From: Antedon mediterranea
Lineage: Eukaryota; Echinodermata; Crinoidea; Comatulida; Antedonidae
Length of the DNA: 64,000 nucleotides
Direction of reading: 5' to 3'
Assembly: GCF_964355755.1 (NCBI RefSeq)
Contig: NC_092670.1
Span: 1,947,001-2,011,000, forward strand
Numbering within the stretch: the first letter of the stretch is position 1; each line of letters begins with the position of its first letter. A program made the position numbers and the translations under genes. Shown in pieces: positions 1 to 64,000 of this stretch. The notes under the pieces were generated by a model, which searched no databases, was not told the origin of the DNA, and worked only from the letters and a program-made list of their open reading frames with translations.

Positions 1-184
1 TTCATACGCCATTGACGATGATACTCTGTATGGAACAGAAGCGTTTAATCAAATATGTGGTATGAATACCGTTGGTATTGATATAAATGTTAATTTAGTT
101 GGAGCAGAGTATAGTGGGGTTTTGTCTTGTCCTGTAGTCTTCATATCAAAGGTTCTGATCTCATATCTGTTTTCTTCTTCTAAG
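1..184 (+). CDS. Possible partial exon, unidentified
   Basis: Reading from base 2, 61 codons run without a stop and reach a possible GT donor after AAG near base 184. The start lies outside the window. The conceptual peptide (S-Y-A-I-D-D-D-T-L-Y-G at its start) does not resemble the M20 peptidase domain encoded just downstream, and I do not recognise it. It may be an upstream exon of another gene, a TE piece or chance open frame. Nothing besides the open frame and the donor supports it. Confidence 0.15.
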
Positions 185-479
185 GTAAAACACTAAATAT
201 CAGACTAATGGGTTCATTTGTGGTTCTTATTCTTTGATATAAAAGATCATTTTGCTCTAAAAAATGCAATCATTATGTGAAAGTGCAATGCATACAGCAA
301 GTGATTGATCATACAACATTGTATTTCATTGCCTAATGCTTTTTAAACTATAAAACTGGGGGGAAAAAAGATATATTTTCACTTCGTTCAATTAGGGTGA
401 AAATTGACAACTACACCTTTTTTAAACATCATCATAAAATTTTTTATTATTGTTATATTATCACAAAATGAAAAAACAC

Positions 480-681
480 TACATTAGCATCGCTGCACTA
501 GAAAAGAAGCATGTTATTGATACGGGTATACAGTTTGAAAAATGTGACTTTGCATGTAGTAAACTTAAAATATCAACACGCACATGGATTGGGTGACCTC
601 ACAAATGTTACACTGAGAATTTATATGTGGCATGTGATGATATCAATGCAGATGCACCTACCACTTACTTTATTAAATCAG
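480..681 (+). pseudogene. Decayed penultimate exon, PM20D2-like copy 1
   Basis: This is the first of three copies of the PM20D2-like penultimate exon. The equivalent of copy 2 can be followed only by switching frames: one frame gives S-I-A-A-L-E-K-K-H-V-I-D-T-G-I-Q-F-E, a second gives HGLGDLTNVTL (compare HGSTDMGNVTYVL in copy 2), and a third gives DINADAPTTYFIKSG before an intact GT donor at 682. In the D-A-P-x-H-S segment the His found in copies 2 and 3 is Thr. That His is probably a metal ligand, by analogy with other M20 enzymes. Frame breaks, an in-frame TAG and loss of this His argue for decay. A reading or assembly error is less likely, because several independent changes are needed. 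Confidence 0.6.
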
Positions 682-864
682 GTATGTGCTTGTTTGTTGT
701 TTTCATTAGGAGTCATGTAGCTACAAAAAGCTTGTGACAAATAGGTGTTTTCCTAAATTTTAAGTAAATGTTTACTTATTTATAAAGCTAAATATAGTTC
801 TTATTATAAAAACAACATGTTGTTGCATTTTAAATTAATTTGCTTGTTTGATTTTTTTGTCCAG

Positions 865-1034
865 GGTCAGAAGCAGCTCAGGTGCCTACATTGATCCAGG
901 CCAAAGCATTCGCATTGACTGCCCTGGAATTGGCTTATCCTATCAACGAGGGAATGCTTCAAAATATTCGCAAGGAGTTCCAAGACACTGTAAAACCAAA
1001 ACAACCAAACAAAGAGAAAGCTGAAGAGAACTGA
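865..1034 (+). CDS. PM20D2-like terminal exon, copy 1
   Basis: The last exon of a peptidase M20 domain-containing protein 2-like gene. The acceptor AG is at 863-864. Joined in phase to G681 it reads G-S-E-A-A-Q-V-P-T-L-I-Q-A-K-A-F-A-L-T-A-L-E and continues to a TGA at 1032-1034. The alanine-rich helix after the GS is the C-terminal helix of the M20 catalytic domain, with a Lys/Glu-rich tail of about 20 residues. This exon is intact, although its upstream partner exon is broken. PM20D2 enzymes are cytosolic metallopeptidases acting on unusual dipeptides. Upstream exons are not in the window. Confidence 0.65.
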
Positions 1035-1891
1035 TCTGTTTTTCAATATTTTGTCAGTTATTTCTGCAGTAATAGCTACATTTGCTTCAGTATAATTGGT
1101 TGACTATAAAACTGTCAATAATATTAATAAGCACTGCAGTAATTTACTACAGTTATACTAAATAGATAATTGTATTAATACTTATTTTTCTTAAATCATT
1201 AAAATAAATCTTAAATGTAAATTGTCAATAGAACTATTGACATTTTTTTTTACTTATTGTAGTAAAATATGTTACTTTTAAAATAATTATGTGAAAGATG
1301 ATTACTGGTACTACAGTATTGAATACAATACAATTGAAATTTAATATGTATTAGTTTAAATTGTAATTTTTTAATTAAAATTGTAATTTTTTAATTAATA
1401 TTTGTAAAGATTACTAAATATGACAAATTATTTAAATTTAAAATATTTTAAATGTGGATTTAAAATAATTATGGGATTTTGTTTATTTGTAACATGAATA
1501 ATGTGGGTTTGTTATAATTAGGTTAAGATGCAGTGTAGACAGTTTTCCCACTTTAATTTAGACTTCTCTTTAAATAAAATCAAGTGAACATGCCTTTATA
1601 ACAGATTTATTGTCTAAGGAAACAAATTATAATTAAAAATATTTAAATACAATAATTTCAGTATTTATGTGTATTTAATAAAAGTTATTAACTTGAATCA
1701 TGAATGTGCATTTTTTTCTGGTAATTAGTGATTGTTTTTTTCTCAAAATATTATTAGCCACAAAAACCTATTCATACATTCATGGTTTATCAATTAAAGC
1801 CGATTGTTTTTTGACAGTGCAAATTTTTGATATTTTTTTCTAAAACAAGCCATTTTATTTTATCCGTGTACCGTAGGTTGAAATAAAACAG
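1035..1891. other. AT-rich spacer between PM20D2-like exon copies 1 and 2
   Basis: Very AT-rich DNA with ATTAAA/AATAAA hexamers near 1198 and 1576 that could serve copy 1 as polyadenylation signals. I see no coding exon, so at under 0.9 kb there is no room for the missing 5' exons of a separate copy 2 gene. Confidence 0.5.
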
Positions 1892-2965
1892 CAAATACAT
1901 TATAAAAATCTTTTGACGAACTCTGCTTTGATATCGCTTTATGAGAAGTATGCAAGCAATTTAGGTGTTCATTTTGGAGAATCTAATTTTACACATGGAT
2001 CAACGGATATGGGAAATGTCACTTACGTACTTCCTGGAATTCACCCAAAGTTTGACATTGTCACCAATGCCCCAAACCACTCTACTAAGTTTACCGAAGC
2101 AAGTGGTAAGTTATGTTTTTATTAAACGAATGACATTTTTTTTTGTTTATTTAAAATCAGTGTTATTGGACAATAGGGGGTCTTTCACACCTCCCCCGGT
2201 TTGACTCCGACTCCAGTTGAGGTTTGCGTCATATTGCATGTACGACATTAGTGCATATCCAGTAAAATGTTTGCCGTACAGCCGTGTGGAGCGTCGTGAA
2301 AACAAAATACTGAGCAGGACCATAGAAGGTGTTAAAGACGTAGTGTTTTATGTATAAAGTATTTAAATTATATTAAGCAATAATATATTATGTGAACAAT
2401 ATAAAATAGAAATAATATATCTACGTCGTGAGGTAATTTCCCGATTGATCGTAAACAAAACGGTACTGGGTATGGTCTACTAGTTTTTCTGCTCCCAACC
2501 AGTACATCCATTCATAGAAGCTTTGATGAAGTAAGCCTACCTGGTGGTGGCCATAGAACGGTCCCGAGATAACGACTATACTTCGGCTTTAGTCGATAGA
2601 AGATTGAATAAATTGTTAGAGATAGAGTATACGATGTTATGATTATGTGTAGATATGTGATTTGTTCTTTTTATTCAAATGATGTTATGTATTTAATAAA
2701 TTTGTTATATCAATTAATTAAATTATCGTAGATTGCATATTATTAGTATTTAAATTATATTAAGCAATAATATATTATGTGAACAATATAAAACAGAAAT
2801 AATATATCTATACTTTTTTTGTCAGGAACTGCAGCAGCCCAGGGTCCAACACTTATACAGGCCAAAGCACTAGCATTGACTGGTCTGGAAATAATTCATT
2901 CTGGCAACGAAGGAGTTTTGAGTACCATTCGCAAAGAGTTTGAAGATACAATTAGACCTCAATAA
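1892..2965 (+). CDS. PM20D2-like terminal exon pair, copy 2
   Basis: Two exons, 1892-2105 and 2826-2965, encode the C-terminal part of a PM20D2-like M20 metallopeptidase. The first follows an AAACAG acceptor and reads QIHYKNLLTNSALISLYEKY, then the family hallmark HGSTDMGNVTYVLPGIHP and a D-x-V-x-N-A-P-N-H-S segment holding the probable metal-ligand His. It ends at donor GGTAAG in phase 1. The second begins GA-ACT-GCA (G-T-A-A-A-Q-G-P-T-L-I-Q-A-K-A) and ends at TAA 2963-2965. Both splice sites and the phase agree. No upstream M20 exons lie between copies 1 and 2, so this pair is either an alternative 3' end of the gene starting left of the window or a partial duplication. Confidence 0.75.
2358..2810 (+). 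repeat. 65-bp direct repeat flanking 320 bp inside an intron
   Basis: In the intron of PM20D2-like copy 2 a sequence beginning AGTATTTAAATTATATTAAG occurs at 2358-2423 and again at 2745-2810, nearly identical over about 65 bp. The 320 bp between are less AT-rich and contain CTCCCCCGG-type and CCTACCTGGTGG words. The layout looks like an insertion that duplicated flanking DNA, or a local tandem duplication. Confidence 0.7.
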
Positions 2966-3708
2966 ATAGAACTTTAGGAATTTTAACATTTCATGAGATA
3001 TGATAGACACCAGTCAAGAAGCAATTCCATCGGTTTTTTAATTTAAAGATATAATTAGACCTCAATAAATACAAGAGTGCATGTTTTTTAGAGAATTATC
3101 AAATTTGGTCCAGTGTTTGCTTGTGCATTAATTTATGCTAAATTTTCTTTTTTTATAAAATTTCATTTGAAAGAACAAAGTTAACTTAATTGAAATAAAC
3201 TTATAATAATTAATATACTGTAATAATAGATATTTATAAAGCACAGAAATCAAGTAGAAGGAAATGAAAAGACACGAAAACAATCCAAGAGTGAAAATAG
3301 TTGCACAACCATGAATTTTACTGTTATTTAATGTTTAAATTACTTTCCTCTTTCACTAAATAATATTGCTAAGTAGTCTAGCCTGTGGTAGGAATATTAT
3401 TCTCCTCTAGAATATTGCTGTATTTTATTTCCAATTTACTTTGTTGACTCAAACACGCCATTATTATATTTAGTTTTAGCTGCCTACAATACAATTTGCT
3501 ATGATGTTATATGGTCGTCCCATTCCGCGCGTGTAAATAATTAATACCACCTGCCATTTTTACTTAGCTAGGCGCGGCCTAGCCTATAACTTTATAACTT
3601 TATTGTTTTCAATCCATTGTATGAAGGTCTAGGACCCTGCTAAAATAGGCTAACTATAGTTCCTACCTACTTAATGTTAGAAAGATCGACTTACTAGGCC
3701 TAGTTAGC

Positions 3709-4705
3709 GGGTGTCACGAAACCTAAGACCACGAAAGCTAAGACCCCCTAAGACCTAAGATCACGAAAGCTAAGACCCAAGACCTAAGATTACAAATATT
3801 TATCTTTCGCACCTGCCTTGTATTTTAACTCCCAATACCAACAAACTACCAGTCAAGTTGTTGTAAAGAAAAAATATACATTTACTCAACGGGCGAAAAT
3901 AATGTGAGTTTATTGTAATATAACGTTTGGGTTGTTGAGGTACTAATGAAGGACTCTGACTCGCTTGACTGTCGTAACACATATATTGTTTATTCAGTAT
4001 AATACTTCAGTACAATATACAACTATAAGTATAGATAAGGAACGGACGGTCTATGATTGATGCTGTCAGTGAGGTGTGAAGTGTGTAGGTCTGCTTCTGA
4101 AGAAGTGGCTGTGAGGTGTGTCTGGGCCCTTCTGAAACTTGGGAGTATATTGGCTCAGTTCATTTGCATAATGTCATTACATCATCTGTGAGGGTAACGA
4201 TTGGTCCTAAGTTGATCCAGGGGTGTTTAAGTGGGAGTGATTAACGGTATAATAAGGTATTTCTGTGATGGATGACACTGTCAAATCTGTACTTAAATAG
4301 TGTCGATCACTCCTGGTTTAACGATGGGAAAGTCACAAAATTAAGCTAAGTGTTTTCTTTAGGGATTCTATTATAAACTAAATGGTCATTAAAACATCTG
4401 GACAAACTCTCCTTTGGCCTTTCTGGGTCAAGTTTGTGAACCTATTTGAATTCCGATACAAAGGTCAATTTCTTAAATATAAAAGTATATCCTTATATTA
4501 CATTATCTATGTTTTGCGGTAGTATTTAATTATATTTATGGTAATAAATGAAACCTACTATGTTTAAAATTATGTATGGATAAACAAGTATTGTTTTTAA
4601 GCTGTAGTATATCTTATAATTTGCAGTCTTGGTTTGGGTCTTAGCTTTCGTGATCTTAGGTCTTAGGGGGTCTTAGCTTTCGTGGTCTTAGGTTTCGTGA
4701 CACCC
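3709..4705. mobile_element. Non-autonomous DNA transposon with tandem-repeat arms (Mutator-like ends)
   Basis: About 1 kb is bounded by inverted repeats starting GGGTGTCACGAAACC at the left and ending with its complement at the right. Both arms are built of CTAAGACC and ACGAAAGC words in inverted orientation for about 75 bp. The flanks are a near-perfect 10-bp duplication, CCTAGTTAGC at 3699-3708 and CCTAGTTCGC at 4706-4715. No transposase frame is visible inside, so it would depend on an enzyme elsewhere. Ends beginning GGG and a 9-10 bp duplication suggest the Mutator (MULE) superfamily, but this is inferred from ends alone. The terminus resembles those at 21030 and 23016. Confidence 0.8.
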
Positions 4706-4715
4706 CCTAGTTCGC

Positions 4716-5590
4716 CTACTATTACTGGATGACTAGGCCTGGAGGTATAACTCGTTAAAATTTGTTGCTGTATCTCGAATTGTGTTTGGTGGATTCTGTT
4801 TGGGTCGTCTGCATAATTAAATCGCGCGCTCGTCGAGAGAAGACCGGGATGTTGTTTTTGATTGGTCAGTTGTTGGTTGTTTCTTTAATTAACTAAACTA
4901 ATCATAAATGTTTATTACAATTTCAATGCGCACCGGATACGTTTTACGACAGCATACACCGTTCCAAAAGAACCAACTGTAATCGTCGGCGGTCATAAAA
5001 CTCGCTAAATTATCCCGTTGTATGTATGTCTCCTCTAGAAGCCTACTCTACCACTGCGGTACGTATCGGAGTTATGAATGAATAGTTCAAGGTGGTATTA
5101 TTTCTTAGATGGGCTTATTCTCGGGGAATATCCAAAGTTAGGTTAAATTCAACGTAAATTACACATTTGTATCTTGAAATAAAATATAATTATTTTGATA
5201 AATTGATTTCTTTGTCTTTTGTTTTGTGTATATGGTAGTACAGTATGATGTAGATTCCTCCGGTGTAAAATCCGGAGGTTTTATTGTGATTACTGAAAAC
5301 AAAAAATTAAGAAAATAATAATAACAATTAGACGTTCTTCTGAAATTAAAAAATAGTGATTGATAATTATATACACCTATAATATATTTATACTGTACTC
5401 TATAACTGGTAGGCCCATTGTTAATTAATATTTCCACATCAATTTAACCAAATGAAAAAGATGATATGAAATTGAAAATAAGATAGCTGGCAAAATGTCA
5501 AAATAGGTTTAAATTACTTGACAATCCATTTTCGACGACGAAGTAAACCTAAAGATTGGCAATTGTTTTTTTGTTTAAAAATGATAATAA
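4716..5590. other. Intergenic, no gene recognised
   Basis: Between the transposon and a LINE tail. A short inverted pair (TTCCTCCGGTGTAAAATCCGG, near 5255) is visible. Open frames here, including a 92-codon one on the minus strand, are AT-rich with no recognisable domain. Confidence 0.4.
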
Positions 5591-5594
5591 ATAT

Positions 5595-5848
5595 AATAGG
5601 GCCGTCGCACCAGGAAAAATAGGCGCTCGCCTCTTCTGAAATATTAATTAATTATTTTTACTATACCCACCCCAACCAGCAGAGATTGCCATATTTCAGA
5701 TTACTAATTAATATTTAATTAGGCCTAAAATGTGTTTAAATGTTAAATGTAAATATGTATAATTATGTTTGCATGATGTAGTATGTTTAAGCGGATATTA
5801 GCCCTTGATGGCATTTGCAGCAATAAAGAAATTGAATTGAATTGAATA
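5595..5848 (+). mobile_element. 5'-truncated LINE 3' end with TTGAA tail
   Basis: The segment ends GCAATAAAGAAATTGAATTGAATTGAATA, an AATAAA signal followed by a (TTGAA)n run. The complete LINE at 40.4-43.7 kb ends with the same type of tail. The body upstream is not similar enough by eye to assign the same family, and no reverse-transcriptase coding remains. Confidence 0.5.
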
Positions 5849-6029
5849 TCTTTGACTCGTCTGTTTTTAACCTCTCGCTACTGCCATGATGAATACTGTA
5901 AAAGTATGGAATGGATATCAACATTTAGTAACATTTGAATTCATTGTAGTGGCACGTGACTACAATGAGGCGCAAAGCTAACGAGTGTATACGATCTTTA
6001 TTCTTCTTTTTTTTTCCTTTATATTTTAG

Positions 6030-6696
6030 TTTGAGTTGGTTCTTGTAGGTCACTTTAAGAACCTGATTAACAATGCTGGTTTAACTGAGTTATTTGAAGA
6101 GTTTGCAAGAGAATTCTCACAAACTAACGTAACCGACGAAAAACCGTTTGGATCAACCGATATGGGAAACGTATCTTATGAGTTACCCAGCATTCATCCG
6201 ATGTTTGGCATTGGCACTGACGCTCCCATCCACTCAGTAGAGTTTGAGAAGACAGCGGGTACGTTGTGTTTTTCAAAAGGGTATAGCCCTAGTAATCAAC
6301 ATGGAAGAGTCTTAATTTATTATCCATGCTATTTTTATAGAGGTTTACCTATCCATGCTGTAATAATGGAGACTTTGTGCTATAATCGTGGTCTCTTTCA
6401 ATTATTTCTTTCTTTCATCCACCACACGCCCCTACACATCCTCGTCACAATCCATTCATCTCATTTCACGACACGTCGTCGTATATGATCTTGATGTTTA
6501 TTAGCAGTGCACCACAACATTGAGTAATTTCATAACTTTTGTCAATATTAATTAAATTCTTTTTACAGGTTCTTCTCTCGCACAGGACCCGACACTGAAA
6601 CAAGCAAAAATATTGGCAGTGATTGGTATAGAACTTGTTAAATTGAATATGGCGGGAAAACTACAAGACTGTCTGCAGAAGCCGATGAACAGCTGA
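6030..6696 (+). CDS. PM20D2-like terminal exon pair, copy 3
   Basis: Exons 6030-6258 and 6569-6696. The first follows a long pyrimidine tract and TTTTAG, in the same phase 0 as copy 2, and contains HFKNLINNAGLTELFEEF, then GSTDMGNVSYELPSIHP and D-A-P-I-H-S with the probable metal-ligand His. An alternative acceptor GTAG at 6047-6048 would shorten it but change the phase. The second exon starts after TTTTTACAG, reads G-S-S-L-A-Q-D-P-T-L-K-Q-A-K-I-L-A-V-I-G and stops at TGA 6694-6696. Its tail is diverged and shorter than in copies 1 and 2. Upstream exons are absent from the window. A GAAATAAAAATAA run near 6739 may be its polyadenylation signal. Confidence 0.75.
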
Positions 6697-7009
6697 TACC
6701 GCACTCGGACAACATTTAATTTTGAAATTCGGTATAACGAAATAAAAATAATTATCGTTATGTTCAGTCTGACCTACATTTTTTTTACAGGATCATAGCC
6801 TCGAAAAAAATATATATTCGTGTCAAATGTAGGCCTGCATTAGTGGATCTTTTCTTTAAGATTTTTTTAAACTAATATTTAATTTGTTATTATTTATTGG
6901 GTCTTTATTTGATTGAATAAAGTGTTCTTTATTTGTCAATTCGTATTAAATCTTGATTCTACAATCATATATTGTTATTATATAAAGTCATTGCGATATT
7001 TCTGTATTT

Positions 7010-7250
7010 TTTCAATCTATTTGAGAATACACACCGGAAAGAAACTGTAAACTGAAAACTCATTTTAAAATGCACACACACATAAATAGGCAAATTATCA
7101 ACCAACTTTTATTTTCCAAGTCTCTTATGAATTTAATATCAATACACCAATTATAATCTGTAATGAGTTATTTTGTCAGAAGAAAGACTGTAAACTTAAT
7201 TTTAGATAAAGTTATTAACTTAAGTGTAATAGGAACTTGTTCCTCAGTTC
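7010..7250 (+). pseudogene. Decayed 3' end of a third zinc-finger gene
   Basis: The segment starts with TTTGAGAATACACACCGGAAAG, a broken finger linker (compare CATTTGAGAATACACACAGG in the intact genes). It continues into sequence matching the 3' flank of zinc-finger gene 1 at about 20.2-20.4 kb: ACACACACATAAATAGG with AAATTATCAA, then TTTAATATCA, then GATAAAGTTATTAACTT and ATAGGAACTT. It is the remnant of a third, mostly deleted paralogue lying directly upstream of the gene 1 promoter. Confidence 0.7.
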
Positions 7251-7734
7251 TTCCCTCCATTCTGCTGTCTGTTTATTCTACCTACCTCTTGGAAAAATTA
7301 TGTATATTATTTAACCAAAAGAGTTTATAAATGTGATAAATGAACAGTGGCATGTTATGTGTGCATTGTTTAATTTCTACATTTAATGTATTGTTCGTTA
7401 ACCCAGATAATTTCACTGAACAAAAAAAAACATTTGCACACATCCTTATAAATATCCCGTTTGCTTGCAATGTATGAAAAAGAATAAAAATCGGCTTTCT
7501 GTTTAAGCCTAGTGCAGTTTTTACGGCGCCCAATTTTCAACAAAAGATCCCTATTTCAAAATCTACTAGCCTACAGAATGTTGGATTGGAATATTACTCC
7601 ATGATTGCAGTCAAATCTAGTCGCCTGCAATACGAAATTTTAGCTTTCATTGCACTGCAGTGTCGATATATGTTACTTGCATACATTTTTAACATTTTAC
7701 TTCGCTGCATTTTATATTAAACGGTAGTTGATGA

Positions 7735-7980
7735 TGCGGGCGAGTGCAATCCGCATAAGTACAATCCATTGTTGATTTCTGATTGGTCAGTAGTTTAATT
7801 ATACCAGGACAAGGCGAAGGTGTCAATATCAGTTGTTGACCATCAGTACCATTCACCGTGGTGTCTTTTCATTGGTCGGCGTTTGACTGGAGGTCAAAAT
7901 CACTAATGCATTTCATTACCGCATTGTTTTACCATTTACCAGGCAGCCAGAGTATTATTGGCCACACAACTGCACTGTAG
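7735..7980 (+). promoter_or_regulatory. Putative promoter and non-coding exon 1 of zinc-finger gene 1
   Basis: The stretch holds two inverted CCAAT-type words (GATTGGTCAG near 7782, CATTGGTCGG near 7870) and the segment GTCAAAATCACTAATGCATT, then a segment ending in CCACACAACTGCACTGTAG before the donor GTATGTTAG at 7981. The same order (GTCAAAATCACTAATGCATT, ATTGACCACACACAACTTGAG, donor GTATGTTAG) recurs at 33.56-33.64 kb, upstream of zinc-finger gene 2. That conservation is why I call it a shared promoter with a non-coding first exon. The 3' splice partner would be the acceptor at 17531-17532. Transcript evidence is not available. Confidence 0.6.
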
Positions 7981-8169
7981 GTATGTTAGTTTTGGATTAT
8001 TGTGTTAAGACTTTCTTTAACTTTTATATTTATTTAAGTATTACAGATGATAATATAGATAGACTCATAATGAGTTACAGTTCATAGAGAAATATTTCTC
8101 CTTAGTTAAAGATTTATTACAGTATAAACATTGTTTTATAACTCCGTGTAGTCTGCTTGTTAACATGTA

Positions 8170-9880
8170 TTGTACTGTTATACCATGGCTATACATAAAG
8201 AATACCTAATACTAGTAGACTACTTTTCAAGTTTTTTCGAAATTGATATTTTAAATCCATCATCAAGCAAAACTGTAATAAATAAACTTAAATGTCATTT
8301 TAATCGACATGGTATACCCGACGAAGTAGTTATCGGACAATGGTCCATGTTATGCAAGCTATCAATTTGAAGATTTCAGTAAAAACTGGAAGTTCACACA
8401 CACAAAAGTATCTCCAAAATACCCCTAGAGTAATGGTAAAGCAGAAAAATCTGTTGGAATAGCTAAACAATTAATAAACAAGGCCAACAGCCATTAAGTC
8501 GCGTGCTACAATGCATAGTGATACCGGACCGACAGACAGACCGACAGACAGACCGACAGACAGACCGACAGACAGACAGACCGACCGACCGACATAGTGA
8601 ACTATACTGACCGAAATTACTGAACATGTTTAAAAATGTTGAAATGTTTAAAAACAATTATATTTTTTTAATTTACACGTGCGTAGCCTGTCACTTTTGA
8701 TGTGCTCGTATAACGTAATTTCGAGTTAAAAAGTAAGTCAAGAAAACAGAAATCGGGCAAAAAGAGTGCGCAATAACATTTAACGCGCAGTGCGCGCGCA
8801 AAAATATGCGCACTCATGGCAATTTTGTAAACGCTTAAAATTGCCTGAAACGTACTCTTATTTCATCGAAAATAAATGTTGAAAATTTTAAGCGCGCGTA
8901 CGCATGCGTTACATGCGCTACGCACGTAATTGTATTGCCATATGATGATTTTTGCCCTGAAATTTATGAGTACCAAATTTTATTTAATTGTGATTCATGG
9001 TTGTGAAGATATGATTATACAAACGTGATTTCGTTAAATCGTGCGTAGACCGCGTAATTTTTTATTGCGCACCGTGAAAACATAACCACATTGATTCCTG
9101 GCCATAAGGAATATACTGTGAAAAATTGACCTAGCTAGATTAAACTGATATCAAGATAAGGTCAGAAAGCGATAAAACGCATAGTGATACCGGACCGACA
9201 GACAGACCGACAGACAGACCGACAGACAGACCGACAGACAGACAGACAGACCGACCGACCGACATAGTGAACTATAGAGTCGCTTTCACGCGACTAAAAA
9301 TGCGATGCATAACGGACAAGACATTCAATTAGCATTACTAGACTACAGAAACACCCCACTGAAAAACGGTAATTCACCAAACCAATTACTATTTAGCCGT
9401 CGGACAAAAACATTGCTACCTACCACAAACAATCTATTAACACCTAAAACAGTAAATCCCAACATCATGGATGACATTAAAAGACAACAATCGAAACAAC
9501 AAACATGGTACAACAAAGGTACAAAATATCTGAAACCACTAAAGGAAGGTCAAAATATTCTAATCCACTTTGAAAATAAATGGAAGAAAGGTATTGTAAT
9601 AGAAGTTATGAAACATCTTAAGTAAAGACAGAAAATGGACAAATATACATAAGAAACAGAAGACATTTGAAGCCAAACAAGTCAACCAAAACCGAAATTG
9701 ATGACTATTACAACAATTACTATACACCAACATCAAGTAATATGACAACTGAAACAACTGAAAATTCTCAAGCAAATACAACAATGAACAACACAGTTTC
9801 ATCATCAAATGACAATACAAGATACAGAACAAAATCTGGTAGAATTGTATCACTTCCAAAATATTATGGGTACACTTAAT
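8170..9880 (+). pseudogene. Ty3/Gypsy-type retrotransposon pol 3' end (integrase), interrupted
   Basis: A fragment of LTR-retrotransposon pol. Residues LVDYFSSFFEI hold the first catalytic Asp of the integrase core, followed by [12 protein letters not shown]. The second Asp block is damaged by frame changes. SNGKAEKSVGIAKQLINKA carries the catalytic Glu. The reading is then broken by an inserted repeat at about 8485-9299 and resumes at 9305 with GQDIQLALLDYRNTPLKNG and a C-terminal GQNILIHFENKWKKGIV segment. After one frameshift near 9620 comes ENGQIYIRNRRHLKP and the usual terminal R-T-K-S-G-R-I-V-x-L-P-K-Y-Y motif. No gag, protease or RT is present. The element lies in the intron of zinc-finger gene 1 in the same orientation. 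Confidence 0.85.
8485..9299. mobile_element. Inserted element with twin GACAGACC arrays, inside the Gypsy fragment
   Basis: It interrupts the integrase reading between INKA and MHNGQD. The ends show TTAAGTCGCGTG at the left and CACGCGACTAAA at the right, an inverted pair. A block beginning GCATAGTGATACCGGACCGA, continuing as (ACAGACCG)n and ending CCGACATAGTGAACTATA, occurs twice in direct orientation, at 8512-8610 and 9179-9276. Between them is CpG-rich DNA (GTGCGCAATAAC, GCGCGCAAAAAT). A related end, CGACATAGTGAGATG with a TCGCG hairpin, is at 43.70-43.75 kb. No protein is encoded. The class is undetermined. Confidence 0.65.
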
Positions 9881-10195
9881 TAAGTACTGTAGATAATATA
9901 TAAACTGTAATATAAGTTGTATGGTTATAATAGATACAAACAATTATTATTATTAGCCTGCTAGAAAATATACTGTAGTTAAAGTACTGTAGAAATAAAA
10001 AATAAAAAACCGTTATTTGTCAATCCAAAATGCACATAATGATTGTTTTTCAGAGCTGAATATAACATGTTGTAAATAATAATAATTCATCAATTTTGTA
10101 TGGGCAATGAAGGTATTTAAAGTGAAGGTAATTATATCCATTAATCAATTAAATAGTATATATTGTTAAAGATTCAAACTGTGAAAGAAAAGGGA

Positions 10196-10551
10196 TGTAA
10201 TGATTACTTTACTTCAAGTTGTTTAGATTACACACACATGGTGTATATCAGAGACCACCACTAAGTCAACTTAATGGCATTCTTTAATTAATAATAATAT
10301 ACTGTGGTAAACCAATGTAGCCTTCAACCAATGACTTGTATAAACACCATACAACACACTTCTCGTAGGCGTGTAGAATATGCGTGTAATAGCGTGTTGT
10401 ATAAACGCGCCCATAGTTAAGTAACTTAGCTAATTGTATGAATGTATATTGTCACTTGATCATAAGCACTCACTGAATAAAGACCTGAGACAAAATGAAA
10501 CAAGTTTCTTATTGTATTATTTAATCGTGTCCAGAATTGTATTTGTTCACA
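10196..10551 (+). repeat. Candidate 3' LTR of the Gypsy element
   Basis: A purine run GAAAGAAAAGGGA, typical of a polypurine tract, is directly followed by TGTAATG. The segment carries an AATAAA at about 10476 and can end in CA at 10551, giving about 356 bp. It lies 315 bp past the end of pol, as expected for a 3' LTR. No 5' LTR is present for comparison, so the borders are inferred. Confidence 0.45.
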
Positions 10552-10674
10552 AGAAACAAAACAAAACAGAGGTTTATACCTCCATGTTTAGACCATGGTT
10601 TAGACGTAGGTCAACACATAATTTTTAGGCATCATTTCAAAATAATTCGACTATAATAGTAACTGCAATGCCAT

Positions 10675-11900
10675 TCAAGATTCAATTTATTGTCACATAA
10701 TATTACATAATGAAATTTGTTTTCCAGAGCTTAGAAACATAGGTACAATTACAATACAATTTAAAACACAATATAAAAACGTAACACCTTTACTAATTAT
10801 CTTGACATATACATAATGTACATATTACAAACATGAGAAAAAAGAATCTCTAAAACGGTTGATTTTTTAACTTTGCATTGCCGAATTCTACCAGATCTAT
10901 TAAATGAAAGTTACAATACTATTTAGTAGATGAGTCATGTTAGTGCCACTTTGACCCTTTAAGTCAAAGGTCAATAAGTACAAAGAATCTAATTTCATCT
11001 ACATCTCATATACTAACTGAGAAACTTCATGGATAGACAACACTTTAATTGTGGACAAAATCATCAAATTTAAGATAGCACAACGTCTTGTAAGTACCCA
11101 TAGTGTTATGAGTTATAAGTTTATATTTAGTAGTTTAGTTTGAAAATAGTAATCTATAGTACCACAGTATTCACAGTTTATATGAAATTATATAACGCAT
11201 TGATTTAATAGTATAATTTGTAGTTTGTTACTATAGCTTACTACAGTAGATAATTAGAGATAGTTGATTGTAAATATTTGTAGTTACACACTTTTTATAT
11301 CCTTTGTTTGTAGTCAATCGTGATACTATATGGGATTTGGAATCTGATTATATTGAGGAACAAAATAAACTAGAATCACGCATTGAAATCGTTGGCTTTA
11401 TATCGTATGGTGTATTTTGAAGTTTGTTTAAATATTTGAGCCAACAAGTCACATCTTTAATTATCCATTCTAATTTATTAAGAGCCGTTTTAAAATATAT
11501 TTTCAATTTCTACGCCAATTATTTTACATGCTGCTTTAGTTATTTTACATATTAGATTGATGTTTTTCTTAGGTAAATTTGAATACCAGGCAATACAACA
11601 GAACGTCATAACAGATTTGATTACACTTTGGTAAAATAGGAACAGCGTATCTTGTCCAACATTTTAAATTCCGTAAGCTTCCTAAGAAAAAATAGGCATT
11701 GACTAACTTTAGAATAGACACTTTGTGTATGATTGTTCCTACTAAATTGATCGTCTATAGTTGTACCCAAGTATTTGTGCTCTGTTGTTACATACGCATT
11801 CATTGTTAATACTTTAATTAATTGTTCTACTGTATATCTTTGTTGTTTCTCCAAAAGTCTTTAGTTTTCTTAGCATTTATAATAAGATGATTGTCATTGG
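10675..11900 (-). pseudogene. LINE remnant, reverse-transcriptase C-terminal region (antisense)
   Basis: On the minus strand NDNHLIINAKKTKDF is followed, after a frame change, by HKYLGTTIDDQFSRNNHTQS and VYSKVSQCLFFLRKLTEF. This is the conserved stretch after the RT palm in many LINEs. Lower coordinates hold the decayed 3' part, ending at TTCAATTTATTGTCACATAA (the complement of a LINE 3' end). Several stops break it. Confidence 0.65.
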
Positions 11901-11999
11901 TTAGTTACAGCAGCAACAACGCACCCACATGACCCCTAGAGAAAACAAACCAGGGCTATGGAAAACAAAAGCGTTTGTTTACTAAGAATTTGATCAAAC

Positions 12000-12550
12000 A
12001 AACGATATTAGAAATGAGGGTAGATAAATCAATTGTTATTGCAAACAAAGAAGGTGAAAATTGTAAGGAATTCTGGTCAAAGTTTAACAAACAAAGTAAA
12101 GATTGATTTAAGGTTCCAGGGTCTGAACAAATTGTTACTAGTGTTTAAGAAAAAGTCAATCAACATTAAGAAACTGCAATATTTGCCATTGCTTGGAAAA
12201 TGCAATTTAATCCAACTAAATCAAATGTACTTACTAGGTAATTATGGAAATTAGGAGACCAGTCGATAAATGAGTGTGAAACATATAAATATCTAGGTGT
12301 AATCATGGAGGTACCTCCATGGTGTAATGCTATCAAGAGGTGACCATAGTCATGTAGAATATGTTATACAAAAATGTAACCGACTCATAGGCTATAAAAC
12401 GCCATAATTGGTAACTTAAACCATGGAGAAATAATATTTCTCCATGCTTAAACAATTTTAATAGAGTAGGCCTAGGTGATATCCTCTGGCGAACAATTGC
12501 ACTCCCATCAATGGTAGTACTATTTGGGTTGGTAGCAAAAGTGATTGTTA
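12000..12550 (+). pseudogene. Second LINE RT remnant (sense)
   Basis: Across shifting frames the segment reads W-K-M-Q-F-N-P-T-K-S-N-V-L, then LGDQSINECETYKYLGVIM, and further on H-V-E-Y-V-I-Q-K-C-N-R-L-I-G-Y-K and R-T-I-A-L-P-S-M. These are RT palm and thumb landmarks (the F-N-x-x-K-S and Y-K-Y-L-G blocks). Frameshifts and stops are frequent. A small inverted GGAGGTACCTCC is at about 12306. Confidence 0.65.
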
Positions 12551-12569
12551 AAGATTATTATTTTTTTAT

Positions 12570-12645
12570 TTTTTTTATTTATTTGATTTGGATTTATATA
12601 GCGCTTTTCCAAGTGACCAAAGCGCTGTACAATTGATAATACTAT
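12570..12645 (+). repeat. Short dispersed repeat with AGCGCTTT palindrome
   Basis: GGATTTATATAGCGCTTTTC followed by CAAAGCGCTGTACAA forms a small inverted pair. A similar but diverged unit (TTTGTATAGCACACATATCC...CTCAAGGCGCT) is at about 52546-52595. Confidence 0.4.
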
Positions 12646-12649
12646 ATAC

Positions 12650-14170
12650 TCAACTTGAACTAATACTACAAAAACAAAATTACCATTACAAATGCCAAGG
12701 TCGGAATACCCCTTGTGCTACTCTTTATTATTACTTTAATATTATTATACCCTGTATGTAGCTGTACTTTATTCTACTCATCGTGTTTTCTTCATTTTTT
12801 TAAACTTGTATCTATATGGTATTATATTATTTTCATAATATCTATTTTTAATTAATTAGGCAATCCCCCCACAAGATTATCATTTTTTTGGGATCCTGCC
12901 ATCGTCCATTTTTTTTAACAAAATAAATGTTTTTTTAATTGATTGAAAAGGCTTATTGATATTAGCTAGTTTATTGTCACACAGCCGCAACTACGGCTCT
13001 TTCGGACATGTAATTTCTGGTAACCACCGGTAAACAACGGTAAATAGCCACAACTGTACAACTCGCAATATAAAAAGTATATTTAATAATCACGTTTGGC
13101 AAAACAATTCTTTCCTTTCTAATCCAAACCCCAACAAAAAAAATCCCCACAAACAAAAACCCACCAATTCTCAAACAATGATACAGTATCCCTATTCCCA
13201 ACACAATTTATACAATTCCCCAAATTTCCCGATCCTTCCAGACAAAATATCAACAATCTTCTTATTGTCAAATAAATCTCAGAACCCCCCCCCCCCCCTC
13301 CCCCCCCAACAAATAATATAGGTCCACAATTTTGTTACTTCTTGTCTTCTTCTGACTCGATGCAGACACAAAACAAATTAGAAAGATAAAAGTTAAAACG
13401 ATTCTGCAACTAAACAACTCCCACGCCTCGGTTCCCGTTCTTCTGGTATTATCCATTATAATTGTTCCCAAACTGCATCTATTTTCTGCCATATAAATAA
13501 ATTAAATATAAAGTTAAAATGTTTCTTTATGTCGTTCTATACTCCCAATCCGCTCCCCGACCAATTATTTCTTTCTCCTTTTCCACGTAAAATAATATCA
13601 GTATCAGTAAAGTTACTCTTCAATACTTTGAACAATTCTTTAAATGTAACTAATTCTGCTATTTCCAACAGTTACTTCTTCTTTCAATTTACATACACAA
13701 TTTCAATTAATCCTCAGTAATCTCCCCAGTAATCTCCCCAAGTAAAAGTTCTCAATACATTTTAATTACAGCCTTAACTTATATCACTTTAATTCCTTTA
13801 TGCTTCTGCTTTATCACCACAACAATTACAATTTCTTCTCCACTGTACGTCTTAGTTTATCATATCAATGTTCTCCTATCCCTTTCTTGCTTAACATAAC
13901 ATAGCCCTCCTTCTCTGTCTCCTCTCATTTTTCATCTCCTTCAAAATTCCCTCAATTGTACACATACCACCTTATCCTTCTCCACCAATCAGCAACACAC
14001 ACCCTAACTTAACTCTTATACCTCTCCTCCAATCAACAACCTCCACACAAGCCTTCTTTTCAACACAAATACTCTGCTCCACTGGCTTCACACAATAGCT
14101 TCCTAAAACAAAATATCCGGGAGCCCATGAAAATTTGTTTGGCATTGCGAGTACAAAAGGTCTGAGGCAT
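12650..14170. other. Zinc-finger gene 1 intron, no gene seen
   Basis: C-biased on the plus strand from 13.1 to 14.1 kb. It includes a 15-C run followed by TCCCCCCC at 13287-13308 and several CCTTTTCC-type tracts. Open frames (for example 13268-13492 minus, 13529-13720 plus) have low-complexity content and no recognisable domain. Confidence 0.4.
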
Positions 14171-14631
14171 AGAATATGTCAAGTGGGGTCCTGGAACCAT
14201 CAAACGGCCGTTCTTAAGTTCCCGCCCCTGTACCAACTCTAGGGAGGGGCGCTCAAAATACCCCAAAATTTGATTTAATTAGCATAATCGAGTACATAAA
14301 TTAAACCAATGTTAAAATGTTTATTTTTAGGGTTTAATTGAAGATCTCCGTCATTCTTAAGTGTCAACTCCTGTACTTAGTCCACTAATTAGCGCTAATT
14401 AGCATTTTAATTAGCATGGTCGAGTACATCGATGAAACCTTTGACAATACAATAAGTACATTTATCCAACTGAGAAAACGTAATTCTTAAGGGCCAAATC
14501 CTGTACCATGACCCCTTAAGAAAGTGTCAAAGGTCAATGTATGTCCCACCCGGACTTAATTAAAATATGAGTACACATGTGAAACCAATGCTAAAATGTA
14601 TATTTTTAGAGTTTAATTGAAGATCTATTTT

Positions 14632-14932
14632 ATTTATTTATTTATTTTATTTTATGTCTTTAGGCACTGTGGCCAAGGATTACCAATAGTGAATTAATCA
14701 CTGTCCTATCAGATAGGTGGTAATCCCCCTGATACAGAGGCTATTGTGTGAACCAGTTCACCGGGGTAACCCCCTACTCTTTTTCGAATAATGAACTGGG
14801 TTCTTTAAAGTACACACAGGTTATAACTGTGTACACTGGACCTACGGTTTATAGTCCTTATCCGAGAAGACTTGTTCCACCACCAGAACTAGGAGCGAGT
14901 CGGCCTCGAACCCGAGGCTTAAGAAAGTAATT
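14632..14932 (-). mobile_element. SINE-like element, long copy
   Basis: It is nearly identical to 35418-35633 over about 215 bp (TATGTCTTTAGGCA, GTGGCCAAGGATTACC, ATCAGATAGGTGGTAATCCC). On the minus strand the head carries GGTTCGAGGCC, which fits a pol III B box, and the tail is an A-rich run complementary to (TTTA)n. The minus-strand head lies near 14930. This is a plausible tRNA-derived SINE, though I could not place a convincing A box. Confidence 0.55.
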
Positions 14933-15112
14933 AATTAGTGGTCATTAAAAATAAGAAGGTTCAAGTACATCGATGAAACCTTGGAAAGTACAATAAGTAA
15001 GTTTAACCAACTGAGAAAACGTAAAGTTCCAAATCCTGTACCATGACCCCTTAAGAAAGGGTCATAGGTCAATGTATGTCCCACCTGAACGTTAATTAGC
15101 ATATGAGTAGTA

Positions 15113-15912
15113 CATTGGTTCCGGTCGGTTCCGGCTTTTTGCCGGCCTTTCGCCATCCGGTATTTCGACACCGGCCCATTTCCTCCAAGTCCATTTTGAC
15201 ACCCGGGCTTTTGCCACCCGGCCCTTTGCCTCCCGATCTGAGAGTGTTATTTGCCCTTTTTAATTAGGCCTGCAATTAAATTTAAATGAACGCAAGATTA
15301 AAATGTGTAAATCATTTTAATTAATGAATTGCTTTTCTATGGTATAGATCCAGATGTTTAAAGTTTTCCGATAATTGTTAAAGTAGACCACCTTGATTAC
15401 CACTTAATTTGTATTTTATCCAAATAAATGTGTACAATTTCGTTACTGATTTCATGAGGACAAAAGCCTATGATATACAGAATCTTCAATTGACTGTCAC
15501 AAAACAATTCGTAAAAACAACTGTTTAATTAACATTGATCAGTAGCATTTCCACTGGATGAGAATATCGGACCTAATTATCTCTATATCGTGATATTAGA
15601 TTTTTTTTAAATCCCACGATCTTGTATACCATCATTGGTCACAGATCTCAGATGGTTTAATGAATTGGCTCCCCCAGTCACAAATGATTTTACTGAGAGC
15701 GGGGGAAAGTATAGCCCTATTATATTCGCCCAGACGCTACGCGCCTTTGTAGCAGGCCGGGTGGCAACAGGCCAGTTGGAAACTAAGCGATGGCCACAGA
15801 CTGGGTGGAAAATTGCCGGGTGACAACAGGCCTGGTGTCAAATGGCCGGTAGTGGCAATGTGCCGGGGTGGCAATGTGCCGGGTGGCAATTTGCCAGGTG
15901 GAAAAATTGCTA
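15113..15912. mobile_element. Inverted-arm element built of GCCACCCGG-type repeats
   Basis: The left arm (15113-15235) is a tandem series of CCGG-C/T-TTTTGCC words (TTTTGCCACCCGGCCCTTTG). The right arm (15750-15910) carries the same words inverted (GGCCGGGTGGCAACAGG, GTGCCGGGTGGCAATTTGCC). It splits a tandem-repeat monomer between TATGAGTAGTAC and GAGAACACAATG, which may be a worn 9-bp duplication. No transposase is seen. Confidence 0.55.
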
Positions 15913-15975
15913 GACCGTGAGAACACAATGTTAAACCAATGCTAACATGTTTATATTTAAAGACAACTGAAGATC

Positions 15976-17520
15976 CATCACCTGTATGCCTACCTATTCC
16001 GCTTATTAAGAAAACCACTAATAATGACGACGACAACAACACCTGGCTGGTAAAAAAATTAATGTCCGTGATCATTGGATGGGCCCAGATTATAATTAGA
16101 AGCATTTTTGCAGAATATGAAAGGTTACGGATGTTTGTTGGGTTGGCCACGACAATATTACGATAGCTCGAATAAGGAAGGATGAGTAAGGATAATGGGT
16201 TTTGAGAATACTAGAGGGGAGGAAGGAAGATAACTAAGATAAGATAGGATTCCAAGACACACTTTTTTCTCAGAGAGTTTCCATGATGAGAGGCTGTTAT
16301 TAATGATAACCCAATGAAATTTAATAGATTTAACTGATGGGATTTCATGGTTTTCAATAAAGTTTTAAGTATGGACACGTCAGCATTATTATTACTCCAA
16401 ATAAGATGTTATGATTGGGTTGAGGGAGAGTTTGTTAGGAGCAAAGTAGTGGGACAAGGAGATAACATTATTACAGTATAATTAGTATTAAAGGTGTCAA
16501 AAGAGTTTGAATGTTTTCATACAGTGTGGTATGCATCCGCGTAACGAAAAATTAATTTTGAGGAGCGCGGTGAACATCAGCGATGTAAAGAGTGAAACTA
16601 GGCATCAGGTACTGATATTGCAGTCATCCTGATGTATCAGCGTGATTAGATGTTGGAAGAAAAACCGTAGATACATCAGCAACACCAATGTACGAGTTAC
16701 TTTGACATCAGATATGTGTGTCGCGCTACCATGATTCCATGCCTTGTGACCATCCCAGTTCATTTCTTCGTAAAGAAAAGGCCAGACCCAAAAAGTTGTT
16801 GAAGAGCTAACTAAAAATATATACACCGTCAAAATAATCAGAAGATTCGTAAAATATCGCTATCATATAAAGATCCAAGAAGTAAAACACCAAGTTGACA
16901 CTAAACAAACATAGATCTTTAAAAAATCTTACAGACCAAAATCATCATCAAACAATCCATTGGAAAAGCTGAAAACAATAAATAGCAGTTCCATTCCACT
17001 GTGTGAGGCAGAATCGAGCTATTTTTTGAAGGAAAGAAGGAAGGAAAACCCAGATGCCAGACCAGGAGAAATGTGATGAATGATAACGACGTTGACAATG
17101 GCGTCTCTTTTGATTAGTTTGCATGTGATTTGTAGTATTAAACTTTTACTACAATTCATAATTTGAATGATAGTGAGAGAGATTATTGAAGAGAGTAGGT
17201 TTTTATATTTAAGAAGTATTTTTATTTAGGAAGTAGTTATTATTATTATTTAGGAATTATTATTTTTTATATTTGGAGAGTTAGGTTTTTATTTAGGAAG
17301 GTGTTTGTTTTATATAATATTTTCTTACACCATTTTTAGTACCGGTTGGAACCAATTCTGATGAATATTGCTGGCAAAACCTTCCGGGAGAACAGTGACC
17401 GGCGCACAGATCTACATTTTGTTATTTGTCCCATTTAATTGTAAAAAGAAACTTTGTTTATGTTAACATTATTTTCCAACATTTTAATTTCACTATTCAG
17501 TATCAAAACTAAGACTTACC
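15976..17520. other. Zinc-finger gene 1 intron, no gene seen
   Basis: Purine-rich on the plus strand in places (AGGGGAGGAAGGAAG near 16213; GAAAGAAGGAAGGAAAA near 17031), with TTATT runs from 17220. I see no domain or splice-bounded exon. Confidence 0.4.
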
Positions 17521-17583
17521 ATTTTTTTTTCAGTTACTAATACCCAGTAGACTTTCACAGTACTACTATACCAACACATAATA

Positions 17584-19686
17584 ATGAATCTATACAAATG
17601 TGAACATTGTGGAGATAAACTTATGTTAAATGATTTGAAGATACATTTGGGGATTGATATGGAGACTAAGAATGAACTACTCAATGATGATTTCACGTTG
17701 AACGTTCAAACACACCAGGAGTTTAAACTTCTTCGATGTCAAGTCAACATTGTCAGACTTGGTTTAGATTTAAATTGTGGGTGGAGCAGACATTTGGGAG
17801 AGTACACAGGAGAGACACCATATGAATGTGAACATTGTGGGAAGAAATTCAAACAGAATGACGATCTAAAAAAGCATTTGAGAGTACACACAAAAGAGAC
17901 ACCATATGAATGTGAACATTGTGGAAAGAAATTCAACCAGAATGACGATCTGAAGAAACATTTGAGAGTACACACAAAAGAAACACCATATGAATGTGAA
18001 CATTGTGGAAAGAAATTCAACCACAATGACGGTTTGAAAAAACATTTGAGAGTACACATAAGAGAGACACCATATGAATGTGAACATTGTGGAAAGAAGT
18101 TCAACCATATTGGGAATTTGAAAAATCATTTAAGAATACACACAAGAGAGAAACCATATAAATGTGAACATTGTGGGAAGAAATTTAAACAGAAAGGGAA
18201 TTTAAAAATACATTTGAGAATACACACAGGAGAAACACCATATTTATGTGAACATTGTGGAAAGAAATTTAAACAGAGTGGGCAATTAAAAATGCACATG
18301 AGAGTGCACACATACACAGGAGAGACATATGAATGTGAACATTGTGGTAATAAATTTAAAAATGGCAGTACTCTGAACAGACACTCGAGAGTACACACAG
18401 GAGAGGCACCAAATGAAGTGTCACCTGATATGGTTAAACAGAAGGGGCGATTACAAACGCATATGGGAGTGCACCGAAGAGAGACATCATATGAATGTGA
18501 ATATTGTGGAAAGAAATTTAAACAGAATGAGCATTTAAAAAAACATTTGAGAGTGCACACAGGAGAGGCACCATATGAATGTGAAGATTGTGGAAAGAAA
18601 TTCAACCAGAATGACGATCTGAAAAAACATTTGAGAGTGCACGCAGAAAAGAAAGATTTGAAGAAACATCTGAGAGTACACACAGAAGAGACACCATATG
18701 AATGTGTACATTGTGGAAAGAAGTTCAACCAGAATTACGATTTGAAAAGACATATGAGAATACACACAGGAGAGAAACCATATGAATGTAAACATTGTGG
18801 AAAGAGGTTTAATGATGGTGGTAATTGGAAAAGACATTTAAGAATACACACAGAAGAGACACCATATGAATGTGAATATTGTGGAAAGAAATACAACCAC
18901 ATTGAGAGTTTGAAAAGACATATGAGAATACACACAGGAGAGAAGCCATATGAATGTAAACATTGTGGAAAGAGGTTTAATGATTGTGGTAATTGGAAAA
19001 GACATTTAAGAATACACATAGAAGAGGCACCATATGAATGTGAACATTGTGAAAAGAAATTTAAAAGTCTTAGTACTCTGAACAGACACTCGAGAATGAA
19101 CACAGGAGAGGCACAAAATGAATGTGGGAAAAAATTAGGACAGAAGGGGCGATTACAAACGCATATGGGAGTGCACCCAGGAGAGAGATCATATGAATGT
19201 GAACATTGTGAAAAGAAATTTAAAAATCGTAGTAGTCTGAACAGACACTCGAGAGTGCACACAGGAGAGGCACCATATGAATGTGAACATTGTGGAAAGA
19301 AATTTAAATATGTAAGTGGGTTAAGGAAACATTGTAGAATCCATACAGGAGAGATGCCATATGATTCTGAAGAATGTGGGAACAAATTAAGATATAGAAC
19401 TGAATTGAGAGCACATTCTAGATCAAACACAAGAGAGGCACCTGCATTTAAACATTGTGGGAAAATATTGAAACAGAACGGGCGATTAAAAACGCATATG
19501 GGATTGTATCCAGGAGAGAAAACTTGTGAATGTGAAGATTGTGGAAAGAAATTTAAATATGCAAGTAGGTTAAGGAGACATCTGAGAATCCATACAGGTG
19601 AGATGCCATATGAATGTAAACAATGTGGGGAAAAATTTAGATATAGAACCAGTCTGAGGAGACATTTGATAAAACATTTAGACTGA
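17584..19686 (+). CDS. C2H2 zinc-finger protein, zinc-finger gene 1
   Basis: A 700-residue protein in one coding exon. An acceptor (TTTTTTTTCAG, AG at 17531-17532) lies 50 bp upstream of the ATG, so the first exon is non-coding, probably the one ending at 7980. The N-terminus has one incomplete finger (CEHCGDKL..H) and a diverged linker with QVNIVRLGLDLNCGWSRHLG, shared with gene 2. It is followed by about 17 intact fingers of the type PYECEHCGKKF-x11-H-x3-H joined by TGE-like linkers. Several fingers are broken: NEVSPDMVKQKG lacks both Cys, AEKKDLKKHLRVH is half a finger, and RHSRMN and HSRSN lose the second His. It is a likely nuclear DNA-binding protein with unknown target. No KRAB, BTB or SET domain is seen. 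Confidence 0.9.
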   Translation: MNLYKCEHCGDKLMLNDLKIHLGIDMETKNELLNDDFTLNVQTHQEFKLLRCQVNIVRLGLDLNCGWSRHLGEYTGETPYECEHCGKKFKQNDDLKKHLRVHTKETPYECEHCGKKFNQNDDLKKHLRVHTKETPYECEHCGKKFNHNDGLKKHLRVHIRETPYECEHCGKKFNHIGNLKNHLRIHTREKPYKCEHCGKKFKQKGNLKIHLRIHTGETPYLCEHCGKKFKQSGQLKMHMRVHTYTGETYECEHCGNKFKNGSTLNRHSRVHTGEAPNEVSPDMVKQKGRLQTHMGVHRRETSYECEYCGKKFKQNEHLKKHLRVHTGEAPYECEDCGKKFNQNDDLKKHLRVHAEKKDLKKHLRVHTEETPYECVHCGKKFNQNYDLKRHMRIHTGEKPYECKHCGKRFNDGGNWKRHLRIHTEETPYECEYCGKKYNHIESLKRHMRIHTGEKPYECKHCGKRFNDCGNWKRHLRIHIEEAPYECEHCEKKFKSLSTLNRHSRMNTGEAQNECGKKLGQKGRLQTHMGVHPGERSYECEHCEKKFKNRSSLNRHSRVHTGEAPYECEHCGKKFKYVSGLRKHCRIHTGEMPYDSEECGNKLRYRTELRAHSRSNTREAPAFKHCGKILKQNGRLKTHMGLYPGEKTCECEDCGKKFKYASRLRRHLRIHTGEMPYECKQCGEKFRYRTSLRRHLIKHLD

Positions 19687-20030
19687 GGCACAAAACATCG
19701 TAAAGGATCCCTGATATGGGGCATGTTACCAGGCACAAAGCATCGTAAAGGATCACTGATATGGGGCATGTTACCAGGCACAAAGCATCGTAAAGGATCC
19801 CTGATATATGGGGCACGTTACCAGGCACAAAGCATCGTAAAGGATCACTGATATGGGGCATGTTACCAGGCACAAAGCATCGTAAAGGATCCCTGATATG
19901 GGGCATGTTACCAGGCACAAAGCATTGTAAAGGATCCCTGATATGGGGCATGTTACCAGGCACAAAGCATCGTAAAGGATCCCTGATATGGGGCATGTTA
20001 CCAGGCACAAAGCATCGTAAAGGATCCCTG
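19685..20030 (+). repeat. 45-bp minisatellite at the zinc-finger gene 1 stop codon
   Basis: About 7.7 copies of a 45-bp unit starting AGGCACAAAGCATCGTAAAG and ending GGGGCATGTTACC. The array begins inside the stop codon (TGAGGCAC), so the first repeat overlaps the end of the reading frame. Units differ by single bases plus one 2-bp insertion at about 19807. Confidence 0.9.
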
Positions 20031-20106
20031 TAGTACTGTAGTACTGTAGTACCGTAGTACCGTAGTACCGTAGTACCGTTGTACCGTAGTACCGTAGTAC
20101 TGTATT
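20028..20106 (+). repeat. 8-bp CGTAGTAC array
   Basis: About ten units of TGTAGTAC or CGTAGTAC follow directly on the 45-bp array. Unit type changes along the run (TG units first, then CG units). Confidence 0.9.
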
Positions 20107-20107
20107 T

Positions 20108-20262
20108 GTAAAAGAACTATTTCAGATTGCACACAGAAGAGAAACCACATGAATGCGAAAATTGTCCGAACAAAATTAAAATTTTGAGAATCTGAGAGCA
20201 CATTTGAGATTACACACACCGGAGAGACCATGAATGTAAACTTAAAAACTCGTTAAAAATAC
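20108..20262 (+). pseudogene. Decayed zinc-finger codons downstream of the minisatellite
   Basis: The segment reads, with frame breaks, F-R-L-H-T-E-E-K-P-H-E-C-E-N-C-P-N-K-I and then a GCACATTTGAGATTACACACACCGGAGAG linker. This is finger sequence in the same direction as gene 1 but separated from it by the two arrays. The ancestral reading frame was therefore longer, and the arrays now sit where it was cut. Confidence 0.75.
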
Positions 20263-21029
20263 ACACACACACAAACAGAAATAGGAAAATTATCAAAAAA
20301 TTACAATATTTTAATTTAATATCAGTACAGTAATTAATCTGTGATTAGAAGCAGTACAACTTTATTTTAGATAAAGTTATTAACTTGTGTGATAGGAACT
20401 TAATATTCCTTATTTGTCTGACCTCCTTTCTGTGTTTTTTTTTTCTTGTAATCTTATGTCCTTTTGGAGGAAATGAATATATTAATTAATCTATTATTTA
20501 ACTTTAATTTTTTTTAATTATTAAAATTTAATTCAAATAAATAGTAGTGTTGATATGTATTTTATTTAATTTCTTCATTAAGCCTTGATGATCGGCCGTG
20601 TGTTTCATGCTAGCGCCCTCATGACCACGCCGGACGTGATGTCTAGCGGCCTCGGACGCGTAGTTACTAATTTAAGTAGTAAATTAATCGGTTCTAGGAC
20701 ACCTACCCCCTAGACAGTTACCCCCGGATGTTTACCACCCGGACAACTACCCCCTTAGGACAAACTACCCACCGGACAACTACCCCCGGACAACTACCCC
20801 CCGGACAACTACCCCCCTTAGGATAACAAACCCCCGGACAACTACCCCCCCCCCCCGGACAACCACCCCTTTAGGACAACTACCCCCTTAGGATAACTAC
20901 CCCCCGGGTAACTATCCCCGGGTAACTACCCCTCCCCCCGGTCAACTACCCCCCCCCCCCCCCCCCAATCCAAAAGTAGACAAATATATATGACCGGTTT
21001 CTGTAAAAATGAAATCATCTGTTTTTAAC

Positions 21030-21434
21030 GGGTGTTTCGAAACTAGAGACCTGACACGAGACCCAATACGAAAAGGGAGATCTATATTCGGGTCTCTCTT
21101 TTCGTATATTAGGGTCTCCCTTTTCGTATAGTGTGGTCTCTCTTTTCGTATAGGGGGTCTCCCTTTTCTTATAGTGGGTCTCCCTTTTCGTATATTTGGG
21201 TCTCCCATTTTGTATATTTGGGTCTCCCTTTTCGTATATTTGGGTCTCCCTTTTCGTATATTTAGGTCTCTCTTTTCGTATATTAGGGTATCCCTTTTCG
21301 TATAGTGGGGTCTCCCTTTTCGTATAGTGGGGTTTCCCTTTTCGTACGTGGGTCTCCCTTTTCGTATATTTAGATCTCCCTGTTCGTATTGGGTCTCGGG
21401 TCTCTGGTCTCTGGTCTCTAGTTTCGAAACACCC
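21030..21434. mobile_element. 405-bp element with GGGTGT ends and 9-bp duplication
   Basis: Inverted termini GGGTGTTTCGAAACTAGAGA and its complement, flanked by a perfect 9-bp duplication GTTTTTAAC (21021-21029, 21435-21443). The inside is almost wholly a tandem array of GGGTCTCCCTTTTCGTATA variants of about 20 bp, in one main direction after a short inverted start. It lies within element A and encodes nothing recognisable. The end sequence resembles GGGTGTCACGAAACC of the 3709-4705 element. Confidence 0.85.
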
Positions 21435-23015
21435 GTTTTTAACCGATTATTCTGTTTAACAGCACGCTATACCCTATAGATGTGCTAGATTTAAAGTACC
21501 GTATTTATTGAAAAAACGGCCTGGGCTGTTTATTGTTTAGGTGGTTTTTAGGTGGACATTTATTGGAAGAAAGTTGTTTATTCAATGGGAGGGGGTATAA
21601 TCTAATGGAAATAGACGCCGCTTATTCCATATGATGTTTCATGGGAGTGACATGGTCACCGTTTATTTGAGGGGAATTTATTTAAAGATCGCCGTTTATT
21701 CGGTGAGTGAACATTGAGGTCAAATATCAAAAGTGATATTATTCTTCAAGTGTACAAAAATACATATATGACAAATTTTAGACAAAAATTAATTCTTTCA
21801 AGACCAGTGGTTATTATCGAAGCATTGTCCTGACGCAAAAATTATTATTATTATTAGCGAACCCAGTCTTTACAGTAAATACAGGGAGTACTATATACAG
21901 TAATACGTTCGACTATCCTATGATCATGTGTGACAATCTTCAGTTTATACCAGGCTATATTTATGTTCAATCTTTTACTTTTGTTTACAATAATGAATAG
22001 TAATTCGTCAAAGTAACGAATTAAAATATAGTTATTAATTCCTATTATACACTGTTGCAGAGTCAGGTTGTTGAATGGTCTGGGTGGTAGTTGTCCGTCC
22101 GGGGGGTAGTTGTTCTAAAGGGATAGTTGTCTTGGTGGTAGTTGTCCAGGGGTTAGTTGTCCTATGGAGGTATTTGTCCTAAAAGATTATTTTCCCTCGG
22201 AGTATTGTCCAGGTCCAGGAGGTAGTTGCCCTACGGGGAGTATTGTGTCAGAGGTAGTTGTCCGCGGGGTAATTACCCGGGAGGGGGAGGGGTAATTCTC
22301 CGGGAATAATTGTCAGGGGGTAATTGTTCCTAGGGGGTAGTTGTCCAGGGGTTAGTTGTCCTACGGAGGTAGTTGTCCTAAAAGATTATTTGCCCTTGGA
22401 GTATTGTCCAGGAAGTAGTTGTCCTACGGGGAGTATTGTGTCAGAGGTAGTTGTCCGCGGGGTAATTACCCGGGGGGTCGGGTAATGGTCAGGGGGGTAG
22501 TTGTCCAGGGGGTAGTTGTCCTAAGGGGGTTGTTGTCCTAAGGGGGTAATTGTCCGGGGGATATTTGTCCGGGGGTAGTTGTCCTAAAGGGGTAGTTGTC
22601 CTAAGGGGGTAGTGGTCCAGGTGGTGGTTGTCCGGGGGGCGATTTTTTTTTTCGTACATAAGTTGGGGACCCCTCATGAAACGTCACAAAATAAACATGA
22701 ATAATTCATCAGTTAAATGTGTTGTTCCGCGTGCACCCAAGCGTATAGCAACAAGAAGCGATTACACAACTGCGATACGATACTTTCTACAGTAGGCCTA
22801 GGATTCTAAGTCAATTCACGCGATTGCCTTCGCGCACTCTTCTTCACACAAAATGTGTCGAGTCGAGGCTAATCGACAGCTAGGCAAGACATTAAACTAA
22901 GTAGTAATTCATTGGACATAGCCCAAAGAAAGCTTAGACCCACAAGAATAAAGAATGTGTATAATTTGTGTACTGTATTTTTTTTAATTCTGCTATTTTA
23001 TTATCAAACAATGCA

Positions 23016-24701
23016 GGGTGTGTAGAAAGCGACGACCTCGAATTGGACGACCCCAACGACCCGGGCGACCTCGAATTGGACGACCTAGAATTGGACGACC
23101 CATAACACGAAACCGACGACCCCTATAATAGCCTAGCCTAGCCTAGGCCTAAGTATGGTATAACATCCCGAAGCCGAACATAACCAAAGATCTTTAAACC
23201 ATACCTTATATAATACTCGCAAGCAAGCAATTGATTGAAAAAATACAGAAATATCGCCATTTGATACTGAATGTGTCGACACGAACAAACGAACAGATAT
23301 GGAACGCCAAGAGTGCATCATTAAAACTGCATTCGACTCGATTAGCACACGAAATATCATAAACATGGCAAACCAGGCCCTTTTTCAGCGGCAGGTAAGG
23401 TTTGACCGTATACAATGCATGTGTGAAATGTAAAGCTTTCTTATGGCCCTCCCCATGCAGGATTAGGCCAAGTTGAGCCGCCGACAAGTTGAGGCGCCGC
23501 CAAAAACGTTATTTTCTATGAAACGCCAAATGCTTACTTTCGCCGGTGCTCGTTTCTATTTAATAGAAGTTCTATTTCTATTAATTATTAGATATAAATG
23601 TATATTCCAAAGTTTATATATCACGGTTTTTAGTATATATTATTAAATATTATAATTAAAGAGAAATAATTATGAATATCTGACTTGTAGATTCCAAAAT
23701 ATAAGGCCTAAAACATGACCGAAAATGATCGTTTTTAGCCAAAAATGACGTAAACATGTTGCCCCCTCAGGCGGCAGTTGAAGTAAAATAATTGCATAAA
23801 ATCACCGTTTTTTAGTATAATATTTTGTGTATTAACATTGTAAAATTCAATAAAATATGATATTAAAAGATAGTAAATAAAAAATAATAATTATTTAACC
23901 TCATTCGAAGAATATCAATACTCTATTAGTCCTGAGAGACAACGTGATTTTACGTGGTAGGCATACACACGAGAAAAATATTATGGAGTGCACTGCATTT
24001 TTACCTTGAAAGATTAAAAACAATTAAATTATTAAATATGACTACTTTCCTTTGCTGTTTCAAACCAACAAAATTGTAGTATGTAATTATTATTTATTTT
24101 CATGACACAATAAACCTAAAGACCATGAACTTATATAGGGCCTACTAGGACACCACTCTATCACTACGCGAAATGTCGTAAAAGACGCACTGGCCGTTTC
24201 ATAGAAATTACCGGCGGCTCAATTTGTCGGCGGCCCAACCGGTCATATCCCCCCATGCACATGTTACGCTGCTTGGTAGGCCTATAGTGTTCGTTATAAG
24301 AAGACAAGATGTAATTATACGTCCATGGTTTAACCATGTATTGTATAATATTTATTTCTTTTTAATTTATTTTTAATATGTCGAATGCAGTTTTAATTAT
24401 GCACTCTTGGCGTTCCATATATTTTCGTTTGTTCGTGTCGACACAATCAGTATCAAATGGCGATATTTCTGTATTTTTTCAATCAATTGCTTGCTTGCGA
24501 GTATTATATAATAAGGTATAGTTTAAAGATCTTTGGCTATGTTCGGCTTCGGGATGTTATACCACACTTAGGCCTAGGCTAGGCTAGGCTATAGGGGTCG
24601 TCGGTTTCGTGTTATGGGTCGTTCAATTCGAGGTCGTTCAATTCGAGGTCGCCCGGGTCGTTGGGGTCGTCCAATTCGAGGTCGTCGCTTTCTACACACC
24701 C
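23016..24701. mobile_element. Element C, GGGTGT ends, perfect 10-bp duplication
   Basis: Starts GGGTGTGTAGAAAGCGACGA and ends with its complement. The outer arms are CGACGACCTCGAATTGGA units, and the inverted match then continues for about 330 bp in all (to ATGCACTCTTGGCGTTCC and beyond). It is flanked by AAACAATGCA at 23006-23015 and 24702-24711. Its own length without insert D is about 0.9 kb. No protein is encoded. Confidence 0.9.
23460..24250. mobile_element. Element D, innermost of the stack
   Basis: 791 bp with ends GGATTAGGCC and GGTCATATCC, and about 65 bp of imperfect inverted arms holding GAGCCGCCGACAA and TTTCTATGAAACG. It is flanked by a perfect CCCCATGCA duplication (23451-23459, 24251-24259). 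The interior is AT-rich with no coding. Confidence 0.85.
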
Positions 24702-25055
24702 AAACAATGCATGTACTCAAAGGAACTTTAAAAATGCGCGTATTTTATGAACACATGAGATGGGAAGATTAGACCCACGAGAATAAAAACTGTATTTTTG
24801 TGTAATGTTTATTGTTTAATTTTGCTGACTTATTACTCGGATTGTGTCATACCTATAACACACACACACACACACACAGCTCTACTAGAATAGACATATG
24901 TTTAGAGACTAATAATTAGGCCTAGGCCTAATAGTATTAATAGAAACTATAATTTTAACACATAATTCTTTAGTAATAAATTATATTAAAAACACTATCA
25001 TAAACTAAAGGCTGATTGTTTCGACAATCCACACAAAACGCCGCTGTTCTTCTAA

Positions 25056-25916
25056 GGCCCTGTTTCTGCTGCCAATCCCAAATATACCGTATAAATATAC
25101 CGTATAAATATACCGTATATGAAATTCGTGCACCGTTTCCGCTGCACATACTTCGTGGGTGGGCTGTAAAAAAAGTTGGCTTTCATATACCCAAAATGCA
25201 TTTTGTGAGACGGAAGTATGGATTGACCTAGAGTCTCGTGTAGTGAGGTTACATGACAAAAACAAAACAATGATGGTTTCTCAAAACGTCTTAGCATTGC
25301 TTTCTATTTTAAATCTAATGATCAGAAGTGGCACCGAATTTACATCGCACAAACAATCTAGAAATGTAGAATGGGCATTGACTACATTTATGCAAAGAAG
25401 ACGACGGCGTTTGCCGATAACTTTGGCGTTATTAAGTCTACCACAAATTCTGCTTTTATTTTGTTTGAGATACTATTGTAAATCTCGGTATCTCTTCTGT
25501 TGCCATGTAGTCTCCCCCCAACCTTCGCTTCTCCCCACAATTGAATTGCAAAAATAGTTATTTCTTCAGTCCACAGTGATATTTTGATCTGTTGCTTGCT
25601 TATTATACACGTGTGTGTCAATGCAGCAGAAAAACCAAACAAACGCGTCACGCTCTGTTAGTTTTTGACCTCGTGTCATGGGCCGGGTCACATATACGGT
25701 ATATTTTGAGTGCAGCAGAAACGGGGTACGAAATATACGGTATATTTTGGAATATACCGTATAATATCCACAAACGATGGGGATATTTATGCGGTATATA
25801 TACCGCATATATATACGGTATATTTTTTATGAGACCCATTTCTGCTGCCAAAAAATATACCGTATATAAAATATACCGTATATATACGGTATATTTTTGG
25901 CAGCAGAAACGGGGCC
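25056..25916. mobile_element. Element E, GGCCC(C/T)GTTTCTGCTGCC ends
   Basis: Inverted 18-bp ends with one mismatch lead into repeated ATATACCGTATATA palindromes on both sides. A further copy of the terminus is inside, near 25711-25740 (GCAGCAGAAACGGGGTACGA). Target duplication is not clear; a TA on each side is possible. Small open frames here come from the inverted arms. Confidence 0.7.
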
Positions 25917-26329
25917 TATGAAATCGCATGCACGCCGCAACAACAGCGCGGAGATATAGGCCTAGAATCGTACCGCACTTGTTGTGTAATCACTTCTTGT
26001 TGCTATACGCTTGGGTGCACACGGAACAAGAACATTTAACTGATGAATTATTCATGTTTATGTTGTGACGTTTTATGAGGGGGTCCCCAACTTATGTACG
26101 AAAAAAAAAATCGCGTCCGGGGGTAGTTTTCCGGGGGTAAATTTCCAGGGGGGTGAATATCCGGATACGAAATTAATCATGATTGTGTATTATACTGTTG
26201 ACCTATTGCATCTTTAAACTGTTATAAATTTTTTTAAAGAATTATTACTACTGTATAAGTATTTTTGTTTTCATTTTAAGTTATGATAATCTTTCAGACA
26301 TTTTGCAAGTAGGCCTACTGTAGTTAATC

Positions 26330-26560
26330 ATGAGTGTGTACCTAATGCTATACACTTATATAACTCCAGAGTACAAAGGTAAAATGTAACCGATAATTTT
26401 TATCTAATTTTAACAATTTTTAGCCTCTTAACTTTTTGTGTGTGTTTTTGTAAATTGTATTTTATATTTTTGTATTTTGCCAGTTTTCAAATCACATTTC
26501 TGTTTTTTAAATGGACAATAAAGTATATATGACTATGACTATGACTATGTACTTGCATAC
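26330..26560 (+). mobile_element. Retroelement 3' end with ACTATG tail
   Basis: The sequence ends AAATGGACAATAAAGTATAT followed by (GACTAT)n. An AATAAA plus hexamer tail is typical of a 5'-truncated LINE or SINE. A (TA)n microsatellite follows at 26653-26678. Confidence 0.5.
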
Positions 26561-26646
26561 TGACCTATTGTATATTGATTTGCTCTCGTTATCCAGTTGT
26601 TTTAAAGTAAAGTTTTTTTTGCCAATCATCATTTTCAATCATCATT

Positions 26647-26684
<38 letters not shown>

Positions 26685-27179
26685 GAAAAATATAAATAAT
26701 TAAGATCAAATAAGTTCTGCCTCAATAGGGAGGTTTCGCAACCATACGAATACGAAAACGAAAACGGATACGTCACACATTTGTGAAACTTTTGAGCTGA
26801 TCCCCATTTCATATTCGTAAGGCGTATTCGTGTTGGCGAATATCACCAGTCATATTCGTAACTACAAAACGAGTAAAATGTTTGATCTATTTTGCACATT
26901 TTGCATTTGAATTAGGAATGATTAATGATTACAGTATAATTATAGATTTATTGAAAGTAATCTACTAAAGTAATTTACTATAATGCCAGGTCAATTTAGA
27001 TAAATAGCAGTTTTTAAAGTCCTCATTCGCTTTGATGTTACGCTAGGCTTAGGCAGCTGGCCAAACACCAAGCAACACGTATATGCGCTTCGCTCAAATT
27101 TACCGCAGTCATATTTTGGACGCGCCTCGATATTGTCTACGTTAATCAACTATCTTCCGTATGAGTTAAAAATATTTGA

Positions 27180-27640
27180 ATTTTTATGACGTTATCATGT
27201 CTAAAAATGTAAATAACGTGGGTCACTTATTTTCATCTTTACAGTAAATTTCAATCTGTTATAGCTCGTCATCAGAATAAAAAGTGATAATCATGATTAA
27301 AACGTTTTCTGGAAGCTATTTGGATTGTAGATACGAATTCATGTAAACATTTTGCCAATCAGATGTTGTGACGTCATCATATGGCCAGTTGAATAAAAAA
27401 AGTCGTATTTTCATATTTTGCGTAATAGTTCATTCATTTAAAAGGGTGCGCATCTATATTTTACGTATTCAAATTTCTTCTACACGTTAATATGTTGTTC
27501 CTCAGATAATTTTCTTCTGAAATTGCAATCTAAGTGTTTCATTTTGATATCGTCGCCATGTTAAAAATTGGAATAAATGGCGGGTCCCGTAATTTCACCT
27601 ATTCTACACTGTATGTAATATGTAGCCTATACAGATTATA
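27180..27640 (+). repeat. Diverged copy of the 32.2-32.5 kb repeat
   Basis: Segments match 32210-32520: GACGTCATCATATGGCCAG against GACGTCATCGTATGGCCACT, CATGTCTAAAAATGTAAATAAC with GGTCACTTATTTTCA, and CACCTATTCTACACTGTATG. The order is rearranged. It is probably part of the same Helitron-type family that ends at 31.56 and 32.99 kb. Confidence 0.5.
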
Positions 27641-29900
27641 CTGTTTGCATGTATATCACACTCACGTCATATTGCGAATTTTGGACAAAAAGTGTTTTGA
27701 GAGCGCTTTTGATTTAAACATTAGCGCGAGCCTATCTTTACCGCTGAGAAACCCGAAGACTTTACGCGAGCGAGACGAACTGACTAAGAACATTATTACT
27801 ATAGATTTTCACTTCATACACGCTTATTATTGAACAATAGTTAGTATAAATATCTACTAGTTAATTAGAGACATTCGATGTTACTAAGAATACTAAAGAA
27901 ATTACTTATAATACAAATTTAAAAGATTTATAACGATTCTAGTTTAGGTAACATTCGCCCATTAACAATGAAAACAAACAAATCCTGCGTAGGAAATCGC
28001 GGAACTCTAAAAACTTTGTTTTAATATCACGCTAAAATTGTTTCCGAATTTTTAAATACATATTTGTAAATATTATGTTAAATTTCAATATCTTTACTTT
28101 TAATCCTCAAAAAATCAAAATGTTGATATTTTTTAAAAGAATTTTATGATCATTTGAAATCGGGTATATTTACTATCGATCGCGCTCCGCCGGTGCCCGA
28201 GTAGGTGTGTACGCGTCGCTTTTGCAGGCTCTATTCCCAGTAGCGAGTTTCGGTCGCGCTAACATAAGCAATGTTTTCTACATTTACATGCATTAGGGGT
28301 AAATTATGTTTAATTGTTTTTACCGCATAACAAAATTCCCAAATTTATTTCTTTTCTTGCCTAACCGTTTCTGTCACCCTAAAATCAAATGCTTTAACTG
28401 CATAATTTTAAGCGACAATAACATACAAATAGGCCTACTATGATTTGATCACTTCTGCGCAATACTTTAAAGTTGTTGTATACAATTATTTTAAGAATAT
28501 AAAAAAAAACACACAGAAACTAATAAAATGGCAACTAATTGAAAAGTCAAACTCATTTATTTCATCAATTAAATATTTGAAAAAAATCAAATCAAGTAAG
28601 GTACTGCTGTGTAGGCCTTAAATATGATTACTGTATTTTTTTAGTTTTAATTTGTATAATGGCCTAGGCCTAATAATATAGTACTAACAACATGTTTATT
28701 TCTAAAGGCAAGAATAACAAACAGCTTTATTTATTTACCTTCAATATTAAATCTATGAGAAACCTCAATTATGAGAATCATTTAAATTTCTGTCACCGTA
28801 CATTTCATTATAATGAAAACCTTTAATTTAAAAGACATTTAATTAATAAGAGCTCATGGTCAAATTTTTTTTAATGTCAACATGCTGTCCATAAATAGCC
28901 GCTTTCAAGTGATGCAAATGTTTTCTGGAGTCAGATCCTATAAAAAATATAGAAATATAAAAAGTATGTTAATTTAAATATGTATTTGAAAGATGGGCTA
29001 GAGGTATAGGCCTACTGCATGATAAATTAGGCTGAAAAACTTAGCATGTGGTCCTAGGCCTACTACAAGGCCTAGCTTGATGTTTTAAATCCCATAAAAC
29101 GTTTGAATTTAATACAAGTACAAAATCTAATTTATATAGAGTTGTAAAGTGTGGTACATTCAGTACATTAATTAAAATAAATGAGAATGGGGCCTAATAT
29201 TAATAAATAAACATGTAAAAAAATTGGCCTAAACGACTACGTGTGTATCTTATACGCATTGATTAACACGCAGTACGCGTTGGACCATCAAGGCTAGGCC
29301 CAGCTTCGCACAAACCACCGTTATACATGTGATTTGTTTACCTATTTCAATCGCCATTTAAAAAATACATGAAAATATCAACATGCCCATTTTTTGTCAA
29401 ACGAATATTTACATTACATAGGCCTAGTAACTTTTTATTTAGTCACTCGTTTACTCAAAAATTGAGGAATTTTTTTATGGTCTCGTAAAAATGTACAATA
29501 TTATTATTGATAAAAACCGTATAAAATCTAACAAAAAGAAGAGCAAATTCAATGATTACCTGACACGATCATAACTGCTATCCTGTTCCAAAAACCAAGT
29601 CACATGCTTCTTCAACCCTTGCTTTAATTATTCTCATGAATTATTCATAAGGAACTATAATTTAAGGCTTTCAATTGGTTAAAAGAGTTTAACCCTATTA
29701 AAATTTTAAATTCACATCATTTCCGGGTGATGTTGTCGCGCTTCGATGAATCTCAGAAATCACAAATGACCGCTAGAGGGCTCACTACTTTTTGTCTAGT
29801 CTAAATGAATGTGATATACTATATGACGCAAAATTGACAGAATTCAGCACTAACAGCATATAGACAGGTTCCATTTCTCAAAAAACGGCCTAGAAAACGA
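27640..29900. other. Repeat-poor AT-rich stretch, no gene seen
   Basis: No exon-like frame with splice sites was recognised. Short TAGGCCTA-type words recur (28432, 28663, 29010, 29050, 29420). A GC-rich patch is at 28180-28250. Confidence 0.35.
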
Positions 29901-29903
29901 ATC

Positions 29904-31395
29904 AAGAAGCATTTTTGGGTAGAAGCTGGGATCCACTTGGTTTAGGATATTTCGACCTCGCTGATTACGAATATGGCGGATCCCAAGCGAAATTCGGCCA
30001 TCTAAGCCCTTAATTTGCATAATTAAAAATGGCGGCCATTTTTTATAATTACCCTATATCTCGAGAACCACTAGTCACAGATAATTAATTTTGGTGTCAA
30101 AATGTTTTAAATATATGGTTTTATATTCACTTTAATGACACATTTTCTCAAAAAATTGATGCAAGTCGTATTTCTGACATTTTGACCTTTGACCTTGATT
30201 TATCGTATCTCAGTAACCAATAATCGGAGAAACACGAAATAGGGCTCAAATTGTTCAGAAACTATACATTCATATTTATTATAATGAAATGTTTTTACAA
30301 AAAATGGCCGATTCTACAACTATTGACCTTTGAACTATTAGTCAAATATAATAATATAATAATAATATAACTTTGAAAATTGTGGTCTTATGAATTTTTT
30401 TTTCTTTTTAAATTGTTTAAAACATGTGTGTTTCTATCCAGTCTAATGGCATATTTTGTACAAGAATGGCCGATAGTATGGTTATTGACCTTTTAACTAC
30501 AGCATAGGCCTACTGTATACTAAATATAATATAATTGCATAACTATGAAATTATTTATACACAATAATAATTAGTAACATTATAAAATTCACTGCCATCA
30601 AATATGATGTGGCAGGTAATTTTAAATTTCAACAAATGTAACTTGCGTGTTCAATTTTTTTTTAAATCTATATAAATCATAACACATCATATTTGATGGC
30701 AGTGAATTTTATAATTTTACTAATTATTATTGAGTATAAATAATTTCATAGTTATGCAATTATATTATATTATATTCAGTATACAGTAGGCCTATGCTGT
30801 AGTTTAAAGGTTAATAACCATACTATCGGCCATTCTTGTACAAAATGTGCCATTAGACTGTATAGAAACACACATGTTTTAAACAATTTAAAAAGAAAAA
30901 AAAATTCATAAGACCACAATTTTCAAAGTTATATTATTATTATATTATTATATTTGACTAATAGTTCAAAGGTCAATAGTTGTAGAATCGGCCATTTTTT
31001 GTAAAAACATTTCATTATAATAAATAAGAATGTATAGTTTCTGAACAATTTGAGCCCTATTTCGTGTCTCTCCGATTATTGGTTACTGAGATACGATAAA
31101 TCAAGGTCAAAGGTCAAAATGTCAGAAATACGACTTGCATCAATTTTTTGAGAAAATGTGTCATTAAAGTGAATATAAAAACATATATTTAAAACATTTT
31201 GACACCAAAATTAATTATCTGTGACTAGTGGTTCTCGAGATATAGGGTAATTATAAAAAATGGCCGCCATTTTTAATTATGCAAATTAAGGGCTTAGATG
31301 GCCGAATTTCGCTTGGGATCCGCCATATTCGTAATCAGCGAGGTCGAAATATCCTAAATCAAGTGGATCCCAGCTTCTACCCAAAAATGCTTCTT
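29904..31395. mobile_element. 1.49-kb foldback palindrome
   Basis: Arms of about 710 bp (29904-30613 and 30685-31395) are almost perfect inverted copies around a loop of about 70 bp. The ends are AAGAAGCATTTTTGGGTAGA and its complement. Matching landmarks include GGGATCCACTTG, TATCTCGAGAACCACTAGTC, TATTGACCTTTGAACTATTA and ACTGCCATCAAATATGATGTG near the centre. The flanks (GAATC left, ACATC right) show no clear duplication. The 89-codon frame at 31279-31548 is simply one arm read through its end. It is probably a foldback-type DNA transposon. Confidence 0.85.
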
Positions 31396-31477
31396 ACATC
31401 ATATTTCAGAGGAAATAGAACTTGTCTAATATCATATTCTTCAGTTCTTGTAATAATGGCAATGCCATTATCTTTAT

Positions 31478-31564
31478 CTGTGTGCAATATTCCAACGTAT
31501 GACGTGCACGTGGCGTTTGTCGTGCGGATAACTAACTCGTCAATGTGACGAGTTTCATGTCTAG
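31478..31564 (+). mobile_element. Helitron 3' end, copy 1
   Basis: A hairpin ACTCGTC-aatgt-GACGAGT is followed after 7 nt by CTAG and then T. A short palindrome close to a CTRR terminus inserted before T is the Helitron 3' signature. The preceding 70 bp (CAACGTATGACGTGCACGTGG) match copy 2 at 32.9 kb. The 5' end was not located. Confidence 0.65.
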
Positions 31565-31599
31565 TTCTTCTTTCCTTCCACGAATTTTGTTGGGAGCGT

Positions 31600-32130
31600 A
31601 TCTCTAATTCTGGCCAACATAAGATTGTATAACTTTGTCATAAGATTGACCTCTATCTGTAGATGTGCAAGAAACTTTTTTTTTTTATTTTCGAGTCGCG
31701 CAGCGTAAGTTACGCGCTTTTTTATGAATTTCAATGATTGATCATAGATTAAAACCAAAAGTCATTTTGTATTGAAACTTGGTGAAAATTTAAGTCATAT
31801 CATGCGCAAACTTTCTATGGATTAAAAATGGCATGTTTCACAGAAAGTTACGCGCGTTTAAAATTTCAAAATGCGAAAAATCAATTTCTAATCAATTTTC
31901 TTTGCCTTTCATGTCATTTTGAGCATTTCAAAAATTTCCACGCGTGCGCATTTTTCTTACGCGCGCGTGCGCATGTAGTGCAACAATATATAATTTTTTC
32001 ACGTAATTTATGTTTTTCCAGCCTTTTCTAGTAATTTTACCAACTTTTAAACAATTTCGACTTAAAATTACGTCATACGAGCACGTGGAATTGGATAATT
32101 TGCGTACGTTTTTGATGAAAAAGTTTGAAA
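31600..32130. repeat. CpG-rich repeat related to the 8.7-9.0 kb insert
   Basis: The complement of 31850-32100 resembles 8690-8930: GTGCTCGTATGACGTAATTT against GTGCTCGTATAACGTAATTT, then GCGCACGCGCGCG and AAATTTTAAACGCGCG. It is the same family in opposite orientation, without the GACAGACC arrays. Confidence 0.5.
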
Positions 32131-32869
32131 ATTCGTCAAAATTATGCCTTTTTTTAAACAGTCATAAATTCTAAACTACATGGTGAAGTTCATTTTCTAT
32201 TACATATTATGGAAGTTGATGAGTTGTAGATATAGAATCATGCATCGATATGGCTAACTGGACATAGTGACGTCATCGTATGGCCACTCGAATATAAAAT
32301 AGCGGATTTTTGTCTCTTTCGTCATAGCTCATCACATTTAATAGAGCGCATCTCTACTTATCCGTATTCCATTTCCCCTATTTTTTATATTGTCTAGGCC
32401 AATCAATCAATATCTTTCGCATGATATACCGTTTTTAAAATTGTGATGACATCATCATGTCCAAAAGCGTCAATAACTTTGGTCACTTATTTTCACCTAT
32501 TCTGCACTGTATGTAGTACGTATACAGTGTATAGTGTATACCGTATATGCATCAGATTAATCCAACATGAATATTACTCTATATACAAGGGTGGGGTTAT
32601 AACTGACTCATCAATGTATCAACACAGTGGAAAACCTATTGGACATAAATATATTCAAAATGCGTACAACAGAAATTTATTTTTACAATGATTATTAGCA
32701 TCTATGGGAGAGCTCTCACACAATTTCAATATAAAACATTAACATTTTATTTATATCTGAATTACTCTACAACAAAATATACCACTCTTAATATTTCAAA
32801 AAACTATAATGCCATTAGAATCGGAGTTTTGGTGTGAAAGGGGTATTAGACGTGACACAAAATAGAGAG

Positions 32870-32991
32870 CGCACTAAAATTGTTTAAATGGCATAATCGT
32901 TTTTCTGCGCGCAATATTCTAACGTATGACGTGCACGTGGCCTTTCGGTGCGGATAACCTAACTCGTCCGTAGTGACGAGTTCAAATCTAG
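32870..32991 (+). mobile_element. Helitron 3' end, copy 2
   Basis: CTAACGTATGACGTGCACGT, then the hairpin AACTCGTCcgtagtGACGAGTT, seven bases and CTAG before T. It matches copy 1 over about 85 bp. The body probably extends left, but its 5' TC end could not be fixed. Confidence 0.65.
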
Positions 32992-33084
32992 TTTGATCTT
33001 GATTTTTTTCTATATCCTGCCTATGCAGCTCTTTGATTTATATATAAATAATTACTTACCTCAGAAAAAATCGAAGATTCCAAA

Positions 33085-33355
33085 GGTTATCACTTCCGCC
33101 GTGGTAACTCACTTCCGCCGTGGCATTCTGTAATTTGCCGTGGTGTTTCATTATTAATTTGCCGTGGTGTTTCAATACTAATTTGCCATGGTGTTTCATT
33201 TTTAAGTTGCCGTGGTATTTTTGTTAAATTGCCGCGATGTTTTATTTTTAATTTGCCGTGATGTTTTATTTTTAATTTGCCGTGGCTTTTTTCAAATTGC
33301 CGTGGCTTTTTTTTTTAAATTGCCGTGATATTTTTTGAAAGTTGCCGTGACACTT
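33085..33355 (+). repeat. AATTTGCCGTGGTGTTT tandem array
   Basis: About eleven units of 22-27 bp with the core TTGCCGTGGTGTTT, drifting to TTGCCGTGGCTTTT and GTTGCCGTGACACT. It resembles the single-direction arms of the inverted-arm elements elsewhere in the window, but I found no inverted partner. Confidence 0.75.
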
Positions 33356-33369
33356 ATAGGCCAACGTAA

Positions 33370-33631
33370 AATACTTACTTTGTCGACCTAAATAGGGTGA
33401 TCTAACCGCATTAGCAGGTGTGTACCGCAAACAATGCTTTACTCCATGCGAACCTCCCGCCCATTTTAATAATACAATAGTATAATAGAAGATCCATGGA
33501 CGATCCAATCGGGATACCCCGTTAATCATCATCACTCGGCGTCGTTTGAATCGATGGAAGAAGTCAAAATCACTAATGCATTACGTCTCAATGTTTGATC
33601 ACAGGGAGTTATTGACCACACACAACTTGAG
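33370..33631 (+). promoter_or_regulatory. Putative promoter and non-coding exon 1 of zinc-finger gene 2
   Basis: It contains AGTCAAAATCACTAATGCATT, then ATTGACCACACACAACTTGAG and donor GTATGTTAG at 33632. The same elements occur in the same order at 7.89-7.98 kb before gene 1. The following intron start (GATGATAATAT) is also shared with 8045-8060. The acceptor would be TTTTTGTCAG, AG at 36238-36239. Confidence 0.6.
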
Positions 33632-33760
33632 GTATGTTAGTTTTATTTTGTTGTATGGTTTTAGGTATTAGATGATAATATCAATCCATGATCAATCTTA
33701 TGTTGCGTATTTTTTTAACCAATGAGTAAGACTTAATTCTCCCTTTCGAAACGACCTTTA

Positions 33761-34549
33761 GCCTGGGTGCAGAACATTATACACAGGAAAAAAGTATAGG
33801 AACATTTTTTTGGGGTTTTTTCTGATAGTATACCATATAGAATGTCACTTTTAAATTTTGGCCTATATAACACACACAAATTCCTATTAACACACACAAA
33901 TACCTATATATAGGGGATAGGGAAAATCAATTAACGGTTTTTGTTAAAAGATATTAAATTTCTACTGTTAAATATTTATTTTGTGGATAAAACATCATTT
34001 TTTGGTTAAAATTTAGCAATCAATTTTGACCAAAAAATTATGTTGTACCCAAAAATAAGTAGTTAACAGTAGAAATTAAATTTTTTTTTTTTACATGGAT
34101 ATACCCAGTGGGTTGTACACTACATGATTCATCACTTTTATGTTGGTTCGGACGTGGGGTTTGCTATGTTTTTTGGGGGGTTTGTGGGGTTTAGCAATAC
34201 CCTGTTTTTTCCCCCAAATTGGACGCCATATTGGATTCTGGCATGACGATGAAATCGTATCGACTTGATTCATCAACTACTATGAGAAATAGTTATTAAA
34301 GTAAGCCTCAGCTAATTTTAATCATCTTAACACAACTCCAAGTTAAAAAAAGCGTGAATTGGTTTTCCCTATCCCCTATAGGTATAGGCATTTGTAATTT
34401 TGTGTGTGTTATAATAGGCCAAAATTTAAAAGTGCCGTAACAAATTTTCTCCAATTTTTCTGACATTCTATGTGATATACTCTATCAGAAAAAAAATTAA
34501 ACAATTTTTCCTATACTTTTTTCCCGCAAAATTTGTACTGCACCCAGGC
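33761..34549. mobile_element. 789-bp element, GCCTGGGTGCAG ends, TA duplication
   Basis: Terminal inverted repeats GCCTGGGTGCAG with the complement at 34538-34549. Further inverted matches run inward (AATTTTGGCCTATATAACAC against the complement near 34410, and TATAGGGGATAGGGAAAA). It is flanked by TA at 33759-33760 and 34550-34551. No transposase is seen, so it is a MITE-like element with a TA target, as in Tc1/mariner and relatives. Confidence 0.8.
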
Positions 34550-34660
34550 TACTTCCGATGCACGAGTTATTATTTTGCATGGGTAGACTAGTCTTGCTCC
34601 AAGGCCACCAGTCGACGTTTCGATTGTTTCTGAAATACGGTTTACCACCTAAAGCAGTAC

Positions 34661-34739
34661 ACGTATGAAACGCCATATGTGCAAAAATATATATCTTTTT
34701 ACTAGTAAAGTCAAAACTCCGTCGGAACCCAGACTATGG
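34661..34739 (+). repeat. ACGTATGAAACGCCATATGT dispersed repeat, copy 1
   Basis: ACGTATGAAACGCCATATGT followed by GCAAAAATATATAT and ACTCCGTCGGAACCCAGACT. Related copies are at 55157-55230 (minus) and 59341-59450 (plus, with a complete inverted CCAGACGGAGT end). It sits just past the TA-flanked element. Confidence 0.7.
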
Positions 34740-35417
34740 GCTATTCTATTAGTATTCAATTCCAAGAACTTATTAACAAGACAAAAAGTAACACAAACAA
34801 TAATGACAAGAGATAGTCCAGAAAACGGACGAAGGCAGATCCCAGAAAGATGAGAATCTTGTGACGGGATTGCCTTTACAAATTAATTAAAAATAGATAT
34901 TATTATGAAAAATAAAAAATATGTTAATAAATTAATTACATATAATTATGAAGTGTAATTTGTCCTGTTAATATTTGGTCACAAAAGGTAGGCAACAGTA
35001 GTTTTGATAAATAAAATAATTTGTATTCATACGTACAGTATCTGTACTCCCTGTATCTCTTGTCTGACATGTCATACGGAGCCACGTTGCAGGGAGGGGA
35101 AATTTCTTATCACTGATCATTCTATCAAATATCCGGTACAGCAATACTCACATACATAATATACATATACCTGAAGAAGATGCCGATACCAGTCTTTACC
35201 TTCTGTATGTACTGTACACTGTGTATGTTTAATTACAAATTATGTCTCTGTTTTTATTTAACACAAAATAAAAATGAGAGGCAGCAGCATCAGCAGCATT
35301 GCCATTATTACCAACATTACTGCCTGCTGTCATTCCTACTAGTATATCCATCTGAAAGCTTGTTTACTGATTAATAGCCAGACATCAATCCCCATCTCAG
35401 AACAACTCACAAACATT
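34740..35417. other. Zinc-finger gene 2 intron, no gene seen
   Basis: AT-rich with a GCAGCAGCATCAGCAGCAT run near 35282. The 62- and 64-codon open frames here show no domain. Confidence 0.35.
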
Positions 35418-35633
35418 TTATTTATTTATTTATTTTATTTTATGTCTTTAGGCAATGTGGCCAAGGATTACCAATAGTGAATTAATCACTGTCCTATCAG
35501 ATAGGTGGTAATCCCCCTGATACAGGGGCTATTGTGTGAACCAGTTCACCGGGGTAACCCCCTACTCTTTTTCGAATAATGAACTGGGTTTCTTTAAAGT
35601 ACACACAGGTTATAACTGTGTACACTGGACCTA
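35418..35633 (-). mobile_element. SINE-like element, short copy
   Basis: Nearly identical to 14632-14849. It ends at GGACCTAC and lacks the part of the longer copy that carries the B-box-like GGTTCGAGGCC. On the minus strand it would therefore be 5'-truncated, with the (TAAA)n tail at 35418. Confidence 0.6.
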
Positions 35634-36321
35634 CATTACCCACTCACAAGAACACCACAACACATCATGGTTACAATTATCACATTTACCTCATTAATAA
35701 TAGCATATTCAATATGCCTGTACACAATAGTCACAATTTTTAAATAGTTCAGTCACACGACAACCAACAAAAATAGAAAATTGGTGTTTACATAGGGCCT
35801 ACACATCCGCATTATATAATTCTATTGCGGACTACCGTACCACACCCATCATCTAGTTTACACTGGGTTAGGTCCTGTCCTTCAGTGAACAGTATTAACA
35901 CACAATGGTCTCAGTTGACAAACCATAGAACAATTCAACTGTGAATATTGTAAGAAAAAAGCCAAACAGTTGAGACTGAAATTTGACTGTTACCTGTAGT
36001 ATACCGTAAAATCTGCAAAATAATAACAGAGATATATTTTTTTAAACCTCTTTATATCATTCGTTTTTCTTTCGGCACAACCAGTGATATCTCTGAATAT
36101 TTAAAAATGAAACCTATAGTAATGTATTAAGAAATTCAAACTGTACTTTCAAATGATGTTTATTACATTATTTTATTTTTGTTCACAATTTTAATTTCAT
36201 TGCTTTTTTTATGATTTGTGGTTTATTTCTTTTTGTCAGTGACTTCTTGAAAGTGTACCAATATCCAGTGGTAACAGCCAGGGAAAGTCAGATTTACTGT
36301 ACTTAATGCTATTACATAATA

Positions 36322-38133
36322 ATGAATCTATGCAAATGTGAACATTGTGGAGATAAACTTCATTTAAATGATTTGAAGATACATTTGGGAATGGATATGG
36401 AGACTAAGAATGAACTACTCAATGATAATGATTTCAAGTTGAACATTCAACCTCATCAGGAGTTTAAACTTCTTCGATGTCAAGTCAACATTGTCAGACT
36501 TGGTTTAGATTTAAATTGTGGGTGGAGCAGACATTTGGGAGAGTACACAGGAGAGACACCATATGAATGTGAACATTGTGGGAAGAAATTTAAACAGAAA
36601 GGGAATTTAAAAATACATTTGAGAATACACACAGGAGAAACACCATATTTATGTGAACATTGTGGAAAGAAATTTAAACAGATTGGGCAATTAAAAACGC
36701 ACATGAGGAGAATGCACACATACACAGGAGACACACCATATGAATGTGAACATTGTGGAAAGAAATTCAACCAGAATGACGATTTAAAAAAACATTTGAG
36801 AGTACACACAGGAGACACACCATATGAATGTGAACATTGTGGAAAGAAATTTAACCAGATTTGGAATTTGAAAATACATCTGAGAATACACACAGGAGAG
36901 AAACCATATGAATGTGAACATTGTGGAAAGAAATTCAAACGGAATAATGATTTGAAAAAACATTTGAGAGTACACACAGGAGATACACCATACGAATGTA
37001 AACATTGTGGAAAGAAGTTTAAACATGGTAGTACTTGGAGAAGACATTTGAGAATACACACAGGAGAGAGACCAAATGAATGTGAACATTGTGGAAAGAA
37101 ATTCAACCAGAATGACGATTTAAAAAAACATTTGAGAGTACACACAGGAGACACACCATATGAATGTGAACATTGTGGAAAGAAATTCAAACGGAATAAT
37201 GATTTGAAAAAACATTTGAGAGTACACACAGGAGATACACCATACGAATGTAAACATTGTGGAAAGAAGTTTAAACATGGTAGTACTTGGAGAAGACATT
37301 TGAGAATACACACAGGAGAGAGACCAAATGAATGTGAACATTGTGGAAAGAAATTCAACCAGAATGACGATTTAAAAAAACATCTGAGAATACACACAGG
37401 AGACACACCATATGAATGTGAACATTGTGGAAAGAAATTCAAACGGAATGACGATCTGAAAAAACATTTGAGAGTACACACAGGAGAGATTGGGAACTTA
37501 AAAATACATTTAAGAATACACACAGGAGAGAGACCATATGAATGTGAACATTGTGGGAAGAGGTTTAATTCTGATAGTAATTGGAAAAGACATTTAAGAA
37601 TACACACAGGAGAGAAACCATATGAATGTAAACATTGTGGAAAGAGGTTTAATGATGGTGGTAATTGGAAAAAACATTTGAGAATACACACAGGAGAAAC
37701 ACCATATGAATGTGAACATTGTGGAAAGAAATTCAAACGGAATGACAATCTGAAAAAACATTTGAGAGTACACACAGGAGAGAGACCATATGAATGTGAA
37801 CATTGTGGCAAGAAGTTCAACAAGAATTACGATTTGAAAAGACATATGAGAATACACACAGGAGAGAAACCATATGAATGTGAACATTGTGGAAAGAAGT
37901 TCAACATGATTGGTAATTGGAAAAAGCATTTGAGAATACACACAAGAGAGAAACCATATGAATGTGAACATTGTGGAAAAAAGTTCAACCAGAATTACGA
38001 TTTGAAAAGACATATGAGAATACACACAGGAGAGAAACCATATGAATGTGAACATTGTGGAAAAAAGTTCAACCAGAATTACGATTTGAAAAGACATATG
38101 AGAATACACACAGGAGAGAAACCATATGAATGA
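36322..38133 (+). CDS. C2H2 zinc-finger protein, zinc-finger gene 2
   Basis: A 603-residue paralogue of the protein at 17584-19686, in a single coding exon. An acceptor (TTTTTGTCAG) is 82 bp upstream. The N-terminal 90 residues match gene 1 almost exactly, including MET-KNELLND and LRCQVNIVRLGLDLNCGWSR. Eighteen intact fingers follow with Y-E-C-E-H-C-G-K-K-F cores and TGE/TGD linkers, plus one half finger (GEIGNLKIHLRIH). Fingers 5-7 and 8-10 are a nearly exact 252-bp duplication. The frame ends abruptly in KPYE-stop, where a new finger would begin, so the array is cut. It has fewer broken fingers than gene 1, which suggests it is the better-kept copy. A DNA-binding role is likely; the target is unknown. 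Confidence 0.9.
   Translation: MNLCKCEHCGDKLHLNDLKIHLGMDMETKNELLNDNDFKLNIQPHQEFKLLRCQVNIVRLGLDLNCGWSRHLGEYTGETPYECEHCGKKFKQKGNLKIHLRIHTGETPYLCEHCGKKFKQIGQLKTHMRRMHTYTGDTPYECEHCGKKFNQNDDLKKHLRVHTGDTPYECEHCGKKFNQIWNLKIHLRIHTGEKPYECEHCGKKFKRNNDLKKHLRVHTGDTPYECKHCGKKFKHGSTWRRHLRIHTGERPNECEHCGKKFNQNDDLKKHLRVHTGDTPYECEHCGKKFKRNNDLKKHLRVHTGDTPYECKHCGKKFKHGSTWRRHLRIHTGERPNECEHCGKKFNQNDDLKKHLRIHTGDTPYECEHCGKKFKRNDDLKKHLRVHTGEIGNLKIHLRIHTGERPYECEHCGKRFNSDSNWKRHLRIHTGEKPYECKHCGKRFNDGGNWKKHLRIHTGETPYECEHCGKKFKRNDNLKKHLRVHTGERPYECEHCGKKFNKNYDLKRHMRIHTGEKPYECEHCGKKFNMIGNWKKHLRIHTREKPYECEHCGKKFNQNYDLKRHMRIHTGEKPYECEHCGKKFNQNYDLKRHMRIHTGEKPYE
36907..37410 (+). repeat. 252-bp duplication of three fingers
   Basis: Two adjacent 252-bp units, each encoding fingers with helix cores KRNNDLKK, KHGSTWRR and NQNDDLKK. 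They differ at only a few bases by eye, which points to recent unequal exchange within gene 2. Confidence 0.85.
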
Positions 38134-39480
38134 ATTTACTAGCCTCTGTTATGTGCCAATATCATTTATATTACAACACTGTATATATTATCAATTAAAG
38201 ATGTATTGTCCTCGAAAAATTAAGATTAATAAAATCATTTTGCAGTTTTGATAAAGTTATGCACTTCTGTAAAAAAAACCAAAAAAAAAAATTAAAAAGT
38301 ATATCACTTAAAAGACAAAAGAAATGGTTAATTTTAACCAAAAACCATTGTTTAAGAGACAATTTAAGCATTGCTTTAAATTACATTTGTTTTCAGGTAA
38401 ATTTTTTTTTTTCGATTCAGTTTTTGGTAAAAGTGAATAACTCTTTCGTGACCTGATATTAAAATGGCATATTCAACAAAAAATGTTTAGGGGACAATAT
38501 TATCTCTAAGAAAACTGTGTGAATGCAAGCACTTTAAATCCTACCAAAAGGTTTAAAAACATACTGATGTTTAAAATGCTACATAATTGTAATATTGTAT
38601 ATTATTATATTGTTTTTATTTACTCATGTTAGCCTTGGTTAATTTTATTGTATACTCTTTTACTAATTGCATGTACATAATTACTTCTGTCAGAAAGGTT
38701 ATGTTTTTGTCTGCGATATTTTTATGTGTTTCTCGGTTATAAAAACGGTACTGTATAATCTCTGATGTTAGTCTAATCTGGAAATCGTCCTTTTAAATGA
38801 ATGTGCATTTAATGACGTAATTTTAAACTAAGATATATATTTTTCTATGCCAGTTTTATTTCAGGCTGCTAATTTCTTGTATTTTCTTTTGAACTGAAAA
38901 GCCTATATTTTTGTCAGCAATTCAGTTGGGTTGTGATCATTATAATTTTTTATGTTATTTTAAATTACTATACTATGATATTGTTTGTTTCACTTTCAGT
39001 CTTTTTTAATGAATTACAGTTTTATTTAGCTGCTTGCCTGAACATGGCCAATTTGAATCAAAACCAGTGACGGATTAAATCTCTATTACATCCGTTCAAG
39101 GTATATTACCTCCATGATATTTTTTAGGCAGGTTATAAAGTATAACTATGGAACTATATATAGATTCACATTGAGTGATACTCCAGTTGCAGTTTTTTCA
39201 ATTACATAATCAAGATTCATTTAAAAGAATGAATCAATCAAGATTCATCAGAAAAATACCACCAAAAAAAAAACACTTCCAGGTTCCACAAACCATAGTC
39301 TGGAGGTATATTTTTATATATCTCTATCAGGGAGTTGTAAAACTCCCTGACTCCCTGCCTCTATGCACTAACAAACAACTGAAGCAGCAGCAGCAATAGT
39401 GTATTGTCATGTCTCTGTTACTTTTATGCGCATGCGTATTTACGAAACGAAAATACAGAAGGGTGGTGGTGGTGGTAGAG
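38134..39480. other. Downstream of zinc-finger gene 2, no gene seen
   Basis: AT-rich, with AATAAA-like words at 38228 as possible polyadenylation signals. A GGGAGTTGTAAAACTCCC hairpin lies near 39330. A (GGT)n run at 39463-39476 directly precedes the 6.4-kb inverted-arm segment. Confidence 0.35.
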
Positions 39481-40046
39481 TACGAAGCCCCATTGGGGAC
39501 ATATGTAAAAAAAAAGCCTCCACAACTCGTACGTACGACTTAGATATCTCGTACGTACGCTCTATTATCACGTACGTACGACTTATTATCTCGTACGTAC
39601 GTGTTATTTTCTCGTACGTACGACTTATTATCTCGTACGTACGTGTTACTTTCTCGTACGTACGAGTTATTATCTCGTACGTACGAGATAATTACTCGTA
39701 CGTATGCGTTATCTTGTATACGTCACACGTGTAATTGAACCATGAACCACGTGTGCGCACATTGACATATGTGGCCTGCTTGTTGACAACCTGATGAGCT
39801 AGACTGGCTCTAGTCTTATAGTACTACTCTCTATCAAATGGGATGGCCAGTCTGTGTATTCAGGAGGAGTGTATATGTGGTTGTCAAACCTTTTACCACT
39901 GTTAAGTGTAAGCTGACAGCGAATGTGATGTGAGAGAAGTTATAGAGATTTTAAACCAGGCGCAAGTTTGTCTAATTAATTACAACAATTCCTGTTAAAA
40001 CAACCTAGAATTCTCCACCCCTCTCTAACCATAAAGTCATCTCATC

Positions 40047-40365
40047 TTGATTGTGATTACAAGAAGACTATTGCTCACGGCTCATTTCGAGAAGTATTCA
40101 AGGGAATGTACCAATATGAGCATGTTACCGTAAAGAAAGTGAAGTTGAGAAAGGGCAATCAAGCGTCCGAAGAAGCGGATTATAAGGGAGGCTCAATTAG
40201 ACCAACAACTCGCACACAAGAATATTGTAAAGTTCATTGGAATTTGCCTCTGGAGTATCCTTGATGTCTATCATCACTGAATTCATCTATTGGCAAAACA
40301 TGGAGGAAACGAAATAGGAAAGTGGTAGTTGCTGCAACTGGTGTTGTAGGTGTTTCGTATTTACA
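40047..40365 (+). pseudogene. Protein kinase domain fragment
   Basis: Read with frame changes, the segment gives L-D-C-D-Y-K-K-T-I-A-H-G-S-F-R-E-V-F-K-G (the glycine-loop region), then HVTVKKVKLRKG with the ATP-site Lys, then I-R-E-A-Q-L-D-Q-Q-L-A-H-K-N-I-V-K-F-I-G (alpha-C helix Glu and following strand), I-I-T-E-F-I (hinge) and VVVAATGVVGVSYLH. This is the N-lobe and early C-lobe of a Ser/Thr or tyrosine-kinase-like domain. At least three frame breaks and a TAG show it is not functional. It stops at the LINE 5' border. No introns are visible. Confidence 0.75.
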
Positions 40366-43300
40366 CACAAGCAGATTATTCTGATGAATTACATGCATCA
40401 CATATACCTCCAGAAATAAATAATGCTGATTTTAATCCTCTGATAGATAACGACCTAAAATTCGACCAACAATCCAACATGTTAATAGATCATCTTAATT
40501 TAAGGTCATCCACGCTTGATAATTGCAAATATCATGATATCAATATATTTAATAATTTTACTGGCAAATTACCAGATAGTAATCACCTATCTCTATTACA
40601 TCTTAACATCAGAAGTGTATCTAATAAATTTGATAAACTTAACGAACTCGTACACTCTATTAACTTAAAATTCAGCATAATTGGCCTTTCTGAAACCTGG
40701 TTGAATGAAAGCAAAATGCATCCATTTCTTCATAATTATACTTTTTTATCTAGTGATCGCATTGGCAATAAAACAGGAGGTGGTGTTGGCTTGTTTGTTA
40801 AAAACCATATTAATTATAATATCAGAAATGACTTAATATTGCCAAAAGAAATATGTGACTCACTATTTATAGAAATCATTCATAAAAATAAGAAAAATTC
40901 TATTATTGGCATTATCTATAGACCACCGGATTCCAATATTGATACCTTCTCTACAATAATAAATGACCTACTAACTAAAGTAAATTCTGAAAATAAATAT
41001 TGTAATATAATGGGAGATTTTAATATTGACCTTATTAAATTTCATAACCATAATCATATCAATAATTATCTAAATACTATTTTATTAAATTCTTTTTTTC
41101 CTACTATTTCGAAACCAACCAGAATTACAACAAATAGTGCGACTCTTATTGATCATTTTTATACAAATCACATAAATCTTGAAATAACATCCGGTATAAT
41201 AATATCAGATATCTCTGACCATCTACCTATATTCCAAATAATTGACTATGATTTATGTTTTAAAAACACCTCAATTGATTACTCACATTATGTTGCAGAC
41301 ATAAATTCACTAAATTTTGATTTATCGCAGGCTGATTGGTCAAGTGTTTATAATGCTGATTATAAATCTGCTATTGATACATTTAATGATATATTTTTTA
41401 GTATTTATCAACGACACTTGGTCACTAAAGAAATTAAAATAAATAAATATAAAAAATGCAAACAGCCTTGGATGACCCCTACTCTTCTTAAAAGCAGTCA
41501 ACGAAAACACTACCTTTATAAAAAATATATTAAATCTCAGAGCCCAAACGACAAAACAACATACACAAGTTATAATAATTTGTTTATTGCTCTTTGTCGT
41601 ACTGCTAAAAAACAATATTATGAAAGAAAATTCAATCAAGTCAAAACAAATATTAAGAAAGTTTGGGGTGTGATCAATTCTGTTTTAAATCCAGCTAGAA
41701 AAATTAATAAAAATCCCTCAGTCTTGAAAATTGGGGATGAATTTATTTATGATACTAACTCTATATGTGATCACTTTAACAAATATTTTTCAGAAATCGG
41801 TTTAAAAACGCTAAACTCCATCCCAGATAATAATATTGATCCAATGTCGAATTTACCACCCCCACCCATTAATTCATTTTTTTTTAACCCAGTCACTGAA
41901 AATGAAGTGTTGAACATGATCAACAGTCTAGACTCTAATAAAGGATCAGGACACGACTCCCTTACACCTTCTGTTCTTAAAAAAGTTACTCCTTTTATTT
42001 TAATTCCTCTTACTTATGTTATCAATTTATCTTTTACTACAGGAATCGTACCTGATCATATAAAATTAGCTAAAGTGGTCCCAGTTTTTAAAAAGGGAAA
42101 TGCAAACTTACTTAACAATTATAGACCGATTTCCGTTCTCCCCATTCTCTCAAAAATAATAGAAAAATTAATGCATACTCGTCTTTATACATATTTAACT
42201 AAACATAACATCCTAAATAATCATCAATATGGTTTTCGTAAAAAACACTCTACCTGTCACGCTATGCTTGAACTTATACATTCAATTAATAATGCATTTG
42301 AAAATAAAGAATTTTTGTTAAGCACTTTTCTTGATCTATCCAAAGCTTTTGATGTTGTTAATCATGATATTTTACTTTCAAAACTGTTACGTTATGGCAT
42401 TAGAGGTGTTTCGTTAAAATGGTTTATTAGTTATCTTAGTAATCGTAAACAATATGTACAGATTGGTAACTGTAAATCATCGGCAAAGAACGTTCCATGT
42501 GGTGTACCACAGGGGTCGGTCCTTGGACCCTTATTATTTCTTATTTACGTAAATGACATAACCTTTGTTAGTGATACACTGAATATTGTTTCCTTTGCCG
42601 ATGATACAACTTTATTTTATTCAAACAAAAATATTGATTTATTAGTAAATACCTTTAATTTAGAATTAAATAAGATTGAAAATTGGTTCTCTTCTAATAA
42701 ATTATTGATTAATACTTCAAAAACAAATTTCATTATATTTCACTCCCATCGAAACAGGCATAAATTAAGTAACAAAAACATTCAGGTTGTTCTAAATGGT
42801 AAAAATCTGGACCGAAAAAGCGAAACTTTATTTCTTGGAATTTTAATTAATGAAAACTTAAATTGGACCGGTCATCAGAAAAATATTTCAATCAAAATGT
42901 CTAAATGCATTGGTGTTATAAACCAGATAAAATATTTTTTTCCTCAACACATTTTACTTTCTTTGTATAATTCGCTTATATTACCACATTTACTTTTTGC
43001 AATATTATATGGGCAGCTGATTATCCATCAAATTTACAAAGAATTTTCATTTTACAAAAACGTGTTGTTCGATTATTAAACTTTGAACAATCTACATCTG
43101 CATCAGAACCTTTGTTTAAAAAACTTAAAATTTTAAAAATATATGACCTTCATAAACTTCAAGTTACTTCTTTTATGTTTGAATATGTTACTGGTTTACT
43201 ACCAAAGTCTGTTTCAATGTTATTTTCAAATCGTTTATTAGATCATACCTATAACATAAGAAATCCACATAAATTGTATGTTCCATTTGTTAAACTTAGA

Positions 43301-43695
43301 AAAAGCCAGTTTTTTATTACTTATTTAGGACCAACGTATTGGAATAATCTAGATTCAACTGCCATCAATCATTTATATACTGTAAATTCATTTAGAAAGC
43401 ATATAAAAATCCTTTATTTATCTTGTTACCAAACCTACTAAATATGTTGCGCACTGTATAATTTATTTAATTGTATGCGTTGTATTTGTATATTTATACG
43501 GTACCGTTCTTATTTTTGTTTGAATTATTATTATTATTTTAGGGGTCAATGTGAGACAAGTTCTACTTCTAATTTTGATCCCTAAGATGGTCTTATATTA
43601 ATTGTTTATGATTGTTTATTGTAATATTGTTTGTTATATATTGTGACCATCTTAAATAAATGTATTATTGAATTGAATTGAATTGAATTGAATTG
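40366..43695 (+). mobile_element. LINE retrotransposon with endonuclease and reverse transcriptase, one frameshift
   Basis: The main frame (40350-43079) opens in kinase-fragment sequence. LINE similarity starts near 40366. Apurinic-type endonuclease: LLHLNIRSVSNKFDKL (about 82-97), SETWLN (about 114), GDFNID (about 221), SDH (about 288). Reverse transcriptase: NYRPISVLPILSKIIEKLM, FLDLSKAFDVVNH, VPCGVPQGSVLGPLLF (about 715-730) and the catalytic FADD (about 749). After a frameshift near 43005 the C-terminal part continues in another frame (IWAADYPSNLQRIFILQKRV) to a stop at 43441. The 3' UTR ends (TTGAA)n at 43667-43695. Domain order and tail suit the CR1/L2/Jockey group. The 5' end is probably truncated, and a promoter was not identified. 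Confidence 0.9.
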
Positions 43696-43755
43696 TGTTT
43701 ACCGACCAACCCGCCGACATAGTGAGATGTAGAGTCGCGTTGCACGCGACTAAAA
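43696..43755. repeat. TCGCG-hairpin repeat fragment
   Basis: CCGACATAGTGAGATGTAGA followed by the hairpin AGTCGCGT-TGC-ACGCGACT and AAAA. It is the same terminus as the insert ending at 9299. It begins directly after the LINE tail. Confidence 0.6.
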
Positions 43756-44470
43756 CGTATATTGACTTGCTTGCCTTTTATAATTTTGAAGACATTGAAC
43801 TATCATCATTAAAGCAGGGAAGAATTAAAGTGATTTTAAAATATGTAGTAAAATATAATGAAAATTAAAAGGATAAGAGTGTAAGCTACAGTATATCAGT
43901 TTAAAAGTAGACACTGACTATCTACCATCGTTTGAGGCAAAAATTAGGATATTATAAATAATATTAAGAAGCACAGAGTATGTGTCAATTTAGGATTTTT
44001 CAAATAAAACAAAATCATCATAAAACTTATTTTTGATTTACTGAATGTTGACACTTACACATACTGATATCTTCACAACTGTAGAAATCAAAACGAATAG
44101 TGATAACATCTTTGACACTTTTTCTATTAATTAAGAGCTCTGTAAGGTGCTCTTTAATCTTTAAAGGCACGACGTATTCTGCCCAACCTTTAACATCACG
44201 GCACCAGTGGTTTAATACCATACTTAAACCTATTACTAAGTAATGGTAACATTATATTGCTACATGTTTTAAGATTATTTTAAGTTTAAGTTTTTGTTCA
44301 ACGTTTCTATGATTAGAATGAGAGAAAGTAATTGTCCTCTACTAAAATATCGGCATACAGATGATTTACAATAAATTCACCGGGTTTTATAATTATTGTT
44401 TTGTTATTATTTTTCTATTATATTATAAGTCATTCATCATCGTAATAATTGTTTTTCAAATTTTGATATT
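43756..44470. other. No gene recognised
   Basis: AT-rich. The 64-codon minus-strand frame at 44027-44221 has no recognisable domain and no supporting splice sites. Confidence 0.3.
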
Positions 44471-44479
44471 TGTGAACCT

Positions 44480-44775
44480 TATAATTTTGGACATTTTGGA
44501 ATCGAGATGGCGGTTATTCGGTCACACCCTCAGATTGCAAAAGGAAGTCCCAGCCAATAAAGCAAAACTATTATTTTGAAAAATTTAAGCAACAAAAGTA
44601 TAGAGGACGACCACGATCCACACTACACTGGTAACTCTATCGAACGACCTGATCACCCTTCATAAACAATCATCAACTGCACTACCCCCTAGGATCAAAG
44701 TATAAAAGATATAGCGAACAGACAGGACCGGAGGAAAGCAATCCGAGATATAAGCAAAGCTAAAATTTATAATGT
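44480..44775 (+). pseudogene. LINE C-terminal remnant
   Basis: Across frames it reads R-x-R-L-F-G-H-T-L-R-L, then V-P-A-N-K-A-K, KYRGRPRSTL, L-S-N-D-L-I-T-L-H and N-R-Q-D-R-R-K-A-I-R-D-I. This is the RGRP plus DR-x-x-W-type end of a LINE ORF2. Stops and frameshifts are present. Confidence 0.6.
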
Positions 44776-45700
44776 TGTTGTTGCCACTATGTCACGTGGA
44801 CTTGTGGAAATTAAATTATATACAAAAAAAGTAGTAGAAGAGTAGTAATTTTCCTCGATCATTGAAAAACTTTGAATAAACCAAGTTATATACAGGACCG
44901 CTGGTATGGTTATTACTGCGAAACTATATCGCACCCAATCTAATTACGTTACAATATACATTTAGATTTGTAAACATTTTTCAAATAATATATACAAAAG
45001 ATGCGAAAACAAATAGACATAATAGATAGATATAAAATAATTTATAAATTGAAAAAGAAAATTCTAATGGACGCCCCAATTCATGTGATGTTATCCCCAT
45101 TTATTTCAACCACTCTCTTCTTGATAATTCAAAGCAATATTGATGGATTCAAAATCAATTATGTTTAGTTTACATAATGTCAAAATGAATATAGTCAAAT
45201 GCTTTTTTCACACATATAAATCAGAACCATCACTATAAAATCTTAGCTGTACTTAATATACTGATGCATGTCTGTAATTGTTGTAAATCCTTCGGAATTG
45301 ACATCATGTGGAGAGATTCATAAATGAATGATAAATATTAAGATTCTAAGCCCTGAGTTAATTGACTTCCTCATAGCCCGGTCGTTGGATGGATGGTCGT
45401 TTTTTAGAAAGTTTATCGCTTACGAGAGAGGTGGATAGACTGATAGCTATACATCTACATTAGCGGTGGATTGTTCTACATTAACGGTTGTTTCGACATT
45501 TTAGCTTGCGTTTTCTACATTAAGCTTGGTTCTCACTAGAACGTACGCAAGGACGTAAACGCAACGCAACCAATGACAAGCGGCAGTTCGGATAATCCAT
45601 CGCTTGTGATTGGTCAATTCACTCACGTTGCGTTACGTGTTGCGTCTCTAGTGGGAACCAAGCATCCGGTTGTACACGTACGCACAAGAGTACAATATAA
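44776..45700. other. No gene recognised
   Basis: AT-rich to 45.5 kb, then a GC-richer patch at 45530-45670 with an inverted pair: TTGGTTCTCACTAGAACGTA with CGCAACGCAACCAATGACAAG, against its complement GATTGGTCAATTC, GTTGCGTTACG and CTAGTGGGAACCAAG. This is a small inverted-repeat insertion just inside the right CGTACG arm. Confidence 0.4.
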
Positions 45701-45984
45701 TAAGTCGTACGTACGAGATAATAAGTCGTACGTACGAGATAATAAGTCGTACGTACGAGATAATAAAGTCGTACGTACGAGATAATAAGTCGTACGTACG
45801 AGATAATAAGTCGTACGTACAAGATAGTGGCGGAAATTTAATTTTCTTTAATCAAACGGATGTCCCTAATGGGGCTTCGTAGTAGTCACAGTGTGTAGCG
45901 TAAAAGAAAAAATATAAGAAAAGAGATTCTGCACTTTTACTTTTTTCATACGCTACATCATACACACACAACACGGCCGTTAAT

Positions 45985-46445
45985 TAATGGGTTTGTATTC
46001 GCTTTTTACAACGTCGAACCAATAGCTAATAGTATACCAATAGGCCTAGCCAAGGCTAGTAACACCAGTTAGAAACCCTATAAGTAAGGCCTATTAATAC
46101 TTAAATAGGCTAGCCGCCCTCCTACCCCTAGGCCTACCTTCTTTTTAGTAGGTAGGCTAAAAAAGGTCGGGCGTGCTTTTGTACATCCGCCCCTAACTAG
46201 GCTGGGACTAATGTAGGATGGAGGCCTAGGCTAGGCCTAGCTAGTTAGAGAAGCATCTATACCTAGGATAGGCCATTAGCGCCGGATAGGCATATCTATT
46301 TATATACTTAGTATTAATTATATAGGCCTAGGCCTAAATATTAATTGATTATAGTACTCTAGCTAGGTGGGATAGGCTAGGCCCTACTAGAGGCCTAGCT
46401 AGTCACGTAGTAGGTAGGAGCCTGACCCTATCTATAGGCTAGTAT
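45985..46445. repeat. TAGGCCTA/CTAGCC-rich cluster upstream of the SLC22-like gene
   Basis: Dense overlapping TAGGCCTAGG, CTAGGCTAGG and GCCTAGCTAG words over about 400 bp. The same words are scattered singly through the window. No ordered unit length is seen, so it is a cryptic simple repeat rather than a true array. It lies 300-700 bp before the gene start and could contribute to its promoter region. Confidence 0.5.
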
Positions 46446-46720
46446 AGAGAGACATCTGTTCATTTTGCCGCCGTACATTCATTTACCCAAAAAAAGGGGC
46501 TGTTGAATGGTGAGCAATAAATAAATTTATGCATTCATATTAACCAACAGCCAAAATGACTGGTGGCTGAAATGTTCAAACATCAAATCTATTATTATTA
46601 ACTAGACTAAACTTACTTATAAATGCAATACATTGATTAAATTCTTTAAATTGAAATTTAGCCTAAACCTAGTTAGCTGTAAGAAATCAATGTTCCTGCA
46701 GCACTAACTAAATTTGCAGA

Positions 46721-49700
46721 ATGGATTTTGATGGCGTTCTGGAGAAAGTTGGAAGTTTTGGCAAAGCTCAATGGATATACACATTTCTTGCATGTTCGTT
46801 GACTATATGGGGTTCTGCAGTGACATTCAACCCTGTTTTTACAGCTCGTGAACCCGCGTTTACTTGTGATGGTTTGGAAAATGCGAGTGAAGTGTGTAAA
46901 TTGAACCCACCCTGTAGTCAATATGTTTACAACCTCACTGAGTTTTCATCACTTGTTGCTGACGTAAGTTTCAACTATAATATCTATTGTTTTATGATTT
47001 TACCATAGAGATATTACTGTATAGTTATACTCACCCACCTAGAAATAATTCAGAAAAGAAATATATGGGTAGTGGAAAGTTAAGCATGCCCACTAAATAT
47101 TTTTTTATATGGTTCACTAAGACTGCTTTGACAAAACACTATTTCATGTTTTTTAAAACCGTTCATTTATTGGAGTGAGTGCAGAACCAGATTGAGCTTT
47201 AGTTAGCCTATTCTCACTCACTGGTTATTATTATTTGTGACGACTGAATAAAAATATTATTATTATCCATGGACACGAAATAGCTCAAATTCGAATTATA
47301 AGGAAAAAAAAACAACTTTTATAGAATTTTGTGTCTGGTTTATCAATAATTCATAATTTAATTTATAACAAACTCATATTTTTACTACTGCTAAAATTTC
47401 CAGTTGACAGTAAAACCAAACAAATGCACAGTGGTGGTTTTATATCCATGTTTATATATGTACGTCTGTGATTGGACTGAATCAGAATCTACTCCAAATG
47501 TTCTGTATACATGATTGTTTTATCTTCTAGCTGAATCTTGTCTGTGACAGGAAGTTATATGTCGAGTATTGTATGTCTGTATTTTTTCTTGGTATTTTTG
47601 TCGGTGTGTTGATAATGGGGGCGCTTGCAGACAGAATTGGCAGGCATAAGGTCATGTCAGCTGGCATAGTTTTATGGATTATAAGCTCATTTTCTATAGC
47701 AGCTGTTCAAAGTGTTTGGCAACTTTTAATAATACGGTATGTTTTTCACAAAGCAGGGCTTATCGTTGAATTGTATTGTGCTTGTGCTTATTGTAGAATT
47801 TTACTGTTTTTATTGTAGAATTTTACTGTGGTTATTGTAGAATTTTACTGTGGTTATTGTAGAATTTTACTGTAGTTATTGTAGAATTTTACTGTAGTTA
47901 TTGTAGATTTTACTTTTTTTATTGTAGAATTTTATTGTGCTTATTGTTGAATTTTACTGTGCTTTTTATTGTAGAATTTTACTGTGCTTGTTGTAAAAAA
48001 ATTGTGACATATAAAACCGTTTCATACTATCTGAGGCACAACAATTTAACTTAAGTGGTTTTTCCTTTTGTTGAATTCTACTGTGCTTATTGTTGAATTT
48101 TACTGTGCTTATTGTAAAAAAATTGTGACATAAAACCGTTTTATACTATCTGAGGCACAACAATTTAACTTAAGTGGTTTTCCTTTTGTAGATTCTTGTG
48201 TGGTTTTTTAGGAGGAGGAGCAGGCTTGGTATCCTATGTGTTGCTTACTGAAATGATTAGTTCAAATCGTAGAGAATTTGTTGGCTTTCTTTTTAATTCA
48301 ACATTTTCCATAGGGTTTGCAGTAAGTGTTCTTTGTTATAAGAAATTGATTTCAAAACCATGTGATAAGTCTTGCTTAACAACATCCAGCATTCAATAAA
48401 ATTAAGTTCTTACTTAACTTAAGTCCCCCTTTTTACACATTTTGTATATTATCTAGTGTGGAGAAACAAATAGAATTGAAACAAAGTGGTGTGCTATTTG
48501 CGCGCGGCAATGAATAAATAATAGCAATAATGATAAATGTTGAAATAGTTGCTGGTATTATTTAAATTTAAAATTTGAATAAACCAAATCAATTCCTTGA
48601 ATAATAAAATTGAGGTTTGATTGATACCTCTTCTAGACTAGTGTCCCAAAATGCTTTATAATAGGTCTACTGGTTTGTGTAAAGTATTATAATCTAAGAC
48701 ATTGTATATACCATACCCGAGACATCCAGTTTTGGAGGAGAGTATTTAATATACCCGTATCAGTTCGGTACTCAAAATATATGTGAAAAAAAAACTATAA
48801 TGATGAGAAATTTTAAGCTGGGAATATCGGGTGCTGTATATGTATATCTGATTTGAAATCAGCACTGCTGACTCTTATGGCAGCCCCTGCATCCAGTATC
48901 TGCCTCAGACGTATTGGCTTATGCCTTTCCTCCGGTCAAGGTGGGCATTGGACGAAAGAGAAGTCCTTGACCTATGTTGGGATGAATCAAGGTGCTTTAA
49001 ACAGTCCTGGCTTTGTTTGTATCAAACCTGTTAGTGGCGGTAATTATCAGTTTTTATCAAATCTGTTAGTGGCGGTAATTATCACTGTTGGTCACATAAA
49101 AGTAATAAAATAATCTTTTTTTTTTCTATTTCTAGGTGTATGGTTTTTGTGCATATTTAATATATGATTGGCGTTTGTTAAGTGTGGTTTCCATATCGCC
49201 TGTCTTGTTTACTCTGTGTAATATAATGTAAGTAATAAATGTTCATTAAAAAAGAGAGTTCTTGAATATGGATATAAAATGTATAGCAAAATAAATGGTT
49301 ATTAAAAGAGAATTCTTGAATATGGATATAAAGAGAATGTATATATAAATATGAATCTTGACCAAAGTTAATGGAAAGTGAGAGACACTATTATTGTTAA
49401 ACTATTAAGTATTTTATTAAAACTCAAACTGACTATATTTTAGAATTCTTCCTGAATCACCACGATGGCTGGCAACAAATGGCAAAGTTACTCAAGCAGA
49501 GAATATTCTATATCAAATTGGAAAGAAGAATGGTAAAAAAATAGAGAGATCATTGATAGCATTAAAGCAGGTTACACCATTGACAAAAGAAAATAAATAT
49601 ACATATGTTGACCTCGTCAGGACGAGGGTCATGCTCAAGAGGAATGTAATACAATGGATAAATTGGTATATATTTAATATTTTCACTTAATAAATTAATA

Positions 49701-51709
49701 TTCATAAACATTATTCTCATTTTAATCAACCTTGTTTATGATAACTGAAGTACCATAAACCTTGAATTTAAGCCAAATGGCCTCTTTTTGAGTTGGCTTC
49801 ATTTTGAGATGGGCTTCTTACCAACTAGCTAGTTGTTTTTATTCCATTGACATTCAGTATAGCTCTAAGTAAGCCCATACGTTCCTGAAAAGAAGCGCAG
49901 TGATTCCGAGATGGAGTTCTTTTCGAGATTTTTTAAAACCAAATACAGTAGAAAGCTTATTTTCAATATGGGCTTCTCTTTGAGGTTTCAGGATATATTT
50001 TTGGCTAGGTAATGTTACTATCTGTATACCTACCTATCTTGATCTAACTTCATATTAAGACTTCTTAAGCCTTAACAGTAACTTAACAATGGCTATACAC
50101 TATTTTTTTTCATCCATAGGTTCACTTGCAGTTTAGTATACTATGGCTTGTCTTTGTCATCAGCTACATTAGGTGGTAGTCCCTATGTCAGCTTTGCTCT
50201 CTCTGGTCTTATTGAAATTCCAGCTAACCTCTTTGCCTATGTGTTTATGCGATGGTAAGCCATTATTTTTGCTGACAAAAAGGAATATTATGTTTACTTG
50301 GTTTTATCATGTTTACAACCAAATTTTAGCTAAGTTGCAACTGTTTATCTTCGTTCAAAAAATGTTTCTTTTTTAACAGTTTTGGTCGTAAGCCATGTAT
50401 GTTAGTTTCATATTTCCTTGGTGGAGTCGGTTGTGTTGGCTTGTTGGTCATACAGCCTAACGGTAAGTACAGACTGAAATTTTAATTGGTGTTGACAGAG
50501 TTAGCTGTATTCCAACACAAATTATATTTTCCTTTTTCAGGGAATCCTATTCTGTAAGTTACTTGAATTAACTGTATTTTATTAAATTTTACAGATAGTA
50601 ATAGTAAGACTGCTTTAGCACGCACACTACTGGCAATGATCGGCAAGTTTGGTATATCTAGCGCATTTACTGGCATTTATGTTTATTCTGTGGAGTTGAT
50701 ACCAACAGTTGTTAGGTAATTCCATTTTTTAGTAATGAGTGTATGAATTGAGAAAATACAGCTTTTATTAATACTCTTTTCCAACCTTTTTGTAAGTTAT
50801 TTCAAACTTCTTTTTCAGAAATAGTGGGATGGGTATATGTTCCATGTTTGCTAGGATTGGTGGAATTATTGCTCCTCAACTTGATACAATGGTAAGTATA
50901 TCACCTATCTTGAAAATGGAATCAACCAATACCAAGACACTACTATATTTATTTTTATTTATTTTCCATCTTGAAAATGGAATCAACCAATATCAAGACA
51001 CTACTATATTACTGATCTTAAAAATGGAATCAAGTAATAGTAATGCATTCAATAAATAGTAATGCATTCAATATAGACTATAAATATCACCCATTTTAAA
51101 ATGGAATTAACCAATATTAATGCTTTACTATGTATACTACAAATTACCAAATTTGAAAATAGGATCAACCATTCTCCATCCAAATCATTTAAATTTTTAC
51201 AAAAATATATTTGTGCCATCCAAATTGAACTAATAAGTTTTATTTTAATTTTTGTTTAGGGTAACACTCCAATGTATGTCATATACGGAGTTTCATGCTT
51301 CGTAACGGGTTTTGCAAACTTCTTTCTCCCGGAGACATTAAACAAACCTTTACCAGAGACCATCAATGAGATTGAGGGCGTGCCATACAAGTTAGTAGCG
51401 CAAGACTCTGATGATGAAGACGCGCAAATATTTAGCGATGGGACTAGTGGTGATATGGATTGGGATATTGGTACAGGGTTACTAGAAGGACAAGCGACCT
51501 CTATTGACGATGGCAGACTAGGAGAAAACATAACTCTACATAATCGCCGGAGTAATAGTAATGATTTAGGACACATGTGGGAAATTCGTGGTGAAGGTAA
51601 AACAAATGGAATGATGAACGGTATTGAAATGAAGTCTGTTCATGTATATGATTACGTTGATGATGAAGTTGAAATCCTGTTTCAACGAAGTAACACACAA
51701 AATGATTAG
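46721..51709 (+). CDS. SLC22A15-like organic solute transporter, complete, ten coding exons
   Basis: Exons 46721-46963, 47531-47736, 48192-48321, 49136-49227, 49444-49665, 50120-50254, 50380-50462, 50595-50715, 50819-50891 and 51260-51709 join in frame with GT..AG borders to 584 codons. The product is a 12-TM major facilitator protein of the plasma membrane. TM1 is at about 17-38. A short outer loop follows with Cys 49, 59, 65 and two N-glycosylation sites (NAS 54, NLT 71). The MFS motif [11 protein letters not shown] is at 111-121, ILPESPRWL after TM6, then [16 protein letters not shown] and [19 protein letters not shown]. The last motifs and the acidic tail (DSDDEDAQ, about 484) favour SLC22A15 over OCT/OAT members. 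The tail of about 115 residues probably faces the cytosol. Substrate is not deducible here. Confidence 0.92.
47790..48190 (+). repeat. Intron 2 arrays resembling the exon 3 acceptor
   Basis: About nine units of 20-21 bp, TTATTGTAGAATTTTACTGTG, are followed by a direct duplication of about 75 bp (ACTATCTGAGGCACAACAAT... at 48028 and 48147). The second copy supplies the pyrimidine tract of the real acceptor (TTTTCCTTTTGTAG, 48191). Each array unit ends in a T-rich TAG. Confidence 0.8.
48840..49112 (+). mobile_element. SINE-like element in SLC22-like intron 3
   Basis: It ends with CTGTTAGTGGCGGTAATTATC (twice), a TGTTGGT word and TAATAAAATAA. The same 3' tail, CTGTTAGTGGCGGTGTTTATC then (AATAA)n, is at 62358-62412 in SLC25A38. 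The body includes a GGCAGCCCCTGCATCCAG segment. I did not find clear pol III boxes. Confidence 0.5.
50910..51180 (+). repeat. Short repeats in SLC22-like intron 9
   Basis: CTTGAAAATGGAATCAACCA recurs with drift at 50916, 50971, 51010, 51089 and 51150, joined by CACTACTATATT and AATGCATTCAATA words. It is a decayed local array. Confidence 0.65.
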
Positions 51710-52025
51710 GGTTATGCTTACTATGTATTGGTGTATCGCCAGTCGTCACCTGGACCAAAGAAACCACCAAAAAAAATGATAATAGCATGAGGTACTGTGG
51801 CACGCACACATGCACACACAACTTCACATAATGTGCACAATGAATTAACATGACCTAACTTGGGACCTCTATGTCATAAATCGTCATAAATTTAAAGCTC
51901 CCTCTTAGTAGACAAAGAAAGTACTGTAATTCATTCATTCATCTTTTTATTTTGGAATACCATGATGACATAATATATCCATAGCAAAAGAATAAAAAAA
52001 CCTTAATCTAAGATCTAATAGTACA

Positions 52026-52066
<41 letters not shown>

Positions 52067-52180
52067 AAAGGCAAATTACTGAAAAAATGACAATGCTGTG
52101 GGTATCAGTGGCTGAATCTCAATGGGATACAAAAAAAAATTGAAAAGCTAAATCAAAACGATAAAGTAAAACAGCCAGAA
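51710..52180. other. 3' flank of the SLC22-like gene
   Basis: It includes a (TA)n microsatellite at 52029-52064 and AATAAA at 51991 as a possible polyadenylation signal. No other gene is seen. Confidence 0.45.
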
Positions 52181-52183
52181 AAG

Positions 52184-52226
52184 TTAGCAGAGCTTTCGGG
52201 CAACACTAGCCCTTCATCAGTGCAAG
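52184..52226 (-). ncRNA. Hammerhead ribozyme motif
   Basis: On the minus strand: CTGATGA, stem II GGGC-TAGTGTT-GCCC, GAAA, a 2-bp stem III (GC-TCT-GC) and the cleavage triplet ending TA. All conserved core positions are present in order, with the tiny stem III typical of ribozymes carried by Penelope-like elements and other retroelements in animals. Stem I partners are not obvious in this copy. No Penelope coding sequence was found nearby, so it is probably a truncated element end. Confidence 0.75.
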
Positions 52227-53417
52227 TGATATATAAAGTCAATGCAACAAGGCATTCCACTGTATGTGCATTCTTGACACATTAAGAATTTGGCAATTAA
52301 TGGCCATAATCAAGGAATTACTACTTGCGTTCACACAATTTTTAAAACTAAAAACATATTTTCTAATGAACTCATCAAAGGATGGGACGTCATTTAAGAC
52401 AAACATCATGCTTTATTGCACTACTAATTTCTAGGCTGCTTCAGCAGAAAACGTAAGGAATTGTTATAACATACTTTCAATGATCTCAGAGTGCTCTTAT
52501 AATAAAGATTGTACAGTAGGACTAATGGGTAAATATTATTAATATTTATTAATAATTTGTATAGCACACATATCCTATAAAAGTACTCAAGGCGCTAGCA
52601 ACCACATACTGTATCTGATTTAGAATCAGATTTTTTTTATTTATCCATCAATTTCATATGCCTCAGAAAAGAGGTATGATTTTAATGTTTTTTAAAAGAA
52701 TTAATTGTATGGAGATACCGAATCCATTCAGAAACAGCAACCGAAAAAGGTCGATATTGTGAATACATGGTCCTGTACTTTGATGTTGTATTGGCTGCAA
52801 TCAAAATATTACACGTCTGGATATTACAGAGTAACTAATTAATGTAAGGAATAAAAATAAAGGGATTCTTATACATTCCAACACTTGCTAACTACGTACA
52901 TGTAAACATTCTTATCTTGTTGATGCAATACTTTTGACACACCTTTATGAAATACAAAGAATTCTATTTTATAAGAAATATTATTAAATACAGTTATTTT
53001 TGTAAAATATATTTATATAATGTGTATAAATGGTAGGTAGGGTAGGTAGTCAAGGGTTTAATATAAGTAAAGTGTCCGATCATGAATATGACGAGAGGAA
53101 ATAATAGGGTAATGGTTTCCTCAACTGAGCCTCTGAGGATTCATTACACCACTGGGCTTTCATGGTATGTTTAAGTTGTGTGATATAATAATTTATAGTA
53201 CTGGCGTACAAGCATGTACAGTAATTTAAACGAGTTCTATAGTATAATTACATATTTCTTTATTCATAAATAAATTTTATTTCCAACTAAATAAAAATCA
53301 TCTGAATGGATATCGGAAAGATATGCAAATCCAAAAAAAATCACATGTCAAATAATTTATATAAAAGACGGCGTACAATATCTTGAAGTGCAATAGTACT
53401 TTTATGACAATAAAAAT
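52227..53417. other. Intergenic, no gene seen
   Basis: AT-rich, with a diverged TATAGC..GGCGCT repeat near 52546-52595 and a short GGTAGGTAGGGTAGGTAG run at 53032-53049. Confidence 0.35.
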
Positions 53418-53878
53418 GGTCAAATTGTATTGTAAACTTGCAATAAGCCATGTACGACAATGGTCAAATTGTATTGTAAACTTGCAATAAGCCATGTACG
53501 ACAATGGTCAAATTGTATTGTGAACTTGCAATAAGCCATGTATGACAATGGTCAAATTGTATTGTAAACTTGCAATAAGCCATGTACGACAATGGTCAAA
53601 TTGTATTGTAAACTTGCAATAAGCCATGTACGACAATTGTCAAATTGTATTGTAAACTTGCAATAAGCCACGTACGACAATGGTCAAATTGTATTGTAAA
53701 CTTACAATAAGCCATGTACAACAATGGTCAAATTGTATTGTAAACTTGCAATAAGCCATGTACGACAATGGTCAAATTGTATTGTAAACTTGCAATAAGC
53801 CATGTACGACAATGGTCAAATTGTATTGTAAACTTGCAATAAGCCATGTACGACAATGGTCAAATTGTATTGTAAATA
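53418..53878 (+). repeat. 44-bp minisatellite
   Basis: About 10.5 copies of a 44-bp unit beginning GGTCAAATTGTATTGTAAAC and ending TACGACAAT, with a few single-base variants. The 68-codon minus-strand frame across it is only a reading of the array. Confidence 0.92.
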
Positions 53879-54184
53879 ACCAGAAACACATGGTAAATGT
53901 GACCAATTTTATTTATTTATGTTTAGGCCAGTGAAAATAATGTTCTTGTTAAATCACTTTAAAATATTGGTGCTGTATTTTGGTCAATTATCCAATAATT
54001 GTTCTTAGTGAATACAGAGTAGGCCTATGGCCTATTTCCTATGGCCGTATGTGACAGTGACTATACAATGGGGTTATACTTATTGAAAAATGGTTACATG
54101 TCTGTAAAATGTTTAGGACGTTTTATTGCAAACCGAAATGGAGTAAGATCATGTTCCTATTTTTGTACATTTTTATGAATATAC

Positions 54185-54872
54185 TATTTACCTCCGCCAA
54201 GGAGGTATATGTAATCGGTAGCGTGTGTTTGTTTGTTTGTTTGTTTGTTAGCAGGATTACTCAAAAAGTAATTACAAGATCTTTACCAAAATGAATATAA
54301 AATGAATATACAGATAGATGTGTGGTCAAGGACCATTCCATTAAATTTTGGGACCATTGTCCCAATTCTGGACCACTTTTTGGGGTATACTTTTCAGACC
54401 TGCTAGTGTTAAAAGATAGGACATAATTTTTCAAAAGCCGGCGAGCAGTCTTAAAGTAACAAGTATACTGAAATTGCATTTTCTCGAGAACTACTTGTCC
54501 AAAAAACTTCATTTTTGTACAAGAGGCAAGAGTTATAATTTGTGATTTGTAATTTTAAAACATAATTTGATTTAATGTTCACGTTTTTTGATTCCAGTAG
54601 TTTAAAAAACCTATTTTCTTTTCAAATTCACTCGTTTGATTTTCGCGTTGCTGTTCTATTGTTAGTCAACTGAAGCCATTGTTAATTGAAAGGCTTGTTA
54701 CATAACCATTACACCGAAACTCGCATACACATGCTTGTAGTGAAATTAGCCTAAATCACAAACAGCATTAAGACACACACAAATATATATATATTTTTTT
54801 TTTACCGGAGAAATCTTATGTAGGAGAATTTTACAGTAGGCGGAGGTATGCGCTCTCGGAGTGGCTTTCTAG
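54185..54872 (+). mobile_element. Putative Helitron with GGCGGAGGTATGCGCTCTCGG end
   Basis: It starts near TACCTCCGCCAAGGAGGTAT with a TTTG run after it, and ends GCGCTCTCGGAGTGGC, TTT, CTAG before T. A GC-rich short palindrome ahead of CTAG/T fits a Helitron 3' end. The 5' TC could not be placed with confidence. Non-coding inside. Confidence 0.5.
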
Positions 54873-55156
54873 TTTTACATGTATTTAAATGTGGTAACTA
54901 TTTTCTGTCTTTTTATTTAAAAGATTATTATTTTATTACAAGTATCTATATTATCTTTTTTCAATTCATATTTTCACCATAATATTTATTTTGTGTATAT
55001 TTATTAATAGAAATAAAAAAGAGTTCAAACAAATTTGTTTATTCATACTGTTTTATTATTTTTCTATGCCTTGCTGACAGGAAAAGTTGGGGTGGGTTAC
55101 TATTTTCGAGGTGCCTAAAGATTATTAATATTAACCCACTACTCTAATAGTACCCT

Positions 55157-55230
55157 AGTCTGGGTTCCAGACGGAGTTTTGTCTTAATATTAGTAAAAAG
55201 ATATTTTGGCACATATGGCGTTTCATACGT
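55157..55230 (-). repeat. ACGTATGAAACGCCATATGT dispersed repeat, copy 2
   Basis: The minus-strand match to 34661-34739 and 59341-59450, with GTCTGGGTTCCAGACGGAGT at one side and ATATGGCGTTTCATACGTAT at the other. Confidence 0.7.
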
Positions 55231-55800
55231 ATACTCCTTGATTTTGGATACTAAGACAAAAATCGAAATTCATTCATTCATTCAATCTAGTCTAATAGTA
55301 CCCCTTTTAGTAACTTTTTAAGTAATGGTGGATTATAATAATTTATGATGAGGGTTATTAATGAGTTTGTTTTCTCTGTTGGATAATGTTTGTAATTAAT
55401 CTATGTATTAACTATGTGAACAAATAATAATAAAATAATGTTTAGATAGCACTACAATTTTAATAAAAATAATTACCGGTCTAATAATAATAAAAATAAT
55501 TAGGCATCTATACACAATAAAAATATATACTAATTCAAATAAAACGGATCTAGCAAACCATCTTTTAGTAGGTCTTAGTTTTCTTAAAACACAAATGAAA
55601 CTGTTTTTAATATAAAAATAAAGAAAACGCAAAAAAACACCTGCCAATTGTTAGACGACGAACTGTTGGCTAAAACGAATCGCATTGTTTTGTTATCTTT
55701 ATATATCCGGGAATAAATCCAAGGCTATCACGACTCCATGCACGAACGAAGGCGCGATAAAATGCGCGCCAACCAAAAGAAGGTGACATGTATTATTGTA

Positions 55801-56561
55801 CGCCGTGGCTAAAGATACGGTACCGTATTCTAACTTCTGTTTACTAAAGGTACGGTAAAATTGCATTACGTCATAATCAGCCAATGGGGTGCTGGTACGT
55901 GTGTGACGTCATCGTATAAGGACTTGGGATTTTTTTTTCATATCGCGTCTGTTGTTGGTTGTTGTATATATGTAGAGAATTCCTATCGGCGGCGCCAGGC
56001 TGCGTGGATGTGTGTGCTGCGCTGCAGATGAGGGTTTTATTTTTATTCCAAATGGCCTATTTAGGCCTATATTTTTTTAAAACTTTGTTTACAATGGTGA
56101 CCATAAACAACAAGCAAATGCGGACAATAAAGGAGCCCTTAAATACTATGATTTAGACAGCAGTGTAGCCCCAGGGCTGACGAGTCACAGAAATCAGCGC
56201 ACACATATGCAGCTGGCCACAGCCTGGAATCGCTTTCCCTTCTCTTTTAAAACGGTTTTCTCTATTCTAGAATTAAAATCAACATGGCTTTTCAATAATA
56301 ATAACAGACGTAGGCTACATTTAGTTTTTGTCACACACGACGGCGATAATAGCGATAAATAAAGCATAAAGAAAATGCGGTTGATCACTGTTTTCGCCAT
56401 ACCTCCATGGTTTTCGCGATATGAAAAAAATCCACAAAGTCCTTATACGATGACGTCACACACGTGCCAGCACCCCATTGGCTGGTTATGACGTAATGCA
56501 ATTTTACCGTATCTTTAGTAAACAGAAGTTAGAATACGGTACCGTATCTTTAGCCACAGCG
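55801..56561. mobile_element. 761-bp element with long inverted arms and 9-bp duplication
   Basis: Ends CGCCGTGGCTAAAGATACGG and the complement with one mismatch. The arms extend about 150 bp, including GGTACCGTATTCTAACTTCT, TTACGTCATAATCAGCCAAT and GACGTCATCGTATAAGGAC. It is flanked by ATTATTGTA at 55792-55800 and 56562-56570. The inside is GC-rich without coding similarity. This is another probable Mutator-like non-autonomous element. Confidence 0.85.
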
Positions 56562-56584
56562 ATTATTGTATTTCTGAACACATC

Positions 56585-56850
56585 ATGCGCAACAAAACCA
56601 TGGAAGCATATCAACAGGCGAGCATGTTAAAAAATTACCGGATGATACCCCAATCAAACAAACAATGAAGGAAAGTAAAACGACCAGAGGAAGACCAAGA
56701 AATAATTAATAACTGGATGAACCAAATAAAGAAAGACTTACAAGGACATGTAGACACTAACACAATAAACAGACAAAAATGGAAGCAAATTGTTGAAAGC
56801 GTCGGATACTCGAAGACGGAAGAGATTAAAAAAAAATACGATACACGGGT
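56585..56850 (+). pseudogene. LINE C-terminal remnant
   Basis: With frame changes it reads T-T-R-G-R-P-R-N-N, then WMNQIKKDLQGHVDTNTINR and QKWKQIVESVGYSKTEE, the RGRP..W..D/R..W end of a LINE ORF2. Confidence 0.6.
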
Positions 56851-56929
56851 TGGGCCAGGTGGGATTGTCAACTCACCAGGCGGACCTGGGCCTAGGATAT
56901 TTTTGTTTTACAAAAAACCTTATTGTGGC

Positions 56930-57560
56930 TAATTTAAATACTACAATAGATAAGTAAAAAAACACATTTAAATAATAAAACGTGTCCACGGATTATCCAC
57001 GTGATTTCTGTCCTTCACTATTGTTTACAATAATCTCCCTTATTAGGGAATCCCTAGCCATATTTGGGGAGTTCCTACGCCGTATTTGGGATTCCCTTTC
57101 CATATTTGGGGATTCCCTCACCTTATTTGTAACAACTGCTGCCGTTGTATTTGTAGCCAGATCCAGACTGATCCGCTTTTTGCAGGTCCTCCTCGCGTGA
57201 TTTGGCGGAATAATTTTGTACTTACATAAAGTAGATCCATTACAAAAATCACTTAAAAGACACAATTAATTAGCATATTTAATGTTTATTATGCATTCTG
57301 ATAATATAAAATTGTCATTAACATATTTATCTGTGATTTGTATATTTGAATATAAATAAAATAGAAATCTAAACGTAGAATACTTCGCGCGCATTTGTTT
57401 TTGTGTAATAACTTTTTTTTTCACTAAAAACAACAACACCACGATTGACTCACTCTCGCCGTACCGTCGTCAACGTTTGAGTGTGTTTTCGAAGTGTGTC
57501 CTAGCTCTGTTTGCCTGTTGATATGTAGTTTTGTTTGTGCTGTATTTCAACTTTTCTTTT
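56930..57560. other. Intergenic with TTCCC..ATATTTGGGG short repeats
   Basis: Four diverged 27-28 bp units (GGAATCCCTAGCCATATTTGG; GGGATTCCCTTTCCATATTT) at 57040-57135. No gene is seen. Confidence 0.5.
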
Positions 57561-57565
57561 TACAG

Positions 57566-57720
57566 AAGAACATGTAATTATTGAAAGCATTAAAGAACTA
57601 ATTTGGTGGAACAATTTTCGTGATGATGAGAAAGAATCACAAAGTTTATTTCAAACGGAGGTGACAGATCTCGCGAAAACATGGAATCCTGTTTTTCAAC
57701 TCCGGGCTGAACTTGCTAAT
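57566..57720 (+). CDS. Unassigned candidate exon
   Basis: A pyrimidine tract and TTTTTACAG precede an open segment that ends at AAT before GTATGTATG. The peptide includes VIIESIKELIWWNNFRDDEK and DLAKTWNPVFQLRAELAN. It is less AT-rich and less repetitive than its surroundings, but I do not recognise it. It could be a 5' exon of an SLC25A38 variant, an exon of another gene or chance. Confidence 0.25.
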
Positions 57721-57888
57721 GTATGTATGCCTAGGTACGTAGGCTGCAAAACCCCATCGTATACCATCTCAGCTGTCATCAAAATAGCGTAGTTCTAGCC
57801 TGCAAAAGAGTGCAGAATAATAATAATAATAAAGAATCCGAACTTTTTGCACAAAAAAATATCAGTACAGAAACTCTTCAACATTGAA

Positions 57889-60800
57889 ATGCCAATAGAA
57901 ATTCAAAATTTCAAACCAAGTTTATTTCTAAAGCAGGTTTCAACTTTAGCAGTTTTTAATTTACGTGAAATTAAAGTTTCATCAGCAACAAGCACATTAA
58001 AATCTCAAAAAAGCAAAATGGATACAATTTTAAGTGTGAGTATAAAGACTTTTTTTGTTACAAAAAAAAATAGTTAGGTCTAGGTAGGCCTAGCCTAGCT
58101 AATTTAAAATTGCGCAAGAATACCCATCCCATGACTTATGCAATTTCAAATTGTGCATAAAACACATTTATGATATTATAACGATAAACATGGTTTTCTT
58201 TTATTATTATTAATCTTATAGTCGCCTGTTGTCAAGTCGTTCCTGGCCGGCTCTTTCAGTGGTACTTGTTCTACCATACTATTCCAGCCTTTGGACCTGG
58301 TAAAAACTCGTCTACAGTCATCGGTGGTAATGGACGGCGCCAGCAGTAGTATGCTGAGGACTTTCAACAATGTCGTTCGCAATGAGCACATTCTTGGATT
58401 ATGGAAAGGCATAGTGCCTGTAAGTAAATGTTAGACTTGCCCCAAGTCTGTATTTATTGTCTTTTTTTATATTTATTTGTTTTTATTTCGACCGCGATTT
58501 TTCTCTGAAAATACAGACTTGTGAAACACGTATAGAAATCGATTTGCAGACCGCAAACATCCGATAAGAATGACGTAGGTTATCATACCGTATTTGGCTA
58601 TATGGGGCGGGCGGTATGTAAATATGGATTTCGAATCAACCAATGATCAATTTGTTTCAAAATGAAAAAGATAGAGTACGTAGTGCTGAATGTACGATCA
58701 CAACTCCCTGAACTTCCTGGTACGATCGAGACTGAACAACTGTTGAAATATAAAATCGTGTTGCCAAGTTGTTTTGTTTATTAATTGTTTAGTTCTGGCC
58801 TAGGCCTCCTTCGTAGGGATACTCAACTCGTACGTAGTATGACCTGCCAAATAGAACGCCAATAAGGTACATACCACCACCGACAGGCACACAACAGGGC
58901 TACACCGGCACACAACAGGGCTACACCACCACAAAGAACAGGACAGGGTATGGATGGGTGGGAAATAAATTAAATTATCTCCGCATAATAAATGATCCAT
59001 TCAATGTTTGATTTGCGGAGAAGCTAGCCTATCATATCAAGACGAGTTTTCATGTTCTTGGGAAAAATCCCATCAAATGTTTACCAGACTACTAGGCATA
59101 TAAAATCATTTCTAGGCTAGCTTTCAGAAACTTTCATCAATGTACCCAAGTACACATTGTCTAAACGTAATATAGCGCATGCGCATCGTCTTAGATGTTG
59201 AGTCTTTGAAATTCTGAAATATGAATATTAAAACAGTGTACGAGTGAGTAGCCAATCGCATGCAGCTGAAACTAGTCAACCGGATAATCGTATGCACCAA
59301 GAATTCTTGGTGTCAAACCACGTGACTTGTGCGTGTTTCCCCAGACGGAGTATCCAAACTCAAGTAAAACACGTATGAAACGCCATATGTGCAAAAATAT
59401 TTATATTTTTACTAATATTAAGACAAAACTCCGTCTGGAGCCCAGACTAAGTAAATGTTAACGTAGAAATTTATTTCAGATAACCATATGCAGTATATAC
59501 AGTGTAACATGTACTGTCATTTAAAAAAAAGTATGTTTAACGTTGAATTGCATGATAAAAATGTTGGTAAAAATGAATTCATGACATCTGGTCTATTAGA
59601 AAACAATTATGTAGATTAAGACCTAAATTCAACAAATACATTAATATCACTGCAACAGTTATCAATATAATAATAAATACATTAATAATACCGTAGTTCC
59701 TCGGGTATAATCCCACCTCGAGTATAATCCCACCCCCGACTTTACGATTACCTTCGCACGCAAGCATATCCCCGGGCAAAGTCCCAGTGTATAATTTATC
59801 ATTAGGACAGAGGTAGGCCTAGCTAGCTAGGCCGATTTTTTTTAAAGAAATTCTCACCAAAAAATAGAGTCATTTCTCTGAATTCGGCTGACTTAAAACT
59901 CATCAAACATTGGCCATCGTAAAGTTGAATACAACCTTAATATCATCGCCCCGATCTTCGCGTTCTGCACATCATGCATTCGCCGCACACTCGCTCGCCG
60001 TGTACATACTGCATGCCTTGTTTACACTACTGCTGCATGCTTGATTACCATAAAATAAACACCGCCCTCTATACCGACAGGAGCAGTACTGTAGTTCGTG
60101 TCACATGCAACAACATGCGATTTGCACAGAGCTCGAGCGTGGGGAATCGGGAGGAGAGACGGAGAACTCGTATGGAGTTTTGTCGATATTATTTAGGAAG
60201 CCAGCCCCAGATCACATTTTAGGGTATTTTTTAAGTAGAAATCTGGGAGAAAATCTATACAGTAGGCATAGACCAATTAGGCTGCCTAGGCCTAGATGAC
60301 CTGGCAGTCTAATGTCTAGGCCTACATCGGAATATAGCTTTAGATAGCCTAAATGTTGTCATTTTCAGTTCATGCACCGGGAAATCCCCGGGTATAGTCC
60401 CACCTCCCAAATTCGGGCAAATTTCACGTACAAGGGGGGTGGGATTATACCCGGGGAACTACGGTAATAATATGTAATTTCTATTTATTGTACAAGATGC
60501 GTACAACCTTTGAACATTGTATAGCATGTCATAATTTAACTGTAGATTCTATTAACTGTCCCTGCTCGTTATATACAGTTATAATTAGTGATCTATCAAA
60601 TGACAAACTTATTTAGTCATTTATGTAAATCTTTACTGTACCAGATAATGTCAAAAATTTTATGGGAAATGTATCTCGCACAAATACCAGCAACAAGAAG
60701 ACATCACGTTACTTAAAGACAGTCTATTGTAGTTGTAAAATATCTTGTACAATGACAAGTTTTCATTTCAATAAAGATAGCTGATTGCTGTTTATAGTGT

Positions 60801-63407
60801 TCTCTGAAAACTGCTCAATTTTTACAATTTTGGGATATTTATATTCAGTTTTCATAGTGACATGACTCAACCAAAAGAATGGTCAACAAACACTTGTCGA
60901 TCTATAAAATATTTTAAACAATTCATTGACTATATACTATATATATTGACTATAAACTGCAGAGATAATGTGTAGATAAACATTGATAGTTATGATTGCA
61001 AAAAATTGTGAAACATTTTCCACTTGAAATTGAATTGTTAATTATATTTTGCAATGTATTTGAATAGCTGGTTTAATTACAGCTTCATGACTGTCTGAAG
61101 GTTGCGCTCTGGCTAACAGATCCATTCATTGCAAGTTGATAATACAGGAGGATTACTGTACTTATTGACGTCATTTGGTCATTCATAGAAAAAAAGAATT
61201 AAACCAAGGTTAAAAACTAGAAATACCAATTTAAAACTATTGTTCTAATACACTACAGCTAGATTACAACAGTTATAAAGTTACATTCATTATTTTTTTC
61301 ATTTTAGTCAATTTCAAGAACAGTACCAGGAGTAGGCATGTATTTTTGCTGTCTACAAACTCTCAAAAATACATTTGAGTAAGTGCTTCTAATTTTTATA
61401 TCAATAAAATCATCATTTACAGTATGAATTATTATTTCATTTCTAAAATTGTGTAGCAAAAAAGACAATACAAACTATGTTTCTCGCCTAAAAATCAGTT
61501 TGATTAGCAATAATTGCTAAACAAAATTTTAAAATGAAATTTTTCCCTGGATATAAGTATTGTGAGATTTAACCCCCCTCCCCACCAAAAAAATAAGAAA
61601 TTAACATGCTCATCTACTGCCAGCCAATCAGAAGATAATTTGCATTAAATATATTTACTTGTTGTTTGTTTCCGTAGTTGTCACAACCCAGGCCCATTGC
61701 AGGCAATTGGTTTAGGCGTCGTCGGGCGTGGTTTTGCAGGCGTAACCCTGATACCAATCACCGTAGTCAAAACACGTTGTGAGGTAAGAATCGATTAAAC
61801 TGGGTCAAATTACTACACATGTATCAGTATGGTAATTCATTTATTACAGGTTTTCTTTAACAAAATTTTGATATTTTGTGTATTGTATTTTTAATCTAGA
61901 GTAAAGTTTACAACTACCAAAGCCTTGTTGATGCACTAAGAAAAATCTACACCACTGAAGGAAAAAAGGGTAAGGTGTTAATTTGTTATCTTAGTAGTCT
62001 GTAGCGGTGTTTGTTATTTAAGAGCAATAATTAATAAAGGTTAGATCCATCAATCCTGTCAACATTCTAGTACTAATGGTCTTTCCTGTTTTTAAATAAG
62101 TGAACATTAGCACTAGCCTTCTCCGCAATGTTTCATGAAAAACAAATCCAGGCTAGCCAAGCGCCTTTCCATTTTGTGTCAGTTGGTTGTTGCACTAGTA
62201 AAATATTAGCATAGTCGGGCCACAGTGATTTAACTAGGTGATATCTAATACAGTATATATAAGTGTGTGGTGGCTTTGTAGTGTAAATGTAGAGTCGAGG
62301 GGGAAAATGGCAAAAGGCTTCCCTACTAGAATGTTGACAGGATTCTAACCTTGTTCAAACCTGTTAGTGGCGGTGTTTATCGCTGTTGGTTTTGACTGAA
62401 TAAAATAAAATAAAAAACTTTCTATTGAGTCTTATCAGATAATCTATATAGTTTTGACAACTCTGTAACATGACCACAGTGCTGATTTTGCCAGTTTCCC
62501 CCTCTAACTGCAGTAAAGTTGGGCAAGTGATATGTTTGCTAAGTACTATATTAAACAAATCCCATTTCGTAAGGCTTTCTCTAAGGATAAATTATTCACG
62601 TCTATTATTTTTAATATTTATTTGGTTAAAAAAAGGAAATAATTAATGTGTTTGGTGATGGGCAACGATACAAGGTGAAGCACTTTACTATGGTGACCCC
62701 CCCTCCTCTCCCAAACACTTTACAGGTCTTACAAGTGGACTGTCTGCCACGCTGTTGAGAGATGCACCGTTCTCTGGTATCTATCTGATGTTTTACACTC
62801 AAACCAAGAAACATATGCCAATTGGTAAGTGTTTGGATAAACTTGCATTTTATGTGACTATGGTGTACAGATTTTGATGTATAAATTCAATGTCTGTCAA
62901 TTCACAGTCTCTAAAAGATAATTTAGCGTTTATTTACAAACATCACTTTTTATTCATAGATGAAAATGTTGCTGGTATAAAATAAGTGTTGTTTATCATT
63001 AATAAATTACCACTTGTCATTTTAATAATTAATGCTGAAAAAGAAACTAAATATCGGTCAATGCTGCCATTTAACATTCAAGTGTTGATTTTTTAGAACC
63101 TACTTTGAAAATCCTACAAAACTTAAATTTTAGATTACTTTTATTAGATAAGATTGAGCGTCAGTGCCTACCAACCATTAACTTTGCAAGTGGGATAATC
63201 GCTGGCGTCTTGGCATCCACCGTTACTCAACCAGCTGACGTTGTGAAGACGCGAATGCAGTTGTATCCAGAAAGATACAAGACCATCTTACAAACCGTTC
63301 GAAAGATTTTGGCCGAAGAAGGACCTAGAGCCATGTGTACCGGACTAGTGCCCAGATGCTTGCGGAGAACTATGATGGCAGCCATGGCCTGGACTGTCTA
63401 TGAACAA
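57889..63407 (+). CDS. SLC25A38: SLC25A38-like mitochondrial glycine carrier (C-terminus beyond window)
   Basis: Exons 57889-58035, 58222-58419, 61308-61378, 61678-61783, 61900-61969, 62726-62824 and 63097-63407 join in frame. The product is an inner-membrane carrier that imports glycine for haem synthesis in known homologues. The three carrier signatures are [21 protein letters not shown] and [11 protein letters not shown], and family landmarks are [37 protein letters not shown] and [15 protein letters not shown]. The start may be 57889 or the inner ATG at 58018 (MDTILS-SPVVKSF); the latter leaves a short N-terminus like most homologues. For exon 7 a second in-phase acceptor, AG at 63146-63147, would remove 17 residues and fits family length better. 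The last roughly ten residues need another exon; reading through 63407 reaches TGA at 63483-63485. Confidence 0.92.
59341..59450 (+). repeat. ACGTATGAAACGCCATATGT dispersed repeat, copy 3
   Basis: Here the repeat is bounded by CCAGACGGAGTA at the left and ACTCCGTCTGG at the right, an inverted pair. This suggests a tiny MITE of about 100 bp. It lies in intron 2 of SLC25A38. Confidence 0.7.
59691..60464. mobile_element. 774-bp MITE, CCGTAGTTCC ends, 8-bp duplication
   Basis: The left end CCGTAGTTCCTCGGGTATAA with TCCCACC and the right end GGTGGGATTATACCCGGGGA with ACTACGG are inverted copies with small differences. It is flanked by a perfect TAATAATA (59683-59690 and 60465-60472). An 8-bp duplication suggests hAT-type mobilisation, but the AT-rich target makes this tentative. 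It lies in intron 2 of SLC25A38, with no coding. Confidence 0.8.
60473..61300. other. SLC25A38 intron 2, AT-rich
   Basis: No exon or gene was recognised. An AATAAAG word at 60770 may be an old retroelement end. Confidence 0.35.
62340..62415 (+). mobile_element. Retroelement 3' tail in SLC25A38 intron
   Basis: AACCTGTTAGTGGCGGTGTT, ATCGCTGTTGG and (AATAAA)n, sharing the tail of the element at 49020-49112. Confidence 0.5.
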
Positions 63408-63485
63408 GTAAGTTGGTTCTCCACTGACAATTGTAAACTGGACCAGTTAAAGATGCCTTGGTTCCCACTAGGATCCAGGCCTTGA

Positions 63486-64000
63486 ATTTTACCGCGGCCA
63501 GTGCCGTCGGTGCCCTCCCAGTTGGCCTCAATGCCCTCGAAAATGAATAGCACCCACGGCCACTACTGGCCTGCCCTTTTTTTTGCGTTGGCCGCGAGTG
63601 CCCTTCCCGAGTTTTACCACAATAAAAACCACTGAATTAGATAGAAAATAATGTCAAGAAGATTTGTTTACACGACTCGGACGAGACGCAAAACCATCGC
63701 CTGTCTTCGTTGCAAGGGGATTTCCCTAAACGCATTTATTAATACACAAACAGTAAACAAAACATCGAACATTGCAATAGGGTAACCAAAACAATATCAT
63801 CTCGGCCGCCGTGCGTGGTAAATCATGGTATAGATAGTACATTAAAATACAGGGGTGTAAACTTTTAATAATCAAGCTAAAAACGTTCCTCGATCGGAGG
63901 TTACTGAAAGTATTAAAGTCGCACAATAATCGAGCTAGCCACCTTCGATAAAAAAAATTACATGCACTCCTAGCTAGCCTAGCCTATCCTCCCGCCGCCG
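63486..64000. other. 3' flank of SLC25A38, no gene seen
   Basis: It begins with GC-rich GCGGCCAGTGCCGTCGGTGC words and partial inverted matches (CACGGCCACTACTGGCC, GGCCGCGAGTGCCC) that look like one arm of another inverted-arm element. A 66-codon minus-strand frame at 63726-63926 shows no domain. Confidence 0.35.

Follow-up and report, generated by a model that had tools for sequence, protein, structure and literature searches.

Transposons with inverted minisatellite arms in a 64-kb window of the Antedon mediterranea genome

A stretch of 64,000 nucleotides from contig NC_092670.1 of the crinoid Antedon mediterranea (the window) carries several short-unit minisatellites arranged as inverted pairs. 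Are these arrays the arms of transposons, to which kind would such transposons belong, and do they form one group? Taken as a whole, they are very probably foldback-type cut-and-paste DNA transposons, non-coding in their window copies, whose terminal repeats have grown into arrays; the family at 20690 (E3) would be Phantom-type Mutator-like, and the elements with a GGGTGT terminus probably Mutator-like. Their coordinates are collected in Table 1.

Table 1. Elements, arms and insertions located in the window
Feature	Coordinates	Strand	Characteristics
E1	3709..4705	.	foldback; terminus GGGTGTCACGAAACCTAAGACC; ~15-bp unit (CACGAAACCTAAGAC); 10-bp duplication CCTAGTTAGC/CCTAGTTCGC, 1 mismatch
LTR-like insert in E1	3914..4502	.	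TG...CA; 4-bp TTAT duplication
E2	15113..15917	.	old foldback-like element; 15-bp unit TTTGCCACCCGGCCC; arrays 15195-15235 and 15753-15901
E3	20690..26169	.	foldback element; unequal ends GGTTCTAGGACACC... / CGTATCCGGATATTCACC...; 9-bp duplication AAATTAATC
E3 left arm	20690..20960	.	units GGACAACTACCCCCC and longer variants
E3 right arm	22078..22638	.	inverted units; resumes at 26115-26169 past nested insertion
405-bp element	21030..21434	.	inside E3; terminus GGGTGTTTCGAAACTAGAGACC; 22-bp unit; 9-bp duplication GTTTTTAAC
Nested element without minisatellite arms	22639..26114	.	~150-bp TIRs GCGATTTTTTTT...; 9-bp duplication GTCCGGGGG
E4	23016..24701	.	terminus GGGTGTGTAGAAAGCGACGACC; 15-bp unit TCGAATTGGACGACC; inverted arms 322-325 bp; 10-bp duplication AAACAATGCA
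Lone array	33085..33368	.	single arm of another foldback family; unit ~24 bp, TAATTTGCCGTGGTGTTTCATTTT
E5	39481..45881	.	terminus TACGAAGCCCCATT.GGGACAT (by eye); 21-bp unit with CGTACGTACG; arrays 39526-39712 and 45690-45826
Non-LTR retroelement in E5	40350..43441	+	endonuclease 1.1e-8, reverse transcriptase 2.8e-35, one 909-aa frame

Inverted arrays in the window

Inverted pairs scoring at least 50 bits and spaced less than 7 kb apart numbered 45 in the window, overlapping array pairs each being counted, whereas ten block-wise dinucleotide shuffles yielded none, with a top score of 36.5 bits. The pairs included those of E1 (3705-3797/4709-4619, 94.6%), E4 (23016-23337/24701-24380, 95%) and E5 (39481-39659/45881-45690, 82%), and 20690-type pairs of up to 135 bits. 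The preliminary description had placed inverted-arm elements at 3709, 15113, 20690, 23016 and 39481, besides a 405-bp element at 21030 filled by one array; inverted arms with short tandem repeats were found at 3709, 20690, 21030, 23016 and 39481 but not at 15113 (E2), which has no inverted pair of at least 50 bits in the window. Inverted tandem-repeat arms of variable array length, the mark of a foldback element, were present in E1, E3, E4, E5 and the 21030 element (arms very unequal), and in the 33085 family through paired copies elsewhere. The occurrence of transposons with inverted minisatellite arms in the window is confirmed.

E2-type arms were clear only in the copy L025 (105 bits). The flanks of the three E2 copies examined (window, L023 and L025) looked common to all when their alignment was inspected by eye, and the three copies are therefore not evidence of independent insertions. 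For E5, no fixed-length target duplication matched in the window copy, and an 8-bp candidate in L021 was ambiguous; ATTGA repeats at 43667 accompany the non-LTR retroelement within it. That the lone 33085 array represents one arm, as had been suggested, was borne out by at least 13 copies elsewhere that stand as inverted pairs spanning 604-1,079 bp (40 scored of 109 candidates). Copy counts from the four DNA searches are lower bounds, 40 being scored of 613, 1,216, 1,310 and 109 candidates. Among 39 other genome places listed for the LTR-like insert in E1, 13 neighbouring pairs shared a strand and were separated by 2.7-10.1 kb, as expected of paired LTRs.

The 20690 family and its MULE-bearing relative

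E3, on correction of the first description, extends to 26169, and AAATTAATC lies on either side of it. The element at 22639-26114 sits in its right arm and in turn contains E4; its TIR looks, by eye, like the plain TIRs of the MULE-coding loci L003 and L004. The 405-bp element had been described as filled by one array: its limits are exactly 21030-21434 and ~14 units occupy the right side, but the left holds only ~1 unit (by eye). Elements of this type ride as passengers in E3-family copies, including the locus L011, where the insertion site is identical to that in E3 and is marked by an exact 9-bp GTTAAAAAC on the other strand.

Fixed ends in opposite orientation are settled for the 20690 family. 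Genome-wide we found 257 A and 251 B ends and none in controls (at most 1 mismatch), and neighbouring ends on C1-C3, among the listed sites, formed 59 convergent A/B pairs and 2 like-with-like. Together with the exact 9-bp target duplication found in both window E3 and L011, this upholds the fixed ends and target duplications of the preliminary description, which had also called for an autonomous partner with a MULE-type or other transposase. L011 answers that call for the 20690 family. It is the top PF10551 (MULE) locus among 36 (59.3 bits), and its domain (3.7e-16, L011:3933-4250) is flanked on both sides by 20690-type GGACAACTACCCCC arms; a FLYWCH domain (PF04500, 3e-7) lies upstream at L011:2736-2942, the two being in separate frames. 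L011 has a 9-bp duplication, CTTTTAAAT, and its ends CGTATCCGGATA / GGTTCTAGGACA match those of window E3. Because L011 joins the ends and arms of E3 to a 9-bp duplication and a FLYWCH frame, E3 is probably a non-coding element akin to Phantom-type Mutator-like elements.

Two other MULE loci, L006 and L028, each lie between inverted arrays of another unit, with only ~2 units per side in L028. Counting against the overall reading, arrays bracketed the domain on both sides at only 3 of 31 MULE loci (31 of the 36 PF10551 hits, within the stretch cut out), under a threshold set once the data had been seen (at least 15 bp per unit, reverse complement of at least 0.9 on the opposite side); the remaining loci had one array or none.

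Could the arrays be ordinary satellites that lie in opposite orientation by chance? The examined copies of E2, which look co-amplified with a ~291-bp flanking repeat at one site, fit such an origin. However, the shuffles held no comparable pairs, target duplications are exact, and E3 ends pair with unlike ends; these observations contradict a satellite origin for E3 and the GGGTGT group and make it highly improbable overall. Short tandem arrays are also present in Helitron and Helentron elements, so that members of these groups with internal minisatellites might be invoked. We find this barely credible, less so even than chance satellites, since inverted ends and target duplications contradict it for E3 and the GGGTGT group, and L011 holds a MULE domain.

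The kind of element recovered is already described, foldback Mutator-like elements being known from mosquitoes, nematodes and other organisms. The statement that no account of them as a group was known does not stand, as the same plan is in print for Muta (PMC5225508), Tm1 (PMC3169594) and Foldback elements. Tm1, a Mutator/Foldback element of root-knot nematodes, has 13-15-bp tandem units, 9-bp duplications, asymmetric terminal motifs that lie beyond its inverted repeat and, in a rare coding copy, a FLYWCH and MULE transposase (PMC3169594). E3/L011 agrees with it in units, asymmetric termini, duplication length and the two domains, and differs in host, terminal sequences and unit sequences. 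The Muta families of Aedes aegypti are MULEs, Muta1 being termed a type 2 Foldback; subterminal tandem repeats of 9-15 bp are present in 10 of the 12 families with long TIRs (12 bp in Muta1, 15 bp in Muta5), duplications are 8-9 bp, and non-autonomous derivatives exceed 300 for Muta1 and 200 for Muta5 (PMC5225508). The elements described here resemble Muta in that subterminal tandem repeats come after a short motif at the terminus, but E3 ends are unequal, GGGTGT duplications are mostly 10 bp and several units are 16-24 bp long.

Rehavkus, a MULE outgroup, shares the 9-bp duplication, MULE-like nature and minisatellite, but is described with its minisatellite before the 3' TIR and with a PHD finger (PMC6446971). 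In L011 both arms contain arrays and there is a FLYWCH frame; no PHD finger was found in the four frames scanned. According to the same source, Phantom makes duplications of 8-10 bp and, in aphids, has a minisatellite that follows the transposase frame (PMC6446971). Galileo of Drosophila, a foldback-like member of the P superfamily, has similarly long, internally repetitive arms, but its P-type transposase carries a THAP domain (PMC3688188), unlike the MULE and FLYWCH domains of the coding copy L011.

The GGGTGT terminus group and its array units

The elements at 3709, 21030 and 23016 have the terminus GGGTGTNNNGAAANNNNNGACC in common, which occurs at 1,798 sites genome-wide (900 + 898; control 0 + 0). 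Among the first 100 sites, 41 neighbours less than 15 kb apart were in +/- arrangement, and the other three arrangements totalled 11. Eleven independent elements comprised eight with exact 10-bp duplications, one with 10 bp and one mismatch, the 21030 element with 9 bp, and L015 with none. Copies of E4 in the genome (40 scored of 1,310 candidates) were 92-100% alike, 30 of the 40 at 97-98%. The arm repeats of these three elements, once thought private to each, are not so: beyond the common terminus, 3709 and 23016 both have units similar to the unit of a fourth family, F. A single group embracing all elements is likewise unsupported, because the duplications differ in length (9 bp for the 20690 family, mostly 10 bp for the GGGTGT group), which the preliminary description had itself named as evidence against it. 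Both lengths fall within the 8-10-bp range given for MULEs in PMC5225508.

We also compared the array unit with the terminal motif. It matched at 14 of 15 positions in E1 and 15 of 15 in F (L016), with none of 5,000 shuffles as good in either case; the likeness was weak in E4 (11/15, 1.1% of shuffles) and not significant at 21030 (6.5%). The array unit is thus a copy of the terminal motif in two of the four families tested. Between the units of 12 families, two of 66 pairs fell below 0.02 (E1-F, 13/15; F-E4, 11/15; each 0/600 shuffles), which is about the chance expectation at that threshold, though both pairs fall below it. A CGAAA motif, noticed post hoc, is shared with L001 and L028. The idea that unit lengths track helical turns (10, 15-16, 21) was dropped because the 33085 unit is ~24 bp and a null was lacking. 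In the mechanism we propose, a terminal inverted repeat would have expanded into many copies of a short unit; these units may be repeated sites bound by the DNA-binding domain of the transposase, and the arrays would become longer and diverge through replication slippage or unequal exchange, families splitting as unit and transposase change together.

IS4EU elements have 10-bp duplications; an affiliation of the GGGTGT group with them was dropped, the search having given it no support. In eight long GGGTGT-ended elements (L015-L020, L034, L035), no transposase was seen by eye in the listed frames: L018 has a reverse transcriptase-like frame, and the longest frame in the other seven is 178 aa. 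A tblastn search of MULE frames against L015-L020 gave no match.

The GGGTGT elements form one terminus group and are probably Mutator-like too. It is unlikely that the group, up to ~900 elements, is moved instead by a non-Mutator-like transposase, its likeness to E3 being convergent. In favour of that, a domain between exact GGGTGT termini was found neither at 31 of 36 PF10551 loci (diverged ends would escape) nor at 4 of 7 PF20700 (Mutator) places, duplications are mostly 10 bp rather than 9, and convergence among foldback elements happens, because Galileo uses a P-type transposase (PMC3169594). On the other hand, 10 bp remains inside the MULE range (PMC5225508), the sole visible end of the MULE family L001 (by eye) starts GGGT, and one end of L006 does likewise. 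The role of the arrays is less certain, and there is an appreciable minority chance that they have no binding role and are slippage by-products tolerated in repeat-prone terminal repeats. Array lengths vary among copies and between the two arms, as at 21030 with ~1 and 14 units, where unit and terminus are also not significantly alike. Yet E1 and L016 have the terminal motif itself as their unit, and sites of the Galileo THAP transposase were mapped within tandem repeats (PMC3688188), in a 2013 paper that calls a binding-site function of such repeats in Foldback and Phantom elements untested.

Implications for foldback families in one genome

The sea urchin foldback element TU has 15-bp units and 8-bp duplications. 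A foldback element of the sea urchin is cited in PMC4079207. Rather unlikely, and offered tentatively, is a scenario in which many lineages of foldback elements are co-resident in one genome, each with its own repeated terminal word; they would include at least the GGGTGT group, E3/L011, L006 and L028, together with E5, 33085 and others. Each array would then serve as an amplified binding site, a zip code keeping a transposase on its own non-coding copies, and drift of the word would produce families that do not cross-mobilise, as E1, F, E4 and 21030 may show.

The element kind is ordinary, but the material is rich: one genome holds 1,798 GGGTGT ends (up to ~900 elements), a single terminus combined with several variants of the unit. 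This set could show whether array units co-vary with the DNA-binding domain of the transposase. The paired terminus with a 10-bp duplication also provides an annotation signature for elements that might otherwise be listed as unrelated satellites.

Inverted arms and nested elements in the window

Tandem Repeats Finder and self-alignment recovered every array named in the preliminary description, and self-alignment recovered all the inverted arms proposed there except those of E2, the element at 15113, for which the window holds no inverted pair of at least 50 bits; a genomic copy of E2 (L025) contains an inverted pair of 105 bits. At a threshold of 50 bits and a spacing of less than 7 kb, the window comprises 45 inverted pairs, overlapping array pairs each being counted; ten windows dinucleotide-shuffled in 2-kb blocks yielded none, with a top score of 36.5 bits.

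The right arm of E3 is split by the 22639 element, within which E4 lies, and the stretch is therefore a set of nested elements: E3 contains the 21030 element and the 22639 element, and the latter contains E4. Among the matches listed, most E4 copies end within one base of 23016 and 24701, and some extend up to ~15 bases past these ends. The match of one copy (C3:16363385) continues across the entire right flank of E4, which is thus shared.

Window features and array-bracketed MULE loci
Feature	Window position	Observation
E1	3709–4705	ends defined; 10-bp target duplication, one mismatch
E3	20690–26169	ends defined; exact 9-bp duplication
21030 element	21030–21434	ends defined; exact 9-bp duplication
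Element splitting E3 right arm	22639–26114	own 9-bp duplication; E4 inside
E4	23016–24701	ends defined; exact 10-bp duplication
Second inverted pair inside E4	23469–23503 and about 24210–24240	GCCGCC-type units, AAGTTGAGCCGCCGAC
L006 (genomic locus)		MULE domain bracketed; 20-bp unit; 8-bp duplication
L028 (genomic locus)		MULE domain bracketed; 16-bp unit, ~2 copies per side
Direct duplicate, 220 bp	14627–14845 and 35415–35634	98.6% identical; ~20.8 kb apart
Two long C2H2 zinc-finger frames	17551–19686 and 36307–38133	80% identity across 1.79 kb; separated by ~18.8 kb
Adjoining arrays	19686–20104	45-bp array (7.6 copies, 95%) and 8-bp array GTAGTACC (9.4 copies); begin at zinc-finger frame end
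Inverted pair	25055–25917	61.7 bits; rich in ATATACCGTATAT; target duplication sought, not found
Near-perfect palindrome	29904–31395	1,492 bp, 95.7% self-complementary; no minisatellite listed; target duplication looked for, not found
Inverted pair	33759–34551	109 bits; target duplication sought, not found
Tandem array	53415–53876	44-bp unit, 10.5 copies, 97% alike
Element without arrays	55801–56561	147-bp TIRs CGCCGTGGCTAAAGATACGG; exact 9-bp duplication ATTATTGTA; MULE-like by duplication length only

Unequal ends and a MULE-coding copy in the E3 family

E3 terminates in A (GGTTCTAGGACACC) at one side and B (CGTATCCGGATATTCACC) at the other. Allowing at most one mismatch, the genome holds 257 A and 251 B sites, and reversed-pattern controls gave none. 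Among 80 A and 73 B listed sites on contigs C1–C3, A faces B in 59 neighbouring pairs within 8 kb (50 of them spanning 1,496–2,131 bp), like faces like in 2, and 7 further neighbouring pairs are non-convergent. Using window 20600–21500 as the query, 40 places were scored of 613 candidates, one being the window itself; three start later in the query, and 36 start at query 80–91 (window 20679–20690) and cross the 21030 element to the query end. Because these 36 include it, the 21030 element is an old passenger of the E3 family.

A MULE-coding partner was found for the E3 family. The top of 36 genome matches to the MULE transposase domain (PF10551), C2:22961653 (L011), lies between inverted E3-type arms and has E3's ends, 4,659 bp apart, with a 9-bp duplication. 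Its Pfam matches, to the FLYWCH zinc finger (3e-7) and MULE (3.7e-16), fall in separate frames, and a 21030-like element with a 9-bp duplication also lies within it.

In three of the 31 PF10551 loci (of 36) fetched for arm inspection, namely L006, L011 and L028, inverted arrays of a single unit bracket the MULE domain, under a cut set post hoc (unit of at least 15 bp, reverse complement of at least 0.9 on the opposite side). Copies of L006 (L005, L014) and L028 (L029) each show a single arm in the fetched stretch, and short-unit arrays are one-sided or unpaired at L001/L002, L026, L027, L039 and L043. L003/L004 have plain TIRs (GCGAAATTTT) and a 9-bp duplication; the TIRs of the 22639 element resemble theirs by eye. 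No paired array was found in the remaining fetched MULE loci at the cut used. The L027 array (L027:5176–5437; 16-bp unit GGGGCGACTTTGCGAT, ~16 repeats) lies on one side of the MULE domain and, read inwards, terminates in GGGATGCTAG; it is possibly an arm of another coding foldback family.

The GGGTGT group and the remaining elements

E1, the 21030 element and E4 have a common terminus, GGGTGTNNNGAAANNNNNGACC, with 900 forward and 898 reverse genome sites and none for the reversed pattern; of the neighbouring pairs no more than 15 kb apart among the first 100 sites, 41 are arranged +/− and 11 otherwise. A fourth family, F, ends in GGGTGTGTCGAAAGCGAAGACC. An exact 10-bp duplication flanks 8 of 11 elements (L016–L020, L034, L035 and window E4); of the others, E1 shows its single mismatch, the 21030 element has 9 bp and L015 none. 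L015 contains another 44-bp array, besides that at 53415–53876 in the window. The array unit matches the terminal motif in E1 (14/15) and F (15/15), with 0/5,000 shuffles each; the match in E4 (11/15, reached in 1.1% of shuffles) is borderline, and the likeness in the 21030 element was not significant in the shuffle test. No transposase of this group was found in 8 fetched elements, 31/36 PF10551 loci and 4/7 PF20700 places. Judged by eye, the GCCGCC-type pair within E4 appears to be what is left of an earlier foldback insertion.

The lone array at 33085, suspected of being a single arm, proved to be one: its relatives pair up and the window copy is one-armed. In 40 of 55 listed rows, its matches form 13 pairs, all − then +, spanning 604–1,079 bp. 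E2 is embedded in a ~291-bp repeat, and the three copies examined (window, L023, L025) appear to have a common site and lend no support to independent movement. The terminus of E5, the 39481 element, recurs by eye in L021 and L022; a non-LTR retroelement lies within E5, for which no clean target duplication was found.

Published relatives and proposed mechanism

Passages on Aedes describe Muta1 and Muta5 as having an 8–10-bp terminal motif followed by nine 12- or 15-bp units, 8–9-bp duplications and hundreds of derivatives, report such subterminal repeats in 10 of 12 long-TIR families, and record transposition of Muta1 in yeast (PMC5225508). Tm1 is described as encoding a FLYWCH-MULE protein and as having asymmetric ends, ~14-bp units and 9-bp duplications (PMC3169594), and Galileo as having transposase binding sites within tandem repeats (PMC3688188). 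A minisatellite is reported before the 3′ TIR of Rehavkus and after the transposase frame of some Phantom elements (PMC6446971). The main text of a 2026 arthropod MULE survey lacks the word 'tandem' (PMC13359780). We recognised no description of these particular families in the literature searched, a weak indication.

The ends, their orientation, the duplications and the MULE frames inside E3-type arms are established. The array units may represent repeated binding sites, the arrays would grow via slippage or unequal exchange, and non-coding copies would be mobilised in trans. Overall, these elements are a genuine and tidy case of an already known plan.
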